Below are positions 1 to 64,000 of a stretch of 64,000 nt of DNA, one piece after another; positions within the stretch are counted from its first letter, which is position 1, and each line of letters begins with the position of its first letter. The stretch comes from Haloarcula limicola (GTDB taxonomy: Archaea; Halobacteriota; Halobacteria; Halobacteriales; Haloarculaceae). The translations under genes were made by a program, and so were the position numbers. Below the pieces are notes generated by a model, which was not told where the DNA came from, searched no databases, and saw nothing but the letters and a program-made list of their open reading frames with translations. The stretch spans positions 62,001 to 126,000 of the forward strand of contig NZ_WRXM01000005.1 in the NCBI RefSeq assembly GCF_010119205.1, written 5' to 3'.

Positions 1-508
<508 letters not shown>

Positions 509-583
509 GCACTCCGCTCGTCGAAGTTTTCGCAGCGGTTTCCCGATGTCCGCAGAATCGTCTTGACGAACTATCGAAATAAT

Positions 584-799
584 TTACGATAGCCCCGTTC
601 GGTACACCTCGACCGCCCCGCACTCGGGGCACAGTACCTCGACTTCGCCGGCCGTCTCGCTCGATTCCTCCACGACGTTGTGTCCCACCGCACACTGGCG
701 GTGCATGTATACCTCGTGATCCGCGTGCTCGTCGAGCAGTAAGTCGTCCGGTTCCCCGCTGAACACGAGTCCGTGGCAGAAGTAGCATTCTCCGTTCAT
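584..799 (-). CDS. small zinc-finger protein
   Basis: A 71-residue acidic protein with three metal-ligand pairs: CYFCH near the N-terminus, a central HRQC, and CPEC near the C-terminus. This is a small CxxC zinc-ribbon protein of the kind abundant in haloarchaea; such proteins are usually of unknown role, possibly binding nucleic acid or protein. I chose the ATG at 799. A GTG seven codons upstream (820) is possible but would add residues with no visible role. It converges on folD with a short AT-rich gap. Confidence 0.65.
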   Translation of the reverse strand: MNGECYFCHGLVFSGEPDDLLLDEHADHEVYMHRQCAVGHNVVEESSETAGEVEVLCPECGAVEVYRTGLS

Positions 800-820
800 A
801 CACGCGGTATCGTGACCCAC

Positions 821-1122
821 GATAAAATAAGTACGCCCGGGAGACCTCCGACGCGATCGGCGGGCACGACGAGGTGAGTGGTTATCGGAGAGCGTCGGTC
901 GACCGTCGTCTATGCCGACGACTGTCGAGGGGGTTGAGGACCGAACACATCGTGTCAGATACTACATATTTAGTGTTTCGGGCGCGACGGTAATCGATCG
1001 CGGGTCGTCACTCGTCGTACGGAGATGGTACCTGATGGCTCTCGCTCTCCAGCGCCCCGCGAGACGGTGACTCGACCGGTGCTGCGACAGTCGCCGTCCG
1101 CCTCGAGATCACCGGCGTCGTG
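821..1122. other. intergenic, no gene seen
   Basis: About 300 bases between the promoter side of the small zinc-finger gene and the 3' end of the CBS gene. Frames in both strands are short and lack haloarchaeal protein character. There is an AT-rich patch around 960-975 that could hold a promoter, but no gene that would use it is evident. Confidence 0.5.
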
Positions 1123-1512
1123 TCACAACGAGCGCTCTCCGGAGAGGTGAGCAGTGACGTCTGTGGAAGAAACCATGCCCACGTAGTCGTCCTTGACGAC
1201 CGGGAGATGGTCGATGCGAAACGTCTCCATCATCGCTGCCGTCTCGTTCAGACTGAGGCCGGGCGGCACCGTCTCGACGGATTCGGTCATGACATCGGCG
1301 ACGTCGAGCCGGGAGGTGTCTCTCTCCCGAGCGACGGCGTCGAGGACGTCGGTGCTCGTGACGATCGACGGCGGTGCGGTCGTCACGAGCAGCGCACCGA
1401 TCTCCTTCGCTCGCATCGCTTTCGCGGCGTCGACGAGGTCAGTATCCGGTTTGATCGTCTCTAGCGGCGTCGTCATAACGTCGGCGACGACGGTTTGTTC
1501 GTGCGTCTCCAT
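1123..1512 (-). CDS. CBS-domain pair protein
   Basis: A 129-residue protein made almost entirely of two CBS motifs (about residues 10-65 and 72-125), the Bateman module that binds adenosyl ligands such as AMP, ATP or SAM. The two halves share the phrase VADVMT, followed by a threonine/proline-containing turn, and the end of each half has the typical (V/S)STDV strand. No catalytic domain is attached, so it probably acts as a stand-alone ligand sensor or regulates a partner. The ATG at 1512 starts METHEQ; a TTG at 1533 gives a seven-residue extension and is less likely. Codon use matches the chromosome. Confidence 0.9.
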   Translation of the reverse strand: METHEQTVVADVMTTPLETIKPDTDLVDAAKAMRAKEIGALLVTTAPPSIVTSTDVLDAVARERDTSRLDVADVMTESVETVPPGLSLNETAAMMETFRIDHLPVVKDDYVGMVSSTDVTAHLSGERSL

Positions 1513-1932
1513 ACTTCCGATGTGCGATCGCAACTGTGTTGAAACTTCTCCCGAGCGGCAGTAACAGCGATACGGGTGACGTGAAACACGCGGAGTCGTC
1601 GCTCACCGTCGACGGATCGGAGAGTGTGGTACTGTAATAGACCCAGAATGGTGCGTGGTGGAGACACGGCACCATAGTATGCCAGATGGGACCCGTTAGA
1701 TTCGTTATGGACTACGACACTCACTGGGCCGCGGGTCCGGATAGACGGAAGCGCGAAGGCCATATAAAACCAGGTCGGGAAATCTGAACGGGTTTATATC
1801 GGTCGAGCGAACCGCGCGCGCCGGTTGTAATACCCCGCCGACGCGTCGTTCTCCGTCGTTTCATCACCACTTAATACCGCGTACAAATCGGTGTGAGAAT
1901 TTAACCGCGAGGGGGCGGAAGCGGTCGATACG
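1513..1932. other. intergenic, no gene seen
   Basis: A 420-base gap between the divergent CBS and zinc-ribbon genes. Longer frames here are out-of-phase readings of GC-rich DNA and show no domain. The AT-rich stretches at about 1790-1800 (TTTATA) and 1895-1905 are plausible promoter positions for the 50-residue gene that follows. Confidence 0.4.
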
Positions 1933-2085
1933 ATGGAGCGTTCCACGCGTCCGGCTACCGGCCAAGCAGCATCGAGCGTCACACGGTCGACGAGTTGTCC
2001 GAAGTGCGGCACAGAACTGAAACATCGGGCGGGAACCGGCATTTGCGGTTCCTGCAACTGGGTACAGCAGTTCCCCGCGGACTGA
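1933..2085 (+). CDS. 50-aa zinc-ribbon protein
   Basis: A short gene of 50 codons that is easily missed. It has an ATG at 1933 and TGA at 2083-2085. The C-terminal half contains CPKCGTEL followed about 14 residues later by CGSCNW, a complete two-knuckle zinc ribbon. The N-terminus is Ser/Thr rich and probably disordered. Haloarchaea encode many such proteins and most are uncharacterised. The knuckle spacing and the good stop position are the main support; there is no homology information here. Confidence 0.6.
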   Translation: MERSTRPATGQAASSVTRSTSCPKCGTELKHRAGTGICGSCNWVQQFPAD

Positions 2086-3278
2086 CTTGACTCGGACGGC
2101 GGCCGGAATCGATCGGGATACACGTAGAACATGTAAGCAACCCATGGACCAGTATCGCGAGGTAGCCAGGTATGAATAGATAATATCCAAGGTCCTAGTA
2201 GCTGAATCGTCCTCGTCCACCGCTCGGCCGTCATTCGCTAATTTCTCACGGATGACGAATGACGTGGTCAATATACCAGAATAAATATGTATGGTGTTTC
2301 ACCGACGTACGACTGGATACCAGCATACAACAAGCTCGTTGAGTAAGAGCGGTGACGTTCTCAATAGCGGAACCCCCCCGTTCAATGAACGACTGTCTAA
2401 CTGTCTCGATCGATGAACAGGCCATATGAGTCGCCGATCGCGAACTCATCATGATAGTGAGGTTTCATCTCAAGCCGGCGGCCAACCGAATGGTGGTAGA
2501 AGAAAGCGATTTACGAGGCACAACGGCCTCAAACTTGCACAACAGCACACGCGTTTTTCGCTGCGACAACTCGACGTTATTGCCATCGTACTATATGGAA
2601 TTGACGATACTTAGCGGTTCGTCTGACGAGAACATCGCCGAGTGCATCTGTCAGCGCAATGCTGAGGGTTCTTCCTTCTCTCCGGTACACGGGTTATTTT
2701 GTCGACAGATATCCATTGAATCTTATCGGCGAAGATACAGTCAGCAGAGACCATATGACCACTCGGATATATTATCATTAGAATAGAATAACACCTGTAC
2801 CTTTGGTAGACAACGTTTGCAAAATCGCAATAGTTCGCATACTTGGGACAGCGACACCGCGGTTGACGCTCACCAAAGTAGTACGGCGTCGAGTCGAGCG
2901 GGGTAGTCGAGGTTTCGCCGAGCTGTCGGAGACGGGGTCCCTGGTGTACGAATCTTCCACTGGTCCATGTCCATTTCGAATAATCACCCCCTCAATCGAC
3001 ACGCTATATTGGCAATTCAAGGCGGTCGTATCCCTCCGCAAACAGGTCCCAGACGTCGCGAATTTCTGTAAGCGAATCAACGCCCTGCAACTGCTTTCTC
3101 AAGTGGTCCGTTTCCTCATGCTCTAAGGATCCGTCTCTGCCTGCTGTTGAATCGTATCTGTGGGCCGCTCGATCTGACAATTGAGGCTTGGCAGTCCGCC
3201 GGCTGACGTCGAGACGACCGTCGCCAGCAGCACCTGCGGAATCGCGATATCCAACACATATGTGGAATCTGGATTCTA
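2086..3278. other. long gene-poor AT-rich stretch with decayed coding fragments
   Basis: About 1.2 kb with no intact gene. The base composition drops sharply relative to folD, marking the left edge of the accessory region. On the minus strand, about 3004-3123 reads as roughly 38 residues with good protein character (containing LTEIRDVWDLFAEGYDRLEL), continuous upstream only with unlikely hydrophobic sequence. This looks like the end of a decayed gene. Frames on the plus strand at 2426-2786 overlap one another in different phases and have no recognisable domain. Confidence 0.45.
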
Positions 3279-3433
3279 GATACGGATACGTGAGATAGAT
3301 ACAGAATATGGATACAAAATACAGATCCACCCCAAAAAATTCGACGCCAATATACACAATACTGATACACAGTCTATAGACAGTAGTCAGATTCAAGATA
3401 CAGATTCATAGTATAGATACTAGATACAGATAC
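3279..3433. repeat. GATAC/ATACAGAT iteron-like repeat cluster (candidate partition site)
   Basis: Nine copies of GATAC occur within 155 bases, at 3279, 3285, 3298, 3311, 3364, 3397, 3416, 3423 and 3429, all on the plus strand. Several extend to ATACAGAT. The surrounding DNA is very AT rich for a haloarchaeon. The cluster lies about 200 bases beyond the 3' end of the parA operon. Plasmid partition loci commonly have a centromere of short direct repeats next to the parA operon, and the same pentamer recurs upstream of parA (4927-4951). I infer a centromere-like or operator site bound by the small partner protein; spacing is irregular, so this is not certain. Confidence 0.55.
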
Positions 3434-3559
3434 AAAATGTGTATATATTTCTCGAGGAGGGAACAACGCCGTAGGCTGGCGCTTACAGGCGGAACAGCCG
3501 AGTATCGTCCGAGACAGCGGAGCCGTCTCATACTATCGAAAAAGCGTTGCTCTCTCGAA

Positions 3560-3630
3560 CCACGTGACCTTGAGGCAATCTACAGGAAAGCAAGGCGAGT
3601 GCCTCGGGGCTTGACCCCGAGGCGGTTCAC
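3560..3630 (+). mobile_element. orphan IS200/IS605-type right-end-like hairpin; also a candidate terminator
   Basis: A perfect 9-bp stem (3601-3609 with 3615-3623, GCCTCGGGG/CCCCGAGGC) closes a five-base loop CTTGA. It is preceded by AAGGCGAGT. From memory, haloarchaeal IS200/IS605 and IS1341 elements end just after tnpB in this GGCGAGTGCCTCGGGG...CCCCGAGGC type of structure, which also forms the 3' end of the TnpB guide RNA. There is no tnpA or tnpB in the window, so this would be a relic. It also lies 25 bases past the stop of the minus-strand partition operon and could serve as its terminator. Confidence 0.5.
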
Positions 3631-3647
3631 GACGCAAAAACGGCGGC

Positions 3648-4067
3648 TCAGAACTGCGTTTCTTGGCGTTCGGTGAACGTCTCGTACCCCGCTTCGCCCG
3701 CTTCAATAAGATCGGGGCGAACCTCGCTGAGTCCTACTCGGACCAGGAGACCCAGAACTGAGCCTCGGCTTTCTGAATCGGCAGCATCTCTGTCCAGGTG
3801 GTCACGAACATCGGCACCGACAGCATCGAGTTGGCCCGCCTCGTCGAGGCCACGAATTAGTGCTGCGAGATTCCGGTCCCGCATGGTCAGGTTCGTCGGT
3901 ACTTCTCCAGCGTCGAGCTCGTCGTAGACGTCGGCGATGTACTCCTCGAGCGACGGTGCCTCAGACTCCGCCTCGTTGTTCTGTTGGGGTTGACTACGAT
4001 GGCGCTTCTGTTCTTTGGACTGCTCGAGTAGTTCTTCGGGGTCGCGGTCGTCACTGGTGTCGCTCAT
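3648..4067 (-). CDS. small partner protein of ParA
   Basis: A 139-residue very acidic and Gln-rich protein whose ATG overlaps the parA stop by four bases (ATGA), so the two are translationally coupled. Residues 1-45 are charged and probably disordered. Residues 45-130 look helical and include a conserved-looking TMRDRNLAALIRGLDEAG segment. It has no recognisable ParB N-terminal or CTPase motif. By position it should be the DNA-binding adaptor that joins ParA to a centromere, as in plasmid types with a small ParB-like protein. That role is inferred from position alone. Confidence 0.65.
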   Translation of the reverse strand: MSDTSDDRDPEELLEQSKEQKRHRSQPQQNNEAESEAPSLEEYIADVYDELDAGEVPTNLTMRDRNLAALIRGLDEAGQLDAVGADVRDHLDRDAADSESRGSVLGLLVRVGLSEVRPDLIEAGEAGYETFTERQETQF

Positions 4068-4921
4068 CGGTCTGTGAGTTGTGAAAGTAACTGCTCAGTG
4101 TTCGCACTGTACGCCTCACGGGCCCGTTTCCCGGTCGGATAGAGTTCATCGTCGGGAACGGCGTAGAGCGTCCGGCCAGCGTTCTGGTTGTTGCCAATAT
4201 CGGCGGTCTTCGTGACAGGCTCACCGACGATCTCTGGATACTCTTCGGTCACGTGGTCGATGAATGACTCCGAGAGGGTCTCTTGACTGCTGATAATCGT
4301 GGGGATGATCAGCGCCAGGCCGAGATCCACGTCGAGGTCAGTACTAATCTCCGCCAGCGTCGCGTCCAGTTTCTGCAACTGATCACGCTCGAAGGCACCG
4401 GGTTTGAGTGGGGCAACCACGTTCCGAGCAGCGAAGAGACCGTTGAGGGCGATGTTATCTTCCTTCCCGGGAAGGTCAAAGATGACGAGGTCGTACTGCT
4501 CGGCGACGAGATCGTCGACGAACTCATCGAGTTTTTGGTAGCGTTCTTCGAGTGGGACGTTCGCGAGGTTGTTGTCGGCACCGCCCAATCCTGGGTCCGC
4601 CGGGATAAGATCCGGCCCCTCGTCGGTCGAGAACGTCATCCGGTCGAGGAGGTCGTCGATGTTGTCCCGCAGGAATTCCCAATCGTCACCGAAGACAGCC
4701 GAGATCGGCGCGTCGATCGAGACACCGTCATCGGTGTCGCTATCCCCTTCAACGATAGAGAGGCCAAACTGTGTGGCCAGATCGTTCTGTGTCCCCGCGA
4801 GGTCGACAAGCAGGACCTCGTGACCCATATTGTGTGCAGCAACAGCGATGTGGGCGGCACTGGTCGTTTTCCCAACGCCACCCTTCTCCACGTACGTTGC
4901 TGCCCGTTGCACGGATGCCAT
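4064..4921 (-). CDS. parA: ParA-family partition ATPase
   Basis: A 285-residue deviant Walker-A ATPase. The P-loop KGGVGKTT sits at about residues 13-20 with the signature first lysine, the switch region has LLVDLAGTQNDLA near residue 40, and the Walker B-like strand DLVIFDLPGKEDN is near residue 145. ParA proteins bind DNA non-specifically and move plasmids or chromosome origins. In the classical motif the switch I strand reads D-x-D-P-Q; here it reads DLAGTQ, a variant seen among haloarchaeal plasmid ParAs. It is the first gene of a two-gene operon. The presence of parA marks this as plasmid-derived or mobile DNA. No Orc1/Cdc6 or other replication gene is in the window. Confidence 0.9.
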   Translation of the reverse strand: MASVQRAATYVEKGGVGKTTSAAHIAVAAHNMGHEVLLVDLAGTQNDLATQFGLSIVEGDSDTDDGVSIDAPISAVFGDDWEFLRDNIDDLLDRMTFSTDEGPDLIPADPGLGGADNNLANVPLEERYQKLDEFVDDLVAEQYDLVIFDLPGKEDNIALNGLFAARNVVAPLKPGAFERDQLQKLDATLAEISTDLDVDLGLALIIPTIISSQETLSESFIDHVTEEYPEIVGEPVTKTADIGNNQNAGRTLYAVPDDELYPTGKRAREAYSANTEQLLSQLTDR

Positions 4922-4951
4922 ATACAGATACTGTATCCATATCGAAGATAC
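4922..4951. promoter_or_regulatory. parA operator-like repeats
   Basis: The 30 bases immediately upstream of the parA ATG contain TATACAGATAC, its near-inverse GTATC at 4933-4937, and another GATAC at 4947-4951. GATAC-T-GTATC forms a small palindrome around 4932. The same words make up the repeat cluster at 3279-3433 and the palindromes at 41008 and 50990. Autoregulation of parA operons by binding at the promoter is well known, so an operator is the natural reading. Confidence 0.5.
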
Positions 4952-5261
4952 AAATATCTACGTCAGACAAATGTCATTGGAATGGTTCGTAACACGGTAT
5001 GTTAGCTTCATCTCCCAGGCCAAGCCCGGGGCATTCGTCTTGTCCGGTACGCCCCCCAGAACGGATGCTCCCAGATAGCTGTCGGGTCCGTCTCGTTCAG
5101 TTCGGCGTTCGTCTACGTCTTCCGAAATTCGATGATACACCGCTATGCGAATCATCGTCGGTCATATTGGGTGTTACTTCGCTCTGGTACAAGTATGCGC
5201 GTTTGATAACTGTACGGCGTCGGTAAAACTACCTGTTTGACATCTCACGTAATCGGAGAGT
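4952..5261. other. intergenic, no gene seen
   Basis: About 310 bases between the divergent ends of parA (5' end) and the ATPase gene at 5262 (3' end). Short AT-rich patches near 4960-4990 and 5215-5235 are compatible with promoters. Frames in this gap are short and without domains. Confidence 0.4.
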
Positions 5262-6827
5262 CTAACACAATAATAGATACAACCAGTACGGAAGCTGAAT
5301 CACTCCATTTTCAACCCGCTCAATAGGTTGCCTATCTCGCACTGTATCCCCGGCGAGAAGGAAGCCGAGCGGTACGTCGTATGCCTGCTTGAACTCCCGA
5401 ACCGCGTCTATGGTTTCGTCACGCGCTCGCGACTGATACGCCAACCCAATCGGCACCGGTGTGCCATCCACTTCGAAGACGAAGTCAACCTCACCTGATC
5501 GGCCACGCCAATACTGCACAGATGGGGACACATTGTTGCCCTGAATAGCGTTGACTCCATAGGCGAATCGCATCGTGTGGTCAAACGCCGCAACGCGGGC
5601 AAGGTCAGCTTCGCGGTCAAAGTCGTTGCGAACAGTCGCGGCATCGCCGTCCGTGAGGGCAGTCACTAGGCCGGTGTCGCGAAGATAGAGGCGCACCGAC
5701 CGTGGCCGGCTGTTGTCGTACTCAGTAACGCCAGTCAACAGATACAGCTCACTCAGTGCAGGGAGGTAGCTGTCAGCGATCGTCCGCCGATCGACGTCGA
5801 ACAGCTCGACGAGTTCCTGATAGCGGAATGGTTCGGCCCCACGATTCCGCGCTGCCAGCGCACAGAGGCGCTCTAAGTCTGCGATCGTCTGGATTGACTC
5901 GAAGCCCGGGACCTCCTGATAGAGGGCATCACGAACGTCCTCCCGAAGCTGTGTGTAATCCGCTGGCGTCAACTCCCCTGCCGACTCGATGGCGCCATCC
6001 CGCTCGTAGCTGATGGTCCCGCCCATCGCGAGGTAATCCACCACTTGGGACTGGATGCGTCGCTCTACGTCTGCGACCTTCTCGTATTTCTGGCGCAACT
6101 CGTCGACGAGCGGACCGATATCGCCGCTGTCGAGGGCTGCCGGCAGGCTCTTCTCACCGGTCCGGAGTGAGGTCGGACTGACACGGTTTTCCGCTTCCTC
6201 GAGCTCCGGATACAGTGTGAATAGATAGTCGCGGAACTTCTCTGCCATAATCGGCTGAATATCGTAGTCAGACTCTGCGAGGGTCGTGTCCTCGAGTTCC
6301 CGTTGAACTTGAATACCAGCGCTGGCGGTGACGATGACGTGTCGCTCCGGCATGTCTTGGAGGATTTCTGCAGCCGGTACGCCCCACCCGTCGATAGTCG
6401 GCTTGTTGGGATGTTCGATCTGGTGAACGTCATCAAGGAGGACGAAGTGTGACTGGTCGGTGTCGCTGTGGCCCAGAACCCGGCTCTCGTAGTACCGAAC
6501 CGCTCGTTTGAGCTGTTCGTCGGATTGCAGTTGATAGAGGGGATCAGCATCGAAGGGGAGGTAGAGAAACTGTTCTGGCTCGTCACCTGAAGCGAGACGG
6601 TGGTGAATGAACTGCTTGAGGAGCGTGGTTTTCCCGACGCCACGTCGACCGACAAGCCCGAGAAGCGGCTGATCTTCGAACTGACTGCCCGACGCATCCG
6701 GGCGAGCGAGATGATAGAAGTCGCTCTTCTGGCGAGCGGGTAGTGAAAATGCGGCTGCTCCTTGTTCCCACCACGGATTGTGCTCGTGGAGTGCACGGAC
6801 GAGCGCATCACCGGCGTCGATAGACAT
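5262..6827 (-). CDS. AAA ATPase, AAA_14/DUF4143-like
   Basis: A 521-residue protein. Walker A is GRRGVGKTTLLK (about residues 60-71) and the Walker B strand is SHFVLLDDVHQIEH (about 125-138), followed by a sensor-1-like ERHVIVTAS. The C-terminal third has a winged-helix region (RTIADSYLPALSELYLLTGV), LYLRDTGL, and GRSGEVDFVFEVDG, the layout of archaeal and bacterial DUF4143 ATPases, whose C-terminal domain resembles a PD-(D/E)XK fold. These ATPases have no settled function and are common in archaeal accessory regions. The ATG at 6827 starts MSIDAGD; an extension to 6878 adds a basic stretch and is less likely. It is a single gene converging on the parA promoter. Confidence 0.8.
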   Translation of the reverse strand: MSIDAGDALVRALHEHNPWWEQGAAAFSLPARQKSDFYHLARPDASGSQFEDQPLLGLVGRRGVGKTTLLKQFIHHRLASGDEPEQFLYLPFDADPLYQLQSDEQLKRAVRYYESRVLGHSDTDQSHFVLLDDVHQIEHPNKPTIDGWGVPAAEILQDMPERHVIVTASAGIQVQRELEDTTLAESDYDIQPIMAEKFRDYLFTLYPELEEAENRVSPTSLRTGEKSLPAALDSGDIGPLVDELRQKYEKVADVERRIQSQVVDYLAMGGTISYERDGAIESAGELTPADYTQLREDVRDALYQEVPGFESIQTIADLERLCALAARNRGAEPFRYQELVELFDVDRRTIADSYLPALSELYLLTGVTEYDNSRPRSVRLYLRDTGLVTALTDGDAATVRNDFDREADLARVAAFDHTMRFAYGVNAIQGNNVSPSVQYWRGRSGEVDFVFEVDGTPVPIGLAYQSRARDETIDAVREFKQAYDVPLGFLLAGDTVRDRQPIERVENGVIQLPYWLYLLLC

Positions 6828-7142
6828 AGGTTCGTTAGCAGACCCACGACGCCCTTCGCATTGATTGTTTCGGCCCAATACTCACCCCTCGAACGGTGGT
6901 TATTTGTGAGTAATCTGTCCTCTAACGCCCAATACTTGGCCTCGTCGGGTTATTCTACATCGCTATGCAGTTATTAGGGGAACTAACAACCTTATACTGT
7001 GAACTAGCGAAGGACTTATCTTCCATTGCCACATACTGATGGGTGTGACAGGTCGAAAAGGAGCATCGCAGTGGTGGTAATTTGCGGTCTCAGCAGTGCG
7101 TGAGTATCCACTATCGTTGAGCGCCCGTTGGCTGTCCGGGAG
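6828..7142. other. divergent promoter region, no gene seen
   Basis: About 315 bases between divergently transcribed genes. An AT-rich section at 6895-7010 has several TTAT/TATA stretches and could hold promoters for both. No frame with protein character is present. Confidence 0.4.
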
Positions 7143-9248
7143 ATGACAGTCGCTTCGAACACAATGCATACGACACACGCGGACATGAGGGATGGGAAGC
7201 GAGTCGATATCGCGGTCGAATTCATCACCAGACGAACCATCGACTGCGAGGGAAAACGTGTTCAACGCCTACTGGTCGCTGATCGGACTGGCACACAGTT
7301 CACGATCTTGGCGACCCCCGACAGCGAACCGCTGTTCGATCTGAAGACAGGTGGAATGCACCGCATTTCGGGGATGCTCAGCGCAGCTCCCGTGACGCAG
7401 ACTGGCCCTGGCTCGGAGGAGTGTCCTGACTGTGAGGGATCGTTGCGAGTAGGGCAGACCGTCGATGTAGTCGACTCCGCACTGGCCCAGATTGCCGCAC
7501 GGCCAGGTATCACCGACACGTTTGGCATCATCGACGCCGAAACTACCGTCCGTCGCGTCTCGGATGATAGTACGCCTGTCGACGACTGGACGCCGATGAC
7601 GGCCGACGAAACGGTAGCCCCGCCCGACTACGTTTGTACGTCCTGTGGCCGACACAGCGACGACTACGAGCTTCACGAGGAAAACGAACTGCTGAATGCG
7701 TCCGTAGACCACCAGATGGCATCTCCGGCACCGGCCAGTGAGAACATGGCGAGTTCGGAGACGCTCGGACTGGCCGCGGGTGGGGCAAAGGACGCCACCA
7801 ACTTCCGGGAGAACATTACGAACGGGTATACGCCACAACCCGAGGCCATTAGCGACGAAGGGTTATTCTACGATTATTACTTCGAGACTGGTCATCGGCC
7901 CGAAGCGGACGCCCTGTTCGCGCCACGCTATACGGCCGCCAAGAGCACTCACCCACTGACCGGCGACACCGAGCAGTATCTCTCGGTCGGTCTCGACTCG
8001 ACGCTCTCGACCGATGCGTTCGAGCGGCCGCGTTTGGACCTCGTGGCAGTCCTCGACGTCTCGGGTTCCATGGACAGCGCCTTCGATGCGTACTACTACG
8101 ACGAACAGGGGGAGAAACAGCCAGCCGAGAACGACGCGACGACGAAACTAGCGGCGGCCACACAGTCGCTGTGTGCGCTCACTGAACAGTTGCGTGACGA
8201 CGACCGCTTGGGCGTCGTCCTCTACAATCACCGTGCTCACGTCGCCAAGCCGCTTCGTGACGTCGGCTCCACGGACATGCCCGCGATTCGCCGGCATATT
8301 CAGGAGATCGCCGCTGGCGGGAGTACGAACCTCGCGGATGGCTTCGAGGCGGCCGTCGACATGCTGATCGAAGAGCCGGCGCGGCCAGATGTCGAACGCC
8401 GCGTCGTCTTTATGACGGACATGATGCCCAACACGGGGACGACGGGCAAGCGTGAACTGACCGATCTGTTCGGTGACGCAGCCACCGAAGGCGTTCACAC
8501 AACGTTCATCGGGATGGGGATCGATGCTAACGCGGAACTGGCGGAGACGCTGTCAGGTATTCGCGGGGCGAACCACTACTTCATTCACTCGGCGACGGAG
8601 TTCGAGCGCCGACTGGGTGCGGAGTTCGACTACATGGTCACGCCGCTCGTCTATGACCTGACGCTCGAACTCGAGACTGATGGCTACCAGATCGAGGCAG
8701 TCCATGGCTCGCCGTCGGCCGACACCGCGACGAACCGTCTCATGCACGTCGGGACGCTGTTCCCGTCCGCCAAGCAGGACGGTGAGGCTCGCGGTGGCGT
8801 TGTTCTCGTACGCCTCGACCAGACAGCGCCGGATGCCGACTTAGAACTGGTCGCCTCGTGGACCGAACGGGGTGGCGGTGAACAGACCGAACGCGTGAGT
8901 GTCGACACGCCCGACGCAGAGACATATGCACACGATGGTATCCGAAAGGCTATCGCGCTGTCGCGGTACGCTCGTGAACTTCGCGCATGGGCGACTGATA
9001 TCCACGATCGGGCCGACACAGCGACTGGCGTCGACGACTGGTTGCTGCCCGGTCAGCGTGGCCAGCACGAGCGCGAGGCCGTTCCCCTGGTCGTTCCCGA
9101 CCAGTACGCCGAGCGATTCGACGAGCTGCGACAGTACCTTGACGCGGAGATGGCAGCCGTCGATGATGAGACGCTCCACCAGGAGGTGACGCTGCTCGAG
9201 ACGCTGTATCGGGCGAGGCCTCAAACACCAACTGAGGTGACTGAGTAA
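7143..9248 (+). CDS. von Willebrand factor A protein with N-terminal zinc/OB-like region
   Basis: A protein of about 701 residues. The N-terminal 75 residues look like an OB-fold strand pattern (RLLVADRTGTQFTILATP). Two CxxC knuckles follow (ECPDCEG, CTSCGRH), forming a probable zinc site split by an insertion. A complete VWA domain occupies roughly residues 295-500, with the MIDAS motif DVSGSMDS, the second metal loop GGSTNLADG and the TDMMPN strand. The rest is beta-rich, then helical. There is no signal peptide, so it is cytoplasmic. It is followed after about 145 bases by the ADP-ribosylglycohydrolase gene in the same direction. Cytoplasmic VWA proteins often partner with MoxR-type ATPases or act in stress and defence operons. 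I chose the ATG at 7143; TTG 7128 and ATG 7164 are alternatives. Confidence 0.75.
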   Translation: MTVASNTMHTTHADMRDGKRVDIAVEFITRRTIDCEGKRVQRLLVADRTGTQFTILATPDSEPLFDLKTGGMHRISGMLSAAPVTQTGPGSEECPDCEGSLRVGQTVDVVDSALAQIAARPGITDTFGIIDAETTVRRVSDDSTPVDDWTPMTADETVAPPDYVCTSCGRHSDDYELHEENELLNASVDHQMASPAPASENMASSETLGLAAGGAKDATNFRENITNGYTPQPEAISDEGLFYDYYFETGHRPEADALFAPRYTAAKSTHPLTGDTEQYLSVGLDSTLSTDAFERPRLDLVAVLDVSGSMDSAFDAYYYDEQGEKQPAENDATTKLAAATQSLCALTEQLRDDDRLGVVLYNHRAHVAKPLRDVGSTDMPAIRRHIQEIAAGGSTNLADGFEAAVDMLIEEPARPDVERRVVFMTDMMPNTGTTGKRELTDLFGDAATEGVHTTFIGMGIDANAELAETLSGIRGANHYFIHSATEFERRLGAEFDYMVTPLVYDLTLELETDGYQIEAVHGSPSADTATNRLMHVGTLFPSAKQDGEARGGVVLVRLDQTAPDADLELVASWTERGGGEQTERVSVDTPDAETYAHDGIRKAIALSRYARELRAWATDIHDRADTATGVDDWLLPGQRGQHEREAVPLVVPDQYAERFDELRQYLDAEMAAVDDETLHQEVTLLETLYRARPQTPTEVTE

Positions 9249-9394
9249 TGCTGGTGTTCGCGTTCGACCGCGATTGGACCGTCGTGGGCGCTCGCTCAAA
9301 TCGATAGCTGAGGGGGATTTCAGAGCACCATCGCCCTCTTGTTGGGATGTACTGCGAGTATAGAGCACCGAACACCCACACAGACAACACGATT

Positions 9395-11239
9395 ATGACA
9401 GAACGAAGTAGCGCACAAGGATGTCTTCTTGGCCTGGCCTGCGGCGATGCGTTGGGTCGACCGGTCGAGTTCAAAAGTAGTGACGCGATTAACGCAGAGC
9501 ACGGCAAAGTGACGTCGATGCTCGGCCACGGTACACATGGCCAACCACCGGGGACCATCACTGACGACACCGAGATGGCGCTGTGTATCGCGACGAGTCT
9601 CGTCGATAGCGGTGGATTCGATCCGACCGACGTCGCCGATCGGTTCGCCGAGTGGCTTGAATCTGACCCGTTCGATATCGGGGTGCTGACGCGAGATGGA
9701 CTCGCACAGATCCGTGATGGGGCGTCGTGGGATGAGGCGGGCGTAACTGTCTGGGAGTCTCGTCCGGAAGGGTCCAACGCAGGGAACGGCAGCGTGATGC
9801 GCTGTGCACCATACGCTATCGCGTTTCGGGAGTTCGAGGCGGAACTCGCGCATGTCAGCTGGCTCTCGTCGGCGATTACCCACGCTGACCCCCGCTGTCG
9901 GTGGGGGTGCGTAATCTTGAACCGAACCCTGGCGAATCTGATCCGCGGGAGAAACGCTCCGCTCGCCTATGCACTGCAGAATACGCAGAGTGCGCCGGAC
10001 GAACTCCGATCGGCACTCGAACAAGTGCAGCGAGCGCTCCGAGCAACACGCGATGATGCGTCATTCGACCCTGATATGCCGACGTCAGGTTACGTCGTCG
10101 ATTCGCTTCAGGCAGGTCTGTTCTTTGGCCTGTCTGCCGAGTCTGTCGAAGGTGCTCTGGTTCGGGCGGTCAACAACGGTGGTGACACAGATACAATTGG
10201 TGCCATTGCCGGCGCCGTGGCTGGGGCTCGCTTCGGAGTGAGTGACATCCCAGATCGGTGGATAGACGAGATAGACGAGTCCGCTCGACTGAAGCGCTTA
10301 GCGAAGCAACTGCTCGCGATTTGGATACAGATACCTGGGAAGGAGTACGTAACGCTGGACGACGGGAGTCTCGTCTTCAAACAGCGCACGATCGATGGGC
10401 CAGCGTATATTTCGGTGGGTGAATTCCAGCGAGCGACTATTGGCCATCGCCCCCATCCGGCACCTCACCGAACGATTCGACGAGAGTATCATGAATTGAC
10501 GCCTGCGTCGGCTGCAATGCTGGACTGGGAGCGTCGAGCATACGCTGTCGGGAACGGTCGATGTGATGTCTATAGTGGCTCGAAGCTGCTACCGGGCGAC
10601 GACAGTGCCAGTCCACTGCCGAAGGTCGTGCCGGTGCCCCAGTATCCATTCGCTGAGAGCTTCGACGATCTCCCTGAACAGGATCAGGCACGCGTCCGTC
10701 GTGACATGGAGGCGGCGGCAGAAGCGTACGTGGGTGCTTACACGGCGTTCGCGGGGATTCGGTATCCGATAACGGAACTCGAAACGGAACCAATCGGTAT
10801 CGAACGCATGGACCCGATTGCGGGGGCAACTCGAGTGCTAGTCGGCGTCTTCGGTGATGCAGGCGAAGCACTCCTAGGAAACGCCCAGCGTGGGGGCTAC
10901 GATTCACCCGCCGATATCGAAGCCGCCTTCGAGACGAGGATGGCTGGCCAGGGTATCGGAGCAACTGCTGTCAACAGAACGATGCGAGTATTCGAACCGC
11001 TGATTAGTGGTGCCAGCGCTATTCTGGATTACCTCACGCAGTTTCGGCTGCCGCAGGGCCATCAGTCCTCGAGTGACACAGACCCGGGGAAGCTACTATC
11101 AGATCTCCGTGCGGAAGCGCGGACGATGGTGGGCGAACTATACGGCATGTATGAAGCACTTCGGCGGGTAGCGCTCCGGCACCCGGAGGTCGATTACGAA
11201 GAGTGGCAAGCTATCGCCGGTGAGTCCGGAGGCCGCTAG
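9395..11239 (+). CDS. ADP-ribosylglycohydrolase with a ~290-aa extra domain
   Basis: A 614-residue protein. Residues 1 to about 310 are a DraG/ARH-type hydrolase, which removes ADP-ribose from proteins, nucleic acids or small molecules with two metal ions. Diagnostic motifs are CLLGLACGDALGRPVEF, the metal-binding TDDTEM, GNGSVMRCAP and NNGGDTDTIGAIAGAVAGA. The family is normally about 300 residues, so the C-terminal half is an addition of mostly alpha-helical sequence with no motif I recognise. The ATG at 9395 (MTERSS) is chosen because it begins just before the conserved fold. It probably shares a transcript with the VWA gene upstream. Together these could control or reverse an ADP-ribosylation step, but no transferase is visible nearby. 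Confidence 0.88.
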   Translation: MTERSSAQGCLLGLACGDALGRPVEFKSSDAINAEHGKVTSMLGHGTHGQPPGTITDDTEMALCIATSLVDSGGFDPTDVADRFAEWLESDPFDIGVLTRDGLAQIRDGASWDEAGVTVWESRPEGSNAGNGSVMRCAPYAIAFREFEAELAHVSWLSSAITHADPRCRWGCVILNRTLANLIRGRNAPLAYALQNTQSAPDELRSALEQVQRALRATRDDASFDPDMPTSGYVVDSLQAGLFFGLSAESVEGALVRAVNNGGDTDTIGAIAGAVAGARFGVSDIPDRWIDEIDESARLKRLAKQLLAIWIQIPGKEYVTLDDGSLVFKQRTIDGPAYISVGEFQRATIGHRPHPAPHRTIRREYHELTPASAAMLDWERRAYAVGNGRCDVYSGSKLLPGDDSASPLPKVVPVPQYPFAESFDDLPEQDQARVRRDMEAAAEAYVGAYTAFAGIRYPITELETEPIGIERMDPIAGATRVLVGVFGDAGEALLGNAQRGGYDSPADIEAAFETRMAGQGIGATAVNRTMRVFEPLISGASAILDYLTQFRLPQGHQSSSDTDPGKLLSDLRAEARTMVGELYGMYEALRRVALRHPEVDYEEWQAIAGESGGR

Positions 11240-11359
11240 CGATAGTGGCTGCGTGGCTTACGACCGAGTATAAAACGATGTGGTGAACAATCGGTGGCGA
11301 AATATAGCCGCTCCATCTATCTCGCCTGAGTCTCTGAGCACTGTAGAGCCAATCTCTCT

Positions 11360-12304
11360 TCAGTCACTAAACTGGCCAAGCCCAGTTTGTGACTGGCCGG
11401 CTCGGCTCTCTTCACTGACGCTAGTTGCGATAATTTCTTCGACTTCCCCCCTATTCTCACCGTCACTATTGATCGACCGGGTTGCCCCGACGGTATCTGG
11501 CAGTAGATTCTCTGACTCCGCCTCGTAGAGGTCGTACATCACGCCACTGTTACTCAAAATAACGTGAACTCCTTCGCTGGCCAAGGAGTCGGCAAATTCC
11601 AAGAGTGATTGCTGGTCTTCGGTATCGAACCCATCTGCGCTGTATTTGGTGAAGTCTGCAGTTGTACTCATCGGCTCGTATGGCGGATCGAAGTAGACGA
11701 GGTCACCCGGCGATACGACCTCCTCTACGTACGTATAGTCTTGATTGTAGAGTTCTACGCGCTCTAGAACACGACTTGCTGCACGAACCTCTTCGGCCCG
11801 AACCCAATCTGGGTTAGCATATCGCCCTTGTGGGATGTTAAAGAACCCATCCGCATTTTCACGATACATTCCGTTGAACCCCGTTCGATTGAGATAGAGT
11901 AGAAGGGCAGCCTCTTCAAGCGCATCGAAGTCATCGCCTGCTGGCCGGTTATTAAATCGAGCTCGCTGTTGGTAATAATACGAATCGACATCTTTTCCGC
12001 TCCGGTCTGTCGTCGAAAACGGGAAACTTTCGTCTGGATCGTGTTCGGGGTCCTGGAACTCTCGACACCGATTGATGAGCTTTTCAGGGTTGTCCCGGAC
12101 CTGCCGGTAGAAGTTTACGAGGCGGGCGTTCGTGTCATTCACCGTCCCCGTAGTCGGCTCGATGTCGAAAAAGAGTGCGCCGCCACCTAAGAACGGCTCG
12201 TGGTATGCATTTTCGGTAGCGTCGAAATCACGCGGGAACCTGGCTTTTAGGTCGTCTAACAGCTGCCGTTTACCGCCGGCCCACTTGAGTACCGGTTTCG
12301 TCAT
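11360..12304 (-). CDS. dam: DNA N6-adenine methyltransferase, D12/Dam class
   Basis: A 314-residue D12-class adenine methyltransferase. The N-terminal AdoMet loop is PVLKWAGGKRQLL, the following FLGGGALFFD is the FxGxG motif, and the catalytic motif IV is DPPY at about residue 205. This is the layout of Dam/DpnM-type enzymes that methylate GATC. Pairing with a DpnII-like nuclease on the other strand (12708) supports GATC specificity. The C-terminal 45 residues are acidic and Ser/Gly rich and probably disordered. It is divergent from the HTH gene at 12410, with which it shares a 105-base promoter region. Confidence 0.9.
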   Translation of the reverse strand: MTKPVLKWAGGKRQLLDDLKARFPRDFDATENAYHEPFLGGGALFFDIEPTTGTVNDTNARLVNFYRQVRDNPEKLINRCREFQDPEHDPDESFPFSTTDRSGKDVDSYYYQQRARFNNRPAGDDFDALEEAALLLYLNRTGFNGMYRENADGFFNIPQGRYANPDWVRAEEVRAASRVLERVELYNQDYTYVEEVVSPGDLVYFDPPYEPMSTTADFTKYSADGFDTEDQQSLLEFADSLASEGVHVILSNSGVMYDLYEAESENLLPDTVGATRSINSDGENRGEVEEIIATSVSEESRAGQSQTGLGQFSD

Positions 12305-12409
12305 TCGAGTAAATACAGGGTACGCCTAGGTAAAAAACCTGCCTTTCAGTCTATATTGAAAGGCGATAACTCGAAGAGGGTTAAGTAGGGCGCCCATAGA
12401 TGTATCCGT

Positions 12410-12649
12410 GTGGTCCGGGACCGAGAATCCGATACAGGTCAATACACAGAGACATATTCTGATGAGGCATTCCTCGATGCTATCGACAGCGTAGACCCAC
12501 CGACGACAGCGAATGTCGCCGAATCAGTGGGATGTTCCTATGACTTAGCATATCGCCGTCTCCGTTCGCTTCGTGACGAAGGTAGTGTCGATAATACTGA
12601 GGTTGGCGGGTCGTTTCTCTGGGAACATACTGAGCGCGAAACTGAATGA
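12410..12649 (+). CDS. small winged-HTH protein, possible controller of the DpnII-like system
   Basis: A 79-residue acidic protein beginning with GTG. The core has a helix-turn-helix pattern (TTANVAESVGCSYDLAYRRLRSLRDEG) followed by a short beta wing. It lies between the divergent methyltransferase and the endonuclease gene, 58 bases before the endonuclease start. Restriction-modification systems often have a small controller protein in exactly this place, delaying nuclease expression; that role is inferred from position. Alternatively it may simply be a haloarchaeal regulator. Confidence 0.7.
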   Translation: MVRDRESDTGQYTETYSDEAFLDAIDSVDPPTTANVAESVGCSYDLAYRRLRSLRDEGSVDNTEVGGSFLWEHTERETE

Positions 12650-12707
12650 GACGCCGTTCAATACCCCTGTAAAGGTTATTGAAGTGAAGGAACGTTCTAC
12701 CGCGGTT

Positions 12708-13670
12708 ATGCCAATTCGGCGCCGTCGGCCGCCAGTAACTGAGTTTGTTGGAGAGTTTCAAGAAGGGGTTATCCCCTCTGCGATCCCGATGTCGGATTTC
12801 ATCGATTGGGAACGGATAGAGCGTGAGCTAGCGAACTACCAGCCACAAATCGAGGCACTTGATTCCCTGCGCAACGTCTCTGAGGATGGGTTTATTACTG
12901 GTTTAGCTGATGCCCTCAGTAACGCTGAGGACACGAGAGAGTGGATTGATTTCTACTTCGACCTCTTGGGTCATTCCGGGACAAAATATGCCGCTCTGGA
13001 GGGGCTTTGGCGGTTCTACGATATCCAACGTGCCATCGATAGTGGTGACCGAGACGCTGCGCGGGACCTCGGGAAAGTCTTGCAAGAAATCGGGTTACAG
13101 TATCTCGTCGATACGACCGACGATATCAGTGCGCATTTCCGTGGGATGAAAGTCGGAATGGAATCGCATAAACGAAAGAACCGCGGGGGGGACTGTTTCG
13201 AACAAATCATCCTCGAAGAGCTAGAGACTATTACTCAAACACTTCGCAAGCGAGGTCATCGTGTTGAGGTCATTGAACAGCACACAACACAGTATCAGGA
13301 CGAATCTGGGCAATCGAAGGTCGTAGATTTTGCTATCATGGAAGACGATGAGCCCCGGGTTGTTTTCGAGGCCAACTGCTATACGGCGAGTGGGAGCAAG
13401 CCAAGCGAAATCAAACGGTCTTACGATCGTGTCTCAACACGAATGCGTCAAGACGGTATCGAATGTGTATGGATTACAGATGGACAGGCGTGGGAGACGA
13501 GCCTCGGTAACGTCTTGAAAGAGGCTTACAGGGATATCGTAGACCTCTATAATCTCGAGATGGTCCAAACCGAACTTGAGGACGATGTCCTCGCATACTT
13601 CGAACAAGGAGCAGCTATTGGGGAAGACGAAGTCAATGTTGAACCACAGCAGACGTTCGAAGAGCTTTGA
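12708..13670 (+). CDS. type II restriction endonuclease, DpnII/MboI-like
   Basis: About 320 residues. The sequence from HFRGMKVGMESHKRKNRGGDCFEQIILEELE onward, then KVVDFAIMEDDEPRVVFEANCYTASGSKPSEI, fits DpnII-family endonucleases. The second stretch gives a D...E-x-N active-site arrangement of the PD-(D/E)XK type. DpnII cuts unmethylated GATC; the linked D12 methyltransferase would protect it. The ATG at 12708 starts MPIRRRRPP and is the first good start after the HTH gene; a longer frame back to 12573 would overlap that gene. Base composition is lower in GC than the chromosome. Confidence 0.85.
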   Translation: MPIRRRRPPVTEFVGEFQEGVIPSAIPMSDFIDWERIERELANYQPQIEALDSLRNVSEDGFITGLADALSNAEDTREWIDFYFDLLGHSGTKYAALEGLWRFYDIQRAIDSGDRDAARDLGKVLQEIGLQYLVDTTDDISAHFRGMKVGMESHKRKNRGGDCFEQIILEELETITQTLRKRGHRVEVIEQHTTQYQDESGQSKVVDFAIMEDDEPRVVFEANCYTASGSKPSEIKRSYDRVSTRMRQDGIECVWITDGQAWETSLGNVLKEAYRDIVDLYNLEMVQTELEDDVLAYFEQGAAIGEDEVNVEPQQTFEEL

Positions 13671-13775
13671 GGTAGTCAAGAAGCATTGACGCTCTCAAAT
13701 ATATTGGCAATCTTTTAGCAGCAAACTAGGTACTATTATGTCCTAACAATAGTATCTCATGATAGTGATTGTCTG

Positions 13776-14633
13776 ATGACCTCCTTTGACGACATTAATC
13801 AGGAATTGAACGACTTGCTACCACAATCTCAAACCAGAGAAAAAGAGCCAGATTTAGAGGGGCAGTTTCAGGCATTGTCGTCTCTGGGTGGGCATCTGGG
13901 TGTGTACCGCGACCTGACTAATCCAAGCAAAGACGAACTTCTTTCAGCACTGTATGACCTCAATGTTCGGAACGCCGATAGTGAGTCGGTATTCGATTTT
14001 CTACAGGTTGATGGTGAAACAACGAAGGGATTCATCAGGTCGAAAACTGGGGAGTGGATAGAACAGGAGATTGCGGAAGATCCAACAGCCGATATCTCTG
14101 GAACCTATGGCGAACTCGCGAAGGTAGCCAGTTTTCTTGGTCTCTACGAAAAATACGGTTTAGATGGACCGAGTAAAGAGAAGCTCCAACATGCGCTTGT
14201 GAACTATGGCGTCGAAGCTGTTGCAGATGAGCCAAATAAGTATATAGCCCCCTTGCAGGGAGAAGACGGTACTGACCATTTGATAGGTATCGAAACTGGT
14301 AACGTTACGACCGGCTATCCCATTGATTCGAACGGCCAGAGAATTGGTGATGATGAATACACACGGGATTTACTTCCGAAATTGGCGAAACGGCTCGGTG
14401 ATGGAAGTCACGAAACGTCTGGTGGAGACATCAAGCAGTTCGTGGCAAACCTACCCGATAATGTCGAAAACTTGCTTGACAATGAGAGAGTCGCCCAAAA
14501 CTACCAGTATATGATGCATCGGTTGGCAGAACAAGCCGCTGGAGATGACATCTCAGATGCCATTCGCACAAAGAAGCTGGAAGAAGCTCGCTTCATTACA
14601 GAGGTATTATCTGGAGAGCGCACCTGGGAATGA
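13776..14633 (+). CDS. unknown protein, first gene of the AddAB-like operon
   Basis: A 285-residue acidic, mainly helical protein. I recognise no family. Two similar segments, GGHLGVYRDLTNPSKDELLSAL (about residues 40-60) and ASFLGLYEKYGLDGPSKEKLQHAL (about 112-135), suggest an internal duplication of a helical unit. It ends 58 bases before the GTG of the AddB-like gene and is almost certainly cotranscribed with it and the AddA-like gene. Low GC for a haloarchaeon. A regulatory or targeting role for the helicase-nuclease pair is only inferred from the operon. Confidence 0.7.
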   Translation: MTSFDDINQELNDLLPQSQTREKEPDLEGQFQALSSLGGHLGVYRDLTNPSKDELLSALYDLNVRNADSESVFDFLQVDGETTKGFIRSKTGEWIEQEIAEDPTADISGTYGELAKVASFLGLYEKYGLDGPSKEKLQHALVNYGVEAVADEPNKYIAPLQGEDGTDHLIGIETGNVTTGYPIDSNGQRIGDDEYTRDLLPKLAKRLGDGSHETSGGDIKQFVANLPDNVENLLDNERVAQNYQYMMHRLAEQAAGDDISDAIRTKKLEEARFITEVLSGERTWE

Positions 14634-14691
14634 AAACTCATCACACGTCACCGACCGTAACATTAATTCAACCTGACACTCCAGAGTAAGC

Positions 14692-17271
14692 GTGGCAATT
14701 CAACGGGCTAGATCTATTGACGATATCTACGATGAGGTCGCTGGTGCTGACACTGTTCTCTCGACAGAGGGTCCACTCACGCTCGCACTCGACCGACGTT
14801 TAGAGGAACCTCGCCTAGGGAGACTCGCTGCAACGCCGCGTAGCCATGCGTCGGGACAGATGGTCCCAGCAGACCAGCGACCGCTTTTCCTCGCCATTAT
14901 TGACCAAACGACCCTCTCTTGGAAAGAAGCGGCATTTACCGTCCAACACATCTTGGACTGCTGGGATCGGACTGGAGACCCGGAAAACGTACTGCAAGCG
15001 CAGTATGATACCGCTGCGATGCGGAAGGCACTGGCAGTCGTCCGAGCTGAGCGGAGTACGTATCGAGACTTGGCTGACTCCGACCCCGTAGCGGATGATG
15101 TCGTCGTGGCTGGTGAGGAGTTTTTCACGCCGCTGGATGACACCGTTGTTCCGTCGGGATACAAGTCAGTGGACCTTTTCGCCGAAGGAACATACGAACT
15201 CCCGGAGATCCGTATCTTTGAGTCACCGACAGAAATCGTTGATACACTCGTAAACTATATCGATGCAAACAACGCTGAGGACGTCGGTATTGTTCTCAAT
15301 CGGGGGAGCAGATATGCGACGTTAGTGGAGACCGCCTTCGCCGCTAATGACATTCCATACCGAGGCGGCCCTGGTTTTGAGGATCAGCCGTCCGTCCGAG
15401 CGTTTCTTCGGCTCCTCAGAGCGGCCTTTGACAGCGACGACCTCAGACTGAGCGACATCCGGCCCCTCCTCATACAGATGGCTATCGAGCCGCCAATTGA
15501 CGACGAAAACCGGCGACTATCAACAGTCACTGACGATGCGGTCCAAGACGTAGTTGACCTTATTGACCGGATTCCGTCGTTGTCGTTTAGCGAGGTGCTT
15601 GCAGCCTACAGTAACCGTACGGCAGTGCCGATGTGGGACTTAGAGACCGAACTGGAGACAGTGGGAATTCTCGATAGCCAAGTAACACAGTCGCGCGTTG
15701 ACGACCTTCTGTTCTATCTGGATACGTTCGATGTCCCGTTCGAGTCATCGACTGATGGTGTCCTACTGGCATCAGCGACCTCTTCCGTCTACGTCGACCG
15801 ACCGACCGTGTTTTACATTGGCCTCGACCGGAGTTGGGAGCGGGCGGTCCCTGAGCGGCCATGGGTCGACACGGCGCAAGAAGATGCACTGAATCTCAAA
15901 CGTTTCCAGCTCCTTCTCCAGAACGGCCAGAAGCGTCATTATTTCGTCGTCGATGCAACTGGTGGCGATCCAGTCACTCCCTGTCTCTACTTTGAAGACC
16001 TCCTAGACTCGAAGTTTGACAGTTTCGGGGACCTGCCATCGACACGACACGGGGGACCATCGCTTGGTGGCTCAACACCGTTCAAACACGACCCACCGAA
16101 TGGTGTTTCATCGAGTGACCCAGTCACCTCACTCAGCCAGTCTACATTGCGTACACTCGTCAACTGCCCACGAGAATACTATATCTCGGAGCTTGTCGAG
16201 AGCTCGACGGACCATTTTCGCCAGCGGGGTACTGCCTTCCACGATGTTGCCGAACTCTATACTGTCGCACCGGAGGCTATTCGTACGAACCGTGAGGCGG
16301 TCTTGAACTGGCTCGTTGACGAGCAGCGCCCGTTTTTAGACCAGCACGATGTTGAAACGTGGCGAACGACCGCTGCTGTTGGTCTGGACCTGCTTACGGA
16401 TTACTTGGACGATATTGAAATCGAAGAGCGGGTATACAATGGATACGAGTCGTTTAGCGAGTCACAGAGTCTGGCGACTCATCTCGGCCAGGAACTGGAA
16501 TCAACTGTAACCGAACAGCGGTTTGAGAATGAAGACTTAGGTGGCCACGGTGTCGTCGACCTTGTTCAGGACCCCACAACGCTCGTCGATTACAAAACCG
16601 GTTCACAAAGTACCGCTACTTCAGTCCTCAAAGACGGAGCCATAGAGAACCCAAGCGACACACCAAATTTTCAGGCTCATCATTATCTCGCACACCATCG
16701 AACTGTTACCCCTGAACAGCCTCTTTCCTTCCGTTTTGTGTACTTCCTCGATATTGTCGATAAGGCAGTTGTCAGTCGTGATGATGTCTCTGTTCATGAG
16801 ACTGTGACCGAGGTCGAGTATACTCCCGACCGATTCAGCGACTATATCGGCTCCGAGTCGGTTTATCAATGGCTCTGGGAGGACCTTGCTGAGAGCAATA
16901 ACCGACGTAAAACACTCGAACGAATGGAATACGAACCGTACGCGGCGTTCTTTACGAGCCACGATTACCCCGATGCAGAGTCCAAAGACGAGGTACTGGA
17001 CTCGCCAATCACCTCGGCCTTTGAAAGCCACTGTGTTGACCACGTGGGCGACTACAAGTATGTCCGAAAAGGGGCGCGTTCGACAATGAAGAAGTTATTC
17101 GGGCTGCGTAACGGGCAGCTATTCGGCAGAGACCTTAATGAGTATGAGACATTCCTGCAAACATGGATCAACCAAGTGAACGAGTATCGCAACTCTGGTT
17201 TCCCTGTCGGCGACCCGAACGATGATCGCCTTGACCATCCATTGTTAATCGTCGGCGGTGATGACCAGTGA
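14692..17271 (+). CDS. AddB-like PD-(D/E)XK nuclease subunit
   Basis: An 859-residue protein starting with GTG. The first ~480 residues resemble the inactivated helicase half of AddB/RecC-type subunits: no Walker A is present, but RGGPGFEDQPSVRAFLRLLRA and a region around VFYIGLDRSWERA are typical of the family. From about residue 490 there is a RecB-type nuclease: the QSTLRTLVNCPREYY helix, AFHDVAELY (histidine), GVVDLVQ (first acid) and LVDYKTGS near residue 630 (acid and catalytic lysine). Classical AddB also binds a 4Fe-4S cluster through four cysteines. Here I see only one (NCPREYY) plus an isolated late one, so the cluster is probably absent. Its stop overlaps the next start by four bases. 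Confidence 0.8.
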   Translation: MAIQRARSIDDIYDEVAGADTVLSTEGPLTLALDRRLEEPRLGRLAATPRSHASGQMVPADQRPLFLAIIDQTTLSWKEAAFTVQHILDCWDRTGDPENVLQAQYDTAAMRKALAVVRAERSTYRDLADSDPVADDVVVAGEEFFTPLDDTVVPSGYKSVDLFAEGTYELPEIRIFESPTEIVDTLVNYIDANNAEDVGIVLNRGSRYATLVETAFAANDIPYRGGPGFEDQPSVRAFLRLLRAAFDSDDLRLSDIRPLLIQMAIEPPIDDENRRLSTVTDDAVQDVVDLIDRIPSLSFSEVLAAYSNRTAVPMWDLETELETVGILDSQVTQSRVDDLLFYLDTFDVPFESSTDGVLLASATSSVYVDRPTVFYIGLDRSWERAVPERPWVDTAQEDALNLKRFQLLLQNGQKRHYFVVDATGGDPVTPCLYFEDLLDSKFDSFGDLPSTRHGGPSLGGSTPFKHDPPNGVSSSDPVTSLSQSTLRTLVNCPREYYISELVESSTDHFRQRGTAFHDVAELYTVAPEAIRTNREAVLNWLVDEQRPFLDQHDVETWRTTAAVGLDLLTDYLDDIEIEERVYNGYESFSESQSLATHLGQELESTVTEQRFENEDLGGHGVVDLVQDPTTLVDYKTGSQSTATSVLKDGAIENPSDTPNFQAHHYLAHHRTVTPEQPLSFRFVYFLDIVDKAVVSRDDVSVHETVTEVEYTPDRFSDYIGSESVYQWLWEDLAESNNRRKTLERMEYEPYAAFFTSHDYPDAESKDEVLDSPITSAFESHCVDHVGDYKYVRKGARSTMKKLFGLRNGQLFGRDLNEYETFLQTWINQVNEYRNSGFPVGDPNDDRLDHPLLIVGGDDQ

Positions 17272-20198
17272 CTGACTCGCCGCCTGTTGACGATTCAGCC
17301 CCGGAGCAACGTGAGGAGACCGCAACTTCCGATGAGCCTGCTGGTCCGAACGAGCAACAGCAGAAACTTATTGACGAACTTACGGGAACTTATCTCGTCG
17401 ATGCCGGCGCGGGTACTGGGAAAACCTATGCGGTCACGCGACGCTATGCGGCCATCATCGACCAAACAGCTGTCGACCCTGAAGATGTACGGCTGTTCAC
17501 GTTCACGGAGAACGCAGCCGACGAGATGCGAGAACGAATCGTCCGCCACTGTGACTACGAGATGGCGGCGCTTCGTGATGCGCCGATCGGGACGTTCCAC
17601 GGCCTCTGTAATCAGATACTTGGGACACACGGTTTCCTCGCACCGACCTATTTAGGCATCGAGGACACGCTCGCGCCTACTGCCGATGTGCTCGCAGAAG
17701 AAGTCGTCGAAGCCGAGCGGTTTCGTGAATTCACTCGCCAGTTCATCGACGATAATCCCGAATACGAGCAGTTCTTCCAAGTTGTGAACGACCCCGAAAC
17801 GTTCCTTCGGCTGATTCGTGAACTCGCTGCAAAGGGTGTCTTCCCTCAACGTAATGGTTGGTACCGGCAGAGTGAGCGCTATCTCAATGGCGATTCAGAG
17901 CTCTTCGAGGAGGCACTTTCGAAGGCAAACGCTCCGCAAAACGATGGCTCACGTCAGTCCGATATGCGGAGTGCACTCAGCGGCTGGTCGGGTCAACCCT
18001 ACGAACCGAATGCTCCCACCGAAGACACGGTTCGGGGAGACGGGAAAGCAGCGACAGAATCCGTTGTTTGGGATGCCTTCGAAAGCGACCGCTCGGCGCT
18101 CGAAGCGTTCGTTCATGACCTGTACTTCGACTACATCAGGTTCGCGCTTAGACGCAACTATCTCACGTTCTGGATGCAACTACTGTTCGCATTCGTCTTG
18201 CTCTGTGAAAACGACACGCTCCGCGAAGAGTTACAGGCCGACTATGTGATGATAGATGAGTTCCAGGACACGAACGAGCTCCAGTTCAAGATCGCCTTGC
18301 TGTTTACTGGACAAGACAACCTGTGTGTTGTTGGCGACTGGAAACAGAGCATCTATGGCTTTCAGCACGCAGCAGTCGAGAACATTCTCGATTTCGAGAC
18401 GCGTCTCAACCGGTACATCGAAGAACTCAACAGCGACACTGACCGCATCCCGTTCGAAGCGCCAGACGTCGAAGAGATAGAGCTTGAACAGAACTATCGG
18501 TCAACCCAGCGTATTCTCGATTTCTCCGAACAGAGTCTTTCGTTACCGGCTACCGGCAGTGATGACGTCTCCCGGCAGGGCTATCCCAGCGGTATTACTC
18601 CATTGTCAGCAAACGTCGATCATAACCTCCCGACACGGATTGAAGCCTTCCAGAGCGAGTCGGACCAAGGGATAGATGCACTCCTCACCAAGATACAGGA
18701 CATCGTCGGAAACCCGAAATACACAATCGAAGCAGACGAGGATGAGACTACAGGACGGCCACCGACGTACGCCGATATCGCCGTTCTCACACGGGTCCGA
18801 CGATTCGGCCGTGATCTTCAACGGGCCGCTACCGACTACGGCATTCCTGTTGCTTACGAGGGGGGAATGGAGCTATTCGATACCGACCATGCAAAACTGG
18901 TGTTGGCCTGGCTTCGCATCGTCGAGAACACTCATCCGCGAAAGGGCTGGACTGTCATCTTAGAACAGGCCGGCTACACCCTCCCGGAGGCCGAGTACAT
19001 CCTCAAGGAAGAACGATACCCCGATGACATGGTCGAATTCCGGAATGAACTACAGGAGTTGACTGGTGTTGGGTCACTCGCTCAGCGCGTTCTTGACCGA
19101 TATGGCCTCAACGATGGATACGCTGATGCACTGGTCAGCACGCTCCAAGATACATTAGAGTCGACGTCGCTAACCAGGGGCGATCTCGTTCGACTTATCC
19201 AGCAAAGTTGGGCAGATGAGAGTACGGTCGAGGTCGAAAACCGAACTGGTCGCGATTCAGTAACAGTCCAGACCATCCATGCTGCAAAGGGACTCGAGTA
19301 TCCGATAGTTATCATCGCCAACATGAATCAGGGAGCGTTCCCGCCAGCCGGTGGCAGCGACGGTCGTATTCGCTATTCCGATGAACTCGGTCTCCAGCAA
19401 ACCCACGTCGCCACTGACGCATACGATGGCCCCTACGTCCTTCCCAATTGGCGGTATGATCTCCTCTCAGCAGGTATCCCGACTGAGTATCACGAAGAGC
19501 GACGGCTCCTCTATGTAGCTATGACGCGAGCGGAGCAACATCTCCTCTTCAGTGCCGGGCAGGAACCCTGCACGTTCTTCGAGGAACTAGACTGTTCGGC
19601 CGATCTCCTCGAGCCTGACGTAACACCACAGAGCCTTCAGACGGAATCGGTGTCACAGTATGAACCAGCAATACGAACCAGTACAACGCCCCTGCGGCTG
19701 TCTGCACACGATATTATGGATGAGGTTGAGGGAGCCGGCGAAGATGGCCTCGGGATGGAACACGGGCAGCGCGTTCACGACTTTGCCGAGCTTTATGCTC
19801 AGACCGGTAACGGCGAGCCGTCAACGCCGGATGAACGGCGCGTACAAGAGTTCCTTGATGGGCTCTCTGGAGATCTCATCGCCGAGGAGAATGCTCACCT
19901 TCCTCTAAAGATGGAAAACGGACGTGTCCTGTTGGCGGGCATTATTGACCTGATTCATCGCACTCCCACGACTATTCAAGTGGTGGATTACAAGACCGAC
20001 CGAGTGCGAACCGGCCAGCCTGAGTACCGAAAACAGCTTAGTGTCTACTATCACGTGCTTACATCGGTGTATCCCGACCACGATGTCGAACTTACTATCT
20101 TCTACACTGCTGAGGGAGAACTCGTTAAAATCGAGCCGCTCACTCTCGCCGAGCTCCAGGGTCTCGTTTCTGATGTAACTCCCAAACTGTCTCGCTAA
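17268..20198 (+). CDS. AddA/RecB-like UvrD-family helicase-nuclease
   Basis: A 976-residue SF1A helicase. Walker A is VDAGAGTGKTYAVTRR (about residues 44-56), motif Ia TFTENAADEMRERI, motif II MIDEFQDTNELQF (about 328), motif III VVGDWKQSIYGFQHA, motif V TIHAAKGLEYPIV and motif VI LLYVAMTRAEQHL. The C-terminus has a PD-(D/E)XK nuclease with HDFAELY, AGIIDLIH and VVDYKTDRV (about 905), all apparently intact. It starts with GTG overlapping the upstream TGA, so expression is coupled to the AddB-like subunit. AddAB-type enzymes resect double-strand breaks and destroy phage DNA; archaea normally use HerA-NurA for resection, so this pair is more likely a defence or mobile-element function. Confidence 0.88.
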   Translation: MTDSPPVDDSAPEQREETATSDEPAGPNEQQQKLIDELTGTYLVDAGAGTGKTYAVTRRYAAIIDQTAVDPEDVRLFTFTENAADEMRERIVRHCDYEMAALRDAPIGTFHGLCNQILGTHGFLAPTYLGIEDTLAPTADVLAEEVVEAERFREFTRQFIDDNPEYEQFFQVVNDPETFLRLIRELAAKGVFPQRNGWYRQSERYLNGDSELFEEALSKANAPQNDGSRQSDMRSALSGWSGQPYEPNAPTEDTVRGDGKAATESVVWDAFESDRSALEAFVHDLYFDYIRFALRRNYLTFWMQLLFAFVLLCENDTLREELQADYVMIDEFQDTNELQFKIALLFTGQDNLCVVGDWKQSIYGFQHAAVENILDFETRLNRYIEELNSDTDRIPFEAPDVEEIELEQNYRSTQRILDFSEQSLSLPATGSDDVSRQGYPSGITPLSANVDHNLPTRIEAFQSESDQGIDALLTKIQDIVGNPKYTIEADEDETTGRPPTYADIAVLTRVRRFGRDLQRAATDYGIPVAYEGGMELFDTDHAKLVLAWLRIVENTHPRKGWTVILEQAGYTLPEAEYILKEERYPDDMVEFRNELQELTGVGSLAQRVLDRYGLNDGYADALVSTLQDTLESTSLTRGDLVRLIQQSWADESTVEVENRTGRDSVTVQTIHAAKGLEYPIVIIANMNQGAFPPAGGSDGRIRYSDELGLQQTHVATDAYDGPYVLPNWRYDLLSAGIPTEYHEERRLLYVAMTRAEQHLLFSAGQEPCTFFEELDCSADLLEPDVTPQSLQTESVSQYEPAIRTSTTPLRLSAHDIMDEVEGAGEDGLGMEHGQRVHDFAELYAQTGNGEPSTPDERRVQEFLDGLSGDLIAEENAHLPLKMENGRVLLAGIIDLIHRTPTTIQVVDYKTDRVRTGQPEYRKQLSVYYHVLTSVYPDHDVELTIFYTAEGELVKIEPLTLAELQGLVSDVTPKLSR

Positions 20199-20333
20199 AT
20201 CGAGAACACGTCTTGAGAACTGCTTGAAGTGAAACCATCTCGCCTCGGTCATTTTGACCAAAGCTTTTGATCCCTCACCAGTAATAATCTCGATATATCT
20301 AGGGAAATTGACTGTCTGAGCAGGAATTCCCGC

Positions 20334-23288
20334 TCATCCGAAGATGTCATCGAAGTCGTCAGGTTCGTCGGTTAGACTTGTGTCCTCGTCTGATTTCGTT
20401 TGAGATTCGGAAGTCACACCGTCACTGTGTATCGTTTGTTGCGTGTTCTTAGTCGGTTCAAACACGTCTGGGTCCTCCACTGTACCGAGGAAGACGGGGC
20501 CATCTTGGAGGATGGTAAGCAGGTGATTGTGCTCATTCACGATGATCGTCCCGCCGCCTTTCTCGCGGCGGACGAATTCGATGACCTCTTCGAAGGTCTC
20601 GGTCGATAGATACTGCCGACCGTTCCGAGTCTTTTCGAATAATCGACCGCGGCTATCGACACTTACGCGTTTGATGGGTTCACGCGTCCCTTCGTAGTCA
20701 TCACCAATCGTCAACTCGTCTGGGTCTGGAATAATTTCTGGCTCTGGACGAGGTGGGTACTCTTCGGGGTCAGCTGGTCTAATTTGGCCGTCAGAGTAAC
20801 TCTCATCGCCCTCACGCTCCCAGATTTTGTGTTTGACTTTAGCGCTGGCCAGCTCTTCCTGCCAATCGTACTCTTGGAAGATGCGTTCATCGACGGTATC
20901 ACGCGCATAGAGAACGTACAGAGTTGACTCCTGTGAGATATCGTCGCCGGTCCGGAGAATCCGCCCGAGTGTCTGGATACGCTGACGGATACTACTGCTG
21001 GACACCCGTACGATACCGACGTCGGCACTCGGAACGTCGACTCCCTCGATGAGCGCTTTCACGCTCAGCATGACGTTCGCCATGTCGTCCTCGCGGAACC
21101 AATCCATCGCGATATCATTCCAGATGTCACGAGAGTGACCTGAGTGATACATCACGGGCCAGTAATCAGTATCTGCGAAAAGTGTCTCGACCGCTTGGTC
21201 GACTTCTTCAAGCCCCTCAAACGTCTCGTAGAGACGCCGGTGCTCTGGGGCATCATCTGCCAATTCGCCCGTTCGATTATTCTCCCCACGCCGCTCGACA
21301 GGAGCGATGAGTTGTTCGAGCTGTTCAATGCGCTCTTGGAAGACGATGGCTTTCTGGTCGGCGGTAACTGTTTGTTCCAACAAATCTAGCGTGATCGCTT
21401 GTCGTGCGGCCGCGTTTGCTACTAATTCACGTCGCTCCTGTGTATACTGAAAGTAATCCGATATCGGGCCGGTTGGACCATCCGTGTTGTTTCGAATAAC
21501 TTGGAGTTTTCTGGCAAAACTCCCGCTCAGCTCGTGGAGACGGTGGTCGTATCGCTGCTTTATTTCCTTGACAGCATTCGATACCTGGCGCGAAAGTTCT
21601 TCGTAGGCGCGCCGTTCAGGGTCGGCTAACTCGAACCCAACATATTCTATCGTAAATTCGGGGATGAGACCGCGTTGTATCCCCTCATCGTATGTAAGTC
21701 GGTAGTATATCTCGCCAAGCTCTCGGAGCAGTATTTTATCTGCGGAGGTCAGCTCATCCTCTCGAGAGATTGGCGTTGCTGAGAGACCAAGTGAGGCTGC
21801 TCGAGGGTAGGAAAAAATATTCGAGAACTTTTCGCCAGTGTAGCGGTGACACTCGTCAGCAACGAGTAGGTGGTCGGGTTCGTCTGCTTGTTGGAGAGCT
21901 TCACGAAGGTAGTCATTTTTGACCGCGCTGTTGACGATACTGACCATAATTCGGCAGTCCCCAAAGTCGTCTTTGTGCCCACCGCCGGCCCAGCCGATCT
22001 CATCAATAGGCACGTTCAGCGTCGAGACGAGCTCCGTGAGCCACTGATGCAGCAAGACCTTCGTCGGCACGATAACCGTTGCTACTCGGTCATCGTCTTG
22101 TTGAAGCCACCGTCGCAACACCTCCAACGCCATTACCGTCTTCCCAGCACCAGTTACAACTTGAGCGATACCTGTCTCTGGGGTACGGCCATTGTCATCA
22201 GAAAACCACCTATCGGCTGCTTCTCGCTGCCAACCGTACAGCGAGAACCCATCTGAGAATGTATATGAGTCTCGGTCTGAGTCGGCCAGTAATTCGAGGT
22301 CAGCAATAGAGATACCACTGCCTGCCGAAATGCGAATCCGTTGGGCCTCTCGCTCGGTATCGGCGTTTCGCATGCGTTCGAGAACGCCTGCTGAGAGACC
22401 ACGTAGCGATTTCGAGTCCAAAAATTCGTACTGAGCTATCACTTCGTTTCGGAGATCTCTCCGACGGTTCTGTGCTTCCCGATATTCATTTTTCCGGCGA
22501 AGCTCGTCACCAGTGTTACCGTCCCGGGTTGCTTTCTGAAGATAATTCCGCCAGAACGTCTTATACCACTGTCTGCGCTTATACCAGCCCCCGGACTCGC
22601 GGTACATGTAGTACTTCATCATGTCCCGCTTGGCAGTCCGAGACGGTGGGTCAACTGTGGTACCCTCACGCTTGAGCCGACTCTCGAGCGTATCGAAAAT
22701 ATCTGTATTCCGGAAGCGTCGTTTATATCGTTCGACGACTTCCTCGCTTGTCGTATTATATGTGTGCCCGTCTTTTTCGAGTACACCAAGTATCCGGAGG
22801 AGATCAGGATAGCCCCGAACCCCCTCCTCGTTGAATTCATAGCCGTGGTTGGCTGCGAGCCGATTTTGGATTTCACCGAACTTGAGCCCATCAGATGCGG
22901 CTTCAACTGTTCGAAGTATCCGGTCGAGACCCTCAATCCCCTCCGGTTTTTCGCCCATCGCAACCCAGCTTCGTTTGAGTGATTTCCAGACGAACTCGGA
23001 GAAGGCTAAGTCTCCATGGAACCAGTCTGTGGCAAACGGTGACGGGCGAACGCCATCATCGGTACGTTGGATGACCCCTAGGTTTGCAAACGTTGGAAGA
23101 ATCCGATCAAGATACGAGTCGGAGTACTGTTCTCCGGTATCTGGCTTCAGCAAATGCCGTTGACATCGGTCTCGGAATGTTGCCCATGCTAGTGGACCTG
23201 ACGCTTCCACAACCACTCCGATAACTGTTCGATAGCGCTCTTCTTCGGTCGCTACGCCGATTATCGGCGTCGGAAAGCGTCGGCCCAT
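20334..23288 (-). CDS. large SF2 helicase with N-terminal winged helices and C-terminal repeat module
   Basis: A 984-residue protein. Residues 1 to about 195 contain two winged-helix-like units, the second ending LRILGVLEKDGHTYNTT. A basic helical linker follows. The SF2 core has motif Q-like FSLYGWQREAADRW, Walker A VTGAGKTVMA (about 376), motif II VADECHRYTGE (about 477), SATPISRED, and motif VI RQRIQTLGRILRTG. This looks like the XPB/type III restriction branch. Residues about 870-950 after the helicase match the repeat module of the two neighbouring proteins (GGGTIIVNEHNHLLTIL...VFLGTVED). It is the last gene of an operon whose gaps are two bases each. I infer a DNA translocase of a defence system; no nuclease motif is seen in it. 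Confidence 0.82.
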   Translation of the reverse strand: MGRRFPTPIIGVATEEERYRTVIGVVVEASGPLAWATFRDRCQRHLLKPDTGEQYSDSYLDRILPTFANLGVIQRTDDGVRPSPFATDWFHGDLAFSEFVWKSLKRSWVAMGEKPEGIEGLDRILRTVEAASDGLKFGEIQNRLAANHGYEFNEEGVRGYPDLLRILGVLEKDGHTYNTTSEEVVERYKRRFRNTDIFDTLESRLKREGTTVDPPSRTAKRDMMKYYMYRESGGWYKRRQWYKTFWRNYLQKATRDGNTGDELRRKNEYREAQNRRRDLRNEVIAQYEFLDSKSLRGLSAGVLERMRNADTEREAQRIRISAGSGISIADLELLADSDRDSYTFSDGFSLYGWQREAADRWFSDDNGRTPETGIAQVVTGAGKTVMALEVLRRWLQQDDDRVATVIVPTKVLLHQWLTELVSTLNVPIDEIGWAGGGHKDDFGDCRIMVSIVNSAVKNDYLREALQQADEPDHLLVADECHRYTGEKFSNIFSYPRAASLGLSATPISREDELTSADKILLRELGEIYYRLTYDEGIQRGLIPEFTIEYVGFELADPERRAYEELSRQVSNAVKEIKQRYDHRLHELSGSFARKLQVIRNNTDGPTGPISDYFQYTQERRELVANAAARQAITLDLLEQTVTADQKAIVFQERIEQLEQLIAPVERRGENNRTGELADDAPEHRRLYETFEGLEEVDQAVETLFADTDYWPVMYHSGHSRDIWNDIAMDWFREDDMANVMLSVKALIEGVDVPSADVGIVRVSSSSIRQRIQTLGRILRTGDDISQESTLYVLYARDTVDERIFQEYDWQEELASAKVKHKIWEREGDESYSDGQIRPADPEEYPPRPEPEIIPDPDELTIGDDYEGTREPIKRVSVDSRGRLFEKTRNGRQYLSTETFEEVIEFVRREKGGGTIIVNEHNHLLTILQDGPVFLGTVEDPDVFEPTKNTQQTIHSDGVTSESQTKSDEDTSLTDEPDDFDDIFG

Positions 23289-23290
23289 GG

Positions 23291-24187
23291 TCAGTAGTCC
23301 GAGAGCTCTTCGCCGTGGGCAGCAGCGACGTAGTAGGTCTCATCCTCGACGACAGGTCGTGGAATCAGCCCGTCATCAAACTGCGAGAGATGCCCGATAT
23401 AGAGCGGCAAATGGCCCTCTTCTGGATTACCGCCGCCCGTCACCTTGAGCCTGCGGGTAACCAGCCGCTGGGCTGCTGTGTCATTTTGTCGCTCAGTTTT
23501 TTGCTCCCACTTCGAGTGAATTGCAGCGAGTTCCGATTTTTTGGACTCTGGAACCTGCTGCTGTGGGACGTTCACGAATACGTGACCGTACTCATTAATG
23601 TATAGACGTCCGGCAGTGGTCCGGAATTCCTGGTAGGCTTCGATAAGTTCTGGGTGCTCGAATGCCGAGTAGAACCGGTAATCCTGCCACTTCCAGATAA
23701 GCCTATTGTCGTAGCTGACTGCCCATCGCTCACCATGATTGAACGGGAACCCACTCCAAACAGTGACGTTGCTCGCCTCTATCTCTGGATTTACTTGAAT
23801 ATCAAAATCAGGTTCGCCGTCGAGTGTACCGAGGTAGACTGGTATCCAGCCAGAGTCGACGGGTGCCTGATTTGCGTAGGCGTACTCGCTACTCTCTATC
23901 TTCGTCAAGACCTCGCCGCCTGCGGTGACGCGAACGCTCCCCTTCCCGCTCCCCCGTGACTTACCGAGTTCACTGAGTCGCTCAAGGAGCCCTGTGGGCG
24001 GATCAACCATCGCCACCAAGTCATTGTACTTCCACTGAAAAACGGTCTGTTTGTGCTCTCTCGACGTGACGAGGCTATACCGTGACCCACGGTATGCAGA
24101 GGGCCATGGCATCCCTGGTTCGATTTCCACGTCTTGAGCATCTGCTATCGGCACCGTCGTCGTTTCGTCGGTGAGTCTGGCACTCAT
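23291..24187 (-). CDS. two-module protein, paralogue of the gene at 38699
   Basis: A 298-residue protein of a family I do not recognise. It contains two copies of a beta-rich module. Copy one (about residues 27-125) runs from WPSAYRGSRYSL through GSVRVTAGGEVLTKI to VYLGTLDG; copy two (about 148-270) runs from FPFNHGERWAVS through GRLYINEYGHVFVNV to LYIGHLSQFDDGL. By eye about half of all residues match the 298-residue protein at 38699-39595, including identical APVDSGWIPVY and GFPFNHGERW. It is separated by two bases from both neighbours in its operon. The conserved Trp/Tyr/Gly pattern suggests a small beta domain for binding a ligand or partner. No catalytic residues are evident. Confidence 0.75.
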   Translation of the reverse strand: MSARLTDETTTVPIADAQDVEIEPGMPWPSAYRGSRYSLVTSREHKQTVFQWKYNDLVAMVDPPTGLLERLSELGKSRGSGKGSVRVTAGGEVLTKIESSEYAYANQAPVDSGWIPVYLGTLDGEPDFDIQVNPEIEASNVTVWSGFPFNHGERWAVSYDNRLIWKWQDYRFYSAFEHPELIEAYQEFRTTAGRLYINEYGHVFVNVPQQQVPESKKSELAAIHSKWEQKTERQNDTAAQRLVTRRLKVTGGGNPEEGHLPLYIGHLSQFDDGLIPRPVVEDETYYVAAAHGEELSDY

Positions 24188-24189
24188 CC

Positions 24190-25125
24190 TTACTCCTCTT
24201 TCTTCTCGATATTGTCACGCATCCAGTCGACAGGGTCGTCATCAAAGCGAGGCACATCGTCTGCCTCATCAGTCGACGGTATGTCTTCCTCAGAAGGTTG
24301 CTGCTGACTCTCTGTCTCGTGTGCAGCGGGTGACGTAGTCGAGGTCCGTCCCAGTCCACTCGCCCAAGATGAGAGCGCATCGCGTTCTTCCGTCGAGAGT
24401 TCGTCCGTGAGCGACCGTGGCTCCGTGACTTCGATTGTGGCGTCGCCGACGTTACCGATATATATGGGTAACATTTCCACGCCCCGCTCTTTCCGGAGCT
24501 TGATGATGTTCTGTACCACTCGTGGGAGGTCCCCAAACTGCGCTTGAACCTCTCCGGGTGCAGGATGTGATGGAACCAGGGTGATCACGTCGCCCCATGG
24601 CGTTATCCGGAATGACCCGCCACTGGATTTGTAGCGACGAAGCGTCTCGAGAATATCCTGTGGGAATTTTCCATCCACCATGTGGCGTCGATTGGTCGAT
24701 CCGTTCTGCCACCAGACGCGTTCCCCAGCGAACGAATAGCGGCTGCCATCATAGACGCTGGGCCACAGGTCGCCTGAGGAGAGTTCATCCGGCCGGAGTG
24801 GAATACCGAACTCCGGATTGTCCTGCGGTACGAGTTCTCCATCGAGTTCGATATCGCCGACATAGATGTCGATGTAGTCATCTGACTCGTCCTCTTCGAC
24901 TCTCGTCAGTACGTGTCCATCCTCAGTGATATGAATGCGACCGCCGAGATGCTTCAGTTCTAGGAGTGTCTCGACGAGTTCGGTGGGCGGCGATGACAGC
25001 TCTAATCGGTCAGTTCCGCTGTATAACTGCCACCAGATACTGCCGTTCGGGCTGATCTGTAGACTGAATCCGCGGTAATGATTCGGCCACTCATCACCGG
25101 CAGATAGTGAGGTAATATCCCCCAT
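24190..25125 (-). CDS. divergent two-module protein
   Basis: About 311 residues from the ATG at 25125 (MGDITS); a GTG three codons earlier is possible. The first 230 residues contain two copies of the module of the neighbouring gene: WPNHYRGFSL...GGRIHITEDGHVLTRV...IYVGDIELDG (about 10-95) and WPSVYDGSRYSF...GGSFRITPWGDVITLV...LPIYIGNVGD (about 120-225). The last 80 residues are acidic and Ser/Thr rich. It is the first gene of the operon, about 200 bases downstream of the 165-residue gene. No family is known to me. Sharing a module with its neighbours suggests that they assemble together. Confidence 0.72.
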   Translation of the reverse strand: MGDITSLSAGDEWPNHYRGFSLQISPNGSIWWQLYSGTDRLELSSPPTELVETLLELKHLGGRIHITEDGHVLTRVEEDESDDYIDIYVGDIELDGELVPQDNPEFGIPLRPDELSSGDLWPSVYDGSRYSFAGERVWWQNGSTNRRHMVDGKFPQDILETLRRYKSSGGSFRITPWGDVITLVPSHPAPGEVQAQFGDLPRVVQNIIKLRKERGVEMLPIYIGNVGDATIEVTEPRSLTDELSTEERDALSSWASGLGRTSTTSPAAHETESQQQPSEEDIPSTDEADDVPRFDDDPVDWMRDNIEKKEE

Positions 25126-25333
25126 ATGATACACAGATTGAACGTTATTAGTACAGAAATAGGTTACGGTACTGAAGAATACAGAACGATGAAATGGTTT
25201 TGCTAATCCTGCTGTCCGCTTCTATTATTCTTCTATCAGAGAGGCGAGCTTAGACTCTCTGCGAGAGAATACTTCTTATTTGGCGGTCGTACTCTATCTC
25301 CTGAACATGCTGGCTACCACCACTTCAGACCGT

Positions 25334-25831
25334 TTACTCTCCGATCTTACTTTCGTCGAAACTTGCGGCGATGGTCCCGAGGATATCCTCCTGTTGTGAG
25401 TCACCATTCGGCTGCTCGTTCTCGATGAACGAAATAAGCCCATCTCTGGGGGTGCTTGCCGATTCTCCAAACTCCGTCTCGAGACGATCGATACCCGCTC
25501 GTGCATACCGAGCGAGCACTTCGAGTTGTAGCTGCGGGTCGACTAGTGCTTCAGGGTCACCTGTATGTTGATAAGCAATAGAGGCTGCAACCGCTCGATA
25601 GGTCGTCTTGTTCGCGAGGTGCATCCAGAGCATTTCACCTTGCGTGTTGCCTTCTCCCGCATACTCACTCGTATCGTAGCCCGCAGCGGTCGTTCGGTCG
25701 ATAGTTGCATACCCCACACACCCAGCGAAGACGAAGAGGTCGACGTAGGTATTGAAGAGGTCCCACTCTTCGACCATTTTGTCGTACAGCGAATGCCGAT
25801 AGTAGTTCTGTCGAATAGTTGATTCTGGCAT
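25334..25831 (-). CDS. 165-aa protein next to DndD-like ATPase
   Basis: A mainly helical 165-residue protein, two bases downstream of the DndD-like gene and so in the same operon. The N-terminal part, YDKMVEEWDLFNTYVDLFVFAGCVGYAT, resembles in pattern the small Dnd-system-associated proteins in which a helix rich in aromatic residues is followed by an AAxxGF-type turn. I give that similarity from memory and with caution. The C-terminal 40 residues are acidic. It may be the accessory or regulatory subunit of the ATPase. Confidence 0.65.
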   Translation of the reverse strand: MPESTIRQNYYRHSLYDKMVEEWDLFNTYVDLFVFAGCVGYATIDRTTAAGYDTSEYAGEGNTQGEMLWMHLANKTTYRAVAASIAYQHTGDPEALVDPQLQLEVLARYARAGIDRLETEFGESASTPRDGLISFIENEQPNGDSQQEDILGTIAASFDESKIGE

Positions 25832-25833
25832 GG

Positions 25834-27867
25834 TTAGGGCTCCGTAACCGCAGTTTCGTTTTCAATCGTTGTCTGGGGGAATGTCTCTGCACTGTCACCA
25901 GCGTCGTACTCGAGACGATACTGCTGCCCAGCAATCGCGGAAAGTTCGCTTGCAACCGGTCCTCGCCACTGTGAGTCTGTCACGAGGATGATTACCTGCT
26001 CAGCCATTTCTGGAATGACCCGGCTCACCTGTCGACGGTGGTCATCATCGAGGGCCCCGAACGGGGAGTCCATCATGATAGGATAGATACCGCCGCTGAA
26101 ATACTCTGTATCGTCGCTCGATTCGTAACGTTCTCGGGCGATCTGGACCAGACTTCCGATGAAGGTGAGACTTGCAATTTGGCGCTCACCACGCGATTTC
26201 TCTACTTCGAGATACTCGTTTTCGACCTGGTCTTTGATGTGGAGTTCAAAGGCGTCTGTAATCTCTGCCTGATATCCCTTGGTCGCGATCTCTTCGAAGG
26301 TCTGTTCGACAAGTTTATTCGACCAGTTGCGGACACGTTTTTGCAGGTCGTCAAACGATGCTTCCAGCTGTCGACGGACTGATTCTGTAGCCCGCATCCG
26401 CTTTCGCGCGAGTTCGGCCTCCTTTTTATCTTGCCGTGCTTCGTCGATATCGGTGTTTACCTCTGCCAGCTCTTCATCTAACTCTTCAATCTTGATCTCG
26501 TGGCGGACGATATCGCTTTCCGTTTCGCTGAGTTGGTCAGCCTTCGAATCTCGTGCTGACTCCAGTTCTGCTGGAGTCTCTCCGGTCTGGGGGTCAACAA
26601 CGTCTATCTTTTCGACTTGGGCGCTGATCTCACTCAGCTGTTCTGCGATCTCCTGTTCCCGGTCACGGAGTTTCGAGCGCCGTTCGAGTAGCTCTGAGAT
26701 GCGCTCGAAATAGTCGGTCCGCTCTGAATCCAGCTGGGTGAGATGTGAGATGATACGTATTGCAGCCTGATCGAACCCTTCAGTTACATCCTCTGATTGG
26801 TACGCTGTGACCTTGGCGTATGGCTCTGTGTCCGGTTCGAGCGGGCGGCCACAGAGACAGGTGCCGTCAGTTAGCAATCGGTCGATGAACTGGTTCGACA
26901 CCTCCGAGGGGAGTACACCCTCCTCGCGGAGTCGGTCGAGGTCCTTTGCCGTCTCTTCGACCGCTGGCATGGCAAAAGGGAGATGGCCCTGAGTGCTGAT
27001 CGTGTCTTCGATGTCGTCGTTAATGGCGTCGACCTCTGCGTTGATTCGTTCGAGTTCCGACTCGAGTTCTGTACGCTCTTCTTCTAACTCGGATGAATCG
27101 TCTATTTGTTCGAGTTTGTGCTTGATCTCGTCGATCTCCTCGTTTAACCGAGCTTTCGTGTCCTGGGCCGCACCAAGTGCCTGTTCTCGATCGGCTTTCT
27201 CCTCGCGAAGCGTTGTCCGTTGGTCCATCAGGGACTTGAGCTCCGTACTCGCAGCCTCCTGTAGTTCGTCTTCGAAGCGCTCCTCGACAGCCTCGAGGTG
27301 GGTGATCGAGCGCTCGATAATCTTGAGCCCCATGATATTCTGGATAGCGGCTCTGATCTCGTCTTGACTCCGCGTCTCTGAGAGGCGAGTGATATACTCG
27401 CCATCGAAGAAGAACAACGAACTCAGCCGCGTTGGGAGTATCTGTTCGATGGCGTCTTGTGGGTTATTTCGCGTGCCTCTGGTACCATCGGGTTCTGAAA
27501 ACGTCAGCGAGAGACCGTTGTCGATGATCTCCCCTTCGTAGTCGCTTGCCGACTGTTTCTGGTAGTCGACCCAACGGGTGAGTTCATAGTCGATATCTTC
27601 GTCTTCGAACTCGAGTACGGCCTCGACACGGACAGTGTCACCCGTCTCAGTCTCGGCGAACGACCCTTGACTAGCAAGTTTATCGGGCCGGAGGGTGAAG
27701 TCCACTTCGTCATATAGCACCCACGTCAGAGCGTTTTTCAGCGTCGTTTTCCCCGAGCCGTTCTGGCCGTGGACGACAGTAACGTTTTGCTCACCACCTT
27801 GTGCGAACGTAATTGTTCCCGTCCGAAACTGGCGGAAGTTCGTGAGATGGAGTCGGTGTAATCGCAT
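25834..27867 (-). CDS. DndD/Rad50-like SMC-type ATPase
   Basis: A 677-residue ABC-type ATPase with a split head. The N-terminus MRLHRLHLTNFRQF leads to Walker A HGQNGSGKTTLKNAL (about residues 34-47) and LSSLFFFDGEYITRLS (about 150). A coiled coil of roughly 330 residues follows, interrupted near residue 335 by GTCLCGRPLEPD, a degenerate zinc-hook-like turn. The C-terminal half-site has the Walker B/D-loop MMDSPFGALDDDHRRQV and VTDSQW. The FFFDGE and DSPFGALD motifs are typical of DndD of DNA phosphorothioation systems, but no DndA, DndC or DndE gene is in the window. Inference: a DNA-end or structure sensor in a restriction-type defence operon. Confidence 0.83.
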   Translation of the reverse strand: MRLHRLHLTNFRQFRTGTITFAQGGEQNVTVVHGQNGSGKTTLKNALTWVLYDEVDFTLRPDKLASQGSFAETETGDTVRVEAVLEFEDEDIDYELTRWVDYQKQSASDYEGEIIDNGLSLTFSEPDGTRGTRNNPQDAIEQILPTRLSSLFFFDGEYITRLSETRSQDEIRAAIQNIMGLKIIERSITHLEAVEERFEDELQEAASTELKSLMDQRTTLREEKADREQALGAAQDTKARLNEEIDEIKHKLEQIDDSSELEEERTELESELERINAEVDAINDDIEDTISTQGHLPFAMPAVEETAKDLDRLREEGVLPSEVSNQFIDRLLTDGTCLCGRPLEPDTEPYAKVTAYQSEDVTEGFDQAAIRIISHLTQLDSERTDYFERISELLERRSKLRDREQEIAEQLSEISAQVEKIDVVDPQTGETPAELESARDSKADQLSETESDIVRHEIKIEELDEELAEVNTDIDEARQDKKEAELARKRMRATESVRRQLEASFDDLQKRVRNWSNKLVEQTFEEIATKGYQAEITDAFELHIKDQVENEYLEVEKSRGERQIASLTFIGSLVQIARERYESSDDTEYFSGGIYPIMMDSPFGALDDDHRRQVSRVIPEMAEQVIILVTDSQWRGPVASELSAIAGQQYRLEYDAGDSAETFPQTTIENETAVTEP

Positions 27868-27874
27868 AAGTAGA

Positions 27875-28033
27875 TTACTCCGGAATCTCCTCTTCGACGA
27901 TCTCTTTTAATTCAGGGATAATATTGTGTGGCTTACGCATGTGAAGTTGCTTCTTTTCTGCACGAAGTGTGCGCTCGCGAATGCGTGCCAGCGTCTCGGT
28001 ACTAACGTCCTCTGTGTCTTCACTGTCAGTCAT
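27875..28033 (-). CDS. 52-aa charged protein upstream of the DndD-like gene
   Basis: A short gene (ATG at 28033, TAA at 27875-27877) seven bases ahead of the DndD-like start. The protein is helical and charged, with ETLARIRERTLRAEKKQLHM in the middle and an acidic end (EIVEEEIPE). The tight spacing, a good ATG and a coherent amphipathic sequence argue that it is real. It may be a small subunit or a leader whose translation is coupled to the ATPase. No family recognised. Confidence 0.6.
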   Translation of the reverse strand: MTDSEDTEDVSTETLARIRERTLRAEKKQLHMRKPHNIIPELKEIVEEEIPE

Positions 28034-28151
28034 ATACGATCACCTGACAATCTATGGGTATTAATCTGGCTGGTACGCAGTGCATGAAGTCTAGTGCAGT
28101 AGTTCTCAGTGCAGCCTTGGAGTAGCGGTTGTCTCTGTTGGGTCATGGATG

Positions 28152-29576
28152 TCACATTTGGCGCAGGTTGAACTCGCGTTTGAGTTCGCCGATGGCGCCA
28201 GCATCGGTTGGAATGCCATCAATATCGGCATCTGGGTGGTTTCGGGCCGATTCAGCGAATAGCGTGACCCGTTCGAGTTCACGTTTGATGAGATTGCGCT
28301 CGGTCGTGAACTGCGATTCGTCACTAGCCGCGTCTTCGCGGATCGCCGGTGGTGGGGCGACGACGAAATCGTGGATCACGGCGTGGTGTTTCCCCGGATA
28401 GGTTCGCAGGATGCGGCCTCGGCGCTGGACGAATTGCCGAGGGTTCGAGGAACTCGCGAGCATGTACGCAGTCCGTGTCGCCGGAACGTCCACGCCTTCG
28501 TCGAGACAGCGGATAGCGACCAATGCTTGAATTTCCTCCTTGTCGAAGCGCGATAACAAGGTCTGGCGTTCGCTTCGTGACTCATCGGCAGTAAAGCGCT
28601 CTGCACGCAAGCCAAGTTGGCTTCGAAGTCTTGAGACGGCCGCGTCGACGTGGCGTCGTGTTCGGGACGTGATGTCGCCTTCGACCGTCCCATCTCCGCA
28701 GTAGACGAGCGTGTGTTTCGTCTGCTGGTCGTATTCGAGTAACTCGACCAGCCGGTCGAGTTTTCGCTCGGCGGTCCCGACCAGTCGAGCGCGCTTGAAC
28801 AGTGCGAACTGCAGGTCCTTGTTCCCCTGGAGATCTGCATCACCGAGGTCGTCATCTGATTGGCTGATGAGGCGGGCTATCTTTTTCGAGAGGCCGAGAT
28901 ACTCGTCGGCTTCATCTTCGGTCAACTCGACGACGTGTGGGATATAGTAATACTCACAGAGTGCGCCATTTTGAATTGCCTCTGTGAGGTCGTACTCATA
29001 GACGACGCCGCCGAAGTACTCCATGAGGTCTTCGGTCCCCGCTTCATCGTAGAACCGTTCTGGCGTTGCCGAGAGGCCCAGCCGAAGGTGGATATCTGTT
29101 GGCAATGCCGATTTGAGGTGTGGCGCACCGAGGTGGTGGACCTCGTCGGCTATTAGCATGAATCGCTCGCGATTGACCCGGCTCAACACTCGCTGGAACG
29201 TCTCAGAAGCGAAGGTAGCGTGGGTTGTGATAATGACGAGACTCTCACGAACGCCCAAGTCGAACTCTGCGAGTTCACCTTCGAGGCGTTCCTGCCATTG
29301 GCGACGGCTCTCGTAGGCAAGGATCGGTGAGCCACCGAAATCTTGGACATCGTCTGCCCACTGGTCAACGAGGTGTTGATATGGGGCAGCGATGACCAGC
29401 GCCAGTCGGCCATCGTATTGCTCGGCGACGTGGGCAGCCGTCAGCAGGGAGGTAACTGTTTTACCGGTCCCAGTTGCCATCCGAAGCACGCCACGGCCAC
29501 CAGCAGCCGCCCAGCGTTGCACTGCCGCTTGTTGGTACTCGCGAGGTTCGACCCAGTCTGGGCGTGCGAATGTCAC
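28152..29576 (-). CDS. SF2 DEAH-type helicase, Dnd-restriction-like
   Basis: A 474-residue SF2 helicase beginning with GTG and overlapping the upstream 66-aa gene by four bases. Motifs: EPREYQQAAVQRW (Q-like), Walker A MATGTGKTVTSL (about residues 33-44), motif II LIADEVHHLGAP, motif III LGLSATPERF, motif V RCLDEGVDVP and motif VI QFVQRRGRILRTYPGK. Length and motif wording recall the helicases annotated as DNA phosphorothioation system restriction enzymes (memory, not checked). With the DndD-like ATPase downstream, this forms a Dnd-like restriction module that lacks the sulfur-modification genes. Codon use and GC are slightly higher than in the AddAB-like operon. Confidence 0.82.
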   Translation of the reverse strand: MTFARPDWVEPREYQQAAVQRWAAAGGRGVLRMATGTGKTVTSLLTAAHVAEQYDGRLALVIAAPYQHLVDQWADDVQDFGGSPILAYESRRQWQERLEGELAEFDLGVRESLVIITTHATFASETFQRVLSRVNRERFMLIADEVHHLGAPHLKSALPTDIHLRLGLSATPERFYDEAGTEDLMEYFGGVVYEYDLTEAIQNGALCEYYYIPHVVELTEDEADEYLGLSKKIARLISQSDDDLGDADLQGNKDLQFALFKRARLVGTAERKLDRLVELLEYDQQTKHTLVYCGDGTVEGDITSRTRRHVDAAVSRLRSQLGLRAERFTADESRSERQTLLSRFDKEEIQALVAIRCLDEGVDVPATRTAYMLASSSNPRQFVQRRGRILRTYPGKHHAVIHDFVVAPPPAIREDAASDESQFTTERNLIKRELERVTLFAESARNHPDADIDGIPTDAGAIGELKREFNLRQM

Positions 29577-29773
29577 GGCGATAACGCCCTCCGTTCCACG
29601 TACGCGGTTGTCCGTTGTTGGGCTTCATAATGCGAATCATATTCGTAGCGCATAACGAACACGACCCGCTCTCTCCCTTCGATACCATTGACGTCCAGCG
29701 CTAACACTACCTCTCTGTCCGCCTCCATTACCGGCTTTGTGATTGGATTCTTTGAATTGCTAAAATCCGCCAC
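29573..29773 (-). CDS. 66-aa protein coupled to the SF2 helicase gene
   Basis: A 66-residue frame whose TGA overlaps the helicase GTG (GTGA), so the two are translationally linked. The sequence reads as a beta-strand pattern (EVVLALDVNGIEGRERVVFVMRYEYD) and has no recognisable motif. An internal ATG (the Met of MEADRE) could be the true start. The upstream 60 bases are AT rich, as expected for a promoter. I consider it a real first gene of the operon, function unknown. Confidence 0.5.
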   Translation of the reverse strand: MADFSNSKNPITKPVMEADREVVLALDVNGIEGRERVVFVMRYEYDSHYEAQQRTTAYVERRALSP

Positions 29774-30241
29774 TGCATCCTCGTATTTTCCCCAATCTCC
29801 GGGCCTGCCATAGACCAGTAAGATACTCCTTGGTATAAATATATTATGTGGATTTCAACCGTTCTTAACATGTTTACCAATTAAGCCCCTCGAAGAACAG
29901 GAGAGATAATAGATATGAATCAAAATGAACTGACAAAGTATCTGAAAAAAGTAGTGGGAATGGATATATCATGGATATATCAAGAAAACGCGAGGTGCCA
30001 ATGGTGAGTGTCAACAGGCTAAGTAGTGTTAGGAGCGCTGGCCTCCATCATAGATCCAGCCTTGAGGAATGGATAGACATCCCACGAGATGTCTCCCTGA
30101 AGATAATCCGAATGGTGGCTAAATCCTCGGTTGGAGATCAAGGGGGTAAATTACGACGCCAACGGTCGGCAACTCATTGCTCTAGTTGGCGACGGAATGG
30201 GAGTTACAAAAAGGATTATCCGATATACCCGAACAAAGAGT
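29774..30241. other. AT-rich divergent intergenic region
   Basis: About 470 bases between divergent transcription units. The part at 29815-29960 is strongly AT rich (TATAAATATATTATG near 29835) and should contain promoters. A 30-codon frame starts at the ATG 29915, but it has no domain. From 29971 to 30241 the three plus-strand frames overlap without clear protein character. An in-frame extension of the next gene back to 30131 exists but is not supported. Confidence 0.4.
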
Positions 30242-31156
30242 ATGCCTCGATTTAACGAAGACAAATACCGCGAAGAAGTACTAGCTGAGTTTCTAGAAAG
30301 CGAGTTCTATCCAAACGTAGCGACCTATTCTGAGCGTGTTTCTTCTGCGGAAAAACAGAAGGCTGGACATGATGCCAAAGTGGAGTTCGACTGGCTGTCG
30401 GACCCAGTCATCGTAGACGAGAAGGCACAGAATAGCGATAAATGGATCAATGACCCTTCACACACCTTTGTGATGGAGATTTTCGGGGAAAGCTGGGTCG
30501 ACGCTGGTGAACCAGATGGAAATATCGGCTGGTTCGTCAACCCGGAGAACGAAACAGAGTACTACGTGCTAGTCTGGCTTCCAGATGTCTCGTTGTTCAA
30601 GATAACGCAGGGGATAGATGACTATCCATACCTACGCTATCAACCTGCCTCGGCCGTCGATTTCGAGCCAGAGATGATTTCTGAAGCCGTCCAATCGGAT
30701 CTCCATCACCTGATGGATGACTCGATCGGGGAATATCGAGTAGAGCTAACAACGGATGTGATACAAGCGTTTCAGAGCGCTGTCGAACCTATTCCGGAGA
30801 TACTGGCGATACGCGACGAAGCCGACTACGGCGAATGGTATTACGAGCCGGGACATATCTATGAGGCCAAAATTGCCATCGTCGAGAAAGAACGGATTAA
30901 AGAGACCCTGGCAGAAGATGGTCTGACCCGTGAAATACTACTTGAGAAGGGTCTAAGAGCTATCAAGGACGAAACTGTTGACGTGGACTCTGAGAAGGCA
31001 AGATACATCAAACGGTCTAGTGGGAAACAGTCTGGCAGTGGTGACGGGGAGAATCCGATTATTCTGGTCGTTGAGTACGATACATACCACGATATCGCCG
31101 ATAAGACTCTACACTATGCGAATGGTTCATGGTCCGAAGACGTACGACTATTCTAA
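30242..31156 (+). CDS. PD-(D/E)XK-like nuclease-fold protein
   Basis: A 304-residue protein starting at MPRFNEDKYR. The segment SSAEKQKAGHDAKVEFDWLSDPVIVDEKAQNSD (about residues 28-60, split here between motifs GHDAKV and VDEKAQ) has the D...(D/E)-x-K pattern of a restriction-like active site: an acid in GHDA and the E-x-K of DEKAQ. A TFVMEI strand follows, as is common in this group. The remainder is mixed alpha/beta with no second domain recognised. It stands alone between divergent and convergent neighbours. Likely a stand-alone nuclease of mobile or defence origin; the specificity cannot be read. Confidence 0.6.
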   Translation: MPRFNEDKYREEVLAEFLESEFYPNVATYSERVSSAEKQKAGHDAKVEFDWLSDPVIVDEKAQNSDKWINDPSHTFVMEIFGESWVDAGEPDGNIGWFVNPENETEYYVLVWLPDVSLFKITQGIDDYPYLRYQPASAVDFEPEMISEAVQSDLHHLMDDSIGEYRVELTTDVIQAFQSAVEPIPEILAIRDEADYGEWYYEPGHIYEAKIAIVEKERIKETLAEDGLTREILLEKGLRAIKDETVDVDSEKARYIKRSSGKQSGSGDGENPIILVVEYDTYHDIADKTLHYANGSWSEDVRLF

Positions 31157-31230
31157 CTGTCTGGACTAAGTACGGTCTCTGACTCGTCAGAAGGGAGATA
31201 TTTACCGTCGCGGAGACACGGAAGATGTCG

Positions 31231-32160
31231 TCAATCGAGGATATGTTCGGTTGTAGTGACATCTCCGTCGGCTGTTCGTCGTAAAGACACAATCTGATCT
31301 GGGGTTTCGATGACTACGGATTCTCCGCCGGGTTCCCCTTGCGTATTTCGAATGACGTTCTCACAGAGGACCGCCCCTTTTTGTGTTACAGTGTCATGTC
31401 GCGTATGCCCTACAATTTGCGAGGGGGCGTCCTGGGACAGATACTGGAAATCTAACCACACGAGGCCAGCTGGTGGATGTTTGAGATGTCCGTCGCCCAT
31501 GCCTAGCACTAATGGATACTCGTCGACGACTGCCTGCTGAACTTGAGTGTCGGTCAGCGTTTCATGCGCATCTTGCAATTTGCCGACGGCAGCAACAAGT
31601 CGAGAATTGACCGTTTCGACATCGTAGGTCTCGGGATGTCCGGCGTGGGCATAGACTGCTGAATACCCCTCGTAGGCTGCGATCACGTACCCCCTCTGAA
31701 TAGCTTCGAATAGTGTTTGCCGACCTTCTGAGCCAACGCTATCACAGAACCACCCATCCCAGTGAAACAGGTCTGGCGTCAATACCGCCATTTCATGATT
31801 CCCAAGCGTTACGCGGACTCGACCAGGTGGAGCTTCGTTGATGAGTCGCGCGACTAGCTGCAGAGTCTCGATATTGTGGGGGCCGCGGTCAATTAGATCG
31901 CCGTTGAACAGAAGGACATAGTTGTTATCTGCCCAGTGGAGGTAGTCATCTGCGGACTGGGTAACGACCGGCTCATAGTCGGGGTGGTTCGTGAGAGTCA
32001 GTAACGCGCTGCGAGCTTCTGCAAGATAGCCATGAATGTCGCTAATGCTCACAATTGCAGGGGTCTGGTCGGCAAAGGCAGCGATCGAATCTCTGACCTG
32101 CTCACTTATATTTTGCGACGACTCTGTCTCTAACGGAAACGGCTGGGTGCCTCCTGCCAT
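31231..32160 (-). CDS. PPP-family metallophosphoesterase
   Basis: A 309-residue calcineurin-like phosphoesterase. The three signatures of the PPP group are present and in order: SISDIHGYL (GDxHG variant SDIHG, about residue 40), FNGDLIDRGP (GDxxDRG) and VTLGNHEMAVL (GNHE), followed by later histidines (AHAGHPE, GHTRHD). These bind two metals and hydrolyse phosphomonoesters or diadenosine polyphosphates; PrpE/ApaH and archaeal Ser/Thr phosphatases share the core. The C-terminus QTPDQIVSLRRTADG is close to family ends. It converges on the nuclease-like gene with a gap of 74 bases. A signalling or dephosphorylation role within the island is possible but speculative. Confidence 0.88.
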   Translation of the reverse strand: MAGGTQPFPLETESSQNISEQVRDSIAAFADQTPAIVSISDIHGYLAEARSALLTLTNHPDYEPVVTQSADDYLHWADNNYVLLFNGDLIDRGPHNIETLQLVARLINEAPPGRVRVTLGNHEMAVLTPDLFHWDGWFCDSVGSEGRQTLFEAIQRGYVIAAYEGYSAVYAHAGHPETYDVETVNSRLVAAVGKLQDAHETLTDTQVQQAVVDEYPLVLGMGDGHLKHPPAGLVWLDFQYLSQDAPSQIVGHTRHDTVTQKGAVLCENVIRNTQGEPGGESVVIETPDQIVSLRRTADGDVTTTEHILD

Positions 32161-32520
32161 GTATAGTATCTGTAAAATGAATTTAGCTTAGGTGTTTTGA
32201 ACCAAGTTCTATTCGCTATCAGTCTACCTGTCACTAGATATCTGAAAATAAATAACAAGACCGTACCTATTACACCTTCTCTCCAATCAATTTGCACTTC
32301 CGAGTCCGAAACCACTCATGACATTTTCCCGATGTACAAAATGGGCCGAAGTAATGTCCTGAATAAGCCGTCGTAGTGGCGAAATCAGTGCCGATCGATG
32401 ATAGTTTCTGACAATTTCATTAGATAGTCTCCCTCTGCTAAAGGTGAAGTATATAATATTCTGGTAATCCTCATTTCATCACCAAAAGCTAATAAGCCAG
32501 TAATCACATTTTCTCTACCG
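32161..32520. other. AT-rich intergenic with divergent promoters
   Basis: About 360 bases of low GC (for example AAAATAAATAACAAGA near 32245) between the phosphatase and the SNF2 operon. It should hold the promoter of the four-gene operon starting at 32521. No frame with protein character. Confidence 0.4.
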
Positions 32521-34299
32521 ATGTCTGAAGACGCGTCAGAATCCCCGCCGGCGCCGGGATCTTCGTACTCTATAGATGACCCGTCTGTCGCGTCCACTGC
32601 GCTCGCTGAGTCGGGACAGGATTCGACTGGTCATCTACTTAACATACAGGCACAGCAGTTTGCGATCGCACAGGGACAACAAGAACTCCTCTCAGTCGAG
32701 GAGATCAAAGACCGAATCAAACTGTTGGATCACCAGCTTGAAGCAGCGCATCAGGCCCTCTTTCAGATGGGGGGAGGCGCGTTGTTTGCTGATGAAGTCG
32801 GGCTGGGGAAGACAATCGAGATCGGCATGGTCCTCAAGGAGATGAATTTCCGGGACACGCGAGATAGTTTTCTCATACTGACCCCAGCTCAGTTAGCACC
32901 CCAGTGGCAAACAGAACTCCAGGAAAAGTTCGGGCTCGACTTCGTCTGTAACTATGACGACGAGTTCCAAGGGTTCGACGCTCACGATAAGATCATCGCA
33001 AGTGTCGACACGGCGAAATCGAAAACGAACAGGGCAGATGTCCTCTCGCGGCGCTGGGACGTCCTCGTTCTCGATGAAGCCCATTACGTTCGGAATCGGG
33101 ATACAGACCGCTACGAACTCATCGAGGAACTCACCTATGGAGAGGCGTTTTTCGCCACCGCGACGCCCATTCAGAATGACATCTCCGATCTGTACAATAT
33201 TGTCGACCTTATCCGGCCGGGCATGCTCGGCACGCAGAAACAGTTCGATAACCGGTACGTTGTGGATAGTGACGATGCACAGATACAGCGTGGTGATGAG
33301 CTACAGTCGAAACTCGACCGTGTGATGATTCGGAATCGCCGTGAGCAGACGGATATCGATTTCACCAATCGAGCGGTTCACACGAACGTCTTCGAGCCAT
33401 CAACCGCTGAACGAGATCTCTACGATGCTGTCACCAACTACGTGAGGTCCAACTATTCGAGTAAGGGTGCGCGGCATCTCGTTTTATTCACGCTCCAGAA
33501 AGAAGTTGTATCGAGTCCGTATGCTGTCGAACAGACGATTGAAAACTGGGTCGGAGACGATGAGAAACGGCTGACCGCAAGCGAGGAAGACGCACTCGCG
33601 GAGATCAGCGAGAGCATCGCCAATATAGATGAGACAACCAAGCAAACGCGGTTGCGAAACGTAATCGAGACCATCCAGGAGCAAGCCGAGACGACACGAG
33701 CCGTTGTCTTCACTCAGTTCCGACCTACGCAGGACGCGATCGCTGATAGTGTCCGTGAACTCGATTTGCCGGTCCACATCGTTAACGGAGATCTGTCTAG
33801 TCAAGCGAAAGAACGCAAAGTCGCCGATTTTGAATCTGAAGGCGGTATTATGGTTGCGACAGATTCCATCAGTGAAGGACGGAATATGCAGTTCTGTAAC
33901 GTACTGGTCAACTACGACTTGCCGTGGAATCCGATGAAGGTCGAACAGCGAATCGGCCGCATCGACCGTATCGGACAGGACCGAGAAGTCCACGTTTTCA
34001 ACATGGCACTTGCGGATACTATCGAAGAACACGTCCTCGACAAGTTATTCGGCAAGATCGATCTTTTCAGCCAGTCTATCGGAGGCCTTCGAGACATTCT
34101 CTCGCGGATGGAACAGTCTGGATCGGACTTCGAACGAGAAGTCTTCGAGAAGCTCCGAAATGCAGACTCGCAGGTTGAGTTAGAGAACAACTTCGAGGAG
34201 ATGGCGGTCGACCTCGAAAAGAACACCGAAGCGGCAGAGAAGATGAACGACTTCAATCGAAGTGTCTTCGATAGCTTCGAGTTCGGAGAGAGTGCATGA
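32521..34299 (+). CDS. SNF2-family helicase (RapA/HepA-like core)
   Basis: A 592-residue SF2/SNF2 translocase. The N-terminus is Ser/Pro rich. Motif I is ADEVGLGKTIEIGM (about residues 95-107), Ia LTPAQLAPQWQTEL, motif II LVLDEAHYVRN (about 183), motif III ATATPIQND, motif IV region VVFTQFR, motif V VATDSISEGRNMQ and motif VI EQRIGRIDRIGQ. The DEVGLGKT and GRIDRIGQ wording is that of RapA/HepA and DISARM-type helicases. It is shorter than those because the usual C-terminal domain appears to be on the next gene. Its stop overlaps the next ATG by four bases. It is the first gene of a compact operon. Confidence 0.9.
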   Translation: MSEDASESPPAPGSSYSIDDPSVASTALAESGQDSTGHLLNIQAQQFAIAQGQQELLSVEEIKDRIKLLDHQLEAAHQALFQMGGGALFADEVGLGKTIEIGMVLKEMNFRDTRDSFLILTPAQLAPQWQTELQEKFGLDFVCNYDDEFQGFDAHDKIIASVDTAKSKTNRADVLSRRWDVLVLDEAHYVRNRDTDRYELIEELTYGEAFFATATPIQNDISDLYNIVDLIRPGMLGTQKQFDNRYVVDSDDAQIQRGDELQSKLDRVMIRNRREQTDIDFTNRAVHTNVFEPSTAERDLYDAVTNYVRSNYSSKGARHLVLFTLQKEVVSSPYAVEQTIENWVGDDEKRLTASEEDALAEISESIANIDETTKQTRLRNVIETIQEQAETTRAVVFTQFRPTQDAIADSVRELDLPVHIVNGDLSSQAKERKVADFESEGGIMVATDSISEGRNMQFCNVLVNYDLPWNPMKVEQRIGRIDRIGQDREVHVFNMALADTIEEHVLDKLFGKIDLFSQSIGGLRDILSRMEQSGSDFEREVFEKLRNADSQVELENNFEEMAVDLEKNTEAAEKMNDFNRSVFDSFEFGESA

Positions 34300-37200
34300 G
34301 TGTCGACGATATTGGAACGCTCAACCGGTTAGAGATCCGGCGGTTCGCTGCAACCGTAATCGAATCGTACGGTGGAACAGTCAACCGTGGGGATGGGGAG
34401 TCGTGGGACGTCACACTGCCAGGGCCACTGACCAGACTTGCTGATGATCGAGAGGTAAGTGTCGTCTTCGACCCGAAAGATCAGAAACCTGGTCGTCCAG
34501 AGCTACTCGTTCAGCCTGGGTCGCTGGCCTTTAACGAGCTACTCGAATTAGGCAGACAAGAAGTGTCGGTTGGGAAATTATATCTCACTGCAGACGACCT
34601 CCAGGTGCAGTTGCCAGATGCGGTCGACGTTTCAGAATTTGCGGTGACTGTCGGTGAGTTCGAACCGAAGCAAATGGCCCGGGCAGTGTCGTTCCATTTT
34701 CTCGTCGAGTTAGAAAGCGTCTCGTCGTTCCATCGGGAGCGCCTCGAGACGGTGTCGCTGGACCTGGCCAATGGAAGCCAGCTCCCGGAGCTCACAGACC
34801 GACTGTTAGCCCATACCGGCGCTCTTTCACGAGGACACCAGCCGACAGATATCGACCCGGACAGCGAGACGATCGAAGGGCGGTACGAGACCGCGGTCGA
34901 AGAGGTACAGACCCGTATCGATGATGAGGTCACCGAGTTAGTTCAGGAAGCCGAGGAGACGGTCACAGGGCGAAAAGAAGAGATTGAAACGGTGTACGAA
35001 CAACGACGCGAAGAACTGGAGGTTCGCATCACCGAGCAGAAAGAACAGGTGCGAAAGTGGCGTGAGAAGAAAAAGCGCGCTCGGAAATCGAGTACGCGAA
35101 AGAAATATAAGCAGAATCTCTCCAGAGCCCAGCAGGAACTACGGGAGGTCCAGCAGGCTGTTGCCGACGAGCGGGAAGCCCTTCGCGAAAAAGAGGAACA
35201 CGAGATCATCGAGACAGCTGACCGCCACAGTCTGGAGGTTGATATCTCACTCGTTGGAATGACGCTAGTCACCCACGATATTGGTGCGCTTGCCCTCTCT
35301 TTTGATGACGGAGAACGGACTGGAGAGACGACGGCGCGATATGCGCCAGCCACAGATGGTATCATTGCCTTCGACTGTGAGACCTGCGGGACCGGGTTCG
35401 ATTCGACGACCCGCCCACAGGTTTGTGAATGCGGGAGTATCGTCTGTGCTGGCTGTCTCGATGTATGTGAATCCTGTCAGGTAACCGGCTGCCCTGACTG
35501 TGACACGCCAGTTATGGCCTGTGAGTTGTGTGGCGGCGTCGAATGTCACGACTGTGGATCCCTCTGTGAGACGTGCGAGCGCTCGGTTTGCTCACACCAT
35601 ATTTCGGTCTGTACTACGAGTTCTGATCCAACCTGTTTAGCTTGTGGCCAGGAGTGTACAACGTGTACTCACTTTCACAGTGAGAGTCATCTCAGCCGCT
35701 GTTGTGTCGATCAGGAATTCTACTGCCCAGACCACACTGCAGCGTGTGATACCTGTGGCGATACCGTCTCTACGCCACAGTTGGACGACTGTACAGCATG
35801 CGGGAACTCGTTGTGCCCCGACGACCGACTGACTTGCGCGACGTGTGATGAGACGAGATGTATCGACGACGTCATCGCCTGTGATGGCTGTGGTGGCTAT
35901 CACTGCACAGAGAGTGGTCTCACATGTGGCATCTGTGCGAATCAGTTCGGTGAGGAGCACCTCTCCGCGTGCGGTACCTGTGGCGAATCAGTCTGTGAGG
36001 CTGACCGGATCGAATGCTCGGCCTGCGATGACAGTACTTGTACCGACCACGCCTCGGACTGTGTCGAATGCGATGCTGCACTCTGTCCGGATCACATCTT
36101 CGAGTGTGATTGCTGCGGTGAGTCGGTTTGTGATGACCATCTCGACATCTGTGAGACTTGCGACCGGGCTATCTGTGAGACAGACCAGACCTTCTGTACT
36201 GTTTGTGACGCAGTTACCTGCCCAGATGATACTACAGCCTGCACTGCATGCGATGAGCCACTGTGTCCTGCGCACACTTCGACATGCGAAAGCTGTGGAA
36301 CTGCGCTGTGTCCGACTGATACGCTAACCTGTAGTGAACACGAGACGGCACTCTGTGCGACCCATGCTGAACAGTGTACGCAGTGTGATGAGGTCTACAG
36401 TCCATCAGTTGGAACGACGTGTGCCCACTGTGAGGATTTCGTCTGCACTCATGATTCAACCGAGTGTGACCACGAGGGAGACGTAGTTTGTGCTGCTCAC
36501 ATTGAGTCCTGTAGCGCCTGTGGCGATCAGTTCTGTCCCTCGCATCGGACAGTGACACATGATAGCGGTGAGACGCGCTGTTTCGACCATTCGACCCGCT
36601 GCACCGATTGCAACGAACAGTTTGCATCAGATGGTTTGGCCAACTGTGCCAAGTGTGGTGAGCCTGTCTGTGATGCAGATCAAGCTGACTGTGTGACGTG
36701 TGGCAAGACACTCTGCCAGACCCATCAAGGCCAGTGTACCGTCGACGAGGCGTCACACTGTCGCTCGCATCTCACGCCATGTGCTACCTGCGACGATACC
36801 GTTTGTACCGACCACGTCACTACCTGTACTGAGTGCGGTGACGAGCTCTGTCACGAACATACGACCGGCTGTACGATGTGTGATCGCCCACACTGTGGGG
36901 ACCATCTCGAAGATTGTGCTGCCTGTACTGACCCTCACTGTGCTGACCATCGTGAACGCTGTCAGGAGTGTGATTCGTGGTTCTGTGAGCAGCATCTCCA
37001 GGAGTGCAGTGATTGTGGCGACACTGTTTGTTCGGCTGATAGCCACCACTGTGCCAGCTGCGACGAGGTCACCTGTGAGACACACAGCGGTCAGTGCGCT
37101 CAGTGTGCGGAGACATTCTGTACTGAGCATTACACGGCCTGTAGCACGTGCGAGCAGCCGACCTGTCTCGAGCATGCACAGACATGCGTTGAGGGCGGTG

Positions 37201-37673
37201 GTCGTCACTGCAGTGACCACATGTCGTCGTGTGATGTCTGTACCGACGATTCCGACCAGGGTCGCCCCCTCTGTCCAGCCCATCGTCGGACATGTATTGT
37301 TGGCCAAGAGACGCTCTGCACAGAGCATTCACACTTCGGGCCGATCGCGGAACTAGCACTCTGTGCCGACCACCTTGTCGAATGCGATATGTGTCGACAG
37401 CGGGTCGCTGAAACCGAAATCACCGATGGCGAGTGCCAGACTTGCCAAAACCTCACAACAGCAGAAGAGCAAACGCGCGGACTAACAGCCAAACTCCCAG
37501 ACGACTTCGAGTTCTCTAAGCCGGCGCTTAGTGTGAATAGTCAGTATATCGTTGCTTACGGGACGCAACTCTTCGGTTCGAACGAGATTGTGGTCGTTGA
37601 GCGCGAGAGTGGAAGGACAGTTGAGCGGTATGGCGTCGGTTGGATCGCCTGGCTTACAGGGGGGCGATTATGA
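34296..37673 (+). CDS. giant cysteine-rich zinc-finger array protein (1125 aa, about 125 Cys)
   Basis: Three regions. Residues 1-150 have a WDVTLPGPL...VVFD...PELLVQPGSLAFNELLELG pattern resembling the C-terminal domain of RapA/SNF2 helicases, as if split from the preceding gene. Residues about 185-315 form a highly charged coiled coil (VEEVQTRIDDEVTELVQEAE onward, KKKRARKSSTRKKYKQN). Residues about 370-1060 are a tandem array of some 30 units of C-x2-C-(D/G)-x3-5-C-x2-(H/D)-x5-8, period 20-24 residues. By hand count there are about 125 cysteines. Each unit could hold one zinc, in treble-clef, B-box or RING-like fashion. The last 50 residues are a short beta domain. It overlaps the helicase by ATGA and the next gene by ATGA. 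The array probably binds DNA, protein or a modified base; nothing like it is familiar to me as a known system component. Confidence 0.88.
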   Translation: MSVDDIGTLNRLEIRRFAATVIESYGGTVNRGDGESWDVTLPGPLTRLADDREVSVVFDPKDQKPGRPELLVQPGSLAFNELLELGRQEVSVGKLYLTADDLQVQLPDAVDVSEFAVTVGEFEPKQMARAVSFHFLVELESVSSFHRERLETVSLDLANGSQLPELTDRLLAHTGALSRGHQPTDIDPDSETIEGRYETAVEEVQTRIDDEVTELVQEAEETVTGRKEEIETVYEQRREELEVRITEQKEQVRKWREKKKRARKSSTRKKYKQNLSRAQQELREVQQAVADEREALREKEEHEIIETADRHSLEVDISLVGMTLVTHDIGALALSFDDGERTGETTARYAPATDGIIAFDCETCGTGFDSTTRPQVCECGSIVCAGCLDVCESCQVTGCPDCDTPVMACELCGGVECHDCGSLCETCERSVCSHHISVCTTSSDPTCLACGQECTTCTHFHSESHLSRCCVDQEFYCPDHTAACDTCGDTVSTPQLDDCTACGNSLCPDDRLTCATCDETRCIDDVIACDGCGGYHCTESGLTCGICANQFGEEHLSACGTCGESVCEADRIECSACDDSTCTDHASDCVECDAALCPDHIFECDCCGESVCDDHLDICETCDRAICETDQTFCTVCDAVTCPDDTTACTACDEPLCPAHTSTCESCGTALCPTDTLTCSEHETALCATHAEQCTQCDEVYSPSVGTTCAHCEDFVCTHDSTECDHEGDVVCAAHIESCSACGDQFCPSHRTVTHDSGETRCFDHSTRCTDCNEQFASDGLANCAKCGEPVCDADQADCVTCGKTLCQTHQGQCTVDEASHCRSHLTPCATCDDTVCTDHVTTCTECGDELCHEHTTGCTMCDRPHCGDHLEDCAACTDPHCADHRERCQECDSWFCEQHLQECSDCGDTVCSADSHHCASCDEVTCETHSGQCAQCAETFCTEHYTACSTCEQPTCLEHAQTCVEGGGRHCSDHMSSCDVCTDDSDQGRPLCPAHRRTCIVGQETLCTEHSHFGPIAELALCADHLVECDMCRQRVAETEITDGECQTCQNLTTAEEQTRGLTAKLPDDFEFSKPALSVNSQYIVAYGTQLFGSNEIVVVERESGRTVERYGVGWIAWLTGGRL

Positions 37674-38692
37674 GACCCGGTATACTACTTCCCTCCTGGT
37701 ATCATACCGGAGATGTCAGGCAGACGGTCCACGCGGCGGCTGCCGCTGGGATAGAGACGGACGAAGTCGCATCTGTCCTGAGCGATGAGATATTCGATGA
37801 TATTCCGTTACAACGCGTCAAATCGATCGTCGAAGCGATTCCGACAGATGATGACCAAGCACCGGACGTCGAAAATTCGCTCTCACAGGCTGCGACAACA
37901 GACGCGGCGGCACGGCCACCGTTGGCCAATCGATGTACAGTAACTGATCTCGAGTATCTCTCGGCGAGAGAAGCGGCCCGCATTGTCGGTCTCGTCCTCG
38001 AATTATTCGATGGGAACACTCTCAGACCACCAGCCACCGAATCCGTCGAAGCTGACCTTCTCTGGCGTCGACAGTACATGAATGTCGGGCTCAAGATTAT
38101 CCCCCAACGGACGACTGTCGGTGTCGAGTCTATCGAGGCGCTCCGCAGCGGGCAACTTGTCCCGGACGATCTGCAGAGGCCGTCCGAACTTGCTATCGTC
38201 ACGAGCGGCAGATTTGATGAGGAGATACTGGCTGAGGCTGCGAACAACGATATCCACTGTTTCGACGCTGGCCACGTCGAGGAGTGGCTACTGCGGGCAC
38301 AGTTATCGCCGGACATCGTCGGGACCCTCCTCGAAAATGGGGAGAATCACGATGGCCCGCTCACGGATTTGGTCGACGTCCCACCGATCCCAGCGCCACG
38401 AACATCTACCGACCCTCTCGAAATTGAGCGAGCCTTCGATGTCGATAGCTACAACGTCGCGGCAGAGACGACCTCATCGGAACCACAGCCACAGGAATCG
38501 GGGACCACTTCGGCCCAATCTACGGGCGAGACGAGTGCTGCGCCCTCACAAACTGACGAAGCGGATCCAGAGACAGTAGCTGATCCACTAGCGGGCTCAC
38601 AACCACCGCCTGGGAAGACAGGGACGCTGTACGCGGATCCCGATGAAGACGGAGAGTATACTGCGTTCGACGACTACCTTGATGACCTCTAA
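37670..38692 (+). CDS. Mrr-like restriction-fold protein with altered active site
   Basis: About 340 residues from the ATG at 37670, which overlaps the stop of the cysteine-rich gene. Residues about 120-215 match the C-terminal half of the Mrr-type PD-(D/E)XK domain: IIPQRTTVGVESIEALRSG, then LAIVTSGRFDEEILAEAANNDIHCFDAGHVEEWL, where Mrr has a strand, the QxK, and then TSGxFT..A...A...(I)xLxDG. Here the usual QxK reads as Q-R, and no clear upstream D-x(n)-E is seen, so catalysis is doubtful. The last 110 residues are Ser/Thr/Pro/Glu rich and disordered. Two possibilities: a nuclease with a variant site, or a structural DNA-binding module. Confidence 0.62.
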   Translation: MRPGILLPSWYHTGDVRQTVHAAAAAGIETDEVASVLSDEIFDDIPLQRVKSIVEAIPTDDDQAPDVENSLSQAATTDAAARPPLANRCTVTDLEYLSAREAARIVGLVLELFDGNTLRPPATESVEADLLWRRQYMNVGLKIIPQRTTVGVESIEALRSGQLVPDDLQRPSELAIVTSGRFDEEILAEAANNDIHCFDAGHVEEWLLRAQLSPDIVGTLLENGENHDGPLTDLVDVPPIPAPRTSTDPLEIERAFDVDSYNVAAETTSSEPQPQESGTTSAQSTGETSAAPSQTDEADPETVADPLAGSQPPPGKTGTLYADPDEDGEYTAFDDYLDDL

Positions 38693-38698
38693 CTACCA

Positions 38699-39595
38699 AT
38701 GACTGCAAGCCTCGAGGAAGTATCCACGACCGTACCGATTACCGATGGCCAGTCCGTCTCGATCGAACCAGGGCAACCTTGGCCGTCTGCCTATCGCGGT
38801 TCGAAGTATAGCCTCGTTTCTGACGAGGACTATGACGACCCCGTCGTCAAATGGAAACAACGTGATCTCGCGATCTTCACGGACCCGCCCGACGGGCTTT
38901 GGCGTGCACTCGCGTTGCTGGGAAAAAGTGGTGGCTACGGGAGCTTTCGAGTCACTGCTGACAGCGAAATCATCACGAAAGTACCCGCTGATGAGTACAA
39001 ACACGTTGAACAGGCGCCGGTAGATAGTGGCTGGATTCCAGTGTACGTCGGCCAACTTTCCGGGACGATCGATTTTGACGAAGTCGACTCCGACCCGTCC
39101 ACGCCGAGCCGACAGCAAATTAACGTCTGGACTGGCTTTCCCTTCAACCATGGTGAACGATGGAGTGTCAGCCATGAAGGGACTCTGTTCTGGAAGTGGC
39201 GAGACTATCGGTTTGAGTCGACGTTCGACCACTCGGAACTCGTCGAGACCTATCAATCGTATCGTGGTACTGCTGGGCGACTCTATCTAACCGAATATGG
39301 GCACATCTGGGTGAACGTTCCAAAGAACGACATCGCGCCAGGAAAAGAGGGGGCGATTGGCACAGCAATCAAGGACTGGAAACGGGATGCTGAAGCCAGC
39401 GGTAATACCGCGACACTTCGGTTGGTAAACCGCCGGCTCGTTGCAACGAGTCGCGATGATGACCCGTCAACGGGTCACTTTCCGATCCATCTCGGTCATC
39501 TCCGGTCCTTCGATGACGGTCTGATTCCCAAACCGGTTGTCGACGATCCCTCCTACTATCAGGCTGTTTGTGAATACGAGCAAGTCTGGGAATGA
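38699..39595 (+). CDS. two-module protein, paralogue of the gene at 23291
   Basis: A 298-residue protein, identical in length to the one at 23291-24187 and matching it through its whole length; roughly half the residues agree by eye. Both modules are recognisable: PWPSAYRGSKYSLV...SFRVTADSEIITKV...PVYVGQLSG and GFPFNHGERWSVS...GRLYLTEYGHIWVNV...HLGHLRSFDDGL. It is six bases after the Mrr-like gene, the fourth and last gene of the SNF2 operon. Because each helicase cluster has one copy, this protein is likely a shared subunit type such as a recruiter or specificity factor. No catalytic residues are seen. Confidence 0.75.
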   Translation: MTASLEEVSTTVPITDGQSVSIEPGQPWPSAYRGSKYSLVSDEDYDDPVVKWKQRDLAIFTDPPDGLWRALALLGKSGGYGSFRVTADSEIITKVPADEYKHVEQAPVDSGWIPVYVGQLSGTIDFDEVDSDPSTPSRQQINVWTGFPFNHGERWSVSHEGTLFWKWRDYRFESTFDHSELVETYQSYRGTAGRLYLTEYGHIWVNVPKNDIAPGKEGAIGTAIKDWKRDAEASGNTATLRLVNRRLVATSRDDDPSTGHFPIHLGHLRSFDDGLIPKPVVDDPSYYQAVCEYEQVWE

Positions 39596-39680
39596 GATGT
39601 CAGCAGGTATCCTTAGATAGGTGAGTGATTCTTCTGAAGAGAGTGTACTGATGAATTCCAGTTACAATAAGAGTGGGTAT

Positions 39681-40193
39681 TCATTTAATAGAAAACATAC
39701 CTTTATTTTCAGTGACTTTCATTTCAACACCACATTTTTGACATCTACCTGAACGACCGTGCTCACCCCATACAATCTGTGTCTCCCTATCGTAGCAATT
39801 CGTACAGAACGCGATGAACCAGCCGTGATCATATCTATGCATGGTAAAACATCGTTTGCAGAATGCATATAGCGGATTTTCTGTCGAAGTAGGAGTCCCA
39901 GCACAATCCTCGGTATGGCATGTGCGAGGCGTACGAGGAGTCACTGAGTTCGAGTTCACACGGTTTGCCTTTTCAGGAGCAGAAGCACCACTAACATGGA
40001 TTGCATCATGGCAGCTTGCACAGAGTGTTTTTAAGTTCGACAATCTGTTCGACCCCCCATCCTTTAGCGGAACGATGTGGTGGACATGAAGGTCCTGGGA
40101 AGAACTTCGCCCACAATTTTGACACTGGTAATCGTCTCGTTGGAGAACAGTTTCCCTACGAGTTGTCCAATCGGTTGAACGCTCATTCCCCAT
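39681..40193 (-). CDS. HNH endonuclease with two extra zinc-binding regions
   Basis: A 170-residue protein. The first 65 residues are an HNH domain: RDDYQCQNCG (zinc knuckle), LHVHHIVPLKDGGSNRLSNL (H-H with N) and CASCHDAIH (second zinc knuckle with the final His). This is complete and should be catalytic. The rest holds more Cys pairs (CHTEDC, CKRC, CTNC, CQKCG), probably another zinc ribbon. It is a single gene between the SNF2 operon and the IS6 element. Small free HNH genes of this type are found in haloarchaeal accessory DNA as restriction or homing nucleases. Confidence 0.82.
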   Translation of the reverse strand: MGNERSTDWTTRRETVLQRDDYQCQNCGRSSSQDLHVHHIVPLKDGGSNRLSNLKTLCASCHDAIHVSGASAPEKANRVNSNSVTPRTPRTCHTEDCAGTPTSTENPLYAFCKRCFTMHRYDHGWFIAFCTNCYDRETQIVWGEHGRSGRCQKCGVEMKVTENKGMFSIK

Positions 40194-40270
40194 ACCAGTT
40201 CTGTAACAGTATTCTCATACTAATTTATTTATAAACCGGACAATAGGAAAGTCTGCTAAAATTAGTATAC

Positions 40271-40988
40271 TCTGTTTAAACGGTCGTGTTTAGTTTGGAG
40301 CATTGTGCCAGCGAGCGAAGCTCTGTAACCACTTTTCAGCTGTTTCGGGTTCAACGTGGCTGAAGCAGTTCGAAAACGAGGAGGTTCGTCGCTTCAGCTC
40401 TCGAAAGATTCGTTCGACAGCGTTCCGATTTCCGTGGCGACGCATCTGAAATCGGAGTCCGGCTCGTTGAAGTGCTGTTTGGAGGTGTTGAGCGCCATCG
40501 ACGAGAAACACGGCGGTTTCGACATCGTGTTTTTGCTGAAGTTCGCGAAGAAATATCTCGGTGAGGGCGGTCGTAGTGGTTGAAAACAATCGGACGTGAA
40601 GCAGTTGGTTCGTTTGCGGGTCAGCGGCGGCGTACAGCCAGAACTGCTCGTCGTTAATGCGAATCACTGTTTCGTCGAGCGCAATCTGATTCGGGGATCG
40701 TCCAGATTCTGGCTGTAGATCGGCTTTCTGCACCCAATCATGGATCGCTTTTTTCGACCGTTGGACACCCAACGAGTCGAGTAATCCGACGGTATTCGAC
40801 AGTGACAGACCCGCAACGTGCGATTGAATACCAATCTTCATCGCCAGCTCGGGTGTCCGCTCGCGCTCCACAAAATCCAAATCAATCCAGTCTCTATTTC
40901 CGCTGAGGCGGCTGATTTCTGGCATAGGCACCAAGAAATCCGTCCGCCTCACTTTTCACGCTTAACTAAACACGACCGTTTAAACAGA
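40271..40988 (-). mobile_element. IS6-family insertion sequence (~718 bp)
   Basis: The ends are perfect 25-base inverted repeats at 40271-40295 and 40964-40988, each with the CTGTTTAAACGGTCGTG core. Between them lies a single transposase gene. Length and single-ORF design fit IS6 elements. The eight bases outside the left end (tagtatac) and right end (tcgaggac) differ, so there is no direct target repeat. Such elements insert through cointegrates and often show mismatched flanks after recombination between copies, which may have brought the flanking segments together. Confidence 0.9.
40290..40925 (-). CDS. IS6-family transposase
   Basis: A 211-residue DDE transposase from the ATG at 40925 (MPEISRLSG), which matches the usual start of haloarchaeal IS6 transposases; a longer frame to 40952 is less likely. 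Residues include the N-terminal WIDLDFVERERTPE, AVHDWVQ-like IHDWVQKADLQPE, catalytic IALDETVIR (D), VFLVDGAQH (D) and HGNRNAVERIFRELKRRT (E). The DDE set is intact and the gene is full length, so the element may be active. Confidence 0.92.
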   Translation of the reverse strand: MPEISRLSGNRDWIDLDFVERERTPELAMKIGIQSHVAGLSLSNTVGLLDSLGVQRSKKAIHDWVQKADLQPESGRSPNQIALDETVIRINDEQFWLYAAADPQTNQLLHVRLFSTTTTALTEIFLRELQQKHDVETAVFLVDGAQHLQTALQRAGLRFQMRRHGNRNAVERIFRELKRRTSSFSNCFSHVEPETAEKWLQSFARWHNAPN

Positions 40989-41353
40989 TCGAGGACATAA
41001 CTGCTTTATCTGTATACGGTATACAGATATGTGATTCGTATCCGATTTATCAGAGAGACCTCTACAATGATGGGTGCGAATAGAAGATAATTGCAGTCTG
41101 GGGCTTCATTTTCTGCGAGGCCGTTTGAACTTCTCATTTAAAGATACGCTTCCTCGTGGTCCACTGAGTTCAACCGTTCATAGGTTCAGCCAGCCTTGTT
41201 GAAATCCTCAACCAGTGATGGGTTCCAGCAGTCGTGCTAAATGCAGAGCGTGTATCGGTCATCCCCGACCTGCCAAATAGTAATACGGTGGATCGCTCAG
41301 TACAGGTTATTTATCCATCGATCAAGGTAACGAATTTTCCCCGGAGAGCGTTT
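40989..41353. other. intergenic after IS6 element
   Basis: About 365 bases. The first part contains the 21-base palindrome at 41008-41028. A 67-codon frame on the plus strand (41234-41437) overlaps the 3' end of the minus-strand gene that follows and has no domain; I treat it as unsupported. AT-rich stretch near 41020-41060. Confidence 0.4.
41008..41028. promoter_or_regulatory. 21-base palindrome ATCTGTATAC-N-GTATACAGAT
   Basis: A perfect palindrome of two ten-base arms around one G. The same arms with A in the middle occur at 50990-51010. The half-site ATACAGAT also occurs in the repeat cluster at 3279-3433 and next to parA (4922-4932). It lies 20 bases from the right end of the IS6 element. 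A binding site for a dimeric protein, such as a ParB-like partner or plasmid regulator, is inferred. Confidence 0.6.
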
Positions 41354-42016
41354 CTAGACTGGCAGACGTTCAAGGCCCTGTTTAGTCGAGACCTGCCGGA
41401 ACTGTTGGACTATCCAGTCGTCGTCGGAACCAAATGATGGGACGGTTACTTCGGAGTCGCCGTTTACCGACTCAACAGTCGTTTCGAACCATTCGTTTGC
41501 TGGCTGGCGTGGCTGACGTATTGTGAAATCCACATTGCTCGGACGCCCGTCCGGAGCGTATACATAGCAGTGATCTATTCGTCGATAAGCACTCTGTAGT
41601 GTGATCTCATCTACGTCGGGTGACGAGGGTGATACATCCGGGACCAGAAGGGTCGTGATTGCCCGGTCGTTGATCGCTCGCAAGAGTTGCTCTGCAGTCG
41701 GTTCGACTGTGACATTCTTGTGGTCGGGGTAGATATCGAGCATCCGGTAATCCGCTGGGTTGCTGGCCGTCTGGAAGGTATAGTAGTCCGGATACTCGAA
41801 GAACTCTTCCTCGCGTGTTTCTCTGAGGTACTCGTAGAACGCAGTAACACAAGAGAGGACGAAGGTACCAGCACCGAGCCCCTCAGCCCCAGTACCCATC
41901 GCGACACCCACGCGTTCCGTCGACGTGATGCGTGGCATCACCGTTTCTCTGGAGACACGGTCGCCATCGGACTGATACTCGAAGGAGGGACTATCCAGGT
42001 CTTTGGTCGTATGCAT
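41354..42016 (-). CDS. haloarchaeal protein of unknown function
   Basis: A 220-residue acidic protein. I do not recognise a family. Residues about 35-55 (GVAMGTGAEGLGAGTFVLSC) form a glycine-rich hydrophobic stretch; following it are aromatic-rich helices (EFFEYPDYYTF). A strand/helix pattern later (LLRAINDRAITTLLVPDVSP) might be a Rossmann-like half. The start could be the ATG at 42016 or the internal Met at about residue 27. It converges on nothing and has its own promoter region to the right. Confidence 0.5.
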   Translation of the reverse strand: MHTTKDLDSPSFEYQSDGDRVSRETVMPRITSTERVGVAMGTGAEGLGAGTFVLSCVTAFYEYLRETREEEFFEYPDYYTFQTASNPADYRMLDIYPDHKNVTVEPTAEQLLRAINDRAITTLLVPDVSPSSPDVDEITLQSAYRRIDHCYVYAPDGRPSNVDFTIRQPRQPANEWFETTVESVNGDSEVTVPSFGSDDDWIVQQFRQVSTKQGLERLPV

Positions 42017-42474
42017 CTGTTAGAACTGTATTGTGTCTGATCCTCAAAATAATTTGAGGGGCGTGTGCTCAATTGCTGAATAGGCAGTCCTAACTAACGG
42101 CTGTTGCATCAAGAAAGCTGTCGAACCAATAGGGTTTCAACAGAACTGTTCGGCCATAACTGTCGGTGATGCAGTCAGTGTATGTACTGAATTGGTTACG
42201 CGACTATGCCATTAACAATCTAAGAGAGTCAAGTGAAGTACCGAACGACACAAACGACAGTGACATAACTGCTAGGTGAATAAATATCGACAAATTTGGT
42301 AACGAAGGCCGACCCAGAGCTACTCCTTGAGCGATTTTCGAAACTCGAGAATATCGCGGCAGAGATCACCACCGAGCTGGACAATCTTGGCCATGGTGCG
42401 CTGCCCAACGCTGCAAAATTTGACTTGCTTTCCACATCACACCTTTTTTCCCGTGATACTGAGAGGCACAGATA
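42017..42474 (+). other. intergenic with two possible tiny ORFs ahead of the McrB gene
   Basis: No gene of normal length. A 36-codon frame starts with ATG at 42169 and stops at 42277-42279. A second frame runs from a TTG at 42296 to a TAG at 42473-42475, giving 59 residues with good protein character (LLLERFSKLENIAAEITTEL) and no ATG; its stop overlaps the McrB GTG by one base. They may be the halves of a decayed gene or small leader proteins. The stretch at 42090-42160 is a repeat-like sequence without an IS end that I can prove. Confidence 0.3.
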
Positions 42475-45075
42475 GTGCCACAGAAATATGATTCGATAAT
42501 TACCCTGCCCGGTGGTGTCGAAAAATACACAGAGACCCTTCATCGGATGCTCAAATTTGTCGACACCGAATCACCTACTCTCGAGGAATTTGCTGAGTGG
42601 GTCCTCGAGACCTTTTCGCAAATGTCGAGTCGGGACTCTGCAGAGGATAAAAGCCGCCTTCTTCGTCGAATGGGTGCTGTGACGGTAGATAACGAGGAGC
42701 GATTTCAGCTAACTGAGTTAGGCAACCAGTTGTTGAATCAGCCACCGCAGGAAAATAGAGAACTATACTTTGAGACTCTGACAGGCCGGTATATTGGTTT
42801 TAAAACTATATTACAGGCTTTGAAACAACAGCCGGCTTCAGTTGAGAAGCTACAGACTGTCCTCCATGCCGTCCACAACGAAAACTGGGGATCAATCTAC
42901 CAAGCGGAACACCGAGTCAACTGGTTGCGGAGTCTTGGTATAGTTGAGAAAGACCAAGAGACTGTACAGCTCACACGATATGGTCAGGAGATTGCCGAAG
43001 AATATCCTTCACTAGATGTCAACATCGTTGACCTACCTGAATCTGCAATTCAGGCACCTACTAACGGGCCTGACCCACAATCGAATATCGACCTCGACGC
43101 ATTCGAAGACGACGTTACTTACTACTGGGTGAACCAGAGTAATGCCGCCGAGCGTGAGGGCAGTTATCTCCGCTCGAGCGATACATACTATACCCGTGAT
43201 CTAACGAAGCTAACCCCTGGTGACGTACTAATTCACTATTGGGACGGCGGAGTTCGAGCCTATTCGGTCGTCCAAAGCGAGGCATATGAAGTCTCGGGAG
43301 AAGAACTTGAAGGAGTAGACGATGAGGAAACGTACTGGTGTGTCGATATTGACCTCCACTCGCTTGAGCCAATTCGCGATATCGAAACGATTGCGCCTGT
43401 CCTCCGACGAGACGATATCAAGCAGGGTCGAGAAAAATACGCGATTAATGCGACTGGGGTTCAGTCGTGGTATCTCTGCAATCTCACTCCTGCTGCAGCC
43501 CAGTACCTACTTAGTACCTATCCTACTCAACCAGGTGATACGAGCCCAGACGGAGGTCGATACTTCTGGGTGACGGCTAACCCGGATATTTGGGCTCCCG
43601 AGAAAATAGCTGATTCCGACGGAGAGGAGGGTCAGGTCTTCTTTGAAGCGTTCAATTCTCAAGGGAATAAGCGGCGTATCTCCGAGGCGTTTGAGCGCGC
43701 TACTTCGGGTGACGAAGTTGTCTTCTACGAGTCGGCTCCAACTCAAGAAATCGTGGCCCTTGGAACAGTCGTGCAAGGGCTCCACGAAGAAGACGGGACA
43801 GTGGGTATGACAATTGCATATGACCGGGCAGTCAATGGCATCAATTGGAATGACCTGACTGCAGTCGACGATCTCGAGGATTCTGCGCCAATTCGACAGA
43901 ATGCCCGTGGGAGTATCTTCGAACTCGAACAGAGTGAGTACGAGACGATTCTGGCACTCGAACCTGAGCCACCCGACCGAGAAGATATCGAGCAACTCCG
44001 TGAACGACTTACTCTTCCAAGTGTCTCTATCTCGATTCCCGATGGCTTGTATTTCGACGACGAGACACGGCTTACGAGAGAGATTGAAGTTGCACTTGAA
44101 GCTGGCAAACATATTATTTTCACAGGTCCACCAGGGACCGGCAAGACCAAACTCGCCACGCACGTCGCAACCCTCGCAGCCAGGTATGATGCTGTCGACG
44201 ACTATCGATTTACAACTGCCACTGCTGATTGGACTGCCTTCGATACCATCGGAGGATATGTTCCCAATCGAGACACACACGGACAGGAACTACTGTTTGA
44301 ACCCCGCCTTTTTCTCCAGTGTTTCCGAGATGCCACTGGTGTGAAAAATGAGTGGCTTGTTATTGACGAACTGAACCGAGCGGACATAGACAAAGCAATA
44401 GGGCAGTTATTCTCCGTGCTTTCCGGTGACTCGACCGAACTCCCGTACGAACGAGATGCTCCAATAGAGGTTAAATCACTGGCTGCCGATGCAGACGATG
44501 ACGTCCTCGAGACGATCGTCTCGTCTCCAGATACATTCCCCGTGACGCCTGCCTGGCGACTGCTTGCGACAATGAACACCTATGACAAAGCGTCGCTATA
44601 CGAACTTTCCTACGCGTTCATGCGCCGATTTGCATTCATTCACGTTGGCGTTCCTGTCCTCAAAGATGACGATGGCGAACTTCGGACCTCGTTGCTTGCC
44701 CCGTCTCCTGACGAGCCGAACTACGCATCGGCTTGGCTCGACCAGTCGCCTGGTTTGGAACGCCCACTATCGAAATGGAGTACGGAACTAACCGAGGTCT
44801 GGGATCGAGTCAATGAAGAGCGGGCAATCGGGCCAGCGATTGTTCATGATATGGTTCGATATATTGCTAACTACGACGGGCGGGCACAGCCCGAAGAAGC
44901 GTTTACCAGTGCTCTCGTGACCCATGTCTATCCACAGCTGGAAGGTCTCAGGCAAGAGAAACAGAGAACGATAATCGAAGGGCTTTGTAGCAGCGACGTA
45001 CCCGTCGATACGGACCGTCTCTGGTATCAAGCTAGTGACTTCCTCGGGTTACCAGATACCCGAGATACGGAATGA
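42475..45075 (+). CDS. McrB-like AAA+ motor with N-terminal winged helices and two EVE domains
   Basis: An 866-residue GTG-initiated protein. Residues 1-185 form two winged-helix units (second ending VNWLRSLGIVEKDQETVQLTRYG). Residues about 205-340 and 360-500 are EVE/PUA-fold readers of modified bases: YYWVNQSNAAERE...GDVLIHYWDGGVRAY, and RYFWVTANPDIW...GDEVVFYESAP...IVALGTVVQG. An AAA+ domain follows with Walker A TGPPGTGKTKLA (about 550), Walker B LVIDELNRADIDKA (about 628) and the sensor TMNTYDKASL. The DELNRADIDK wording is diagnostic of McrB. Its stop overlaps the McrC gene by ATGA. EVE-McrBC is a known type IV architecture for restricting modified foreign DNA. Confidence 0.9.
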   Translation: MPQKYDSIITLPGGVEKYTETLHRMLKFVDTESPTLEEFAEWVLETFSQMSSRDSAEDKSRLLRRMGAVTVDNEERFQLTELGNQLLNQPPQENRELYFETLTGRYIGFKTILQALKQQPASVEKLQTVLHAVHNENWGSIYQAEHRVNWLRSLGIVEKDQETVQLTRYGQEIAEEYPSLDVNIVDLPESAIQAPTNGPDPQSNIDLDAFEDDVTYYWVNQSNAAEREGSYLRSSDTYYTRDLTKLTPGDVLIHYWDGGVRAYSVVQSEAYEVSGEELEGVDDEETYWCVDIDLHSLEPIRDIETIAPVLRRDDIKQGREKYAINATGVQSWYLCNLTPAAAQYLLSTYPTQPGDTSPDGGRYFWVTANPDIWAPEKIADSDGEEGQVFFEAFNSQGNKRRISEAFERATSGDEVVFYESAPTQEIVALGTVVQGLHEEDGTVGMTIAYDRAVNGINWNDLTAVDDLEDSAPIRQNARGSIFELEQSEYETILALEPEPPDREDIEQLRERLTLPSVSISIPDGLYFDDETRLTREIEVALEAGKHIIFTGPPGTGKTKLATHVATLAARYDAVDDYRFTTATADWTAFDTIGGYVPNRDTHGQELLFEPRLFLQCFRDATGVKNEWLVIDELNRADIDKAIGQLFSVLSGDSTELPYERDAPIEVKSLAADADDDVLETIVSSPDTFPVTPAWRLLATMNTYDKASLYELSYAFMRRFAFIHVGVPVLKDDDGELRTSLLAPSPDEPNYASAWLDQSPGLERPLSKWSTELTEVWDRVNEERAIGPAIVHDMVRYIANYDGRAQPEEAFTSALVTHVYPQLEGLRQEKQRTIIEGLCSSDVPVDTDRLWYQASDFLGLPDTRDTE

Positions 45076-46427
45076 GTGGTGGTTTTTCACGAGATGAACT
45101 TGCGGATGCAGTTCTTGCTGAGTTACTAACGTATCTCCAATCTGGAAGTCTCAATACAGATGTCATTACGGATGCGATCGTTCCTTCGGAGCTCGAGATA
45201 AGCGAGTGGGAGCGATTACAGCGAGTCCACTTCTGTCTCGCCCCACAGATTAGTGAGTTTTGTACGTCGATTTGGGACGATTTGCGGGGGATAAAAACGG
45301 TTACCGACAGAGAACGGAACAAAACTCGTGGCGCAGTTGAGGGACAAGTTGATTGGGGGCAGACGATTCAGACACGAGCTGAGACCGGGTTCAGTGACCG
45401 CTCTACGTTCGTCTGTTCGGCGCCAGTGTCGGAATACGATATTCCTGAAAATCGCGTTTTGAAGCGCCTTCTCTGGGAAGTCGAGCGAACTGTAGACACC
45501 CTTCGAGATGTCGATCAACCATGGCGATATGAACCGTGGAATGAGACTGACCTTGATCGCTTCCAGCGCCGCTATCGCCGTAATATCCATCTCAGTCGAA
45601 TGCCTGACGGTGAAGCCTGTACGGTAACTGGTCGTGACTTTACGGCTGCTCGGCAAGCACGAACCGCGATGTATCGTACAGCTGCTCGCTGGCTTTCTGT
45701 GCTACAAAAGATGCGACGTGAGGAATACGCCGACCCAGACGTGCAGGCTGTTCTCTCTCACTCCCTTGTATTACCGGCTACAGATGCTCGGTTGCTGGAG
45801 CTATTTACCACGTTCAAACTGGTCAAAGCACTTCAAGAGATTGTTCCTGGTCTCACACTACAACCAATCGAGAGCGGTGACTCGCCTGTTGCTCGATTGG
45901 CTAATGACGAGACTGCTGTCTGGATAGATGTCTACCACGACCAAACCGGCACTCTGTCATTTCATGAACCACTGCCTGATGGGGTTGAATCATCGCTACC
46001 GGCTGATCCGGGCTATTTCCGAGACTATGTCGCATCCCAAACCGCATATAAGCGCGTCGCTGGCCGGATGAGTGATTCAAGTCCCCGTTTGGCACTGTAT
46101 CGCGGTCGACCCGATATCGTCGTCGAGATTCGCACGAGTCAGGATAGTCAACCCACTGCCGTTCTCCTAGGCGAAGTCAAACAGACAACCCGTCAAGAGA
46201 CGTTTCGTGAAGGGCTCAAAGAGCTAATCGAGTATTGGCATCACGGCCAGTCAGCGAATCGCCGCTTAGCATCCCCTGGCGAACCAGTTACGCTTGGATT
46301 TGTCACAACCAATGGTCTCGGGGCGCGACAGAGCGCCGGCCCCTGTTTCCATGTTGATGCTGCGGGGAGCTTTCAACAGGTTCTAGAGACGCTATTTGCA
46401 CGAAGTATATTCCCCAGTATATCCTGA
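45072..46427 (+). CDS. McrC-like PD-(D/E)XK nuclease subunit
   Basis: A 451-residue protein translationally coupled to the McrB-like gene. The N-terminal 240 residues are a helical stalk-like region of the McrC type. The C-terminal domain shows GRPDIVVEIRTS (acid, about residue 345) and AVLLGEVKQTT (E-x-K, about 366), an intact PD-(D/E)XK site, then an HHGQSANRRLA helix. It supplies the cleavage for the EVE-McrB translocase. It is long for McrC and lacks the usual zinc site. No third gene follows; the next unit is on the other strand. Confidence 0.85.
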   Translation: MSGGFSRDELADAVLAELLTYLQSGSLNTDVITDAIVPSELEISEWERLQRVHFCLAPQISEFCTSIWDDLRGIKTVTDRERNKTRGAVEGQVDWGQTIQTRAETGFSDRSTFVCSAPVSEYDIPENRVLKRLLWEVERTVDTLRDVDQPWRYEPWNETDLDRFQRRYRRNIHLSRMPDGEACTVTGRDFTAARQARTAMYRTAARWLSVLQKMRREEYADPDVQAVLSHSLVLPATDARLLELFTTFKLVKALQEIVPGLTLQPIESGDSPVARLANDETAVWIDVYHDQTGTLSFHEPLPDGVESSLPADPGYFRDYVASQTAYKRVAGRMSDSSPRLALYRGRPDIVVEIRTSQDSQPTAVLLGEVKQTTRQETFREGLKELIEYWHHGQSANRRLASPGEPVTLGFVTTNGLGARQSAGPCFHVDAAGSFQQVLETLFARSIFPSIS

Positions 46428-46537
46428 TTTTCTGACTTGTGTATGTGAATAAAGGCTCTTCTGCCCCCACTGGTTTTGCATCCGCAGGCAGTTCGGCCGC
46501 GGTACTAAGTATCGATTGCCATTTTGAACTGTAATTT

Positions 46538-46945
46538 TTACGCCTCGAGGACCGAGCCGGTTTCGATGTTGACACCGAGGTTATTACCGATCCGCGGGAC
46601 GATATAGATGACCGCGTTACTGGCGAGCGCGAATTCGATGCTCTGTGTCGCAGCGTCCATCTCTTTCAGAGAGATGTCGATATCAAGAGCCAGCGCATTG
46701 ACGGCCGGATCAGTCCGGAGCCGGTCGCGGGCGTAGAGCAGGAGATCGAGTACTGCCTCCTGTTGGTCGAGATCCTCGTCCGAACCGACAAGCGCACCTA
46801 AATCGACTGTCTCTGGAATCGAACTCAGCATTTCACCGTCGTCGTTCTCAGCAGCGGTCTGCAGTGCGTCGAAGGTTTTGTATGGGACTATCAGATAGAT
46901 GAGAAATCGCGAGTGGGCGAGTTCGCCGAGGAGACGGTCGTGCAT
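46538..46945 (-). CDS. unknown 135-aa protein
   Basis: A 135-residue acidic protein. The N-terminal 25 residues are amphipathic with a hydrophobic run (HSRFLIYLIVPYKTFDAL), a helix-rich middle follows, and the last 50 residues end with an IYIVPRIGNNLG strand. No motif recognised. It has a single-gene transcription unit, opposite to McrBC, with an intergenic gap of about 110 bases. It might regulate or counteract the neighbouring system, but there is no evidence for that. Confidence 0.5.
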   Translation of the reverse strand: MHDRLLGELAHSRFLIYLIVPYKTFDALQTAAENDDGEMLSSIPETVDLGALVGSDEDLDQQEAVLDLLLYARDRLRTDPAVNALALDIDISLKEMDAATQSIEFALASNAVIYIVPRIGNNLGVNIETGSVLEA

Positions 46946-47038
46946 GATAGCGACCGTTCTACCTATTAATAACCTACTTTTCTGCGACTGCTGAGTCGGC
47001 GCCCATGTATGGGTTTGTCTGCGTGACTAGCATGTATT

Positions 47039-47356
47039 GTCGAAACCGATCGTTCGTCCGCTGATCGAGATGATCTGGCCGGCCTCCTGCCGGAGCAGAG
47101 TCTGCTCTCGCTCGAAGCGTATCTGGATATGCAGCGAGCGATCGGGAACGAAACCCGGTTTCGGATTCTCTATTTTCTCACCGAACAGGGAGCACAGAGT
47201 GCGAAAGAGCTTGCACAGGAACTCGACCTTCCGTCGAACACGCTGCATTATCATCTTGAGTTACAAGCGATGCGCCCGTTCGGCGGTACCTGGGCTACAT
47301 GCAATAGGGAGAGCGTGGGCTACTGTTCAATTCGCAGGACTCGACGAGGTGGATAG
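47039..47356 (+). pseudogene. decayed ArsR-type HTH regulator
   Basis: The frame reads LLPEQSLLSLEAYLDMQRAIG followed by RFRILYFLTEQG, an HTH SAKELAQELDLPSNTLHYHL and then departs from the family after HLEL. From that point the homologous sequence seems to continue in another frame (IGRAWATVQFAGLDEVDS at about 47300-47355). There is no ATG upstream in the main frame. So both ends are damaged: a frameshift or deletion at about 47260 and a lost start. Intact relatives in haloarchaea are about 110 residues and act as ArsR-like regulators. Confidence 0.6.
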
Positions 47357-47652
47357 CTGACCGTGGCGCTCTCGTCAGCCTCGTCTCGGCACCGTACCCA
47401 ACCACTCTCATCGATATTGATCAAATCGTACTCCTCGCTGGAGACCGAGCTATCGTCAGGATCGACGAGATATACGGTCCCTGCCTGTCCGGATTTGGAA
47501 TTGACCCAGGAATCAAGCGACGTCTCGACCGATGGCGGCCCGCCGGTGGTTTGACTCACTGGCAGTCCGGCATCGTAGGCGATCACAGCTGTCAGCTCGT
47601 CCAGCTGCTCTTGGATCGTCGCTAGGTCGTCAGAATCATCAGTGGACGCCAT
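47320..47652 (-). CDS. acidic 110-aa protein of unknown function
   Basis: A 110-residue protein with a short helical N-terminus (DLATIQEQLDELTAVIAYDAG), a Gly/Ser/Pro linker and a beta C-terminal part (AGTVYLVDPDD...YDLINIDESGWVRC). No zinc motif and no family recognised. Its end overlaps the decayed HTH gene by about 35 bases on the other strand. Moderate support: good ATG and coherent sequence. Confidence 0.5.
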   Translation of the reverse strand: MASTDDSDDLATIQEQLDELTAVIAYDAGLPVSQTTGGPPSVETSLDSWVNSKSGQAGTVYLVDPDDSSVSSEEYDLINIDESGWVRCRDEADESATVSYPPRRVLRIEQ

Positions 47653-47765
47653 ACCAGTGTTACTGTCATGGGGACGCGTAGCTCTTTCTGTAGCTGGATC
47701 TGGTGAGGTACTGATAGTTCTCTATGAGTCACTAGCACAATCGACAGCTCACAAAAAACAACGAG

Positions 47766-48329
47766 TTATTCCGCGACGAGGCGGGTCTCGAGGGGAACCT
47801 CGTTCATGATTACGTCCATTAGCGGCGAGGTTGCTTCGACGCGCTCGCGGAGTTCCGAGAGTTCGTCCTCGCTTGCATCGGCGGTCACGTAGGTCGTGCA
47901 GGTAATCGACTCGTAGCCGGGGCGGACGTCCTCGGAGATACCGAGGAAGCCGCGGAGGTCGACGTCGCCGCTCATCTCGAATCGGAGCTCCTCGAGTTCG
48001 ATGCCCATGTGTGCAGCGTTGGCCGCGTAGCCGACACTCAGACAGGACCCGAGTGCACCGAGGAGTAGCTCGACGGCGTTTGGCCCGGTGCGCTCGCCGA
48101 GAATCTGTTCGGGTTCGTCGCCCTGCAGCGTGAATTCCTGGGTGTGGATTGTCTCGCCCGCTTGGTCGAACTCGTCGATCGTCGTCACGGATTTGAGTGC
48201 GTCCTGCCACGTTGTTTCGGCCCGGAAAGTGAATCGTCCGACCTCGGAGTCGTCACTGATCGTTTCGACCGCACCTTCGAGTGCGGAAACGTCGACGCCG
48301 TTGACGCTTGTCGGTTCGGTGGTTGCCAT
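47766..48329 (-). CDS. OsmC-family peroxiredoxin
   Basis: A 187-residue OsmC/Ohr-fold protein. Family signatures are GPNAVELLLGALGSCLSVGYAANAAHMG, with the cysteine in GSCLSVG, and the C-terminal SPLMDVIMNEVPLETRL. The second catalytic cysteine is ITCTTYV. These enzymes reduce organic hydroperoxides with thiols. Here the first Cys is in the helix and the second in the beta strand, as expected. High GC and codon use indicate an established haloarchaeal gene. It is a single-gene unit with its own promoter in the following 180 bases. Confidence 0.9.
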   Translation of the reverse strand: MATTEPTSVNGVDVSALEGAVETISDDSEVGRFTFRAETTWQDALKSVTTIDEFDQAGETIHTQEFTLQGDEPEQILGERTGPNAVELLLGALGSCLSVGYAANAAHMGIELEELRFEMSGDVDLRGFLGISEDVRPGYESITCTTYVTADASEDELSELRERVEATSPLMDVIMNEVPLETRLVAE

Positions 48330-48512
48330 CTGGGATCACCGCTACTAGGGACGACTGGTGATAGCATAATCACATATCTATGTCTACTGCCCTGTTTTGT
48401 ACTGATATCTGCAGGATAATCGCTGCGTAGTCAGCCACAGTGGTCAGTACAAAGGGAAATCCTGCCCCGTACCGACAGGCAATGTGTTGAAGTCGATTGG
48501 CCGGCTGGGTAG

Positions 48513-49130
48513 TTATTCCTCGGTGACGATGACCGCGCCGCGCATCCCGAACTCGTTGTAGACTAGCTTCCCTTCGAAGTTCTCTACCTTTTCCGGTGCC
48601 CCGTGGGGCGTGCAGTAGTAGAGGTAGGTTCCCGGCTCCTCAAAGGTGTACGAGAAGTCGTCGTCGCCCGGGTAGCGGTATCCGCTATCGAATAGGCCGA
48701 CGTCCAGTGACACCACGTCGTGGGGAATCGGGAGGAAAGCTTCGGGCCACGTCCAGACGACCTCTGTGCCAGGCGAGACCTTGATGGCCATGGGGGCGAA
48801 CGCGACCGGCGCTTCTTCGAACGGAAAGTCCGGAATCTCGACGTTCGTCATTGCACCAGTCACTACTTCGACGGTGTCCTGCTCGGTCATATCGACGACA
48901 CCATCAGCCCAGATCGGCGAGGGCTTGTACAGGGCTCGCTCGTTGAGGAAGGCGCCGATGCCGTTCCCGTTGCCGAAGTTGTTCCCCTTCCGTTCGGGCT
49001 TGGCTGCTGCACCGACGCCAACGGTCGAGAGGAAGGCGAGCGCCCCAGCGGTTTTCAAGACATTGCGGCGGCTGGTCGGACGAGAGTCTGGTGACTGCAT
49101 AGGATTACGACCGCTTTGGTCGCTACTCAT
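48513..49130 (-). CDS. Tat-exported halocyanin/plastocyanin-like copper protein
   Basis: A 205-residue protein. The N-terminus has a twin-arginine signal (TSRRNVLKTAGALAFLSTVGVG) without a clear lipobox, so it is secreted or cell-surface rather than a lipoprotein. The mature part is a blue-copper cupredoxin: first histidine in LPIPHDVVSL and the later CTPHGAPEK...GMRGAV, giving Cys, His and Met ligands. Haloarchaeal proteins of this type carry electrons at the cell surface. The ATG at 49130 precedes an alternative internal ATG at 49100; either keeps the signal. It stands alone, unlike many halocyanins that are in respiratory operons. Confidence 0.9.
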   Translation of the reverse strand: MSSDQSGRNPMQSPDSRPTSRRNVLKTAGALAFLSTVGVGAAAKPERKGNNFGNGNGIGAFLNERALYKPSPIWADGVVDMTEQDTVEVVTGAMTNVEIPDFPFEEAPVAFAPMAIKVSPGTEVVWTWPEAFLPIPHDVVSLDVGLFDSGYRYPGDDDFSYTFEEPGTYLYYCTPHGAPEKVENFEGKLVYNEFGMRGAVIVTEE

Positions 49131-49434
49131 TAGTGGTCTTGTATGTAGATAAATACGTCTGTGACACCAGATAGCTCATCGTCGGTCTCAGTGTGGTCAT
49201 GACGGCGGTGAGTGTAACGGTTGTGTACTGGCCGCTGACTTGGTGGTTGTGAGCGACAGTTCTCTGGAGGTTCTGGTGTCCGCTTGCCTCGTTCTGTCAG
49301 TACCGTCCTCACTAACTCACTCGTAACAGTGGATGGTCGGTGGTGCTCTCAGCGATAGCATGCGTATCTTTACCACACAGAAGGGCGTAGTTGCGACGTA
49401 GCCAGCAGTGCGACACCGGTTACCGGAGACACCA
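49131..49434. other. intergenic, no gene seen
   Basis: About 300 bases between the halocyanin gene (5' side) and the small zinc protein. AT patches near 49140-49160 and 49360-49375 (GTATCTTTACCAC) may serve as promoters for the two genes. No frame shows a domain. Confidence 0.4.
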
Positions 49435-49563
49435 ATGCCAAAGGCAGCATGTGCAGACTGTGGCCGTGAGTTTGCGTACGATACAGACCGAGAGACGCCG
49501 CGTGCACCGCTGCGGTTCTGTCAGTACTGTGGTGCTGAACTGCCACCACGAGAGGAGTGGTGA
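49435..49563 (+). CDS. 42-aa zinc-ribbon protein
   Basis: A 42-residue protein with the pair CADCG near the start and CQYCG near the end, 19 residues apart, a typical rubredoxin-like zinc ribbon. ATG at 49435, TGA at 49561-49563. Such one-domain proteins are abundant in haloarchaea and of unknown function. It lies on the strand opposite to its neighbours. Support is the motif spacing and the good start. Confidence 0.58.
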   Translation: MPKAACADCGREFAYDTDRETPRAPLRFCQYCGAELPPREEW

Positions 49564-49673
49564 CCAGCACTCGCGTTTGGAGTGCTCCTAATGCGTGCTC
49601 TCATGGTCTGAAATCGAGAGCGCGACACTCTCCCTTCTGGCGCGGACAACCACCCCACGCGAGACCGCGTCCC

Positions 49674-50108
49674 CTATTCGCTCCAGAGAGTCGTGATCCG
49701 GTCTTCGATCTCGTCGAGGACGAGCGCAACGACATCACGATGGTCGTCCGGCCACGATGCGTCTTCGCCAGGCGTCGGGGCGGTGGGTGGAGGATGGAAG
49801 TGGTCTCGGGTATTGTGCGGATTCGGGTGCCGGTCCCACCGGCACTCCCACGCGTGGTCCGAATGCTGCTCTCGATAGTGGAGTTTGCAGTCGTCGTTCG
49901 TGTACCAACGGACCGTCAGCTGCGCCTCGTCGACGGCTGCTGGGTAGTACGACGGGGCAAAGACGACGAGGAGTGCCAGATGGCCGCTGGCGTCCGTGAC
50001 GGTCGCTCGGGAGACCTGCCTCGTCGCTTGGAGCCGTGACTGGAGGAACTTGAGGATGGGGCGATCGATTGGGGCAGGGCTCCCACCATCATCTGTCGGT
50101 GGCACCAT
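49674..50108 (-). CDS. TumE-like toxin (DUF6516-type)
   Basis: A 144-residue protein. The central LTVRWYTNDDCKLHYREQ and later CRWDRHPNPHNTRDHFH follow the family pattern of TumE toxins: strand, Y-R-x-H-Y, then an aromatic/His-rich W-D-x-x-P-H...H-x-H turn. TumE is the toxin of the TumE-TumA toxin-antitoxin type; its activity is not well established. Here it is the second gene of a pair, eight bases after the HTH protein. A haloarchaeal version of such a pair with an HTH antitoxin is plausible. Confidence 0.65.
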   Translation of the reverse strand: MVPPTDDGGSPAPIDRPILKFLQSRLQATRQVSRATVTDASGHLALLVVFAPSYYPAAVDEAQLTVRWYTNDDCKLHYREQHSDHAWECRWDRHPNPHNTRDHFHPPPTAPTPGEDASWPDDHRDVVALVLDEIEDRITTLWSE

Positions 50109-50116
50109 CGAACGGG

Positions 50117-50650
50117 CTATCCGGACGCCTGTTCGCGCTCGCCATCCGTGAGTTGCTGGCGCGCGCGTTCGTAGCGGTCACGCTCCTCGCGGGCGGTCGC
50201 CCAGTCGCCGAGGTCGCTGTAGATGGCGTCGATGGTCCGCTCGTCGCTGTCCTCCGCAGCGGCGACGGCGTCGACTGCGGCTGGTGAAGCGGCGTCGTAT
50301 GTCGTCTCGTACTCGGTGATGCGCGTCGTCAGCTCACGAACGTGATCCTGCAGGTCCTCGACGGACTGGTCGGCTGCGAGCTGGTTGATGCGTCGCCACT
50401 CAAAATACGCGTCATTCCGTTCGTAGGTGGCTGGATGGCCATCGTATCGAGTAACGATTCCCAACTCGTCGAACCAGCCAAGGTACTTCCGGGCGGTCTT
50501 GGGGTCACAGTCGGCGCTGTCGGCGATCGCGCTCGCCGTCGTCGGCTCTCGGGTCTGCAGGATGGTGCCGTAGATGCGTTGTTCGACGTCGTCGCCACTG
50601 AACGCATTCTCGAAGGGGGGCGGCCCATCGGCGGCGTCTGTCTCGGCCAT
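50117..50650 (-). CDS. winged-HTH partner of the TumE-like gene
   Basis: A 177-residue protein. Residues about 25-70 are a winged helix (PTTASAIADSADCDPKTARKYLGWFDELGIV) followed by YDGHPATYERNDAYFEWRRINQL. The C-terminus is a helical, highly charged tail. This is the type of HTH-plus-coiled-coil protein I associate with DUF7342 in haloarchaea. It is the first gene of the pair and should repress it, acting as antitoxin or autoregulator. The pair has its own promoter region to the right. Confidence 0.7.
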   Translation of the reverse strand: MAETDAADGPPPFENAFSGDDVEQRIYGTILQTREPTTASAIADSADCDPKTARKYLGWFDELGIVTRYDGHPATYERNDAYFEWRRINQLAADQSVEDLQDHVRELTTRITEYETTYDAASPAAVDAVAAAEDSDERTIDAIYSDLGDWATAREERDRYERARQQLTDGEREQASG

Positions 50651-50837
50651 ATTCGGGATTGCAGGGTGAGAGATATAGTTCTTACTTCGGGGAATAGTTT
50701 CCTGATACAGGTGCAGCGGTCAGCACTGCGGCGAGCAGCAGAGTTTAGCAAGCCTACGATGCCTGTCTGCACCAGCTGCGCAACGGCGATCGGGTCGGCA
50801 ACACCTCTCGTCTGCAGTGAAGTCTCGAACAGACATA

Positions 50838-50926
50838 CACCTCGTTTTCAGTGAAAGCAGAAGACGACGATATCGTTTCGAGTTGGGCGAAGTACCAGCT
50901 CTAGACGCCTCATTGTCAGTGAAAGC
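50838..50926 (-). repeat. pair of imperfect 21-base direct repeats, ORB-like
   Basis: The copies are at 50838-50858 and 50906-50926, 68 bases apart start to start. On the minus strand both have GCTTTCACTGA at the 5' end; 18 of 21 positions agree. Haloarchaeal origin recognition boxes have a core close to TTCCA(C/G)TGGAAAC plus a G-rich tail; the match here is partial and no Orc1/Cdc6 gene is near. Their purpose is open. Confidence 0.35.
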
Positions 50927-50989
50927 GACACCTGAACTTCGTATAACCAAGTTCAGCAAGACCGGAAGCAAGAGTTACTGATAATAATG

Positions 50990-51010
50990 ATCTGTATACA
51001 GTATACAGAT
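50990..51010. promoter_or_regulatory. 21-base palindrome, second copy
   Basis: Arms ATCTGTATAC and GTATACAGAT around a central A, perfect over ten bases per arm. It matches the palindrome at 41008-41028 at all positions but the centre. The sequence just downstream (ACAAGATACA) adds another GATAC like that of the parA region. It is inferred to be a binding site for a dimer. Confidence 0.6.
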
Positions 51011-51245
51011 ACAAGATACAATCCACTGTCCTACGTCTGAGTCTGAAGACGGCGGAGACGAATTCGCTAGGACCAGTTGCAGGTGTTGACGCTGTCAACC
51101 GTTGGCAACTTCTCATGCTGACTCCTAGCGACTTGCAGATCGAGTGTCTGCCTTGCTACTTCGACTCGACTTACAAGGGCGCTTGTAGTGTCTCCCGGGG
51201 TGTACGCGCAGCTATTTAGCAGGAGATAGCTAATCTCGGTCTACG

Positions 51246-51701
51246 ATGATACTAAGAGAGACAACGGAGCTGGAGGCGTCTCCGGACGAAGTGTACCGGT
51301 TTTTCGAGGAGATGGCGGACAACTACGAACGGTGGCATCCTGATCACATCACGTTCCGCTGGACAAAGAAAAATGGGCTACAGCACGGTGCAGAGGCCTA
51401 TTTTGAAGAACGAATTGCAGGCAAGGTACAGAAAAAGACGGTGCGGTTCGTCGCGGTCACTCCTGATCACTATCTGGAATTCAAGCCGACAGCACTCCTG
51501 GTTGGGCTGCTCATGCCACACATCAGTTTCACGATCGACGTCAGCCCGGCGGGCTGTGAGCTCACCCAGCGCATCAAAGTCCGAACGGGACCGATCGGTG
51601 CTTGGCTCAACAAGAGCGAATTCGACGCCGTCCGAACACACATGCGCGAAGAAGGCGAGAATTTGAAATCCATACTCGAAACGGAGAGACGAGTTCCGTA
51701 G
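51246..51701 (+). CDS. SRPBCC-family protein
   Basis: A 151-residue protein of the START/Bet v1-like SRPBCC fold, which binds hydrophobic ligands in a deep pocket. It starts with the typical strand ILRETTELEASPDEVYRFF, followed by DNYERWHPDHITFRW, strands in the middle, and the long C-terminal helix EFDAVRTHMREEGENLKSIL. Ligand and pathway cannot be inferred. It is a single-gene unit with the ATG at 51246. Confidence 0.8.
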   Translation: MILRETTELEASPDEVYRFFEEMADNYERWHPDHITFRWTKKNGLQHGAEAYFEERIAGKVQKKTVRFVAVTPDHYLEFKPTALLVGLLMPHISFTIDVSPAGCELTQRIKVRTGPIGAWLNKSEFDAVRTHMREEGENLKSILETERRVP

Positions 51702-52259
51702 GGAAGAACCCGTAGTGATAACGCTGCACTATTATGTGCAACTAGACGATGGAAGCCTCGGGTGGTGGTGCGGAAACGACGGAAACGGGGGAAGTTCGAT
51801 TAGTGCACCGGCAACACGCGAGAAGGACGAATTGTTCAGTAGTGCGATGATCGGCTGAAGGAAGCGAGTCTTGGGAGAGCGGTGATGGAAAAACACAGGT
51901 GGTTACTCGTGGACCCCGCCGTCTTTTTGCATATTACCAGGTTAGTGCCATGAGATTTCTGCGAACTTAATTGGAACACTACTACTAGCAACTAATAACG
52001 AAAGTAAGGCATCTAAGTATCGGTCTTCTCCAAAGTGTCAATCAGATTTTTATTTCTTGTCGGTTGTTAGCATAAGACGTGGGTCGAATCGACCAGATGA
52101 CTAGGGACATCGAAAAGAGTTACGCTTCATTAACCATTGGCATGGTTAGCGGTGGAAAGAAGTCCCCCTGCAACTCTTCGAACAGAGGCATATCTGTTCA
52201 AGACAGCCATGGGGCCAAACAAGAATCAGATGAATGGGTTACTCATCAGGGTGGAGACA
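51702..52259. other. intergenic, no convincing gene
   Basis: About 560 bases between the SRPBCC gene and the regulator. A short frame at 51749-51850 (starting ATGGAAGCCTCG) has a haloarchaeal look but only 33 codons. The stretch at 51950-52080 is AT rich and should contain the regulator promoter. The in-frame codons between 52137 and 52259 could extend the next gene. Confidence 0.4.
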
Positions 52260-53042
52260 ATGATCGACGCCGATAGCTTAGAAGAGATTGCATTCCTGAG
52301 CCGCTCACCAGTCAGAGTAGAGCTATTGCATCGAATTGAGCGAAAGCAGGCACCGACCTGTCGGGACCTTCGTGATGATATCGACGCCTCTCGAACGACG
52401 ATCCAGCGGAATCTCAAAGCGCTCGTCGACAAAGGGTGGATTGAGAAGAGCGACAACGTGTACATCTGTACGTTCACAGGGAATCTTCTCTGCTCAGCTA
52501 TAACGGAGTTAGCCGACTCCATTGAGACGCTGCACCGACTCGAACCTATACTTGAACACGTCTCCCGCTCAGATTTGGACCTCAACATCCAACAGTTACA
52601 CAATGCGAAAATAACGGTCGCCACTCCAAGCAATCCCTATGCACCCGTGAACCGTCATGTTGAGGCACTGCAGACGGCACATGACTTTCGGCTCTCGACA
52701 GCTGTCGTTGGTCGAGATGCGTTTGAGCAGGTCTGGGAGCAGACCGTTCAAAACGGCTGTGACGGTGAGTTAGTTCTCACAAACGACGCGTTTGAAATCG
52801 TCCGGTCCGATTCGAGCTATGCAGATCTATACAGAGAACTGCTTGACGTAGACAATGTTGAGCTGTCTGTCTATGATGGCGATCTTCCCTACTATCTGGG
52901 TATTGTCGATGATATTGTCCAGGTCGGTGTTGAAGACGAAACCGGTGTTCCGAAGGCGCTCTTAGAGAGTGACTCACCGGCTGTCAGAGAATGGGCTATC
53001 GCAAAACACGAGACATATCGATGTGAGTCTGAGCCGATTTGA
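52260..53042 (+). CDS. HTH transcriptional regulator, FilR1-type
   Basis: A protein of about 260 residues from the ATG at 52260, preceded by GGTGGAG. The N-terminus has a winged helix (LEEIAFLSRSPVRVELLHRI, then RDLRDDIDASRTTIQRNLKALVDKGWIE). The remaining 170 residues match the archaeal FilR1-type ligand domain, with VNRHVEAL and LPYYLGIVDDIVQVGVEDETGVPKALLE. It is typical of haloarchaeal repressors. In-frame ATGs at 52209 and 52230 are possible starts. Probably regulates itself or the VWA gene that follows. Confidence 0.82.
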   Translation: MIDADSLEEIAFLSRSPVRVELLHRIERKQAPTCRDLRDDIDASRTTIQRNLKALVDKGWIEKSDNVYICTFTGNLLCSAITELADSIETLHRLEPILEHVSRSDLDLNIQQLHNAKITVATPSNPYAPVNRHVEALQTAHDFRLSTAVVGRDAFEQVWEQTVQNGCDGELVLTNDAFEIVRSDSSYADLYRELLDVDNVELSVYDGDLPYYLGIVDDIVQVGVEDETGVPKALLESDSPAVREWAIAKHETYRCESEPI

Positions 53043-53355
53043 GGGCCTCTGCATCTTCTTGAGGTGGTACAAACCAGCGTAAGTATGGTAAATACGTCAT
53101 GGAGACGATGCTGAAAGCAGATTTGAAACCGGTTGGAAGAACCGTTACCGCTGGGAGGAAAACTTGCGTTAGGTCCGACCCGGTTGTTCGTGCATCCCGT
53201 GCACATTGTACAATGGGCAAAATCTGTTCAGTAGGTAACATTACCTGGCTCCCGGAGCCATCTCCAGCAATGTTGTGTTGTCTGAACAACAAAAACGCGT
53301 GCATTGAGCAGCCGCATAGTAGCGAAGCTTCCCATATCCACTATAGAGACGTCCT
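53043..53355. other. intergenic, no gene seen
   Basis: About 313 bases between the regulator and the secreted VWA gene. The frames on both strands are short, with no domain. The proximal 60 bases ahead of the ATG 53356 contain CATATCCACTATAGAG and are a plausible promoter. Confidence 0.35.
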
Positions 53356-56300
53356 ATGACTGGGATTAGACGACAACTCGCCTCAGTCCTGTGGGTCGGA
53401 CTTCTCATCGGTAGCTCAGTTGCAGTTGGGGCTGCAGCTATCAGTTCACCCGCTGCGGCAAATACGGAAGGGATGATTCTCGATGTCGACTTAGTTGATG
53501 TGCAGGATGCAGACGGTGATGGCAATATCTCCAACTTCAACGTCTCAATCGAAGCGGATACGCGGATCTCTGAAATACAGGGAGTAGGTCAGGGAGAGCC
53601 CTACTTCGAGATACAAATTGGGGACGAAACACGAACAACCGTCGTCGTTGACCGGAAGAACGGAACATTTCAATACGAATTCAACGGATCCGGTGTGGCA
53701 GCGACTGCTGGAGAGGTCTCGCTCAGTGTAGCGCTGATGGATTCAGAAATTAGTGGCGGTGCAACTGTAGACGAATTTACTGGGACGGTTTCCTATGAAC
53801 CTGCAGTCGAAGACCTATCTGAGCGGCAGCTCGCTCGTCGAGGTATCGAATCACTCGTACCTACGTACAATGAGTACTCTGGAAAGGTATTCAACAAATC
53901 GTTCTGGGGAAGTAACTCTGAGCAGAATATTCAACGGGGCATTGACGCAGCGAACCCGATTCCAGAATCGAGTCGTGACATAGCCATCGAGGGACTCACT
54001 CGATACGCAGGTTCGAAGGCTGTGTCGACGTGGACAGCAATTCAGGCAGGAGTCTGGACAGGGATTGCATTCACCGAGTGGAAGATCGAACGTCTACTCG
54101 AGCTTCCGAACGACCGCGGAGAAGGGAGTTACAGAGAGTTCTCTACTCAGCTTACGAAGTTAGAAGAAAATACGGAGGCAATTAAACAGGCAGACACTCA
54201 GCACGAGCGAGAGCGACTCATCACTGACCGCGCAGAGTTGCTCCGTGACTTTTACTCGACGGAACAAGCATACAAGCGGAATATTCAGGCTTCTATCAAT
54301 GACGATGAGGGTCTGGATTTAGACGGTGCGTTCTGGGACTTCTGGGAAGTAAACCAGAAGGATTACGACCTCTTTGTATCGGAATTTAGCGACCTGGAGA
54401 AACATTTGATCGCAGATTACTACTGGACACAGATGTATCTCAACCCCGGCGGAACTGAGTATACGAATCTCACGACAGCTGGGCCAGGAAATGAGCTACA
54501 AAACAGTACACCAAAGCCAGCTGTAATTGATGTCACACACCCAGAGTCAATTCGCGTGGGCGAGACAGCAGAAATATCGGTGGAAGCCACAAACAAGGGT
54601 GACGGAGCTCCGTATCAGACGATCGCTGTCTCGTTCCCGGACACCGAAAGCGCTGACAACATCAGAATTTCGGACTCAGGATTCAGTAACCCGAGCTACG
54701 CAACGGTCTTCCCAGCAGGAGATTCTCTGAACGGAAAGTATGGTACTGAAGCAAATATTACGAGTCAGTACCCGCTCGCCGAGGTCGGCGGGGCATGGGA
54801 CAGCGGCGTTCGCCGAACATTTACTGTAGAAGCAACGCCAGCGGAGACTGGGACATACACGTTCTACGTGAAAACTGTTGCACAGGACGGTGCCTGGCAC
54901 CGTGACCCGTCAATCAACGGGACCGATGTACAAGACCAGCAGCAAGAGTACGTTTACTCGTACACTATCAATGTCTCTGGCAACCAAACTACGTCTGGAG
55001 GGGGACAAAATGCCCAATCCGTAGTTACGGTTCGTCAGGTCTCCAGACCGGACTTCCCCGAGGTTACTGCTTATACGAGCGTAAAGGACGCTACTGGCGA
55101 CCCAATAACGGGGCTCTCGGAAAGCGAGTTTGACGTACTGGAAGACGGTACCGATCAAACGATCCAATCCGTTGAGCCTGTCGAACGGACTGGTGGGCCC
55201 GGTGTCAGTGTCTCTCTCGTTCTTGACCGCAGCGGGAGCATGCAGGGTCAAAAGAGTCAAGACTCGAAAGTCGCCGCGAATCAGTTCGTCGACCAACTGG
55301 ACACAGAGGACGAAGCACAAGTAATCGCGTTCGATACCAATGTGGAGTTCAAACAGCGGTGGACCAAAGACAAAGGCCGACTCTCCACCTCGATAGATTC
55401 GATCGCGGTCCGTGGCGATACTGCACTCTGGCAGGCCACAACAACTGGTATTGAACAAGCGGAGCCGAGAGTTGGTCGCTCTGCGGTAATCGTACTTACT
55501 GACGGAAAGAATAATCGCCCACCACAAAATGTCGACCGGGCCATCCAACGAGCACAACAAGCTGGCGTTCCGGTCTATACGATCGGTTTAGGCCCAGACG
55601 TCAGTGAGCGGAACCTCCGGCGACTTGCCGAAGAGACGGGTGGGAGCTATTACAAATCCCCGAGCAGTTCCGATCTGGCTGCGATTTACAACCAGATCCG
55701 ACAGAGCCTGGTTGCGGAATATAAGCTCACGTACGAAACGACGAACCAAGCAACCGACGGCTCTACTCGAGACGTTGAGGTCGCCGTTGACGCCAACGGA
55801 AACCGTGGCTCGGATACTGGAACGTATGAAGCGCCATGCGCGCCGCTGCCAACCGCTGCGTATGATGTCTCACCTACGTCGCCAGCGGCCGGTGAGCAAG
55901 TAACATTCGATGGGAGTGCCAGTTCCCCTAACGGCGGGCAGTTGGTGAGCTACGAGTGGGACTTCGACAATGACGGTGTTGTCGATGCAACCGGAGAACG
56001 TGTCACAACTACGTACGCCAATACCGGGACCTACGAGGCGAAGCTCACGGTCAAGAAAACCTGTGGTGCAACTGACGTCAAAGTCGAGCAGATAGATGTC
56101 AGTGATGCGTCGTCTGGTCAGGAGTCAGTCACCACGCAAGGCGAGGAAATCTTCGAAGTGATTTCGACCTCTGCTGATGAAACTGTGACCTATCAATTTG
56201 TCGTCGAGGGGACGATTGCTGGCGCTGAAGCCGACGGCAACAGTGACGAACTCGGCATGGACGACGATCCATGGGGCGACTCCGTAACGGAACGAAATGG

Positions 56301-57207
56301 CGAGAAAGTAGTGACTGGTCGCACCGGGACGAACGAAGGCGATGTCTTCGAAATCGATGGCACGATTAAATCATTCGAGCGGGTTAAGGGCCGTTCAGGT
56401 CTCCGACTCGAACTCTCTAACAAGGATGTTACGGAGACGCTTGCTGGGGAGAGCGCAACAGGCGGGGCTTCCAGTAGCGGCCCTGGGGCGGGCGGGGAGA
56501 GTGAGCCATCGACGTTGGAAATCGTTTCGACCGATGAGGATGTTGAGTTCACCTACGAGATTACCGTTGATGGGACGGCAGAGCGAGCAGAGACGTCTGA
56601 TGAGGTCTCCTCAATTGGTGAGGACAACGACCGGATCAGTAGTAACGGCGACGGGACGGTGACGATATCCGGCGAGACAGGCAATCTCCAGGGTGATGCA
56701 TTCGAGATTACAGGGGAAATTGATTCGTTCAAAAAAATGAGCGGTGAATCCGGGGTCGAGCTCCGGCTCGATGGAACGGATGTGACCGATCAGTTCGTCT
56801 CCGAAGACGACACTGGGGCGAGTACAGGCTCGGATACCCAATCGGAGTTTGCGATCATCTCGACGGACCAGGACGCCGAACTCAGGTATGAATTCAGAGT
56901 CGATGGCGAGGTTGAGCGAGCGGAACTCTCCGACAGTGTGACTTCGATTGATGAAGACAACGATGCGATCACCGAAAATGGTGATGGGACGACCACAGTT
57001 ACTGGTGAGACTGGGAATGGCGAAGGTGATGCATACACGGTAACTGGTGATATCATCTCATTCGAAAAGACTGATGGTGACTCTTCGTTCCGGCTTGAAC
57101 TGGATGGTGAGGATGTCACTGACGAGCTTACTGTGGTTATGCCCGTCGACTCGATTGGTGTTGCGGATGTGGGTCCGGTTTTAAAGGTGCGAGTAGGAGA
57201 CCGGTGA
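53356..57207 (+). CDS. large secreted VWA/PKD surface protein
   Basis: A 1283-residue protein. The N-terminus (RRQLASVLWVGLLIGSSVAVGAA) is a Sec signal peptide with cleavage expected near residue 35. Residues about 40-350 are an acidic unknown region, 380-550 probable beta sandwich, 555-790 a VWA domain with MIDAS LDRSGSMQG and LTDGKNNRP. A PKD domain follows (PTAAYDVSPTSPAAGEQVTF, SYEWDFDNDGVVD). Then come three tandem repeats of about 100 residues, each starting with a (V/I)(I/V)ST(D/S) strand, with a GETG-x2-(Q/E)GDA box and ending L-x-L-x4-VT(D/E). There is no PGF-CTERM or membrane anchor at the end, so the C-terminus may be truncated. Putative adhesion or contact-dependent surface function. 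Confidence 0.85.
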   Translation: MTGIRRQLASVLWVGLLIGSSVAVGAAAISSPAAANTEGMILDVDLVDVQDADGDGNISNFNVSIEADTRISEIQGVGQGEPYFEIQIGDETRTTVVVDRKNGTFQYEFNGSGVAATAGEVSLSVALMDSEISGGATVDEFTGTVSYEPAVEDLSERQLARRGIESLVPTYNEYSGKVFNKSFWGSNSEQNIQRGIDAANPIPESSRDIAIEGLTRYAGSKAVSTWTAIQAGVWTGIAFTEWKIERLLELPNDRGEGSYREFSTQLTKLEENTEAIKQADTQHERERLITDRAELLRDFYSTEQAYKRNIQASINDDEGLDLDGAFWDFWEVNQKDYDLFVSEFSDLEKHLIADYYWTQMYLNPGGTEYTNLTTAGPGNELQNSTPKPAVIDVTHPESIRVGETAEISVEATNKGDGAPYQTIAVSFPDTESADNIRISDSGFSNPSYATVFPAGDSLNGKYGTEANITSQYPLAEVGGAWDSGVRRTFTVEATPAETGTYTFYVKTVAQDGAWHRDPSINGTDVQDQQQEYVYSYTINVSGNQTTSGGGQNAQSVVTVRQVSRPDFPEVTAYTSVKDATGDPITGLSESEFDVLEDGTDQTIQSVEPVERTGGPGVSVSLVLDRSGSMQGQKSQDSKVAANQFVDQLDTEDEAQVIAFDTNVEFKQRWTKDKGRLSTSIDSIAVRGDTALWQATTTGIEQAEPRVGRSAVIVLTDGKNNRPPQNVDRAIQRAQQAGVPVYTIGLGPDVSERNLRRLAEETGGSYYKSPSSSDLAAIYNQIRQSLVAEYKLTYETTNQATDGSTRDVEVAVDANGNRGSDTGTYEAPCAPLPTAAYDVSPTSPAAGEQVTFDGSASSPNGGQLVSYEWDFDNDGVVDATGERVTTTYANTGTYEAKLTVKKTCGATDVKVEQIDVSDASSGQESVTTQGEEIFEVISTSADETVTYQFVVEGTIAGAEADGNSDELGMDDDPWGDSVTERNGEKVVTGRTGTNEGDVFEIDGTIKSFERVKGRSGLRLELSNKDVTETLAGESATGGASSSGPGAGGESEPSTLEIVSTDEDVEFTYEITVDGTAERAETSDEVSSIGEDNDRISSNGDGTVTISGETGNLQGDAFEITGEIDSFKKMSGESGVELRLDGTDVTDQFVSEDDTGASTGSDTQSEFAIISTDQDAELRYEFRVDGEVERAELSDSVTSIDEDNDAITENGDGTTTVTGETGNGEGDAYTVTGDIISFEKTDGDSSFRLELDGEDVTDELTVVMPVDSIGVADVGPVLKVRVGDR

Positions 57208-57338
57208 GGAGACTCTGGACTACAATACGGTGGCAGTTCCCAGTCTCTCGGTGACTGGCAATGGGAGTTGTTAGTTCGTAATTGCTGGCACGGACACATC
57301 GTCTTTCTGGAAACGCTTCGTATCGCTGAAAGAGGATC

Positions 57339-58937
57339 GTGAGTGACTGGGAGGACGAAGAACTCCTCCCCTATCGGGACTTCGTCGACCGATTAGTGAC
57401 GCTCCGAGAACAGGCCACCCAGAGCGACTCCTCCTACGAAGTAGTCGATGTCGCAGACCGGCATGATGAGTCGACTGTCTCACTGACGACTGTGCATGCC
57501 GCGAAGGGACAGGAGTATCCAATAGTATTCCTCTGTGATCTGCTGAAGCAATCAACCTTGCCGAAGACACAACATAATCGGTTTATCGCGAACCGACAGC
57601 GCGGATTCACGCTCCGTCCGAAAGCATCCGACCTGCCGTTCCCACCGGACGTCTCCTTCCCAACACCGAATGACGACGACAGTGCATGGATTGGCGAGAA
57701 TCGAGATGTGAGTGGGATTCCAGAATTGACTGGGCCAGTCTGGTTATCTGATGCACGGAACGACACTGGTGACCTCCAGTACCAGAATCCATTGAACGAC
57801 TATGTCGAAGCAGAACAGGCCGAATTCTGGCGGATGTTCTATGTCGCCTTCACCCGAGCAGAAAACCACCTCTTCCTCGGTGTGTCGCAGTTAGAAGAGT
57901 GGATAGATTTTACAGACTATACAACCTGGAACGTCGCATTCAACGAGTTCATGATGCCCACTGGTGGCTGGGAGTCCGATGGAGTGACTGTCCCTATTCA
58001 AGGAGGACCAAACGATCCGGGTTCTCTGGGCATTGGGGTCAATGAAATCCCGTCTGGCGAGCCAGAGACAGCTGAGACGATTACTGCCCCAGACTTGGAG
58101 ATGCACCTGGAAAGCCCGCCGAGTAATCGCCGAGAGACAGTCCCCTTCCGCCCTGCTCGCGTCTCGGCAACACAGGTGCACGAACTCATGGAGTGCCAAC
58201 GCCGGTATCAGTACCAACACATACAGGAAATATCAGCCAGTCGGTTGCAGGTCACCAGCACAGCCCCACTCGAGGTTGACTCAACAGAGAAACCGACGCC
58301 CAGCGGCTTGAGCCCAGACCAGTGGGGGAATAGGGTGCACGAAGCTCTCGAGCGATACATCAAAGATGAGTCGTCGTTGAAAGCCTACCTTCGAAAACTC
58401 ACTGACCCTGTCCGAGAGACAATTGAGCAAATAATCGCTGATGCAGAAGCACATACCACTGAGTTCCGAGAGGCGACCGATGCCCCGGATCAAGTTTACG
58501 CCGAATTCACAGTCTCGACGACGCTCAATGTCAATGGGTCTTCGCTTCGAGTCGACGGCGATATTGACCTCCTCTATCAGCGGAAGGGTACTTGGTATCT
58601 AGTCGACTACAAAACTGCAGCGCGGCCCGATGACGAGTATGAGAAGCTGCAATATGAACGCCAGTTACGCACGTACGCGTGGTTACTCGAGCGTGAGTAC
58701 GACATTTCAGTCCAAGAAGCGACGCTGATATACATCGATCTCGAAAGCGACCCACTCTGTGAGTCTGAGCCAGTTCGTGGGGACTTAGAGACAGACGACT
58801 TTGCGACGGAGCTACAGGACCGAATTGCTGGGCTCGAGATTGCTTCCTCAGCGGGGCTTACCGCCGAACCAGCGGAACATCGTTGTAGCCTGTGTCCGTA
58901 TAGCGCCACTCGAGGTGGGCCCTGTGAAAACGGCTGA
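57339..58937 (+). pseudogene. 5'-truncated UvrD/AddA-like helicase-nuclease
   Basis: A 532-residue frame beginning with GTG immediately after an in-frame stop. It begins inside helicase domain 2: VSLTTVHAAKGQEYPIV (motif V) and FYVAFTRAENHLFLG (motif VI) are present, but there is no Walker A or DEFQ motif. The C-terminal nuclease looks intact: VSATQVHELMECQRRYQYQHIQ, histidine in WGNRVHEALERY, acid in RVDGDIDLLYQ, VDYKTAARP, and the RCSLCPY near the end. So the first two thirds of a helicase gene has been lost. It may survive as a nuclease-only protein, but relic is more likely. It is unrelated in detail to the AddA-like gene at 17268. Confidence 0.7.
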
Positions 58938-59025
58938 AGCTCACGTTGGCATATCGGTCAAGTATCAATCAGTCTTCGTGAACTGCCGCCGAGCGAAGGT
59001 CAAGACGAGGGTTGTCGAGCGGTCG

Positions 59026-59405
59026 AACCGCTAGAGCACGAACCGGGCGATTAGTGTGGCCAAGCGGTGGCCCGAGTTCGCGACTGAACGGACTGAGGGA
59101 GTGGCGTGTTCTTCACGAAGGCCGACGTGGAGACCGCGCTGACTGCTGAATTGGGCAAAGAGCCGCACCGACAGACGGTCAAACGTGTCTGGGAGAAATT
59201 GATCGAGATTGGTGGTAATGACCTCGTTGAGAAGACTCGGCAAGTGGGCCGAGACCAGGCGAAGACGGAGTTATTGGTGATGGACATAGAGACCGCCGAA
59301 GGACTGGTCGAGCAACGCTACGTTGGGCTGGATCTCTTGGAGAATGGCGACCGGAAAGCAACGACTGACGGCGTCACACCCGTTGTTGTGGAGTCGTCGA
59401 CCTAA
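59026..59405 (+). pseudogene. frameshifted copy 1 of a duplicated small gene
   Basis: The reading AISVAKRWPEFATER, starting near 59047, is broken by a one-base deletion near 59099-59102 and continues as GVFFTKADVETALTAELGKE to 59405. A TAG also interrupts the upstream part. The 99-codon frame from the GTG at 59106 is what remains. Copy 2 at 62528 preserves the first part (VAKQWPEFATE followed by CGVFFTKDDV) in one frame but lacks the rest. The later part (TVKRVWEKLIEIGGNDLVEKTRQVGRDQ) looks like a winged-helix or DNA-binding protein. Family unknown to me. Confidence 0.6.
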
Positions 59406-59516
59406 CCCTGTGATGAGCACGGTCTAAGAAGGGAATCGACACAGAACCGACACTGCTGGACGCGGTGGCACGTGCCCTGCTGCCGCTGACGCTGCTGTGT
59501 GCTAGCTGCAGTAACT

Positions 59517-59607
59517 GGGATCGACCCCATTTGTACAGGCGTGGAGTGAGTGGGCGTCACACGGACAGAGCGACCAGTCCCGGTTCGCTGCTCACAACGG
59601 GTGTGGC
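59517..59607 (+). repeat. direct repeat copy A flanking the PQQ gene
   Basis: About 90 bases that match 61108-61200. The core, CAGGCGTGGAGTGAGTGG, is identical in both; the following CGTCACACG...GAGCGACCAGTCC and TCACAACGG-TGTG differ at a few bases. Copies are 1.59 kb apart in the same orientation. They bracket the PQQ gene and, with the duplicated small gene, suggest an old segmental duplication. Confidence 0.7.
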
Positions 59608-59692
59608 GCTACCACAAATCCGCTGGAACACAGTGGAACAATCCCTTATTAGAGCGATAATAAAACGATCATCACCAGTAGCAGGTGATACG

Positions 59693-61042
59693 ATGTCGAA
59701 AGAGACGAGCCGCCGAAATATCCTGAAGAGTGTCGCGAGCGCAGGCGCCGCCCTCCCGTTGCTCTCGAGCGAGGTTGCGGCCGCTCAGCCAACATGCCGC
59801 ACCGCGACTGCAACACTCCCCGACGATGCCTGGCCGGCAGTTGGTCACGACGCCGGTCGGACGTACTACAATCCAGGCACTAGTGGCCCGCAAACCGGAA
59901 TCAGCGAGCGCTGGACAGCGTCGATTCCCACTCGTGAATTCCCAACCGTCGCCGGGGGCAAGGTCTACATCGGCGGCGCGTCACTCCGTGCGCTCGACGT
60001 AGACGACGGCAGCCAGACCTGGGCGCGTAGTCCACCGAACTGTCGGTACACGACACCCACTATCGGCCCCGAGGCGATCTACTCGGCCGTGACCAATCAG
60101 AACGACGATGGCGAACAGGATGTGACGATCCAAGCCTTCGACGCCTCGAATGGCTCGCGGCGCTGGGCAACTGACCCGCTCGTCGAAGGCGAGTCCGTGG
60201 GGGCCTCGGCTCCAGTTCTCGTCGACGGGATGATATTTGGGCTGGTCCAAACTGGGCAGGAACGGTCCTTCTATGCCATCTCAGTAGACTCTCGCGAGGT
60301 TGAGTGGCGACACACTGTGGAGCAGCCAGTCGCCGAATTCGCGGTCACGGACGGGACGCTGGTCTACGCGGTCGAGGATAGGGTCCGTGCCATCTCCACC
60401 ACCGACGACACAGTGCAGTGGGCCGTCAATAGTCCACCTGTCCAGGGCCTTGCGGCCGCGTCCGAGACGGTCGTCGTCGTGTCTGGCAACACCGTCACCG
60501 CGCTGGCTATTGGAGACGGCACCGAACGCTGGCGCTCTGAACTCGGGCCGAGCGGCGAGTTGGGCTTCCGTGGAACGAATAGTTTCAGCCAGCCCGCAAT
60601 CACCGACGGGTCGGTTATCATCGGAACAGTCTCGTCGCTCTTTCCGAGAGTCATACAGGAGGGTGGGGCGACGCTCTACAAACGAGACCTGGTGACCGGT
60701 GACCGAGAGGAGTCACGCGGAGTCGTGCTGCGGCCCACCGTCCCGGACGACTTCGACGTCTACTACGAAACGCCACTCATCAGCTACGGCTGGGGGCGCC
60801 CGACCGTGAGTTCGGACACGATATTCGTCCCGCAGTTCGGCTCAATAGACGGCAGTTCCACTGGCGACTACCAATCCGGTCTGGTCGCCATCGATAGAGA
60901 AACGTTCCAAGTTCAGTGGACCTCGACAGAGATTCCGTTCTTACCCGTCATCCTCGCCGAGAATCGCCTCTTCGCTATTTCGACTCGCTCCTACGAATCC
61001 TACCTTACAATGTTCGAAGAGCCAGTAACGGACGAAACGTAA
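59693..61042 (+). CDS. Tat-exported PQQ/beta-propeller repeat protein
   Basis: A 449-residue protein. The ATG at 59693 begins a twin-arginine signal, ETSRRNILKSVASAGAALPLL, so the start is set by the signal; a longer frame to 59465 has no support. The mature part has PQQ-like beta-propeller blades, each with a WxxxT/x-x-P...GxxYxG pattern: GGKVYIGGASLRALDVDDGSQTW, RVRAISTTDDTVQW, VTALAIGDGTERW, and others, six or seven in total. No catalytic residues can be named. Haloarchaeal proteins of this type are secreted and probably scaffold or sense. The gene lies between two direct repeats. Confidence 0.85.
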   Translation: MSKETSRRNILKSVASAGAALPLLSSEVAAAQPTCRTATATLPDDAWPAVGHDAGRTYYNPGTSGPQTGISERWTASIPTREFPTVAGGKVYIGGASLRALDVDDGSQTWARSPPNCRYTTPTIGPEAIYSAVTNQNDDGEQDVTIQAFDASNGSRRWATDPLVEGESVGASAPVLVDGMIFGLVQTGQERSFYAISVDSREVEWRHTVEQPVAEFAVTDGTLVYAVEDRVRAISTTDDTVQWAVNSPPVQGLAAASETVVVVSGNTVTALAIGDGTERWRSELGPSGELGFRGTNSFSQPAITDGSVIIGTVSSLFPRVIQEGGATLYKRDLVTGDREESRGVVLRPTVPDDFDVYYETPLISYGWGRPTVSSDTIFVPQFGSIDGSSTGDYQSGLVAIDRETFQVQWTSTEIPFLPVILAENRLFAISTRSYESYLTMFEEPVTDET

Positions 61043-61107
61043 ATAGCCTCGCGGTACACGGCGAGGCTTCGAGTCTCGCAGGGTTGCTGTCTGGTGGCTA
61101 CGGGAGC

Positions 61108-61200
61108 CGGGAGCGACCCTATTCTTGCAGGCGTGGAGTGAGTGGTCGTCACACGAACGGAGCGACCAGTCCTGATTCGCGGTTCACAACGGTGTGACGG
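61108..61200 (+). repeat. direct repeat copy B flanking the PQQ gene
   Basis: Second copy of the approximately 90-base repeat described at 59517-59607, located 66 bases downstream of the PQQ gene stop. It retains CAGGCGTGGAGTGAGTGG exactly and has TCACAACGGTGTG with one G less than copy A. Confidence 0.7.
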
Positions 61201-61405
61201 ACAGCCTCGAATGGCCATACTGTTTGTTCGTCTTTTTTGAGCTTTGTACTGCGATTCGCCCTCGAACTCTCTGTCGATACAAGGATACTCTACCGATCGA
61301 ATTCGAGCCTGACCAGCGGTGGCAGTATTGGTGGTAGTGAACCTGCCTACCGCGACTGAGAGAAAGTTCTCACTTACTAAACGAGGGGTCGTCGTACCAT
61401 TTCAG

Positions 61406-62404
61406 ATGAGCCACATGACAGACCAGCAACCGTGGGCAACGCGAACGACGACTGATCACGACGAAATTCGCGAGTGGGTTGAGGCTAGAGGTGCGACCCC
61501 CGCACACGTCACAGCCACGGCCAGCGAAGGCGACCTCGGCATCCTCCGGATTGACTTCCCAGCGGCCGACGTGAACCTCGAGCCGGTCGAGTGGGACGAC
61601 TTCTTCGCGAAGTTCGACCGGGAAGAACTCGCGTTCCGCTACCAAGAGGCGAAGCGCGACGGCGAGCAGAGCTATTTCCATCGCTTCGTGAGCCGCGACG
61701 TGATGCCGGGACGGACGCTGACGACCACCGACCACGACCGCATCCGCAAGTGGGCCGAGGCCCGCGACGCCACGCCGTCACACGTTATCGATACCGGGGC
61801 CGGGGACGACGTGGGCGTGCTCAGACTGGACTTTCCGGAGGCGGAACCCGACCCATCCCTCGAGGAGATCGCCTGGGAGGACTTCTTTACCAAGTTCGAT
61901 CGGGAGGGGCTCGCGCTTCGCTATCAGGAGACCAAAGCGAGCGGCGAGCAGAGCTATTTCCATCGATTCGTCCAACGCGAAGAGCTGGGCATCACCGACG
62001 CGGTAGACGCGGACGTTTCGGTGGTGGCCGTCGGAACAGCACCGACTGGCACGACGCCCGAGACCGGCTTGACGGTCGGGCTTGTTGTCGACGAGATACA
62101 CGAAGACGCCCGTGGGTACGACCATTGGAACAAGAACGACGAGTACCTCGTCTTCCGGAACGAGGGCGACGAGGCACTGGACCTTACCGGGTGGACCGTC
62201 CAGAACGAGGACGGTCACACCTACCAGTTCCCCGAAGAGTTCCACTTAGGGTCTCGGAAAACGGTAACGCTCTATACAGGGTCCGGCGACGACAGCGACG
62301 ACCGACTTCACTGGGGGGCCAAACGTGCGGTTTGGAAGAACACGGGTGACGAGGTTACCGTGAGCGACGATGAAGGACGCAGCGTGATACGAGAATCGTA
62401 CTGA
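61406..62404 (+). CDS. duplicated haloarchaeal domain fused to a lamin-tail domain
   Basis: A 332-residue protein from the ATG at 61406 (MSHMTDQQ). It has two repeats of about 85 residues, each with TTDHD(E/R)IR(E/K)W, an EAR-ATP-HV segment, DxGxLR(I/L)DFP, FFxKFDREGLAxRYQE and GEQSYFHRFV. Similar single domains occur in many haloarchaeal proteins that have misleading enzyme names. The C-terminal 110 residues are a lamin-tail domain: EYLVFRNEGDEALDLTGWTVQNEDGHTY, VTLYTG, AVWKNTGDEVTVSD. Lamin-tail domains in archaea often sit on nucleases or surface proteins. No signal peptide. Function unknown. Confidence 0.8.
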   Translation: MSHMTDQQPWATRTTTDHDEIREWVEARGATPAHVTATASEGDLGILRIDFPAADVNLEPVEWDDFFAKFDREELAFRYQEAKRDGEQSYFHRFVSRDVMPGRTLTTTDHDRIRKWAEARDATPSHVIDTGAGDDVGVLRLDFPEAEPDPSLEEIAWEDFFTKFDREGLALRYQETKASGEQSYFHRFVQREELGITDAVDADVSVVAVGTAPTGTTPETGLTVGLVVDEIHEDARGYDHWNKNDEYLVFRNEGDEALDLTGWTVQNEDGHTYQFPEEFHLGSRKTVTLYTGSGDDSDDRLHWGAKRAVWKNTGDEVTVSDDEGRSVIRESY

Positions 62405-62527
62405 ATGGAGCTGCCGTAGACACTTGGGTCCCACGAGGACGCGGTTAGTCGTGAGATTGGTGCCGCGAACCAGTCCCCGGACGGGCCCGCTGTCTCGACG
62501 CTCGTCGTCCGGTCACCGATACAGGGA

Positions 62528-62800
62528 GTGATAGCCAAGCAAAGTCAAAACCCCGTTCGTCGACGGTTGAACCGCCAGTACACGTACCAGGCGATCAGCG
62601 TTGCGAAGCAGTGGCCAGAGTTCGCGACGGAACAGAGAGATGGATGCGGCGTGTTTTTCACCAAGGACGATGTGGCGACCCCGTTGACCGCCGAGCTGGG
62701 GAAACGTGCCGGATACAGTAGATGTCTTCATTGCGGATCTCTTGGTTCCTCTCAAACGGTCTCTAAGAGAAAAAGAGATCACTCCTCGCTGTCAAAATAA
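62528..62800 (+). pseudogene. 3'-truncated copy 2 of a duplicated small gene
   Basis: A GTG-started frame of 90 codons. Residues about 20-55 (YQAISVAKQWPEFATEQRDG then CGVFFTKDDVATPLTAELGK) match the pseudogene at 59026. After that the sequence departs into unrelated codons, so the 3' end was lost. Together the two copies give a composite of the ancestral gene: copy 2 has the intact N-terminus, copy 1 the C-terminus. Confidence 0.55.
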
Positions 62801-62838
62801 CGACTCAAGCGAGGGGTAGTATCCGATCAGGCGCGACT

Positions 62839-63153
62839 TCACGGACAAGACTCGACACGGTTTGTGTTGGCATCGTACTCCACCACACCGAAATCATCCA
62901 TCTTTGGAAGGTGAAGGTGATGAAGTGTGACTGCAACCTGCTTGATGCGCTCTTCAGTGGCTGTGTCCGTATCGTTTTCTCGAGTGGCGACAGCCGCCGC
63001 CAGCGCCTCGAGTTCAACCGGGGTAGTCTGTTCCGTGAGTACCTTGAGCGTCGTTCTTCGTCGGTCTGACGAGAGTATTTCGTAGTACTCACTGTTACTC
63101 AACTGCTCGAGTGCCGGGTACGCGCTCGTTCCCTGTGGTGTGGACTGGCTCAT
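62839..63153 (-). CDS. DUF7344-type winged-HTH protein
   Basis: A 104-residue protein with an N-terminal acidic tail, a helix-turn-helix (EYYEILSSDRRRTTLKVLTE, PVELEALAAAV) and a wing VTLHHLHLPKMDDFGVVEYD, with ATG at 63153. This matches haloarchaeal small regulators of the DUF7344 type, which often act beside signal-sensing genes. It is divergent from the Bat-like PAS protein at 63387, sharing a 233-base promoter region. Confidence 0.82.
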   Translation of the reverse strand: MSQSTPQGTSAYPALEQLSNSEYYEILSSDRRRTTLKVLTEQTTPVELEALAAAVATRENDTDTATEERIKQVAVTLHHLHLPKMDDFGVVEYDANTNRVESCP

Positions 63154-63386
63154 AGTTGTGCTCTCTCATCCAACCGGCGCCCGCCGGCGTAACTGCTATT
63201 CAGACCCCATCGCCCGTAACATCATACTCTACGTGATTAGGCACCGTCCGAGAATATGCTGTATCCCGTCAGTTTCATTTCCGACCTCTCATATTCGGAA
63301 ATATATAGAAAACCTATCCTCTTCTATTGCACAGGGCACCCTCCAACAGCGGAGTGTTGATACTGGTCGGCCGTGAGTATACTGTA

Positions 63387-64000
63387 ATGGCCAATAGCCC
63401 GTTAACGGATGCACTTCGGGAAACACTCGTGCTCTTCGAGGAAGCCGGCGTCCCATGGACGACGACTGAGGTAGCGGACCGCCTCGACCTTGGCCGACGA
63501 AGCACATACGAACGATTAGAGCGCCTCGTCGATGCAGACCGACTCGATACCAAGAAAGTGGGTGGGAATGGGCGCGTGTGGTGGCGACCACGTGAGCACT
63601 CTGACTCCGCTACACCCGACTGGGAGGCAACAACCGGGTCCCTAGCTAGCAACGTACTCGACACCGCCGACGTCGGTATATTCATCCTTGATTCGGAGTT
63701 CGAGGTAGCGTGGATCAACGAGGCCGCCGAGCGGTATTTTGGCATCGAACGTGAGTGGGTGCTCGGCCAAGCTAAGCGGACACTCGTCGACGAGTCCATC
63801 GCACCAGTTATCGAGAACTCGGAGTCGTTTGTCGATACCGTCCTGGCGACATATGAAGACAACACGGACACCGAACGCTTCGAGTGTCACGTGACTCCTG
63901 GCGACGGACGCGAGGAGCGATGGCTCGAACACCGGAGTACGCCCATCGACTCGGGTGCGTACACTGGCGGCCGGGTCGAACTATATTACGACGTGACTGA
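63387..64000 (+). CDS. PAS-containing bacterio-opsin-activator-like regulator (5' part)
   Basis: The frame begins with ATG at 63387 and is open to the window edge, 204 codons so far. The N-terminus has an HTH (TTEVADRLDLGRRSTYERLERLVDADRL) with a wing, followed by GNGRVWWRPRE. A PAS domain starts near residue 88: LASNVLDTADVGIFILD, EVAWINEAAERYFGIEREWVLG. This order (winged helix, PAS, and presumably GAF and a C-terminal HTH) is that of haloarchaeal Bat-like regulators and signal-transduction proteins. The C-terminal part is outside. Confidence 0.85.
   Translation, partial: MANSPLTDALRETLVLFEEAGVPWTTTEVADRLDLGRRSTYERLERLVDADRLDTKKVGGNGRVWWRPREHSDSATPDWEATTGSLASNVLDTADVGIFILDSEFEVAWINEAAERYFGIEREWVLGQAKRTLVDESIAPVIENSESFVDTVLATYEDNTDTERFECHVTPGDGREERWLEHRSTPIDSGAYTGGRVELYYDVT

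Follow-up and report, generated by a model that had tools for sequence, protein, structure and literature searches.

Two gene clusters in the window

The window, a stretch of 64,000 nt from Haloarcula limicola, carries two clusters of genes on opposite strands (Table 1; open reading frames were called mechanically, and ModA starts with the ATG at 25125). The minus cluster consists of a Pbe set, namely PbeA, a PbeB-like protein, PbeC and PbeD, followed by ModA, ModB and HEL984, whose genes are spaced by 2 nt. On the plus strand, the genes for SNF2, CYS, the Mrr-like protein and ModC follow one another, neither overlapping nor standing apart by more than 6 nt. The initial annotation rightly set an SF2 helicase in one cluster against an SNF2 helicase, a cysteine-rich protein and an Mrr-like protein in the other, but it overlooked the PbeABCD set.

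Table 1. Position, strand and description of the features of the two clusters.
Feature	Position	Strand	Description
HEL984 (984 aa)	20334..23288	-	SF2 (ResIII/DEAD) helicase; ResIII 77 bits; one C-terminal module
HEL984 C-terminal module	20475..20720	-	About residues 857-938; matched to ModA repeat 1 by hhalign
ModB	23291..24187	-	298 aa, two modules; type II paralogue of ModC
ModA	24190..25125	-	Two modules and an acidic tail with DDDPxDW
Probable PbeD / DndE cognate (DNA phosphorothioation-associated protein 4)	25334..25831	-	TIGR04062; directly after PbeC
PbeC, CxC-type ABC ATPase	25834..27867	-	PADLOC PbeC 725.8 bits, full length
PbeB-like protein, 52 aa	27875..28033	-	Open frame; similar ORFs at the same place in relatives
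PbeA helicase without N-terminal HKD (PLD) nuclease domain	28152..29576	-	PADLOC PbeA model
SNF2 helicase, DrmD/RapA-like core	32521..34299	+	SNF2-rel_dom 111 bits; DrmD 256 bits, core only
CYS	34296..37673	+	Coiled-coil N-terminus, then C-x2-C finger array with 15-residue period
Mrr-like protein, dead active site	37670..38692	+	Matched to intact Mrr by hhalign; tail GTLYADPxEDGxxxAFD
ModC	38699..39595	+	298 aa; modules about 38762-39064 and 39128-39502

The minus cluster shares with the described PbeABCD (CxC ABC-ATPase-DndE) systems a PbeA helicase, a PbeB-like protein, PbeC and, in all probability, a DndE-like PbeD in the usual order, and differs from them in that PbeA is without HKD, no DndC was found in the genome, and ModA-ModB-HEL984 follows PbeD (PMC6459918, PMC10853773). 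PbeC carries the motif TCLCG at residue 337. PbeD matches TIGR04062 with an E value of 1.6e-7 and 31.6 bits, below the 74-bit cut-off, and its size and position fit. Halorhabdus tiamatea and locus L023 have ORFs of 48 aa and ~58 aa in the same position, and the 52-aa PbeB-like frame resembles them. The window PbeA covers residues 248-681 of the 682-residue PbeA model, residues 1-247 being absent, and Pfam finds no PLD domain in it, whereas the full-length PbeA of locus L034 has one. The HKD nuclease is present in the PbeA of most Pbe systems and absent in the window and in genome G125. Judged by its sequence, the minus cluster is a nuclease-less Pbe variant, not a canonical Pbe member.

Phosphorothioation genes accompany part of the known Pbe systems. 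Because the DndC (phosphorothioation) model has no match in the window genome (G000), phosphorothioation is rejected as its self-mark; the same model matches in G030, G343 and G215.

In the plus cluster, CYS bears 40 CxxC pairs at 15-residue spacing. The Mrr-like protein is homologous to Mrr over its length, as the initial annotation implied (99.1% by hhalign against the intact Mrr of SNF2-CYS-Mrr operons), but its catalytic death went unremarked there. The catalytic Q-A-K (Q-x-K) is replaced by K-I-I, R-V-V and similar triplets in all 15 of the 15 type I copies (defined below), and is kept in five SNF2-CYS-Mrr operons whose genomes have neither ModA nor HEL984. As its active site is dead, a role for the Mrr-like protein as an active (type IV Mrr) nuclease is rejected.

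These simpler haloarchaeal SNF2-coiled-coil/zinc-finger-Mrr operons (six genomes by profile; L048-L052) have the same three genes in the same order with a homologous Mrr, yet they differ in an intact Mrr active site (GVD...QAK; Pfam Mrr_cat 73-74 bits), a shorter CYS and the lack of ModC, ModA and HEL984. No description of them was found in the open-access literature.

The plus cluster also recalls DISARM. Its SNF2 protein is DrmD-like in the core, and there is a weak match (E 0.013) between CYS residues 194-309 and the C-terminus of DrmD. However, SNF2 scores far below the DrmD family cut-offs (255.7 bits against 950 for NF038318; 250.4 against 610 for NF038317), and a PADLOC scan of the cluster proteins finds no DrmB, DrmC or methylase. 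On these grounds the cluster is not assigned to DISARM.

The repeated module

A repeated module had been proposed to occur twice in each of ModA, ModB and ModC and once at the C-terminus of HEL984. Profile comparisons above their controls, together with AlphaFold, bear this out at the coordinates of those genes, for a domain of ~90-130 residues. Likewise, the estimate that the two 298-aa proteins agree at about half their residues is borne out by the 52% identity between ModB and ModC.

Family profiles built from 19-28 relatives each were compared with hhalign, whose probabilities are uncalibrated and are read here against unrelated and shuffled controls. ModA repeat 1 matches ModA repeat 2 at 98.2%, the first repeat of ModC at 97.9% and the HEL984 C-terminus at 96.1% (E 2.8e-9), while ModA repeat 2 matches ModC repeats 1 and 2 at 98.4% and 91.5%. 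Unrelated profiles (14 segments) reach at most 9% and column-shuffled modules (80 comparisons per module) at most 33.5%; for the HEL984 module profile, the controls reach at most 9% and 4%. Repeat 2 of ModB/ModC is the most diverged copy. It is joined to the family through ModA, since its direct match to repeat 1 (27%) lies inside the control range. The W-P-x2-Y-x-G motif named in the initial annotation is missing from this repeat.

The AlphaFold models (pLDDT 92 for ModC and 83 for ModA) show one order of elements in all four modelled copies, both repeats of ModA and of ModC: bbb-a-bb-(insert)-b, in which a helix comes after the first three strands and a variable insert separates the following pair of strands from the last one. 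On these models, the module is alpha/beta rather than purely beta. The initial annotation had called it a new, putatively ligand- or partner-binding beta domain, of which the novelty stands and the purely beta character does not. Pfam, NCBIfam and PADLOC (2023 version) contain no family for ModB/ModC, and ModA draws one weak NCBIfam row (E 0.19). PDB sequences hold no match to the module. Searches of the PDB and viral fold libraries with the two good models (Foldseek/VIA) return no significant match and only weak clamp-like rows, with no clamp-like or other row from the viral library. The module is a previously unrecognised domain family in the libraries searched.

The clamp-like rows raise the idea of a divergent sliding-clamp-like (PCNA/DnaN) module, which would grip DNA or form a ring around it on behalf of the helicase. 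In Foldseek, ModA has PCNA chains at the top of its list (best E 0.0086), and they are among the first rows for ModC (E 0.64). Superposition is poor, however: TM stays at or below 0.19 and VIA Z at or below 3.3, and such rows are treated as no match. Each module comprises one helix and six to seven strands, unlike a clamp domain, and this explanation is very improbable.

HEL984 begins with a region of ~340 aa specific to its family, and its motifs GAGKT/DECH/SATP/QTLGR are intact in the window protein and in almost every relative. The DDDPxDW acidic tail of ModA is kept in most members. The tails of ModA, the Mrr-like protein and HEL984 are all conserved and would suit docking.

Two versions of a three-gene set among Halobacteria

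Across 391 Halobacteria genomes, one per species, ModA occurs in 22, and the HEL984 N-terminal profile in the identical 22. The two genes are adjacent in every locus and accompanied by ModB or ModC, making an obligate trio; ModB/ModC is found in those 22 genomes and in three more, where the copies are decayed or fragmentary. The chance that two random sets of 22 coincide completely is near 10^-36, a figure that is indicative only, the genomes being related. Plasmid searches find relatives in haloarchaea only, and a single pattern-based ModC scan of GTDB contigs finds two, both haloarchaea. Viral carriage of the set is rejected, as the viral contigs of IMG/VR hold no relatives. In the open-access papers searched, the identifiers of six relatives are not mentioned, and nothing similar was found by topic.

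The loci fall into two types. In type I, found in twelve genomes, HEL984-ModA lies beside SNF2-CYS-MRR-ModC, usually divergently, with the genes on one strand in G098 (L020). ModC follows SNF2-CYS-MRR in the intact loci; G290 and G314 have interrupted ones, and that of G135 has a damaged MRR. In type II, ModA-ModB-HEL984 keeps other neighbours: Pbe (window and G125), DndCDEA and an HKD-bearing Pbe set (G030), a PD-(D/E)XK protein pair (four near-identical loci), a pAgo-PLD pair (G091), or no clear neighbour set (G200 and G343). The partners are swapped while the trio stays. The pair in G091, an OB-fold pAgo and a PLD protein upstream, is the sole pAgo neighbour and is not counted as a partner, because it is common without the trio. 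In trees, type I ModC forms one clade (16 rows, support 97/99) and type I HEL984 another (100/99); the window ModB falls outside the former, and the window HEL984 groups with type II.

The suggestion that the two clusters are versions of one system is supported, because ModA, HEL984 and a ModB/ModC paralogue are common to both types. Their pairing, which had been expected to recur elsewhere, does so in the genome search: the type I partner set and type II core occur together in the window, on a Haloquadratum contig (L005) and on one contig of G343. In L005, SNF2-CYS-MRR-ModC-ModA-ModB-HEL984 are seven contiguous genes on one strand, the contig ending inside HEL984.

Two unrelated systems might instead adjoin in a defence island and share the domain by descent only. 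There are many other defence-like genes in the region, and type I and type II cores are also found alone. Against this stand the identical genome sets of ModA and HEL984, the seven contiguous genes of L005, and the window and G343, where the type I partner set is paired with only the type II ModA-HEL984. Mere adjacency is improbable.

A possible effector cassette in place of cutting

Neither window cluster encodes an intact known nuclease. Halorhabdus tiamatea holds the nearest relative of the HKD-less Pbe set, and there McrB and an McrC-like protein follow where ModA-ModB-HEL984 stand in the window. McrBC pairs a GTPase with a nuclease, and no sequence relationship between it and ModA, ModB or HEL984 was found. 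G030 has an McrC-like fragment immediately upstream of ModA. Together, the loss of Q-x-K from Mrr, the HKD-less Pbe sets, McrBC in the same place and the G030 fragment suggest, as a pattern of gene content, that the trio stands in for a cutting step. Since the neighbouring set retains a nuclease in G030, G091 and the G318 group, replacement of a nuclease is not general. A further counter-example is Natrinema sp. SYSU A 869, which has an HKD-less Pbe set with neither the trio nor McrBC in the next genes.

The favoured explanation, given a little short of an even chance, is that HEL984, ModA and either ModB or ModC together make up an exchangeable effector cassette, a helicase plus adaptors, of haloarchaeal defence systems. 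The analysis suggests that archaeal antivirus systems have in this three-gene set an interchangeable part that is as yet undescribed. HEL984 would be the motor, an ATP-driven SF2 helicase or translocase, and the repeated module a protein-interaction domain. The constant connection to HEL984 would be made by ModA, and the partner-specific one to a recognition complex by ModB or ModC; that complex would be the Pbe ATPase-DndE-helicase complex for ModB in the window and the SNF2-zinc-finger-pseudo-Mrr complex for ModC. On meeting unmarked foreign DNA, the recognition complex might pass it to HEL984, which would block its replication by translocation or unwinding. For the last step there is some help from the published finding that PbeABCD stops the replication of viruses but leaves DNA uncut (PMC6459918). 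That mechanism is disputed, one group reporting no cleavage and another arguing that cutting by the HKD nuclease is required (PMC6459918, PMC10853773). A bolder form makes the cassette a nuclease-free plug-in, with a domain of new fold, to which at least two unrelated recognition systems leave the step of killing or blocking; it is rather doubtful.

Two other roles for the module are unlikely, the first by a shade less than the second. As sensors, binding a ligand or nucleic acid (e.g., modified or single-stranded DNA), with the partners as effectors, the modules would put to use their many invariant aromatic and arginine residues (YRGS, WW, RLVxRRL), and some partners do include nucleases (pAgo-PLD, PD-(D/E)XK, Dnd-Pbe). 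Yet the type I set and the window Pbe set lack an intact known nuclease effector, and Pbe and SNF2-CYS-Mrr sets exist without modules, implying recognition of their own. Alternatively, the modules might do the damage themselves, as a nuclease or another enzyme that has escaped recognition and is fed by HEL984. A hidden enzyme would account for the missing known nucleases of both clusters, none being left in the type I set or the window Pbe set, and ModC does have invariant polar residues (E153, H178, R189, E199, H202 and N206). These residues are not common to the repeats, E-H occurring in ModC repeat 2 and HEL984 and others in ModA, and in the fold searches the module matches no enzyme.

The trio adds a new domain family with about two dozen natural loci. 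The window offers a natural Pbe set without its HKD nuclease, coupled to a helicase and adaptors, with a close relative that has McrBC instead, and the question of how Pbe acts without cutting becomes testable by swapping or deleting the cassette. The SNF2-Mrr set provides a second case: where it accompanies the cassette, its Mrr has lost the active site.

Genes bordering the two clusters

The 341-aa ORF between the clusters carries HDAKVEF...VDEKA, which by sequence looks like a PD-(D/E)XK nuclease signature; Pfam, NCBIfam and PADLOC return no match to it, and no counterpart is labelled at other loci of the cassette (ModA, ModB or ModC, and the 984-aa helicase HEL984). The cysteines of the HNH protein past ModC are zinc-ribbon-like. 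Pairs orthologous to the window's AddB/AddA-like genes adjoin ModC in two other genomes (L014 in G319; L024 in G125), and several cassette loci have further AddAB-type genes nearby.

Features in the window and at two other loci
Feature	Position	Strand	Setting
AddB/AddA-like pair (PD-(D/E)XK + UvrD helicase)	14692-20198	+	adjoins HEL984
ORF, 341 aa, unannotated	30131-31156	+	between minus and plus clusters
Metallophosphoesterase	31231-32160	-	between the two clusters
HNH protein + transposase	39681-40952	-	immediately after ModC
McrB/McrC-like pair	42475-46427	+	3 kb beyond plus cluster
HKD-less PbeA-PbeB-PbeC-PbeD, then McrB + McrC-like genes	L062:8992-18952		Halorhabdus tiamatea pHTIA
pAgo + PLD-family protein	L031:4737-9495		Natrinema pellirubrum pNATPE02, directly upstream of ModA-ModB-HEL984

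Links to McrBC and pAgo

The window's McrB/McrC-like pair is kin to the McrBC placed after PbeABCD in H. tiamatea. That H. tiamatea locus appears to be a hybrid of Pbe and McrBC, and a gene for an IS66 transposase breaks it up. The N. pellirubrum pAgo has an OB-fold-like N-terminus. Other haloarchaea also carry the pAgo-PLD pair, there without the cassette.

SNF2-CYS operons outside the cassette

Haloarchaea without the cassette carry compact operons (L048-L052) of SNF2, the finger protein CYS (675 aa) and an intact Mrr, possibly an undescribed restriction-type system. In many haloarchaea, a 1079-aa DUF499/HmaC-like ATPase adjoins SNF2 and a ~400-aa CYS-like partner (L053-L059); the SNF2-CYS pair is part of a wider family.

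What the first reader, a model, noticed from the sequence alone, without database searches (positions are those of the whole stretch)
34296..37673. 1125-aa protein with about 125 cysteines in roughly 30 zinc units
Seen: a tandem array of C-x2-C-(D/G)-x-C-x2-(H/D) units covering about 690 residues, preceded by a coiled coil and a domain that resembles the usual C-terminus of SNF2 helicases. It is translationally coupled on both sides, to the helicase and to the Mrr-like protein. I know of no described defence system with such an array. A zinc array this long could bind along DNA, or form a scaffold that holds nuclease and helicase.
Basis: partly seen in the sequence, partly recalled or inferred. 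Interest (0 to 1): 0.78.

Follow-up and report, generated by a model that had tools for sequence, protein, structure and literature searches.

The report
Zinc-ladder subunit of a split helicase
A salt-loving archaeon carries a protein with about 38 predicted zinc sites in a ladder that grows and shrinks by whole rungs; it is the detached tail half of a DNA-pumping enzyme and sits beside a nuclease-like protein, so it is probably the long scaffold of a little-known antiviral machine.

Summary
In detail: 34296-37673 is an intact 1125-aa ORF with 125 Cys; its array (residues 361-1050, 15-aa units) has 76 half-sites, about 38 predicted zincs. The N-terminal 355 residues match the C-terminal half of RapA/BrxHII-type SNF2 helicases, so gene 32521-34299 (H) and this gene (Z) are one helicase split in two; bacterial relatives include YqhH-YqhG. 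Array forms occur in 23 of 391 class genomes; of 24 fetched haloarchaeal array loci, 22 have H and 24 have an Mrr-like gene (R) by Z. Array-free forms sit by DUF499/DUF1156 genes (BREX-related). H-Z arrays also occur in DPANN archaea and two bacterial MAGs. Elsewhere in the phylum a similar array is fused to an active-looking Mrr nuclease. The array folds (pLDDT 91) as a regular zinc repeat resembling FYVE/LIM/PHD/RING fingers and is acidic, so protein docking fits better than DNA wrapping. In the window's subtype R has lost the Mrr Q/E-x-K motif. Array indels between relatives are multiples of 15 aa. New variant of a known kind (SNF2 helicase-nuclease restriction systems). Zinc binding, scaffolding and defence are inferred, not shown.

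The parts
32521..34299 (+). H: SNF2-family helicase, 592 aa, motifs GLGKT/DEAH/QRIGR present; helicase half only
   Evidence: SNF2-rel_dom 7e-32, Helicase_C 1.8e-19; best NCBIfam DrmD 255.7 bits, far below cut-off 950; motifs
34296..35360 (+). Z N-domain (residues 1-355): a+b part, coiled-coil hairpin (191-310), strands 314-349; the split-off C-terminal half of a RapA/BrxHII-type helicase
   Evidence: model; hhalign vs C-terminal part of four fused helicases prob 93.8 over 257 columns, vs bacterial H-partners 99.6
35376..37445 (+). zinc-ladder array, residues 361-1050, 15-aa unit C-x2-C-x4-C-x2-(H/D)-x3, 76 half-sites
   Evidence: array-alone model of residues 356-640 pLDDT 91.0
37524..37637 (+). 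small C-terminal beta domain (residues 1077-1114), conserved after the array in long and medium forms
   Evidence: alignment A1, model
37670..38692 (+). R: degenerate Mrr-like protein, probable start ATG 37670 overlapping the Z stop; Asp kept, Q/E-x-K lost
   Evidence: homologues hit Mrr_cat; alignment A4
38699..39595 (+). X: 298-aa protein of unknown fold, in all long-form loci and in no medium-form locus
   Evidence: 16 of 16 long, 0 of 8 medium; alignment A5
20334..23288 (-). A: SF2 helicase resembling PbeA over the helicase region, without HKD motif; in 14 of 16 long-form loci
23291..24187 (-). X': paralogue of X (52% identity)
24190..25134 (-). Y: protein sharing the WPSxY..GGSFRIT-type repeat with X; in 14 of 16 long-form loci

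Best explanation
Z is the detached C-terminal half of a RapA/BrxHII-type SNF2 helicase whose terminal zinc motif has grown into a ladder of about 38 predicted zinc sites. H (ATPase motor) and Z (its C-terminal a+b/coiled-coil domains) are made from overlapping genes and form one double-stranded-DNA translocase. The array is a stiff, acidic, length-variable zinc solenoid of the FYVE/LIM/PHD/RING-like class that does not wrap DNA but docks proteins: R (an Mrr-type domain, catalytically intact-looking in the three-gene form, degenerate in the window's form) and probably X, Y, X' and helicase A. The motor thereby carries a nuclease or sensor along invading DNA: a restriction-like defence system. 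Shown here by computation: gene order, coupling, homology of the Z N-domain to helicase C-termini, array regularity and predicted fold, unit-wise gain and loss, degenerate R. Inferred: zinc binding, H-Z complex, docking role, defence.
For: Split helicase: hhalign of Z-N against C-terminal parts of four fused SNF2 helicases (prob 93.8, 257 columns) and against bacterial proteins encoded next to H (99.6, 312 columns); 64 of the 80 best helicase loci of the scan passed the script's test for a neighbouring partner ORF, four more are fused helicases; [quoted passage not shown] Linkage: 22 of 24 long and medium loci have H and 24 of 24 have R near Z; 4-nt overlap of H and Z in all 13 intact long loci. 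Array plus Mrr in one polypeptide in 5 genomes. Medium-form R matches the nuclease end of ZorD, an SNF2-Mrr fusion (1.7e-20), and H matches its helicase (4e-42). Docking class: nearest folds FYVE (Z 6.3, rmsd 2.9, 53 aligned), LIM, PHD; a profile search of PDB sequences also puts FYVE first (E 0.006); acidic array. Defence setting: PbeC-like ABC ATPase, dnd_restrict_1, type II REase-like and McrB/EVE genes in the same window.
Against: No zinc, complex or phage assay. Structural matches are weak (Foldseek best E 6e-3; VIA Z 6.3 lies in the range that may be only a common arrangement). DPANN and bacterial H-Z arrays show no R: the R profile hit none of L142, L152, L153, L119, L098 (L152 ends 198 bases after Z), so the nuclease link is not universal. 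R is degenerate in the window's subtype and no active nuclease was identified there. A fragment array without R exists (L066). The Z-N match to YqhG is weaker (90.9) and YqhG against fused helicases directly gave 0.9. No PDB match to RapA was obtained: the whole-model search was filled by coiled coils.
Confidence: 0.55

Rival explanations
1. The array is a nucleic-acid-binding clamp: its units lie along DNA or RNA and make the H-Z motor processive or substrate-specific.
For: It hangs on a DNA translocase; DPANN arrays are basic (+7.1 to +8.8 per 100 residues); halophile proteins can bind DNA despite acidity (recalled).
Against: Haloarchaeal arrays: net -11 to -18 per 100 and mostly 3-6% Lys+Arg, clearly below their own N-domains; nearest folds mainly FYVE/LIM/PHD/RING.
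Confidence: 0.17
2. The array is a decoy or sensor surface: viral proteins bind it, and its unit-wise length change reflects an arms race; binding switches on H, A and R.
For: In-array indels between relatives are all multiples of 15 aa (120, 60, 60, 60, 60, 60, 15, 45), including one 120-aa difference between proteins otherwise 91% identical; degenerate R could be a sensor.
Against: Repeat arrays change length without any arms race; ligand positions are conserved and no test of selection on surface residues was made.
Confidence: 0.15
3. H-Z is a housekeeping RapA/YqhH-YqhG-like complex (transcription recycling or DNA repair), the array a stabilising zinc store or redox element; the defence neighbourhood is coincidental.
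For: Bacterial relatives are YqhH-YqhG in Bacillus-type genomes (YqhG E 2e-114 beside H in L092); a paper title reports yqhH in UV resistance of B. thuringiensis (PMC10054049, listing and start of abstract only).
Against: Patchy occurrence (array forms in 23 of 391 class genomes), several copies on plasmids, linked Mrr gene, short forms beside DUF499/DUF1156.
Confidence: 0.13

Closest known systems
BrxHII / BREX-related (BR) type-3 and RapA-type SWI2/SNF2 helicases (PMC12839542)
   Same: SNF2 motor followed by a+b domains with a long coiled-coil hairpin; haloarchaeal array-free H-Z pairs lie beside DUF499 and DUF1156 genes
   Different: the helicase is split into two genes; the window's form has a zinc ladder, R, X, Y and A, and no DUF499/DUF1156 match among the window ORFs scanned with Pfam
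ZorD of type I Zorya (SNF2 helicase fused to Mrr-like nuclease)
   Same: H matches ZorD's helicase and medium-form R its Mrr end
   Different: three separate genes with Z between; no ZorA/B/C match among the scanned window ORFs; long-form R degenerate
DISARM DrmD
   Same: best NCBIfam and PADLOC match of H
   Different: 255.7 bits against cut-off 950; no DrmB/DrmC match among the scanned ORFs
PbeABCD / CxC ABC-ATPase phosphorothioate-linked systems (PMC6459918, PMC10853773; passages read)
   Same: helicase A resembles PbeA's helicase region; the window has a PbeC-like ATPase
   Different: no HKD motif in 6 of 7 A sequences checked, a lone H-x-K stretch in the seventh; no PbeC match in the other long loci
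YqhH-YqhG of Bacillus
   Same: H homologue followed by a partner gene; the YqhG profile matches the wider bacterial partner family (99.5)
   Different: YqhG is about 265 aa with no array

Membership tests
RapA/BrxHII-type SNF2 helicase (as a split pair) | SNF2 helicase core with ATPase motifs | tested here: met
RapA/BrxHII-type SNF2 helicase (as a split pair) | C-terminal a+b domains with coiled-coil hairpin | tested here: met
   in Z, not in H: model, hhalign; Pfam RapA_C only a weak hit (0.028) in one short-form relative
RapA/BrxHII-type SNF2 helicase (as a split pair) | solved-structure match of the C-terminal domain to RapA | tested here: inconclusive
   whole-model searches were filled by coiled coils
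DISARM | DrmD above curated cut-off | tested here: not met
   255.7 of 950 bits
DISARM | DrmA/DrmB/DrmC present | tested here: inconclusive
   no DrmB/DrmC among the window ORFs scanned; H matches a DrmA model at 2.9e-40; not every ORF was scanned
Zorya type I | ZorA/ZorB motor genes | tested here: inconclusive
   no match among scanned ORFs; not every ORF scanned
BR type-3 (short forms only) | DUF499 ATPase and DUF1156 MTase | tested here: met
   DUF499 in L063 and L075, DUF1156 in L006; the ORF families holding them occur in 12 and 14 of 21 short loci
BR type-3 (short forms only) | PglZ and iSTAND | tested here: inconclusive
   the 373-, 404- and 329-aa ORFs tested gave no Pfam hit
Mrr restriction endonuclease (R of the window) | D ... 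(E/Q)-x-K active site | tested here: not met
   Asp kept, Q/E-x-K absent in 11 of 11 long-form R; present in 3 of 3 medium-form R
FYVE/LIM/RING/PHD-like zinc fold (array) | fold similarity | tested here: inconclusive
   FYVE Z 6.3 over 53 residues, Foldseek E 6e-3 LMO2; no coordinates available to measure metal sites
FYVE/LIM/RING/PHD-like zinc fold (array) | zinc bound | not testable with these tools
   needs protein

The most novel reading that the evidence does not exclude
The array is an undescribed zinc solenoid in which consecutive treble-clef-like fingers interlock: the CxxC of one unit shares its zinc with the CxxH/D of the next, so rungs can be added without end. Prokaryotes use it as a length-tunable ruler or dock that couples SNF2 motors and Mrr-type nucleases, both as a separate subunit (haloarchaea, DPANN, bacteria) and fused to the nuclease (other archaea).
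Probability: 0.3. Interest if true: 0.85.

Novelty: new variant of a known kind. Interest (0 to 1): 0.68.

Why it matters
If right, it gives a clear example of a restriction-like motor whose C-terminal half has become an expandable metal-built scaffold, and a repeat with no Pfam match in the window's array whose length can be tuned by whole units. It links four loosely connected sets (BREX-related helicases, ZorD, YqhH-YqhG, Mrr nucleases) and makes YqhG, a Bacillus family of unknown function, a testable helicase subunit. The three-gene H-Z-R form is small enough to test at once.

Tried and rejected
Array as chance composition: rejected. Array as antisense or frameshift artefact: rejected; the opposite frame has many stops and homologues keep the frame. 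Array in phage records: no match in 'phages' and none by P0001 in viral contigs; the H alignment drew 80 viral loci with distant helicases and none of them encoded an ORF of 80 aa or more with ten or more CxxC/H motifs. Whole-model fold searches were swamped by the coiled coil. Array-alone searches listed FYVE, LIM, PHD, RING; families not listed are not excluded. Simple pairings of zinc half-sites (same unit; CxxC with next CxxC): co-loss odds about 3, as for background lags; CxxC(n) with CxxH/D(n+1) gave 10.8 (76 co-losses, permutation mean 46.8, maximum 61 of 2000); on eight divergent sequences 11.9 (45, mean 30.3, maximum 39). Background lags are also raised (odds 1.2-9.3; A_n with A_n+2 is second at 6.7 and 9.3), related sequences and unit duplication are not controlled for, so this is a lead, not a proof. 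That count used 16 long-form sequences (medium forms, L055, L056, short fragments and non-haloarchaeal arrays dropped). Literature: nothing on such an array in the listings of searches, nor in the passages of PMC10853773 and PMC12839542 that I searched; this is an open-access library only. Passages of PMC11001535 on Haloferax lucentense SVX82, the strain of L003, do not mention the locus.
Full report
Observation. The ORF is real: 1125 aa, 125 Cys, open over 34296-37673. The array runs from residue 361 to 1050. Its unit is 15 aa, C-x2-C-x4-C-x2-(H/D)-x3; over 370 strict units pooled from the sequences longer than 850 aa, the fourth ligand is His in 66% and Asp in 34%. The window's array has 76 half-sites, so about 38 predicted zinc sites. 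The regularity is far beyond shuffles (23 strict units against at most 2 in 1000 shuffles), and the DNA repeats of the largest family lie multiples of 45 nt apart. Tandem Repeats Finder reports no 45-nt array, so the window's units are old and diverged.

Neighbours. H (32521-34299) overlaps Z by 4 nt, and Z overlaps a likely ATG of R at 37670 in the same way. X follows. H is an SNF2 helicase with intact motifs that is nearest DrmD, BrxH and ZorD models but stops after the helicase core.

What Z is. Searches found homologues in 74 of 391 class genomes. They fall into three forms: long arrays (about 1030-1245 aa when intact), medium arrays (675-676 aa; a 907-946-aa variant in L055 and L056), and short forms (386-437 aa in the ORFs listed) with no array but one or two CxxC motifs. 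I counted 23 of 391 genomes with array matches in the listing. Of the 24 fetched long and medium loci (16 long counting the window, 8 medium), 22 have H next to Z; the two without (L053, L054) have lost the front of Z too. R was found in all 24. In L047 H is interrupted and Z is in two pieces, and in L055 H is frameshifted. X is in 16 of 16 long loci and in none of 8 medium; A and Y are each in 14 of 16 long and none of the medium. Two array fragments without H (L066, L067) look like remnants.

The Z N-domain matches the short forms (hhalign 100), bacterial proteins encoded beside H-type helicases (99.6, E 2e-24) and the C-terminal parts of four fused helicases (93.8, E 1.8e-7) (E-values of pairwise runs, not database-calibrated). 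In Bacillus safensis (L092) the partner is YqhG (E 2e-114). PMC12839542 (sections 27 and 33 read; [quoted passage not shown] the model of Z has an a+b part, a coiled-coil hairpin at 191-310 and strands around it. So H and Z are one helicase in two chains. Haloarchaeal short forms lie beside DUF499 and DUF1156 genes, the mark of BREX-related systems in that paper.

Spread of the array. Outside haloarchaea, ORFs directly behind the helicase carry Cys-rich arrays in Pacearchaeota (L142, L152), a Nanoarchaeota MAG (L153), a KSB3 bacterium (L119) and a Gemmatimonadetes MAG (L098); twenty columns, eighteen of them cysteines of the array, are invariant across all nine sequences of alignment A3. None of these five loci gave an R match (L152 ends 198 bases after Z). 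Searching 294 phylum genomes with the array profile found 8 with matches: 3 with Z (own genome included) and 5 with a 539-556-aa protein that has zinc ribbons, an Mrr_cat domain (E 8e-13, 1.6e-14, 1.2e-17 in the three scanned) and the same kind of array at its C-terminus; the sequences read show D...E-x-K. No Z N-domain was found in those 5 genomes, and no H match lay in the fetched stretches. The fusion is patchy: 11 of 149 genomes of that class. This is independent support for a functional link of array and Mrr nuclease, and shows that the array is a module in its own right.

Fold. The full model is middling (pLDDT 72.7, pTM 0.38; much of the array 80-88 near residues 370-530 and 880-960, lower between). 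Residues 356-640 alone fold with pLDDT 91.0 and pTM 0.65 as a regular strand-loop-strand-turn repeat. Best solved neighbours: LMO2 LIM domains (Foldseek E 6e-3, prob 0.97) and FYVE of Vps27 (VIA Z 6.3, rmsd 2.9, 53 of 67 residues), then other FYVE, RIM/Slp zinc fingers, PHD and LIM. A sequence profile search of the PDB also puts Vps27 FYVE first (E 0.0062) and RING fingers next. These are modest values, but two methods agree. No Pfam family matched the window's array at E 1 or less.

Surface and evolution. Haloarchaeal arrays are much more acidic and Lys/Arg-poor than most of their own N-domains, DPANN arrays are basic, the two bacterial ones neutral. Alignments of nine pairs showed in-array indels of 120, 60, 60, 60, 60, 60, 15 and 45 aa, all multiples of 15; the only other runs of 5 or more were 37, 37, 5 and 6 aa outside the array. 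L003 and L042 are 91% identical and differ by one 120-aa block; L051 carries DNA-level duplications three units apart. Loss of a CxxC goes with loss of the CxxH/D of the next unit more than with any other half-site (odds 10.8), which suggests interlocked fingers; background association is high and the sequences are related, so this is a lead only.

R and the effector. Medium-form R matches Mrr_cat (3e-20) and the nuclease end of ZorD (1.7e-20) and keeps D...Q-x-K in 3 of 3 aligned; long-form R keeps the Asp but has lost Q/E-x-K in 11 of 11 aligned. So the window's system has no proven nuclease; no HKD motif was seen in A of the window, and X and Y are of unknown fold. In L077 (Haloquadratum MAG) H-Z-R-X, a Y-like ORF, X' and A lie on one strand, which ties Y, X' and A to the system; in the window Y-X'-A lie on the minus strand behind a PbeC-like gene.

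Mechanism and verdict. Most likely H-Z is a DNA translocase and the ladder docks R and other partners; confidence 0.55. Zinc binding, docking and defence are inferred. Against: no universal R, weak fold values, degenerate R, no experiment. It is a new variant of SNF2 helicase-nuclease restriction systems; the array itself may be a new zinc solenoid.

Noticed in passing
L247:5284-6927, L248:4792-6435, L249:5973-7592, L250:6681-8336, L251:6421-8091: Mrr nuclease fused to two zinc ribbons and the same kind of array; 11 of 149 genomes of one archaeal class.
   Followed up: partly
L092:11506-12303 and other Bacillus-type loci: YqhG, a Pfam family of unknown function, looks like the separate C-terminal half of the helicase YqhH.
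   Followed up: partly
window 38699-39595, 23291-24187, 24190-25134: X, X' and Y share an unnamed repeated domain (WPSxYRG ... GGSFRIT ... PVYxG) with no Pfam match; conserved His and Glu residues.
   Followed up: partly
window 25834-29576 (-): PbeC-like ABC ATPase and a dnd_restrict_1 helicase (578.3 bits, cut-off 600) between Y-X'-A and H-Z-R-X; a small ORF in the PbeD position (25334-25831) is unidentified.
   Followed up: no
window 42475-46427 (+): AAA ATPase with EVE domain (McrB-like) followed by a 451-aa partner without Pfam hit: a possible McrBC-like pair.
   Followed up: no
(BFVD search with the array model): Predicted structures of giant-virus proteins (Edafosvirus, E 7.5e-10) and phage proteins named amidoligase or LIM-domain protein resemble the array; not examined further.
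   Followed up: no
L142:11619-13127, L152:11691-13223, L153:6853-8184: DPANN H-Z pairs with basic arrays and no Mrr match beside them; function may differ from the haloarchaeal systems.
   Followed up: partly

Follow-up and report, generated by a model that had tools for sequence, protein, structure and literature searches.

The window, that is, the whole stretch of 64,000 nucleotides from Haloarcula limicola analyzed here, sits within a 201,921-base contig of a 3.9-Mb haloarchaeal genome and carries four adjacent genes, designated A, B, C and D. The A/B and B/C junctions are 4-nt ATGA overlaps and the C/D gap is 6 nt; re-reading of these junctions bears out the tight four-gene arrangement of the original prediction, and its assignments (SNF2 helicase, zinc array, Mrr-like protein and module protein) also hold, the Mrr-like character of C being visible only through its relatives. 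The prediction had taken these four genes as the entire system, but D2 and a second helicase belong to the conserved unit as well. Since a D2-D'-helicase cassette lies at 20334-25134 in the window and the cassette occurs elsewhere as well, the real unit comprises six to seven genes rather than four. The features are as follows.

32521-34299, plus strand: A, Swi2/Snf2 translocase of 592 aa, matching SNF2-rel_dom and Helicase_C
34296-37673, plus strand: B, zinc-array protein of 1125 aa with 125 Cys, comprising an N-domain and a CxxC array
34296-35330, plus strand: N-terminal domain of B (residues 1-345), AlphaFold2 model with pLDDT 85
35331-37673, plus strand: zinc array and conserved C-terminal tail of B, from the CxxC unit count
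37670-38692, plus strand: C, predicted Mrr/PD-(D/E)XK fold of 340 aa with the catalytic motif lost; relatives match Mrr_cat
38699-39595, plus strand: D, module protein of 298 aa in which a ~75-residue module occurs twice (hhalign)
24190-25134, minus strand: D2, two copies of the D-type module (hhalign)
23291-24187, minus strand: D', D paralogue 52% identical to D, in the D2-D'-helicase cassette clade of the tree
20334-23288, minus strand: second SF2 helicase of 984 aa, PbeA/TIGR04095-related, its C-terminus carrying a D/D2-type module
25334-29576, minus strand: PbeA/PbeC/PbeD genes (CxC ABC-ATPase/DndE), directly upstream of D2
14692-20198, plus strand: pair of an AddB-like PD-(D/E)XK protein and a UvrD helicase-nuclease, a recurrent neighbor

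Conservation and arrangement of the gene set

A search for C over 391 Halobacteria genomes, after which about 20 kb was read around the matches, gave a match in 21 genomes, 15 of them with the D-bearing type; further loci came from a D profile search of genome and plasmid collections. Including the window, 15 intact haloarchaeal A-B-C-D loci are contiguous and co-directional, with constant order and strand. The original prediction had allowed that gene order might prove unconserved elsewhere; it is kept in every intact locus, and the 14 loci beyond the window rule out a chance assembly. Intact loci occur on chromosomes and on plasmids, several being plasmid-borne (among them those of Halorhabdus tiamatea pHTIA and Haloferax lucentense pSVX82-3), and their hosts include Halobellus rarus, Halorientalis regularis, Halopenitus malekzadehii, Haloferax marisrubri, Halarchaeum nitratireducens, Halorubrum salsamenti, Haloarcula amylovorans and a Haloquadratum MAG. 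Three further loci (L031, L033 and L037) appear decayed or interrupted, and one (L053) ends at a contig edge. No relatives of D were found among the phages and IMG/VR entries searched. A three-gene A-B-C form lacking D is represented by L044-L049 and L117, among them a Halocatena salina plasmid.

D2 and the second helicase lie near A-B-C-D in all 14 intact loci outside the window. Twelve of these have six genes, with D2 (~280-310 aa) and an SF2 helicase of ~960-980 aa beside A, usually in divergent orientation to it and co-directional in L035; L051 and L061/L062 carry the D2-D'-helicase form of the cassette, as does the window. D2 adjoins A or the second helicase in every other intact locus, and the window cassette is placed 7 kb from A, right behind the PbeA/C/D genes. 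In the tree, the D proteins encoded with A-B-C separate from the D' proteins encoded with the cassette. The two halves are not obligate partners, since the cassette is also found without A-B-C in L059, L060, L114, L115 and L116. In four of these (L059, L060, L114 and L115), D2, a D-type gene and the helicase are accompanied by genes for two further proteins, one of 580 aa that has a D...ECK nuclease-like motif and one of 376 aa; the hosts of this second undescribed arrangement are Halorussus, Halalkaliarchaeum and Halobaculum.

The surroundings of A-B-C-D in the window include defense-type genes, encoding Pbe proteins, the UvrD/PD-(D/E)XK pair, a DpnII restriction-modification system, a McrB-like protein and an HNH protein. 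The AddB-like and UvrD/PD-(D/E)XK pair lies 136 bp from the second helicase, and a Dam-type methyltransferase gene (minus strand) stands beside a DpnII-type restriction enzyme gene (plus strand) at 11360-13670. On the other side, an HNH endonuclease gene and a short transposase-like gene (39681-40952) separate D from the McrB-like gene, where an EVE-domain McrB-like ATPase is followed by a 451-aa protein in the McrC position with no Pfam match (42475-46427). The Pbe set of the window is solitary, given that no DndC gene is present in the genome. Its PbeA-like helicase (28152-29576) matches PbeA models only from position ~248 onward and so lacks the N-terminus, the part of PbeA said to hold an HKD nuclease (PMC10853773). 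In Halopenitus, a gene for a Cas12f/TnpB-like protein lies right downstream of the system (L035:13905-15137).

Motor, zinc array, Mrr fold and module

A retains intact Walker A (DEVGLGKT), DEAH and QRIGRIDRIGQ motifs and aligns with residues 151-642 of Escherichia coli RapA at 26% identity over 538 aa (E 4e-33), which places it with the Snf2 motors of the RapA group. The AlphaFold2 model of B residues 1-345 (pLDDT 85) shows an alpha+beta sheet in which a long coiled-coil hairpin precedes the last strand. When Foldseek candidates for this model were compared by VIA-align, RapA 708-968 ranked first with Z 10.2 and rmsd 7.2 over 240 residues, values around Z 10 and rmsd 7 being moderate for a coiled-coil protein; four RapA entries align over 240-245 residues, the further ones at Z 9.6-9.8, and the unrelated rows span mostly coiled coil. 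RapA is absent from the Foldseek top 50, and hhalign comparison of sequence profiles found no match of RapA to either the B N-domain or C. A and the first ~330-345 residues of B are probably a RapA/BrxHII-type Swi2/Snf2 translocase split in two, an assignment made with moderate confidence since A matches RapA by sequence and the B N-domain by predicted fold only. The published description of RapA/BrxHII agrees with this arrangement (PMC12839542). In PHROGs, A and the second helicase match viral helicase families, and the B N-domain matches phrog_36169 (function unknown) at 46 bits, the other proteins being without a match; the latter hit suggests that short homologues of B may travel on haloarchaeal viruses or proviruses.

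The remainder of B is an array of about 40 CxxC units, 27 of which fit the strict form C-x2-C-x4-C-x2-x with H/D at the fourth position. Intact D-bearing forms of B contain 110-146 Cys, and the three-gene form contains 44-45. In a comparison with four relatives, conservation is 96-100% for the three Cys ligands, 74% for the fourth ligand (H/D), 63% for one hydrophobic position and 17-36% for the remaining positions, a pattern that suggests a fixed scaffold bearing a fast-changing predicted surface. C changes as fast as the array: identities to close relatives are 34-50% for C and 39-48% for the array where A reaches 77-83% and D 68-73%. Positive selection on the array left no sign in the single close usable pair (L030-L031; dN 0.11, dS 0.96), dS being saturated in most pairs. 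It is conceivable, but only as a long shot, that the array acts as a modular reader in which each of ~40 predicted fifteen-residue zinc units contacts a single step along a nucleic acid or filament, setting the target of a non-cutting translocase that blocks invaders.

The C protein of the window matches no Mrr model by itself, and 14 of the 19 aligned family members match Mrr_cat. In the three-gene form, the Mrr (PF04471) catalytic D...QxK is intact in all four aligned copies, with the motif GDxGVD...QAK and a score to Mrr_cat of 72.8 bits (cut-off 21). This motif is lost in 15 of 15 aligned D-bearing copies: none of them retains either E, either G, the Q or the K, and the D is kept in 14. 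C of the D-bearing form would thus be a catalytically dead Mrr fold, as judged from its residues; it also carries a conserved acidic tail, LYADPxEDG. The C protein of L110 seems to be without the catalytic motif too, so the loss may have occurred more than once. On two plasmids, C is annotated as 'restriction endonuclease', a misleading label.

D, D2 and the second helicase have in common a module that is nameless in all libraries searched. By hhalign, D unit 1 matches D2 unit 2 at 97.7% and the two D2 units match each other at 97.9%, and the C-terminus of the helicase matches D2 unit 1 at 81-91% and D unit 2 at 67%; the two D units are connected solely through D2 and the helicase, not directly. 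The core of the second helicase is PbeA-like (147 bits), its first ~340 residues gave no match, and no nuclease domain was recognized in the protein. For D, an AlphaFold2 model (pLDDT 83) returned no Foldseek match with E<0.001 against the PDB or viral models and a best VIA-align Z of 2.5, results that do not amount to proof of a new fold. A PDB sequence search with profiles of C, D and the B N-domain likewise gave nothing useful. A nuclease as yet unrecognized may reside in D, D2 or the N-terminus of the helicase.

Relationship to known defense systems

The B N-domain finds some match in 72 of the 391 Halobacteria genomes. Its short homologues (about 390 aa, 4-7 Cys) are encoded directly behind an A homologue that is 56-58% identical to A, and in most loci read, these A-short-B pairs adjoin DUF499 and/or DUF1156 genes. 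Such loci are BREX-related systems. The tree of A splits the array-bearing forms (L117 and L118 among them) from the short-B forms with a support of 0.97. Haloarchaeal DUF499/DUF1156 BR systems (PMC12839542) show the same two-gene split, an A-type SNF2 gene followed by a B N-domain homologue; unlike them, the A-B-C-D loci are without the DUF499 ATPase and the methyltransferase and have the array, C, D, D2 and the second helicase in addition. A BrxC or DUF499 ATPase together with a methyltransferase, as expected of BREX or a DUF499 BR system, is missing from the D-bearing loci read and present beside the short-B relatives, and BREX was rejected as an identification on this ground.

RapA/BrxHII helicases combine a Snf2 motor with a C-terminal alpha+beta domain that has a coiled-coil hairpin insert, and they carry an inactive REase-like domain (PMC12839542), which the apparently dead C protein echoes; here, however, A and B are separate genes, the zinc array is added and the dead REase is a separate Mrr-type protein. 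ZorD of Zorya likewise unites an SNF2 motor and an Mrr-like domain, and the intact C protein of the three-gene form reaches 70 bits against the Mrr end of ZorD, whereas in the present set motor and Mrr fold lie on separate proteins, no ZorA or ZorB was seen and C is predicted to be inactive in the D-bearing form. Zorya was rejected as an identification: A scores 94 bits against the ZorD equivalog (cut-off 1500), the Mrr fold is a separate gene with its motif lost, ZorA is represented only by a weak coiled-coil match of 8.7 bits and ZorB by none.

A DISARM-like combination of helicase and nuclease fold, as suggested in the original prediction, fits poorly with the loss of the catalytic motif from all aligned D-bearing C copies. 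The further claim that no gene resembles known components fails for A, whose scores are 256 bits against DrmD models, 212 against BrxHI/II and 142 against ZorD, all below NCBI equivalog cut-offs, and whose nearest relatives lie in DUF499/DUF1156 loci. A is related to DrmD of DISARM but falls short of the two equivalogs (255.7 bits, cut-off 950; 250.4 bits, cut-off 610), and PADLOC recognized no DrmA, DrmB (DUF1998), DrmC or methyltransferase among 18 window proteins (12573-45072); DISARM was therefore rejected as an identification. PbeABCD was also rejected, as the A, B, C and D proteins have no match to the Pbe set, the PbeA/C/D genes of the window are separate and DndC is missing. The second helicase resembles PbeA/TIGR04095 (DNA phosphorothioation restriction helicase) in its core but differs in its N-terminus and C-terminal D-type module, with no phosphorothioation gene DndC in the genome.

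That the system is undescribed holds as far as searched; B, C, D and D2 have no convincing match in PADLOC, Pfam and NCBIfam. The gene set is undescribed in the literature searched, which leaves subscription papers, most preprints and supplements outside its scope; the nearest published are BREX-related systems (PMC12839542) and the YprA-based ARMADA/BRIGADE (PMC12458937). The set is real and conserved, and context and distribution suggest a helicase-centered kind of defense, one that by analogy would work most like BrxHII/BR or ZorD-type motor systems.

Proposed mode of action and alternatives

On balance, the six to seven genes appear to form a system that haloarchaea direct against mobile DNA and that has a split RapA/BrxHII-type dsDNA translocase as its basis, a reading that is favored cautiously. 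A would be the motor, with B supplying the C-terminal alpha+beta/coiled-coil half and the array. The array and C, as the fastest-changing parts, would most likely touch the variable target or partner, and A and D would make up the conserved core. Through their common module, D, D2 and the second SF2 helicase are probably joined in one sub-complex, in which D/D2 may couple the A-B-C sensor/translocase to the second motor. As none of the six proteins has an evident active nuclease, the two motors would probably either arrest replication or transcription of the invader or pass it on to a nuclease whose gene lies close by, in many cases an AddAB-like pair.

RapA acts on RNA polymerase, so defense need not follow from a RapA-like fold, and A-B might instead act at the level of transcription, stopping or recycling the polymerase on templates that are foreign or stressed, while the array docks on RNA polymerase or nascent RNA. 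The RapA-like character of A and the B N-domain and the failure to recognize a nuclease in the six genes speak for such control, but it is unlikely overall: the closest A-B relatives sit in DUF499/DUF1156 loci, the intact Mrr motif of the sister three-gene form points to DNA as the target, and the distribution is patchy and partly plasmid-borne.

It is also doubtful that the system restricts through a nuclease encoded nearby, with the AddAB-like UvrD/PD-(D/E)XK pair as a real but optional component. In the window and in L037, L043/L061/L062 and L059, such a pair is situated no more than 400 bp from the system or the cassette, and in L108/L109 one is equally close to an A-short-B pair; the other partners of the cassette include the 580-aa D...ECK protein. 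The pair is missing, however, from most intact loci within the ~20 kb read, and its co-location could be ordinary defense-island clustering.

For the window specifically, the position of the cassette 7 kb off and directly behind PbeD, with its own D', means that it may partner Pbe there: A-B-C-D would be self-sufficient and the cassette would be the effector arm of the adjoining Pbe operon. The loci with the cassette and no A-B-C are in keeping with this arrangement, which is nevertheless improbable given that the cassette accompanies A-B-C-D in all other intact loci, with no Pbe genes in the stretch read there. A housekeeping unit for DNA repair or chromatin remodeling is very improbable: helicases of the SNF2 and SF2 types often take part in repair, but the D-bearing type occurs in just 15 of 391 Halobacteria genomes and on plasmids in several cases, some loci are decayed, and the sister forms are tied to defense-type loci.

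If the favored reading of a translocase-based system against mobile DNA is true, haloarchaea would possess a helicase-centered immune system, some parts of which the libraries searched do not contain, namely the long zinc-unit array on a split RapA-type motor and the module that the second helicase has in common with D and D2. The three forms (short B in DUF499 loci; the three-gene form, in which the Mrr motif is intact; six to seven genes with a dead Mrr) would then trace a path from a nuclease-bearing system to one with no evident nuclease, and this series would make it possible to test directly whether an invader can be stopped by motors alone.
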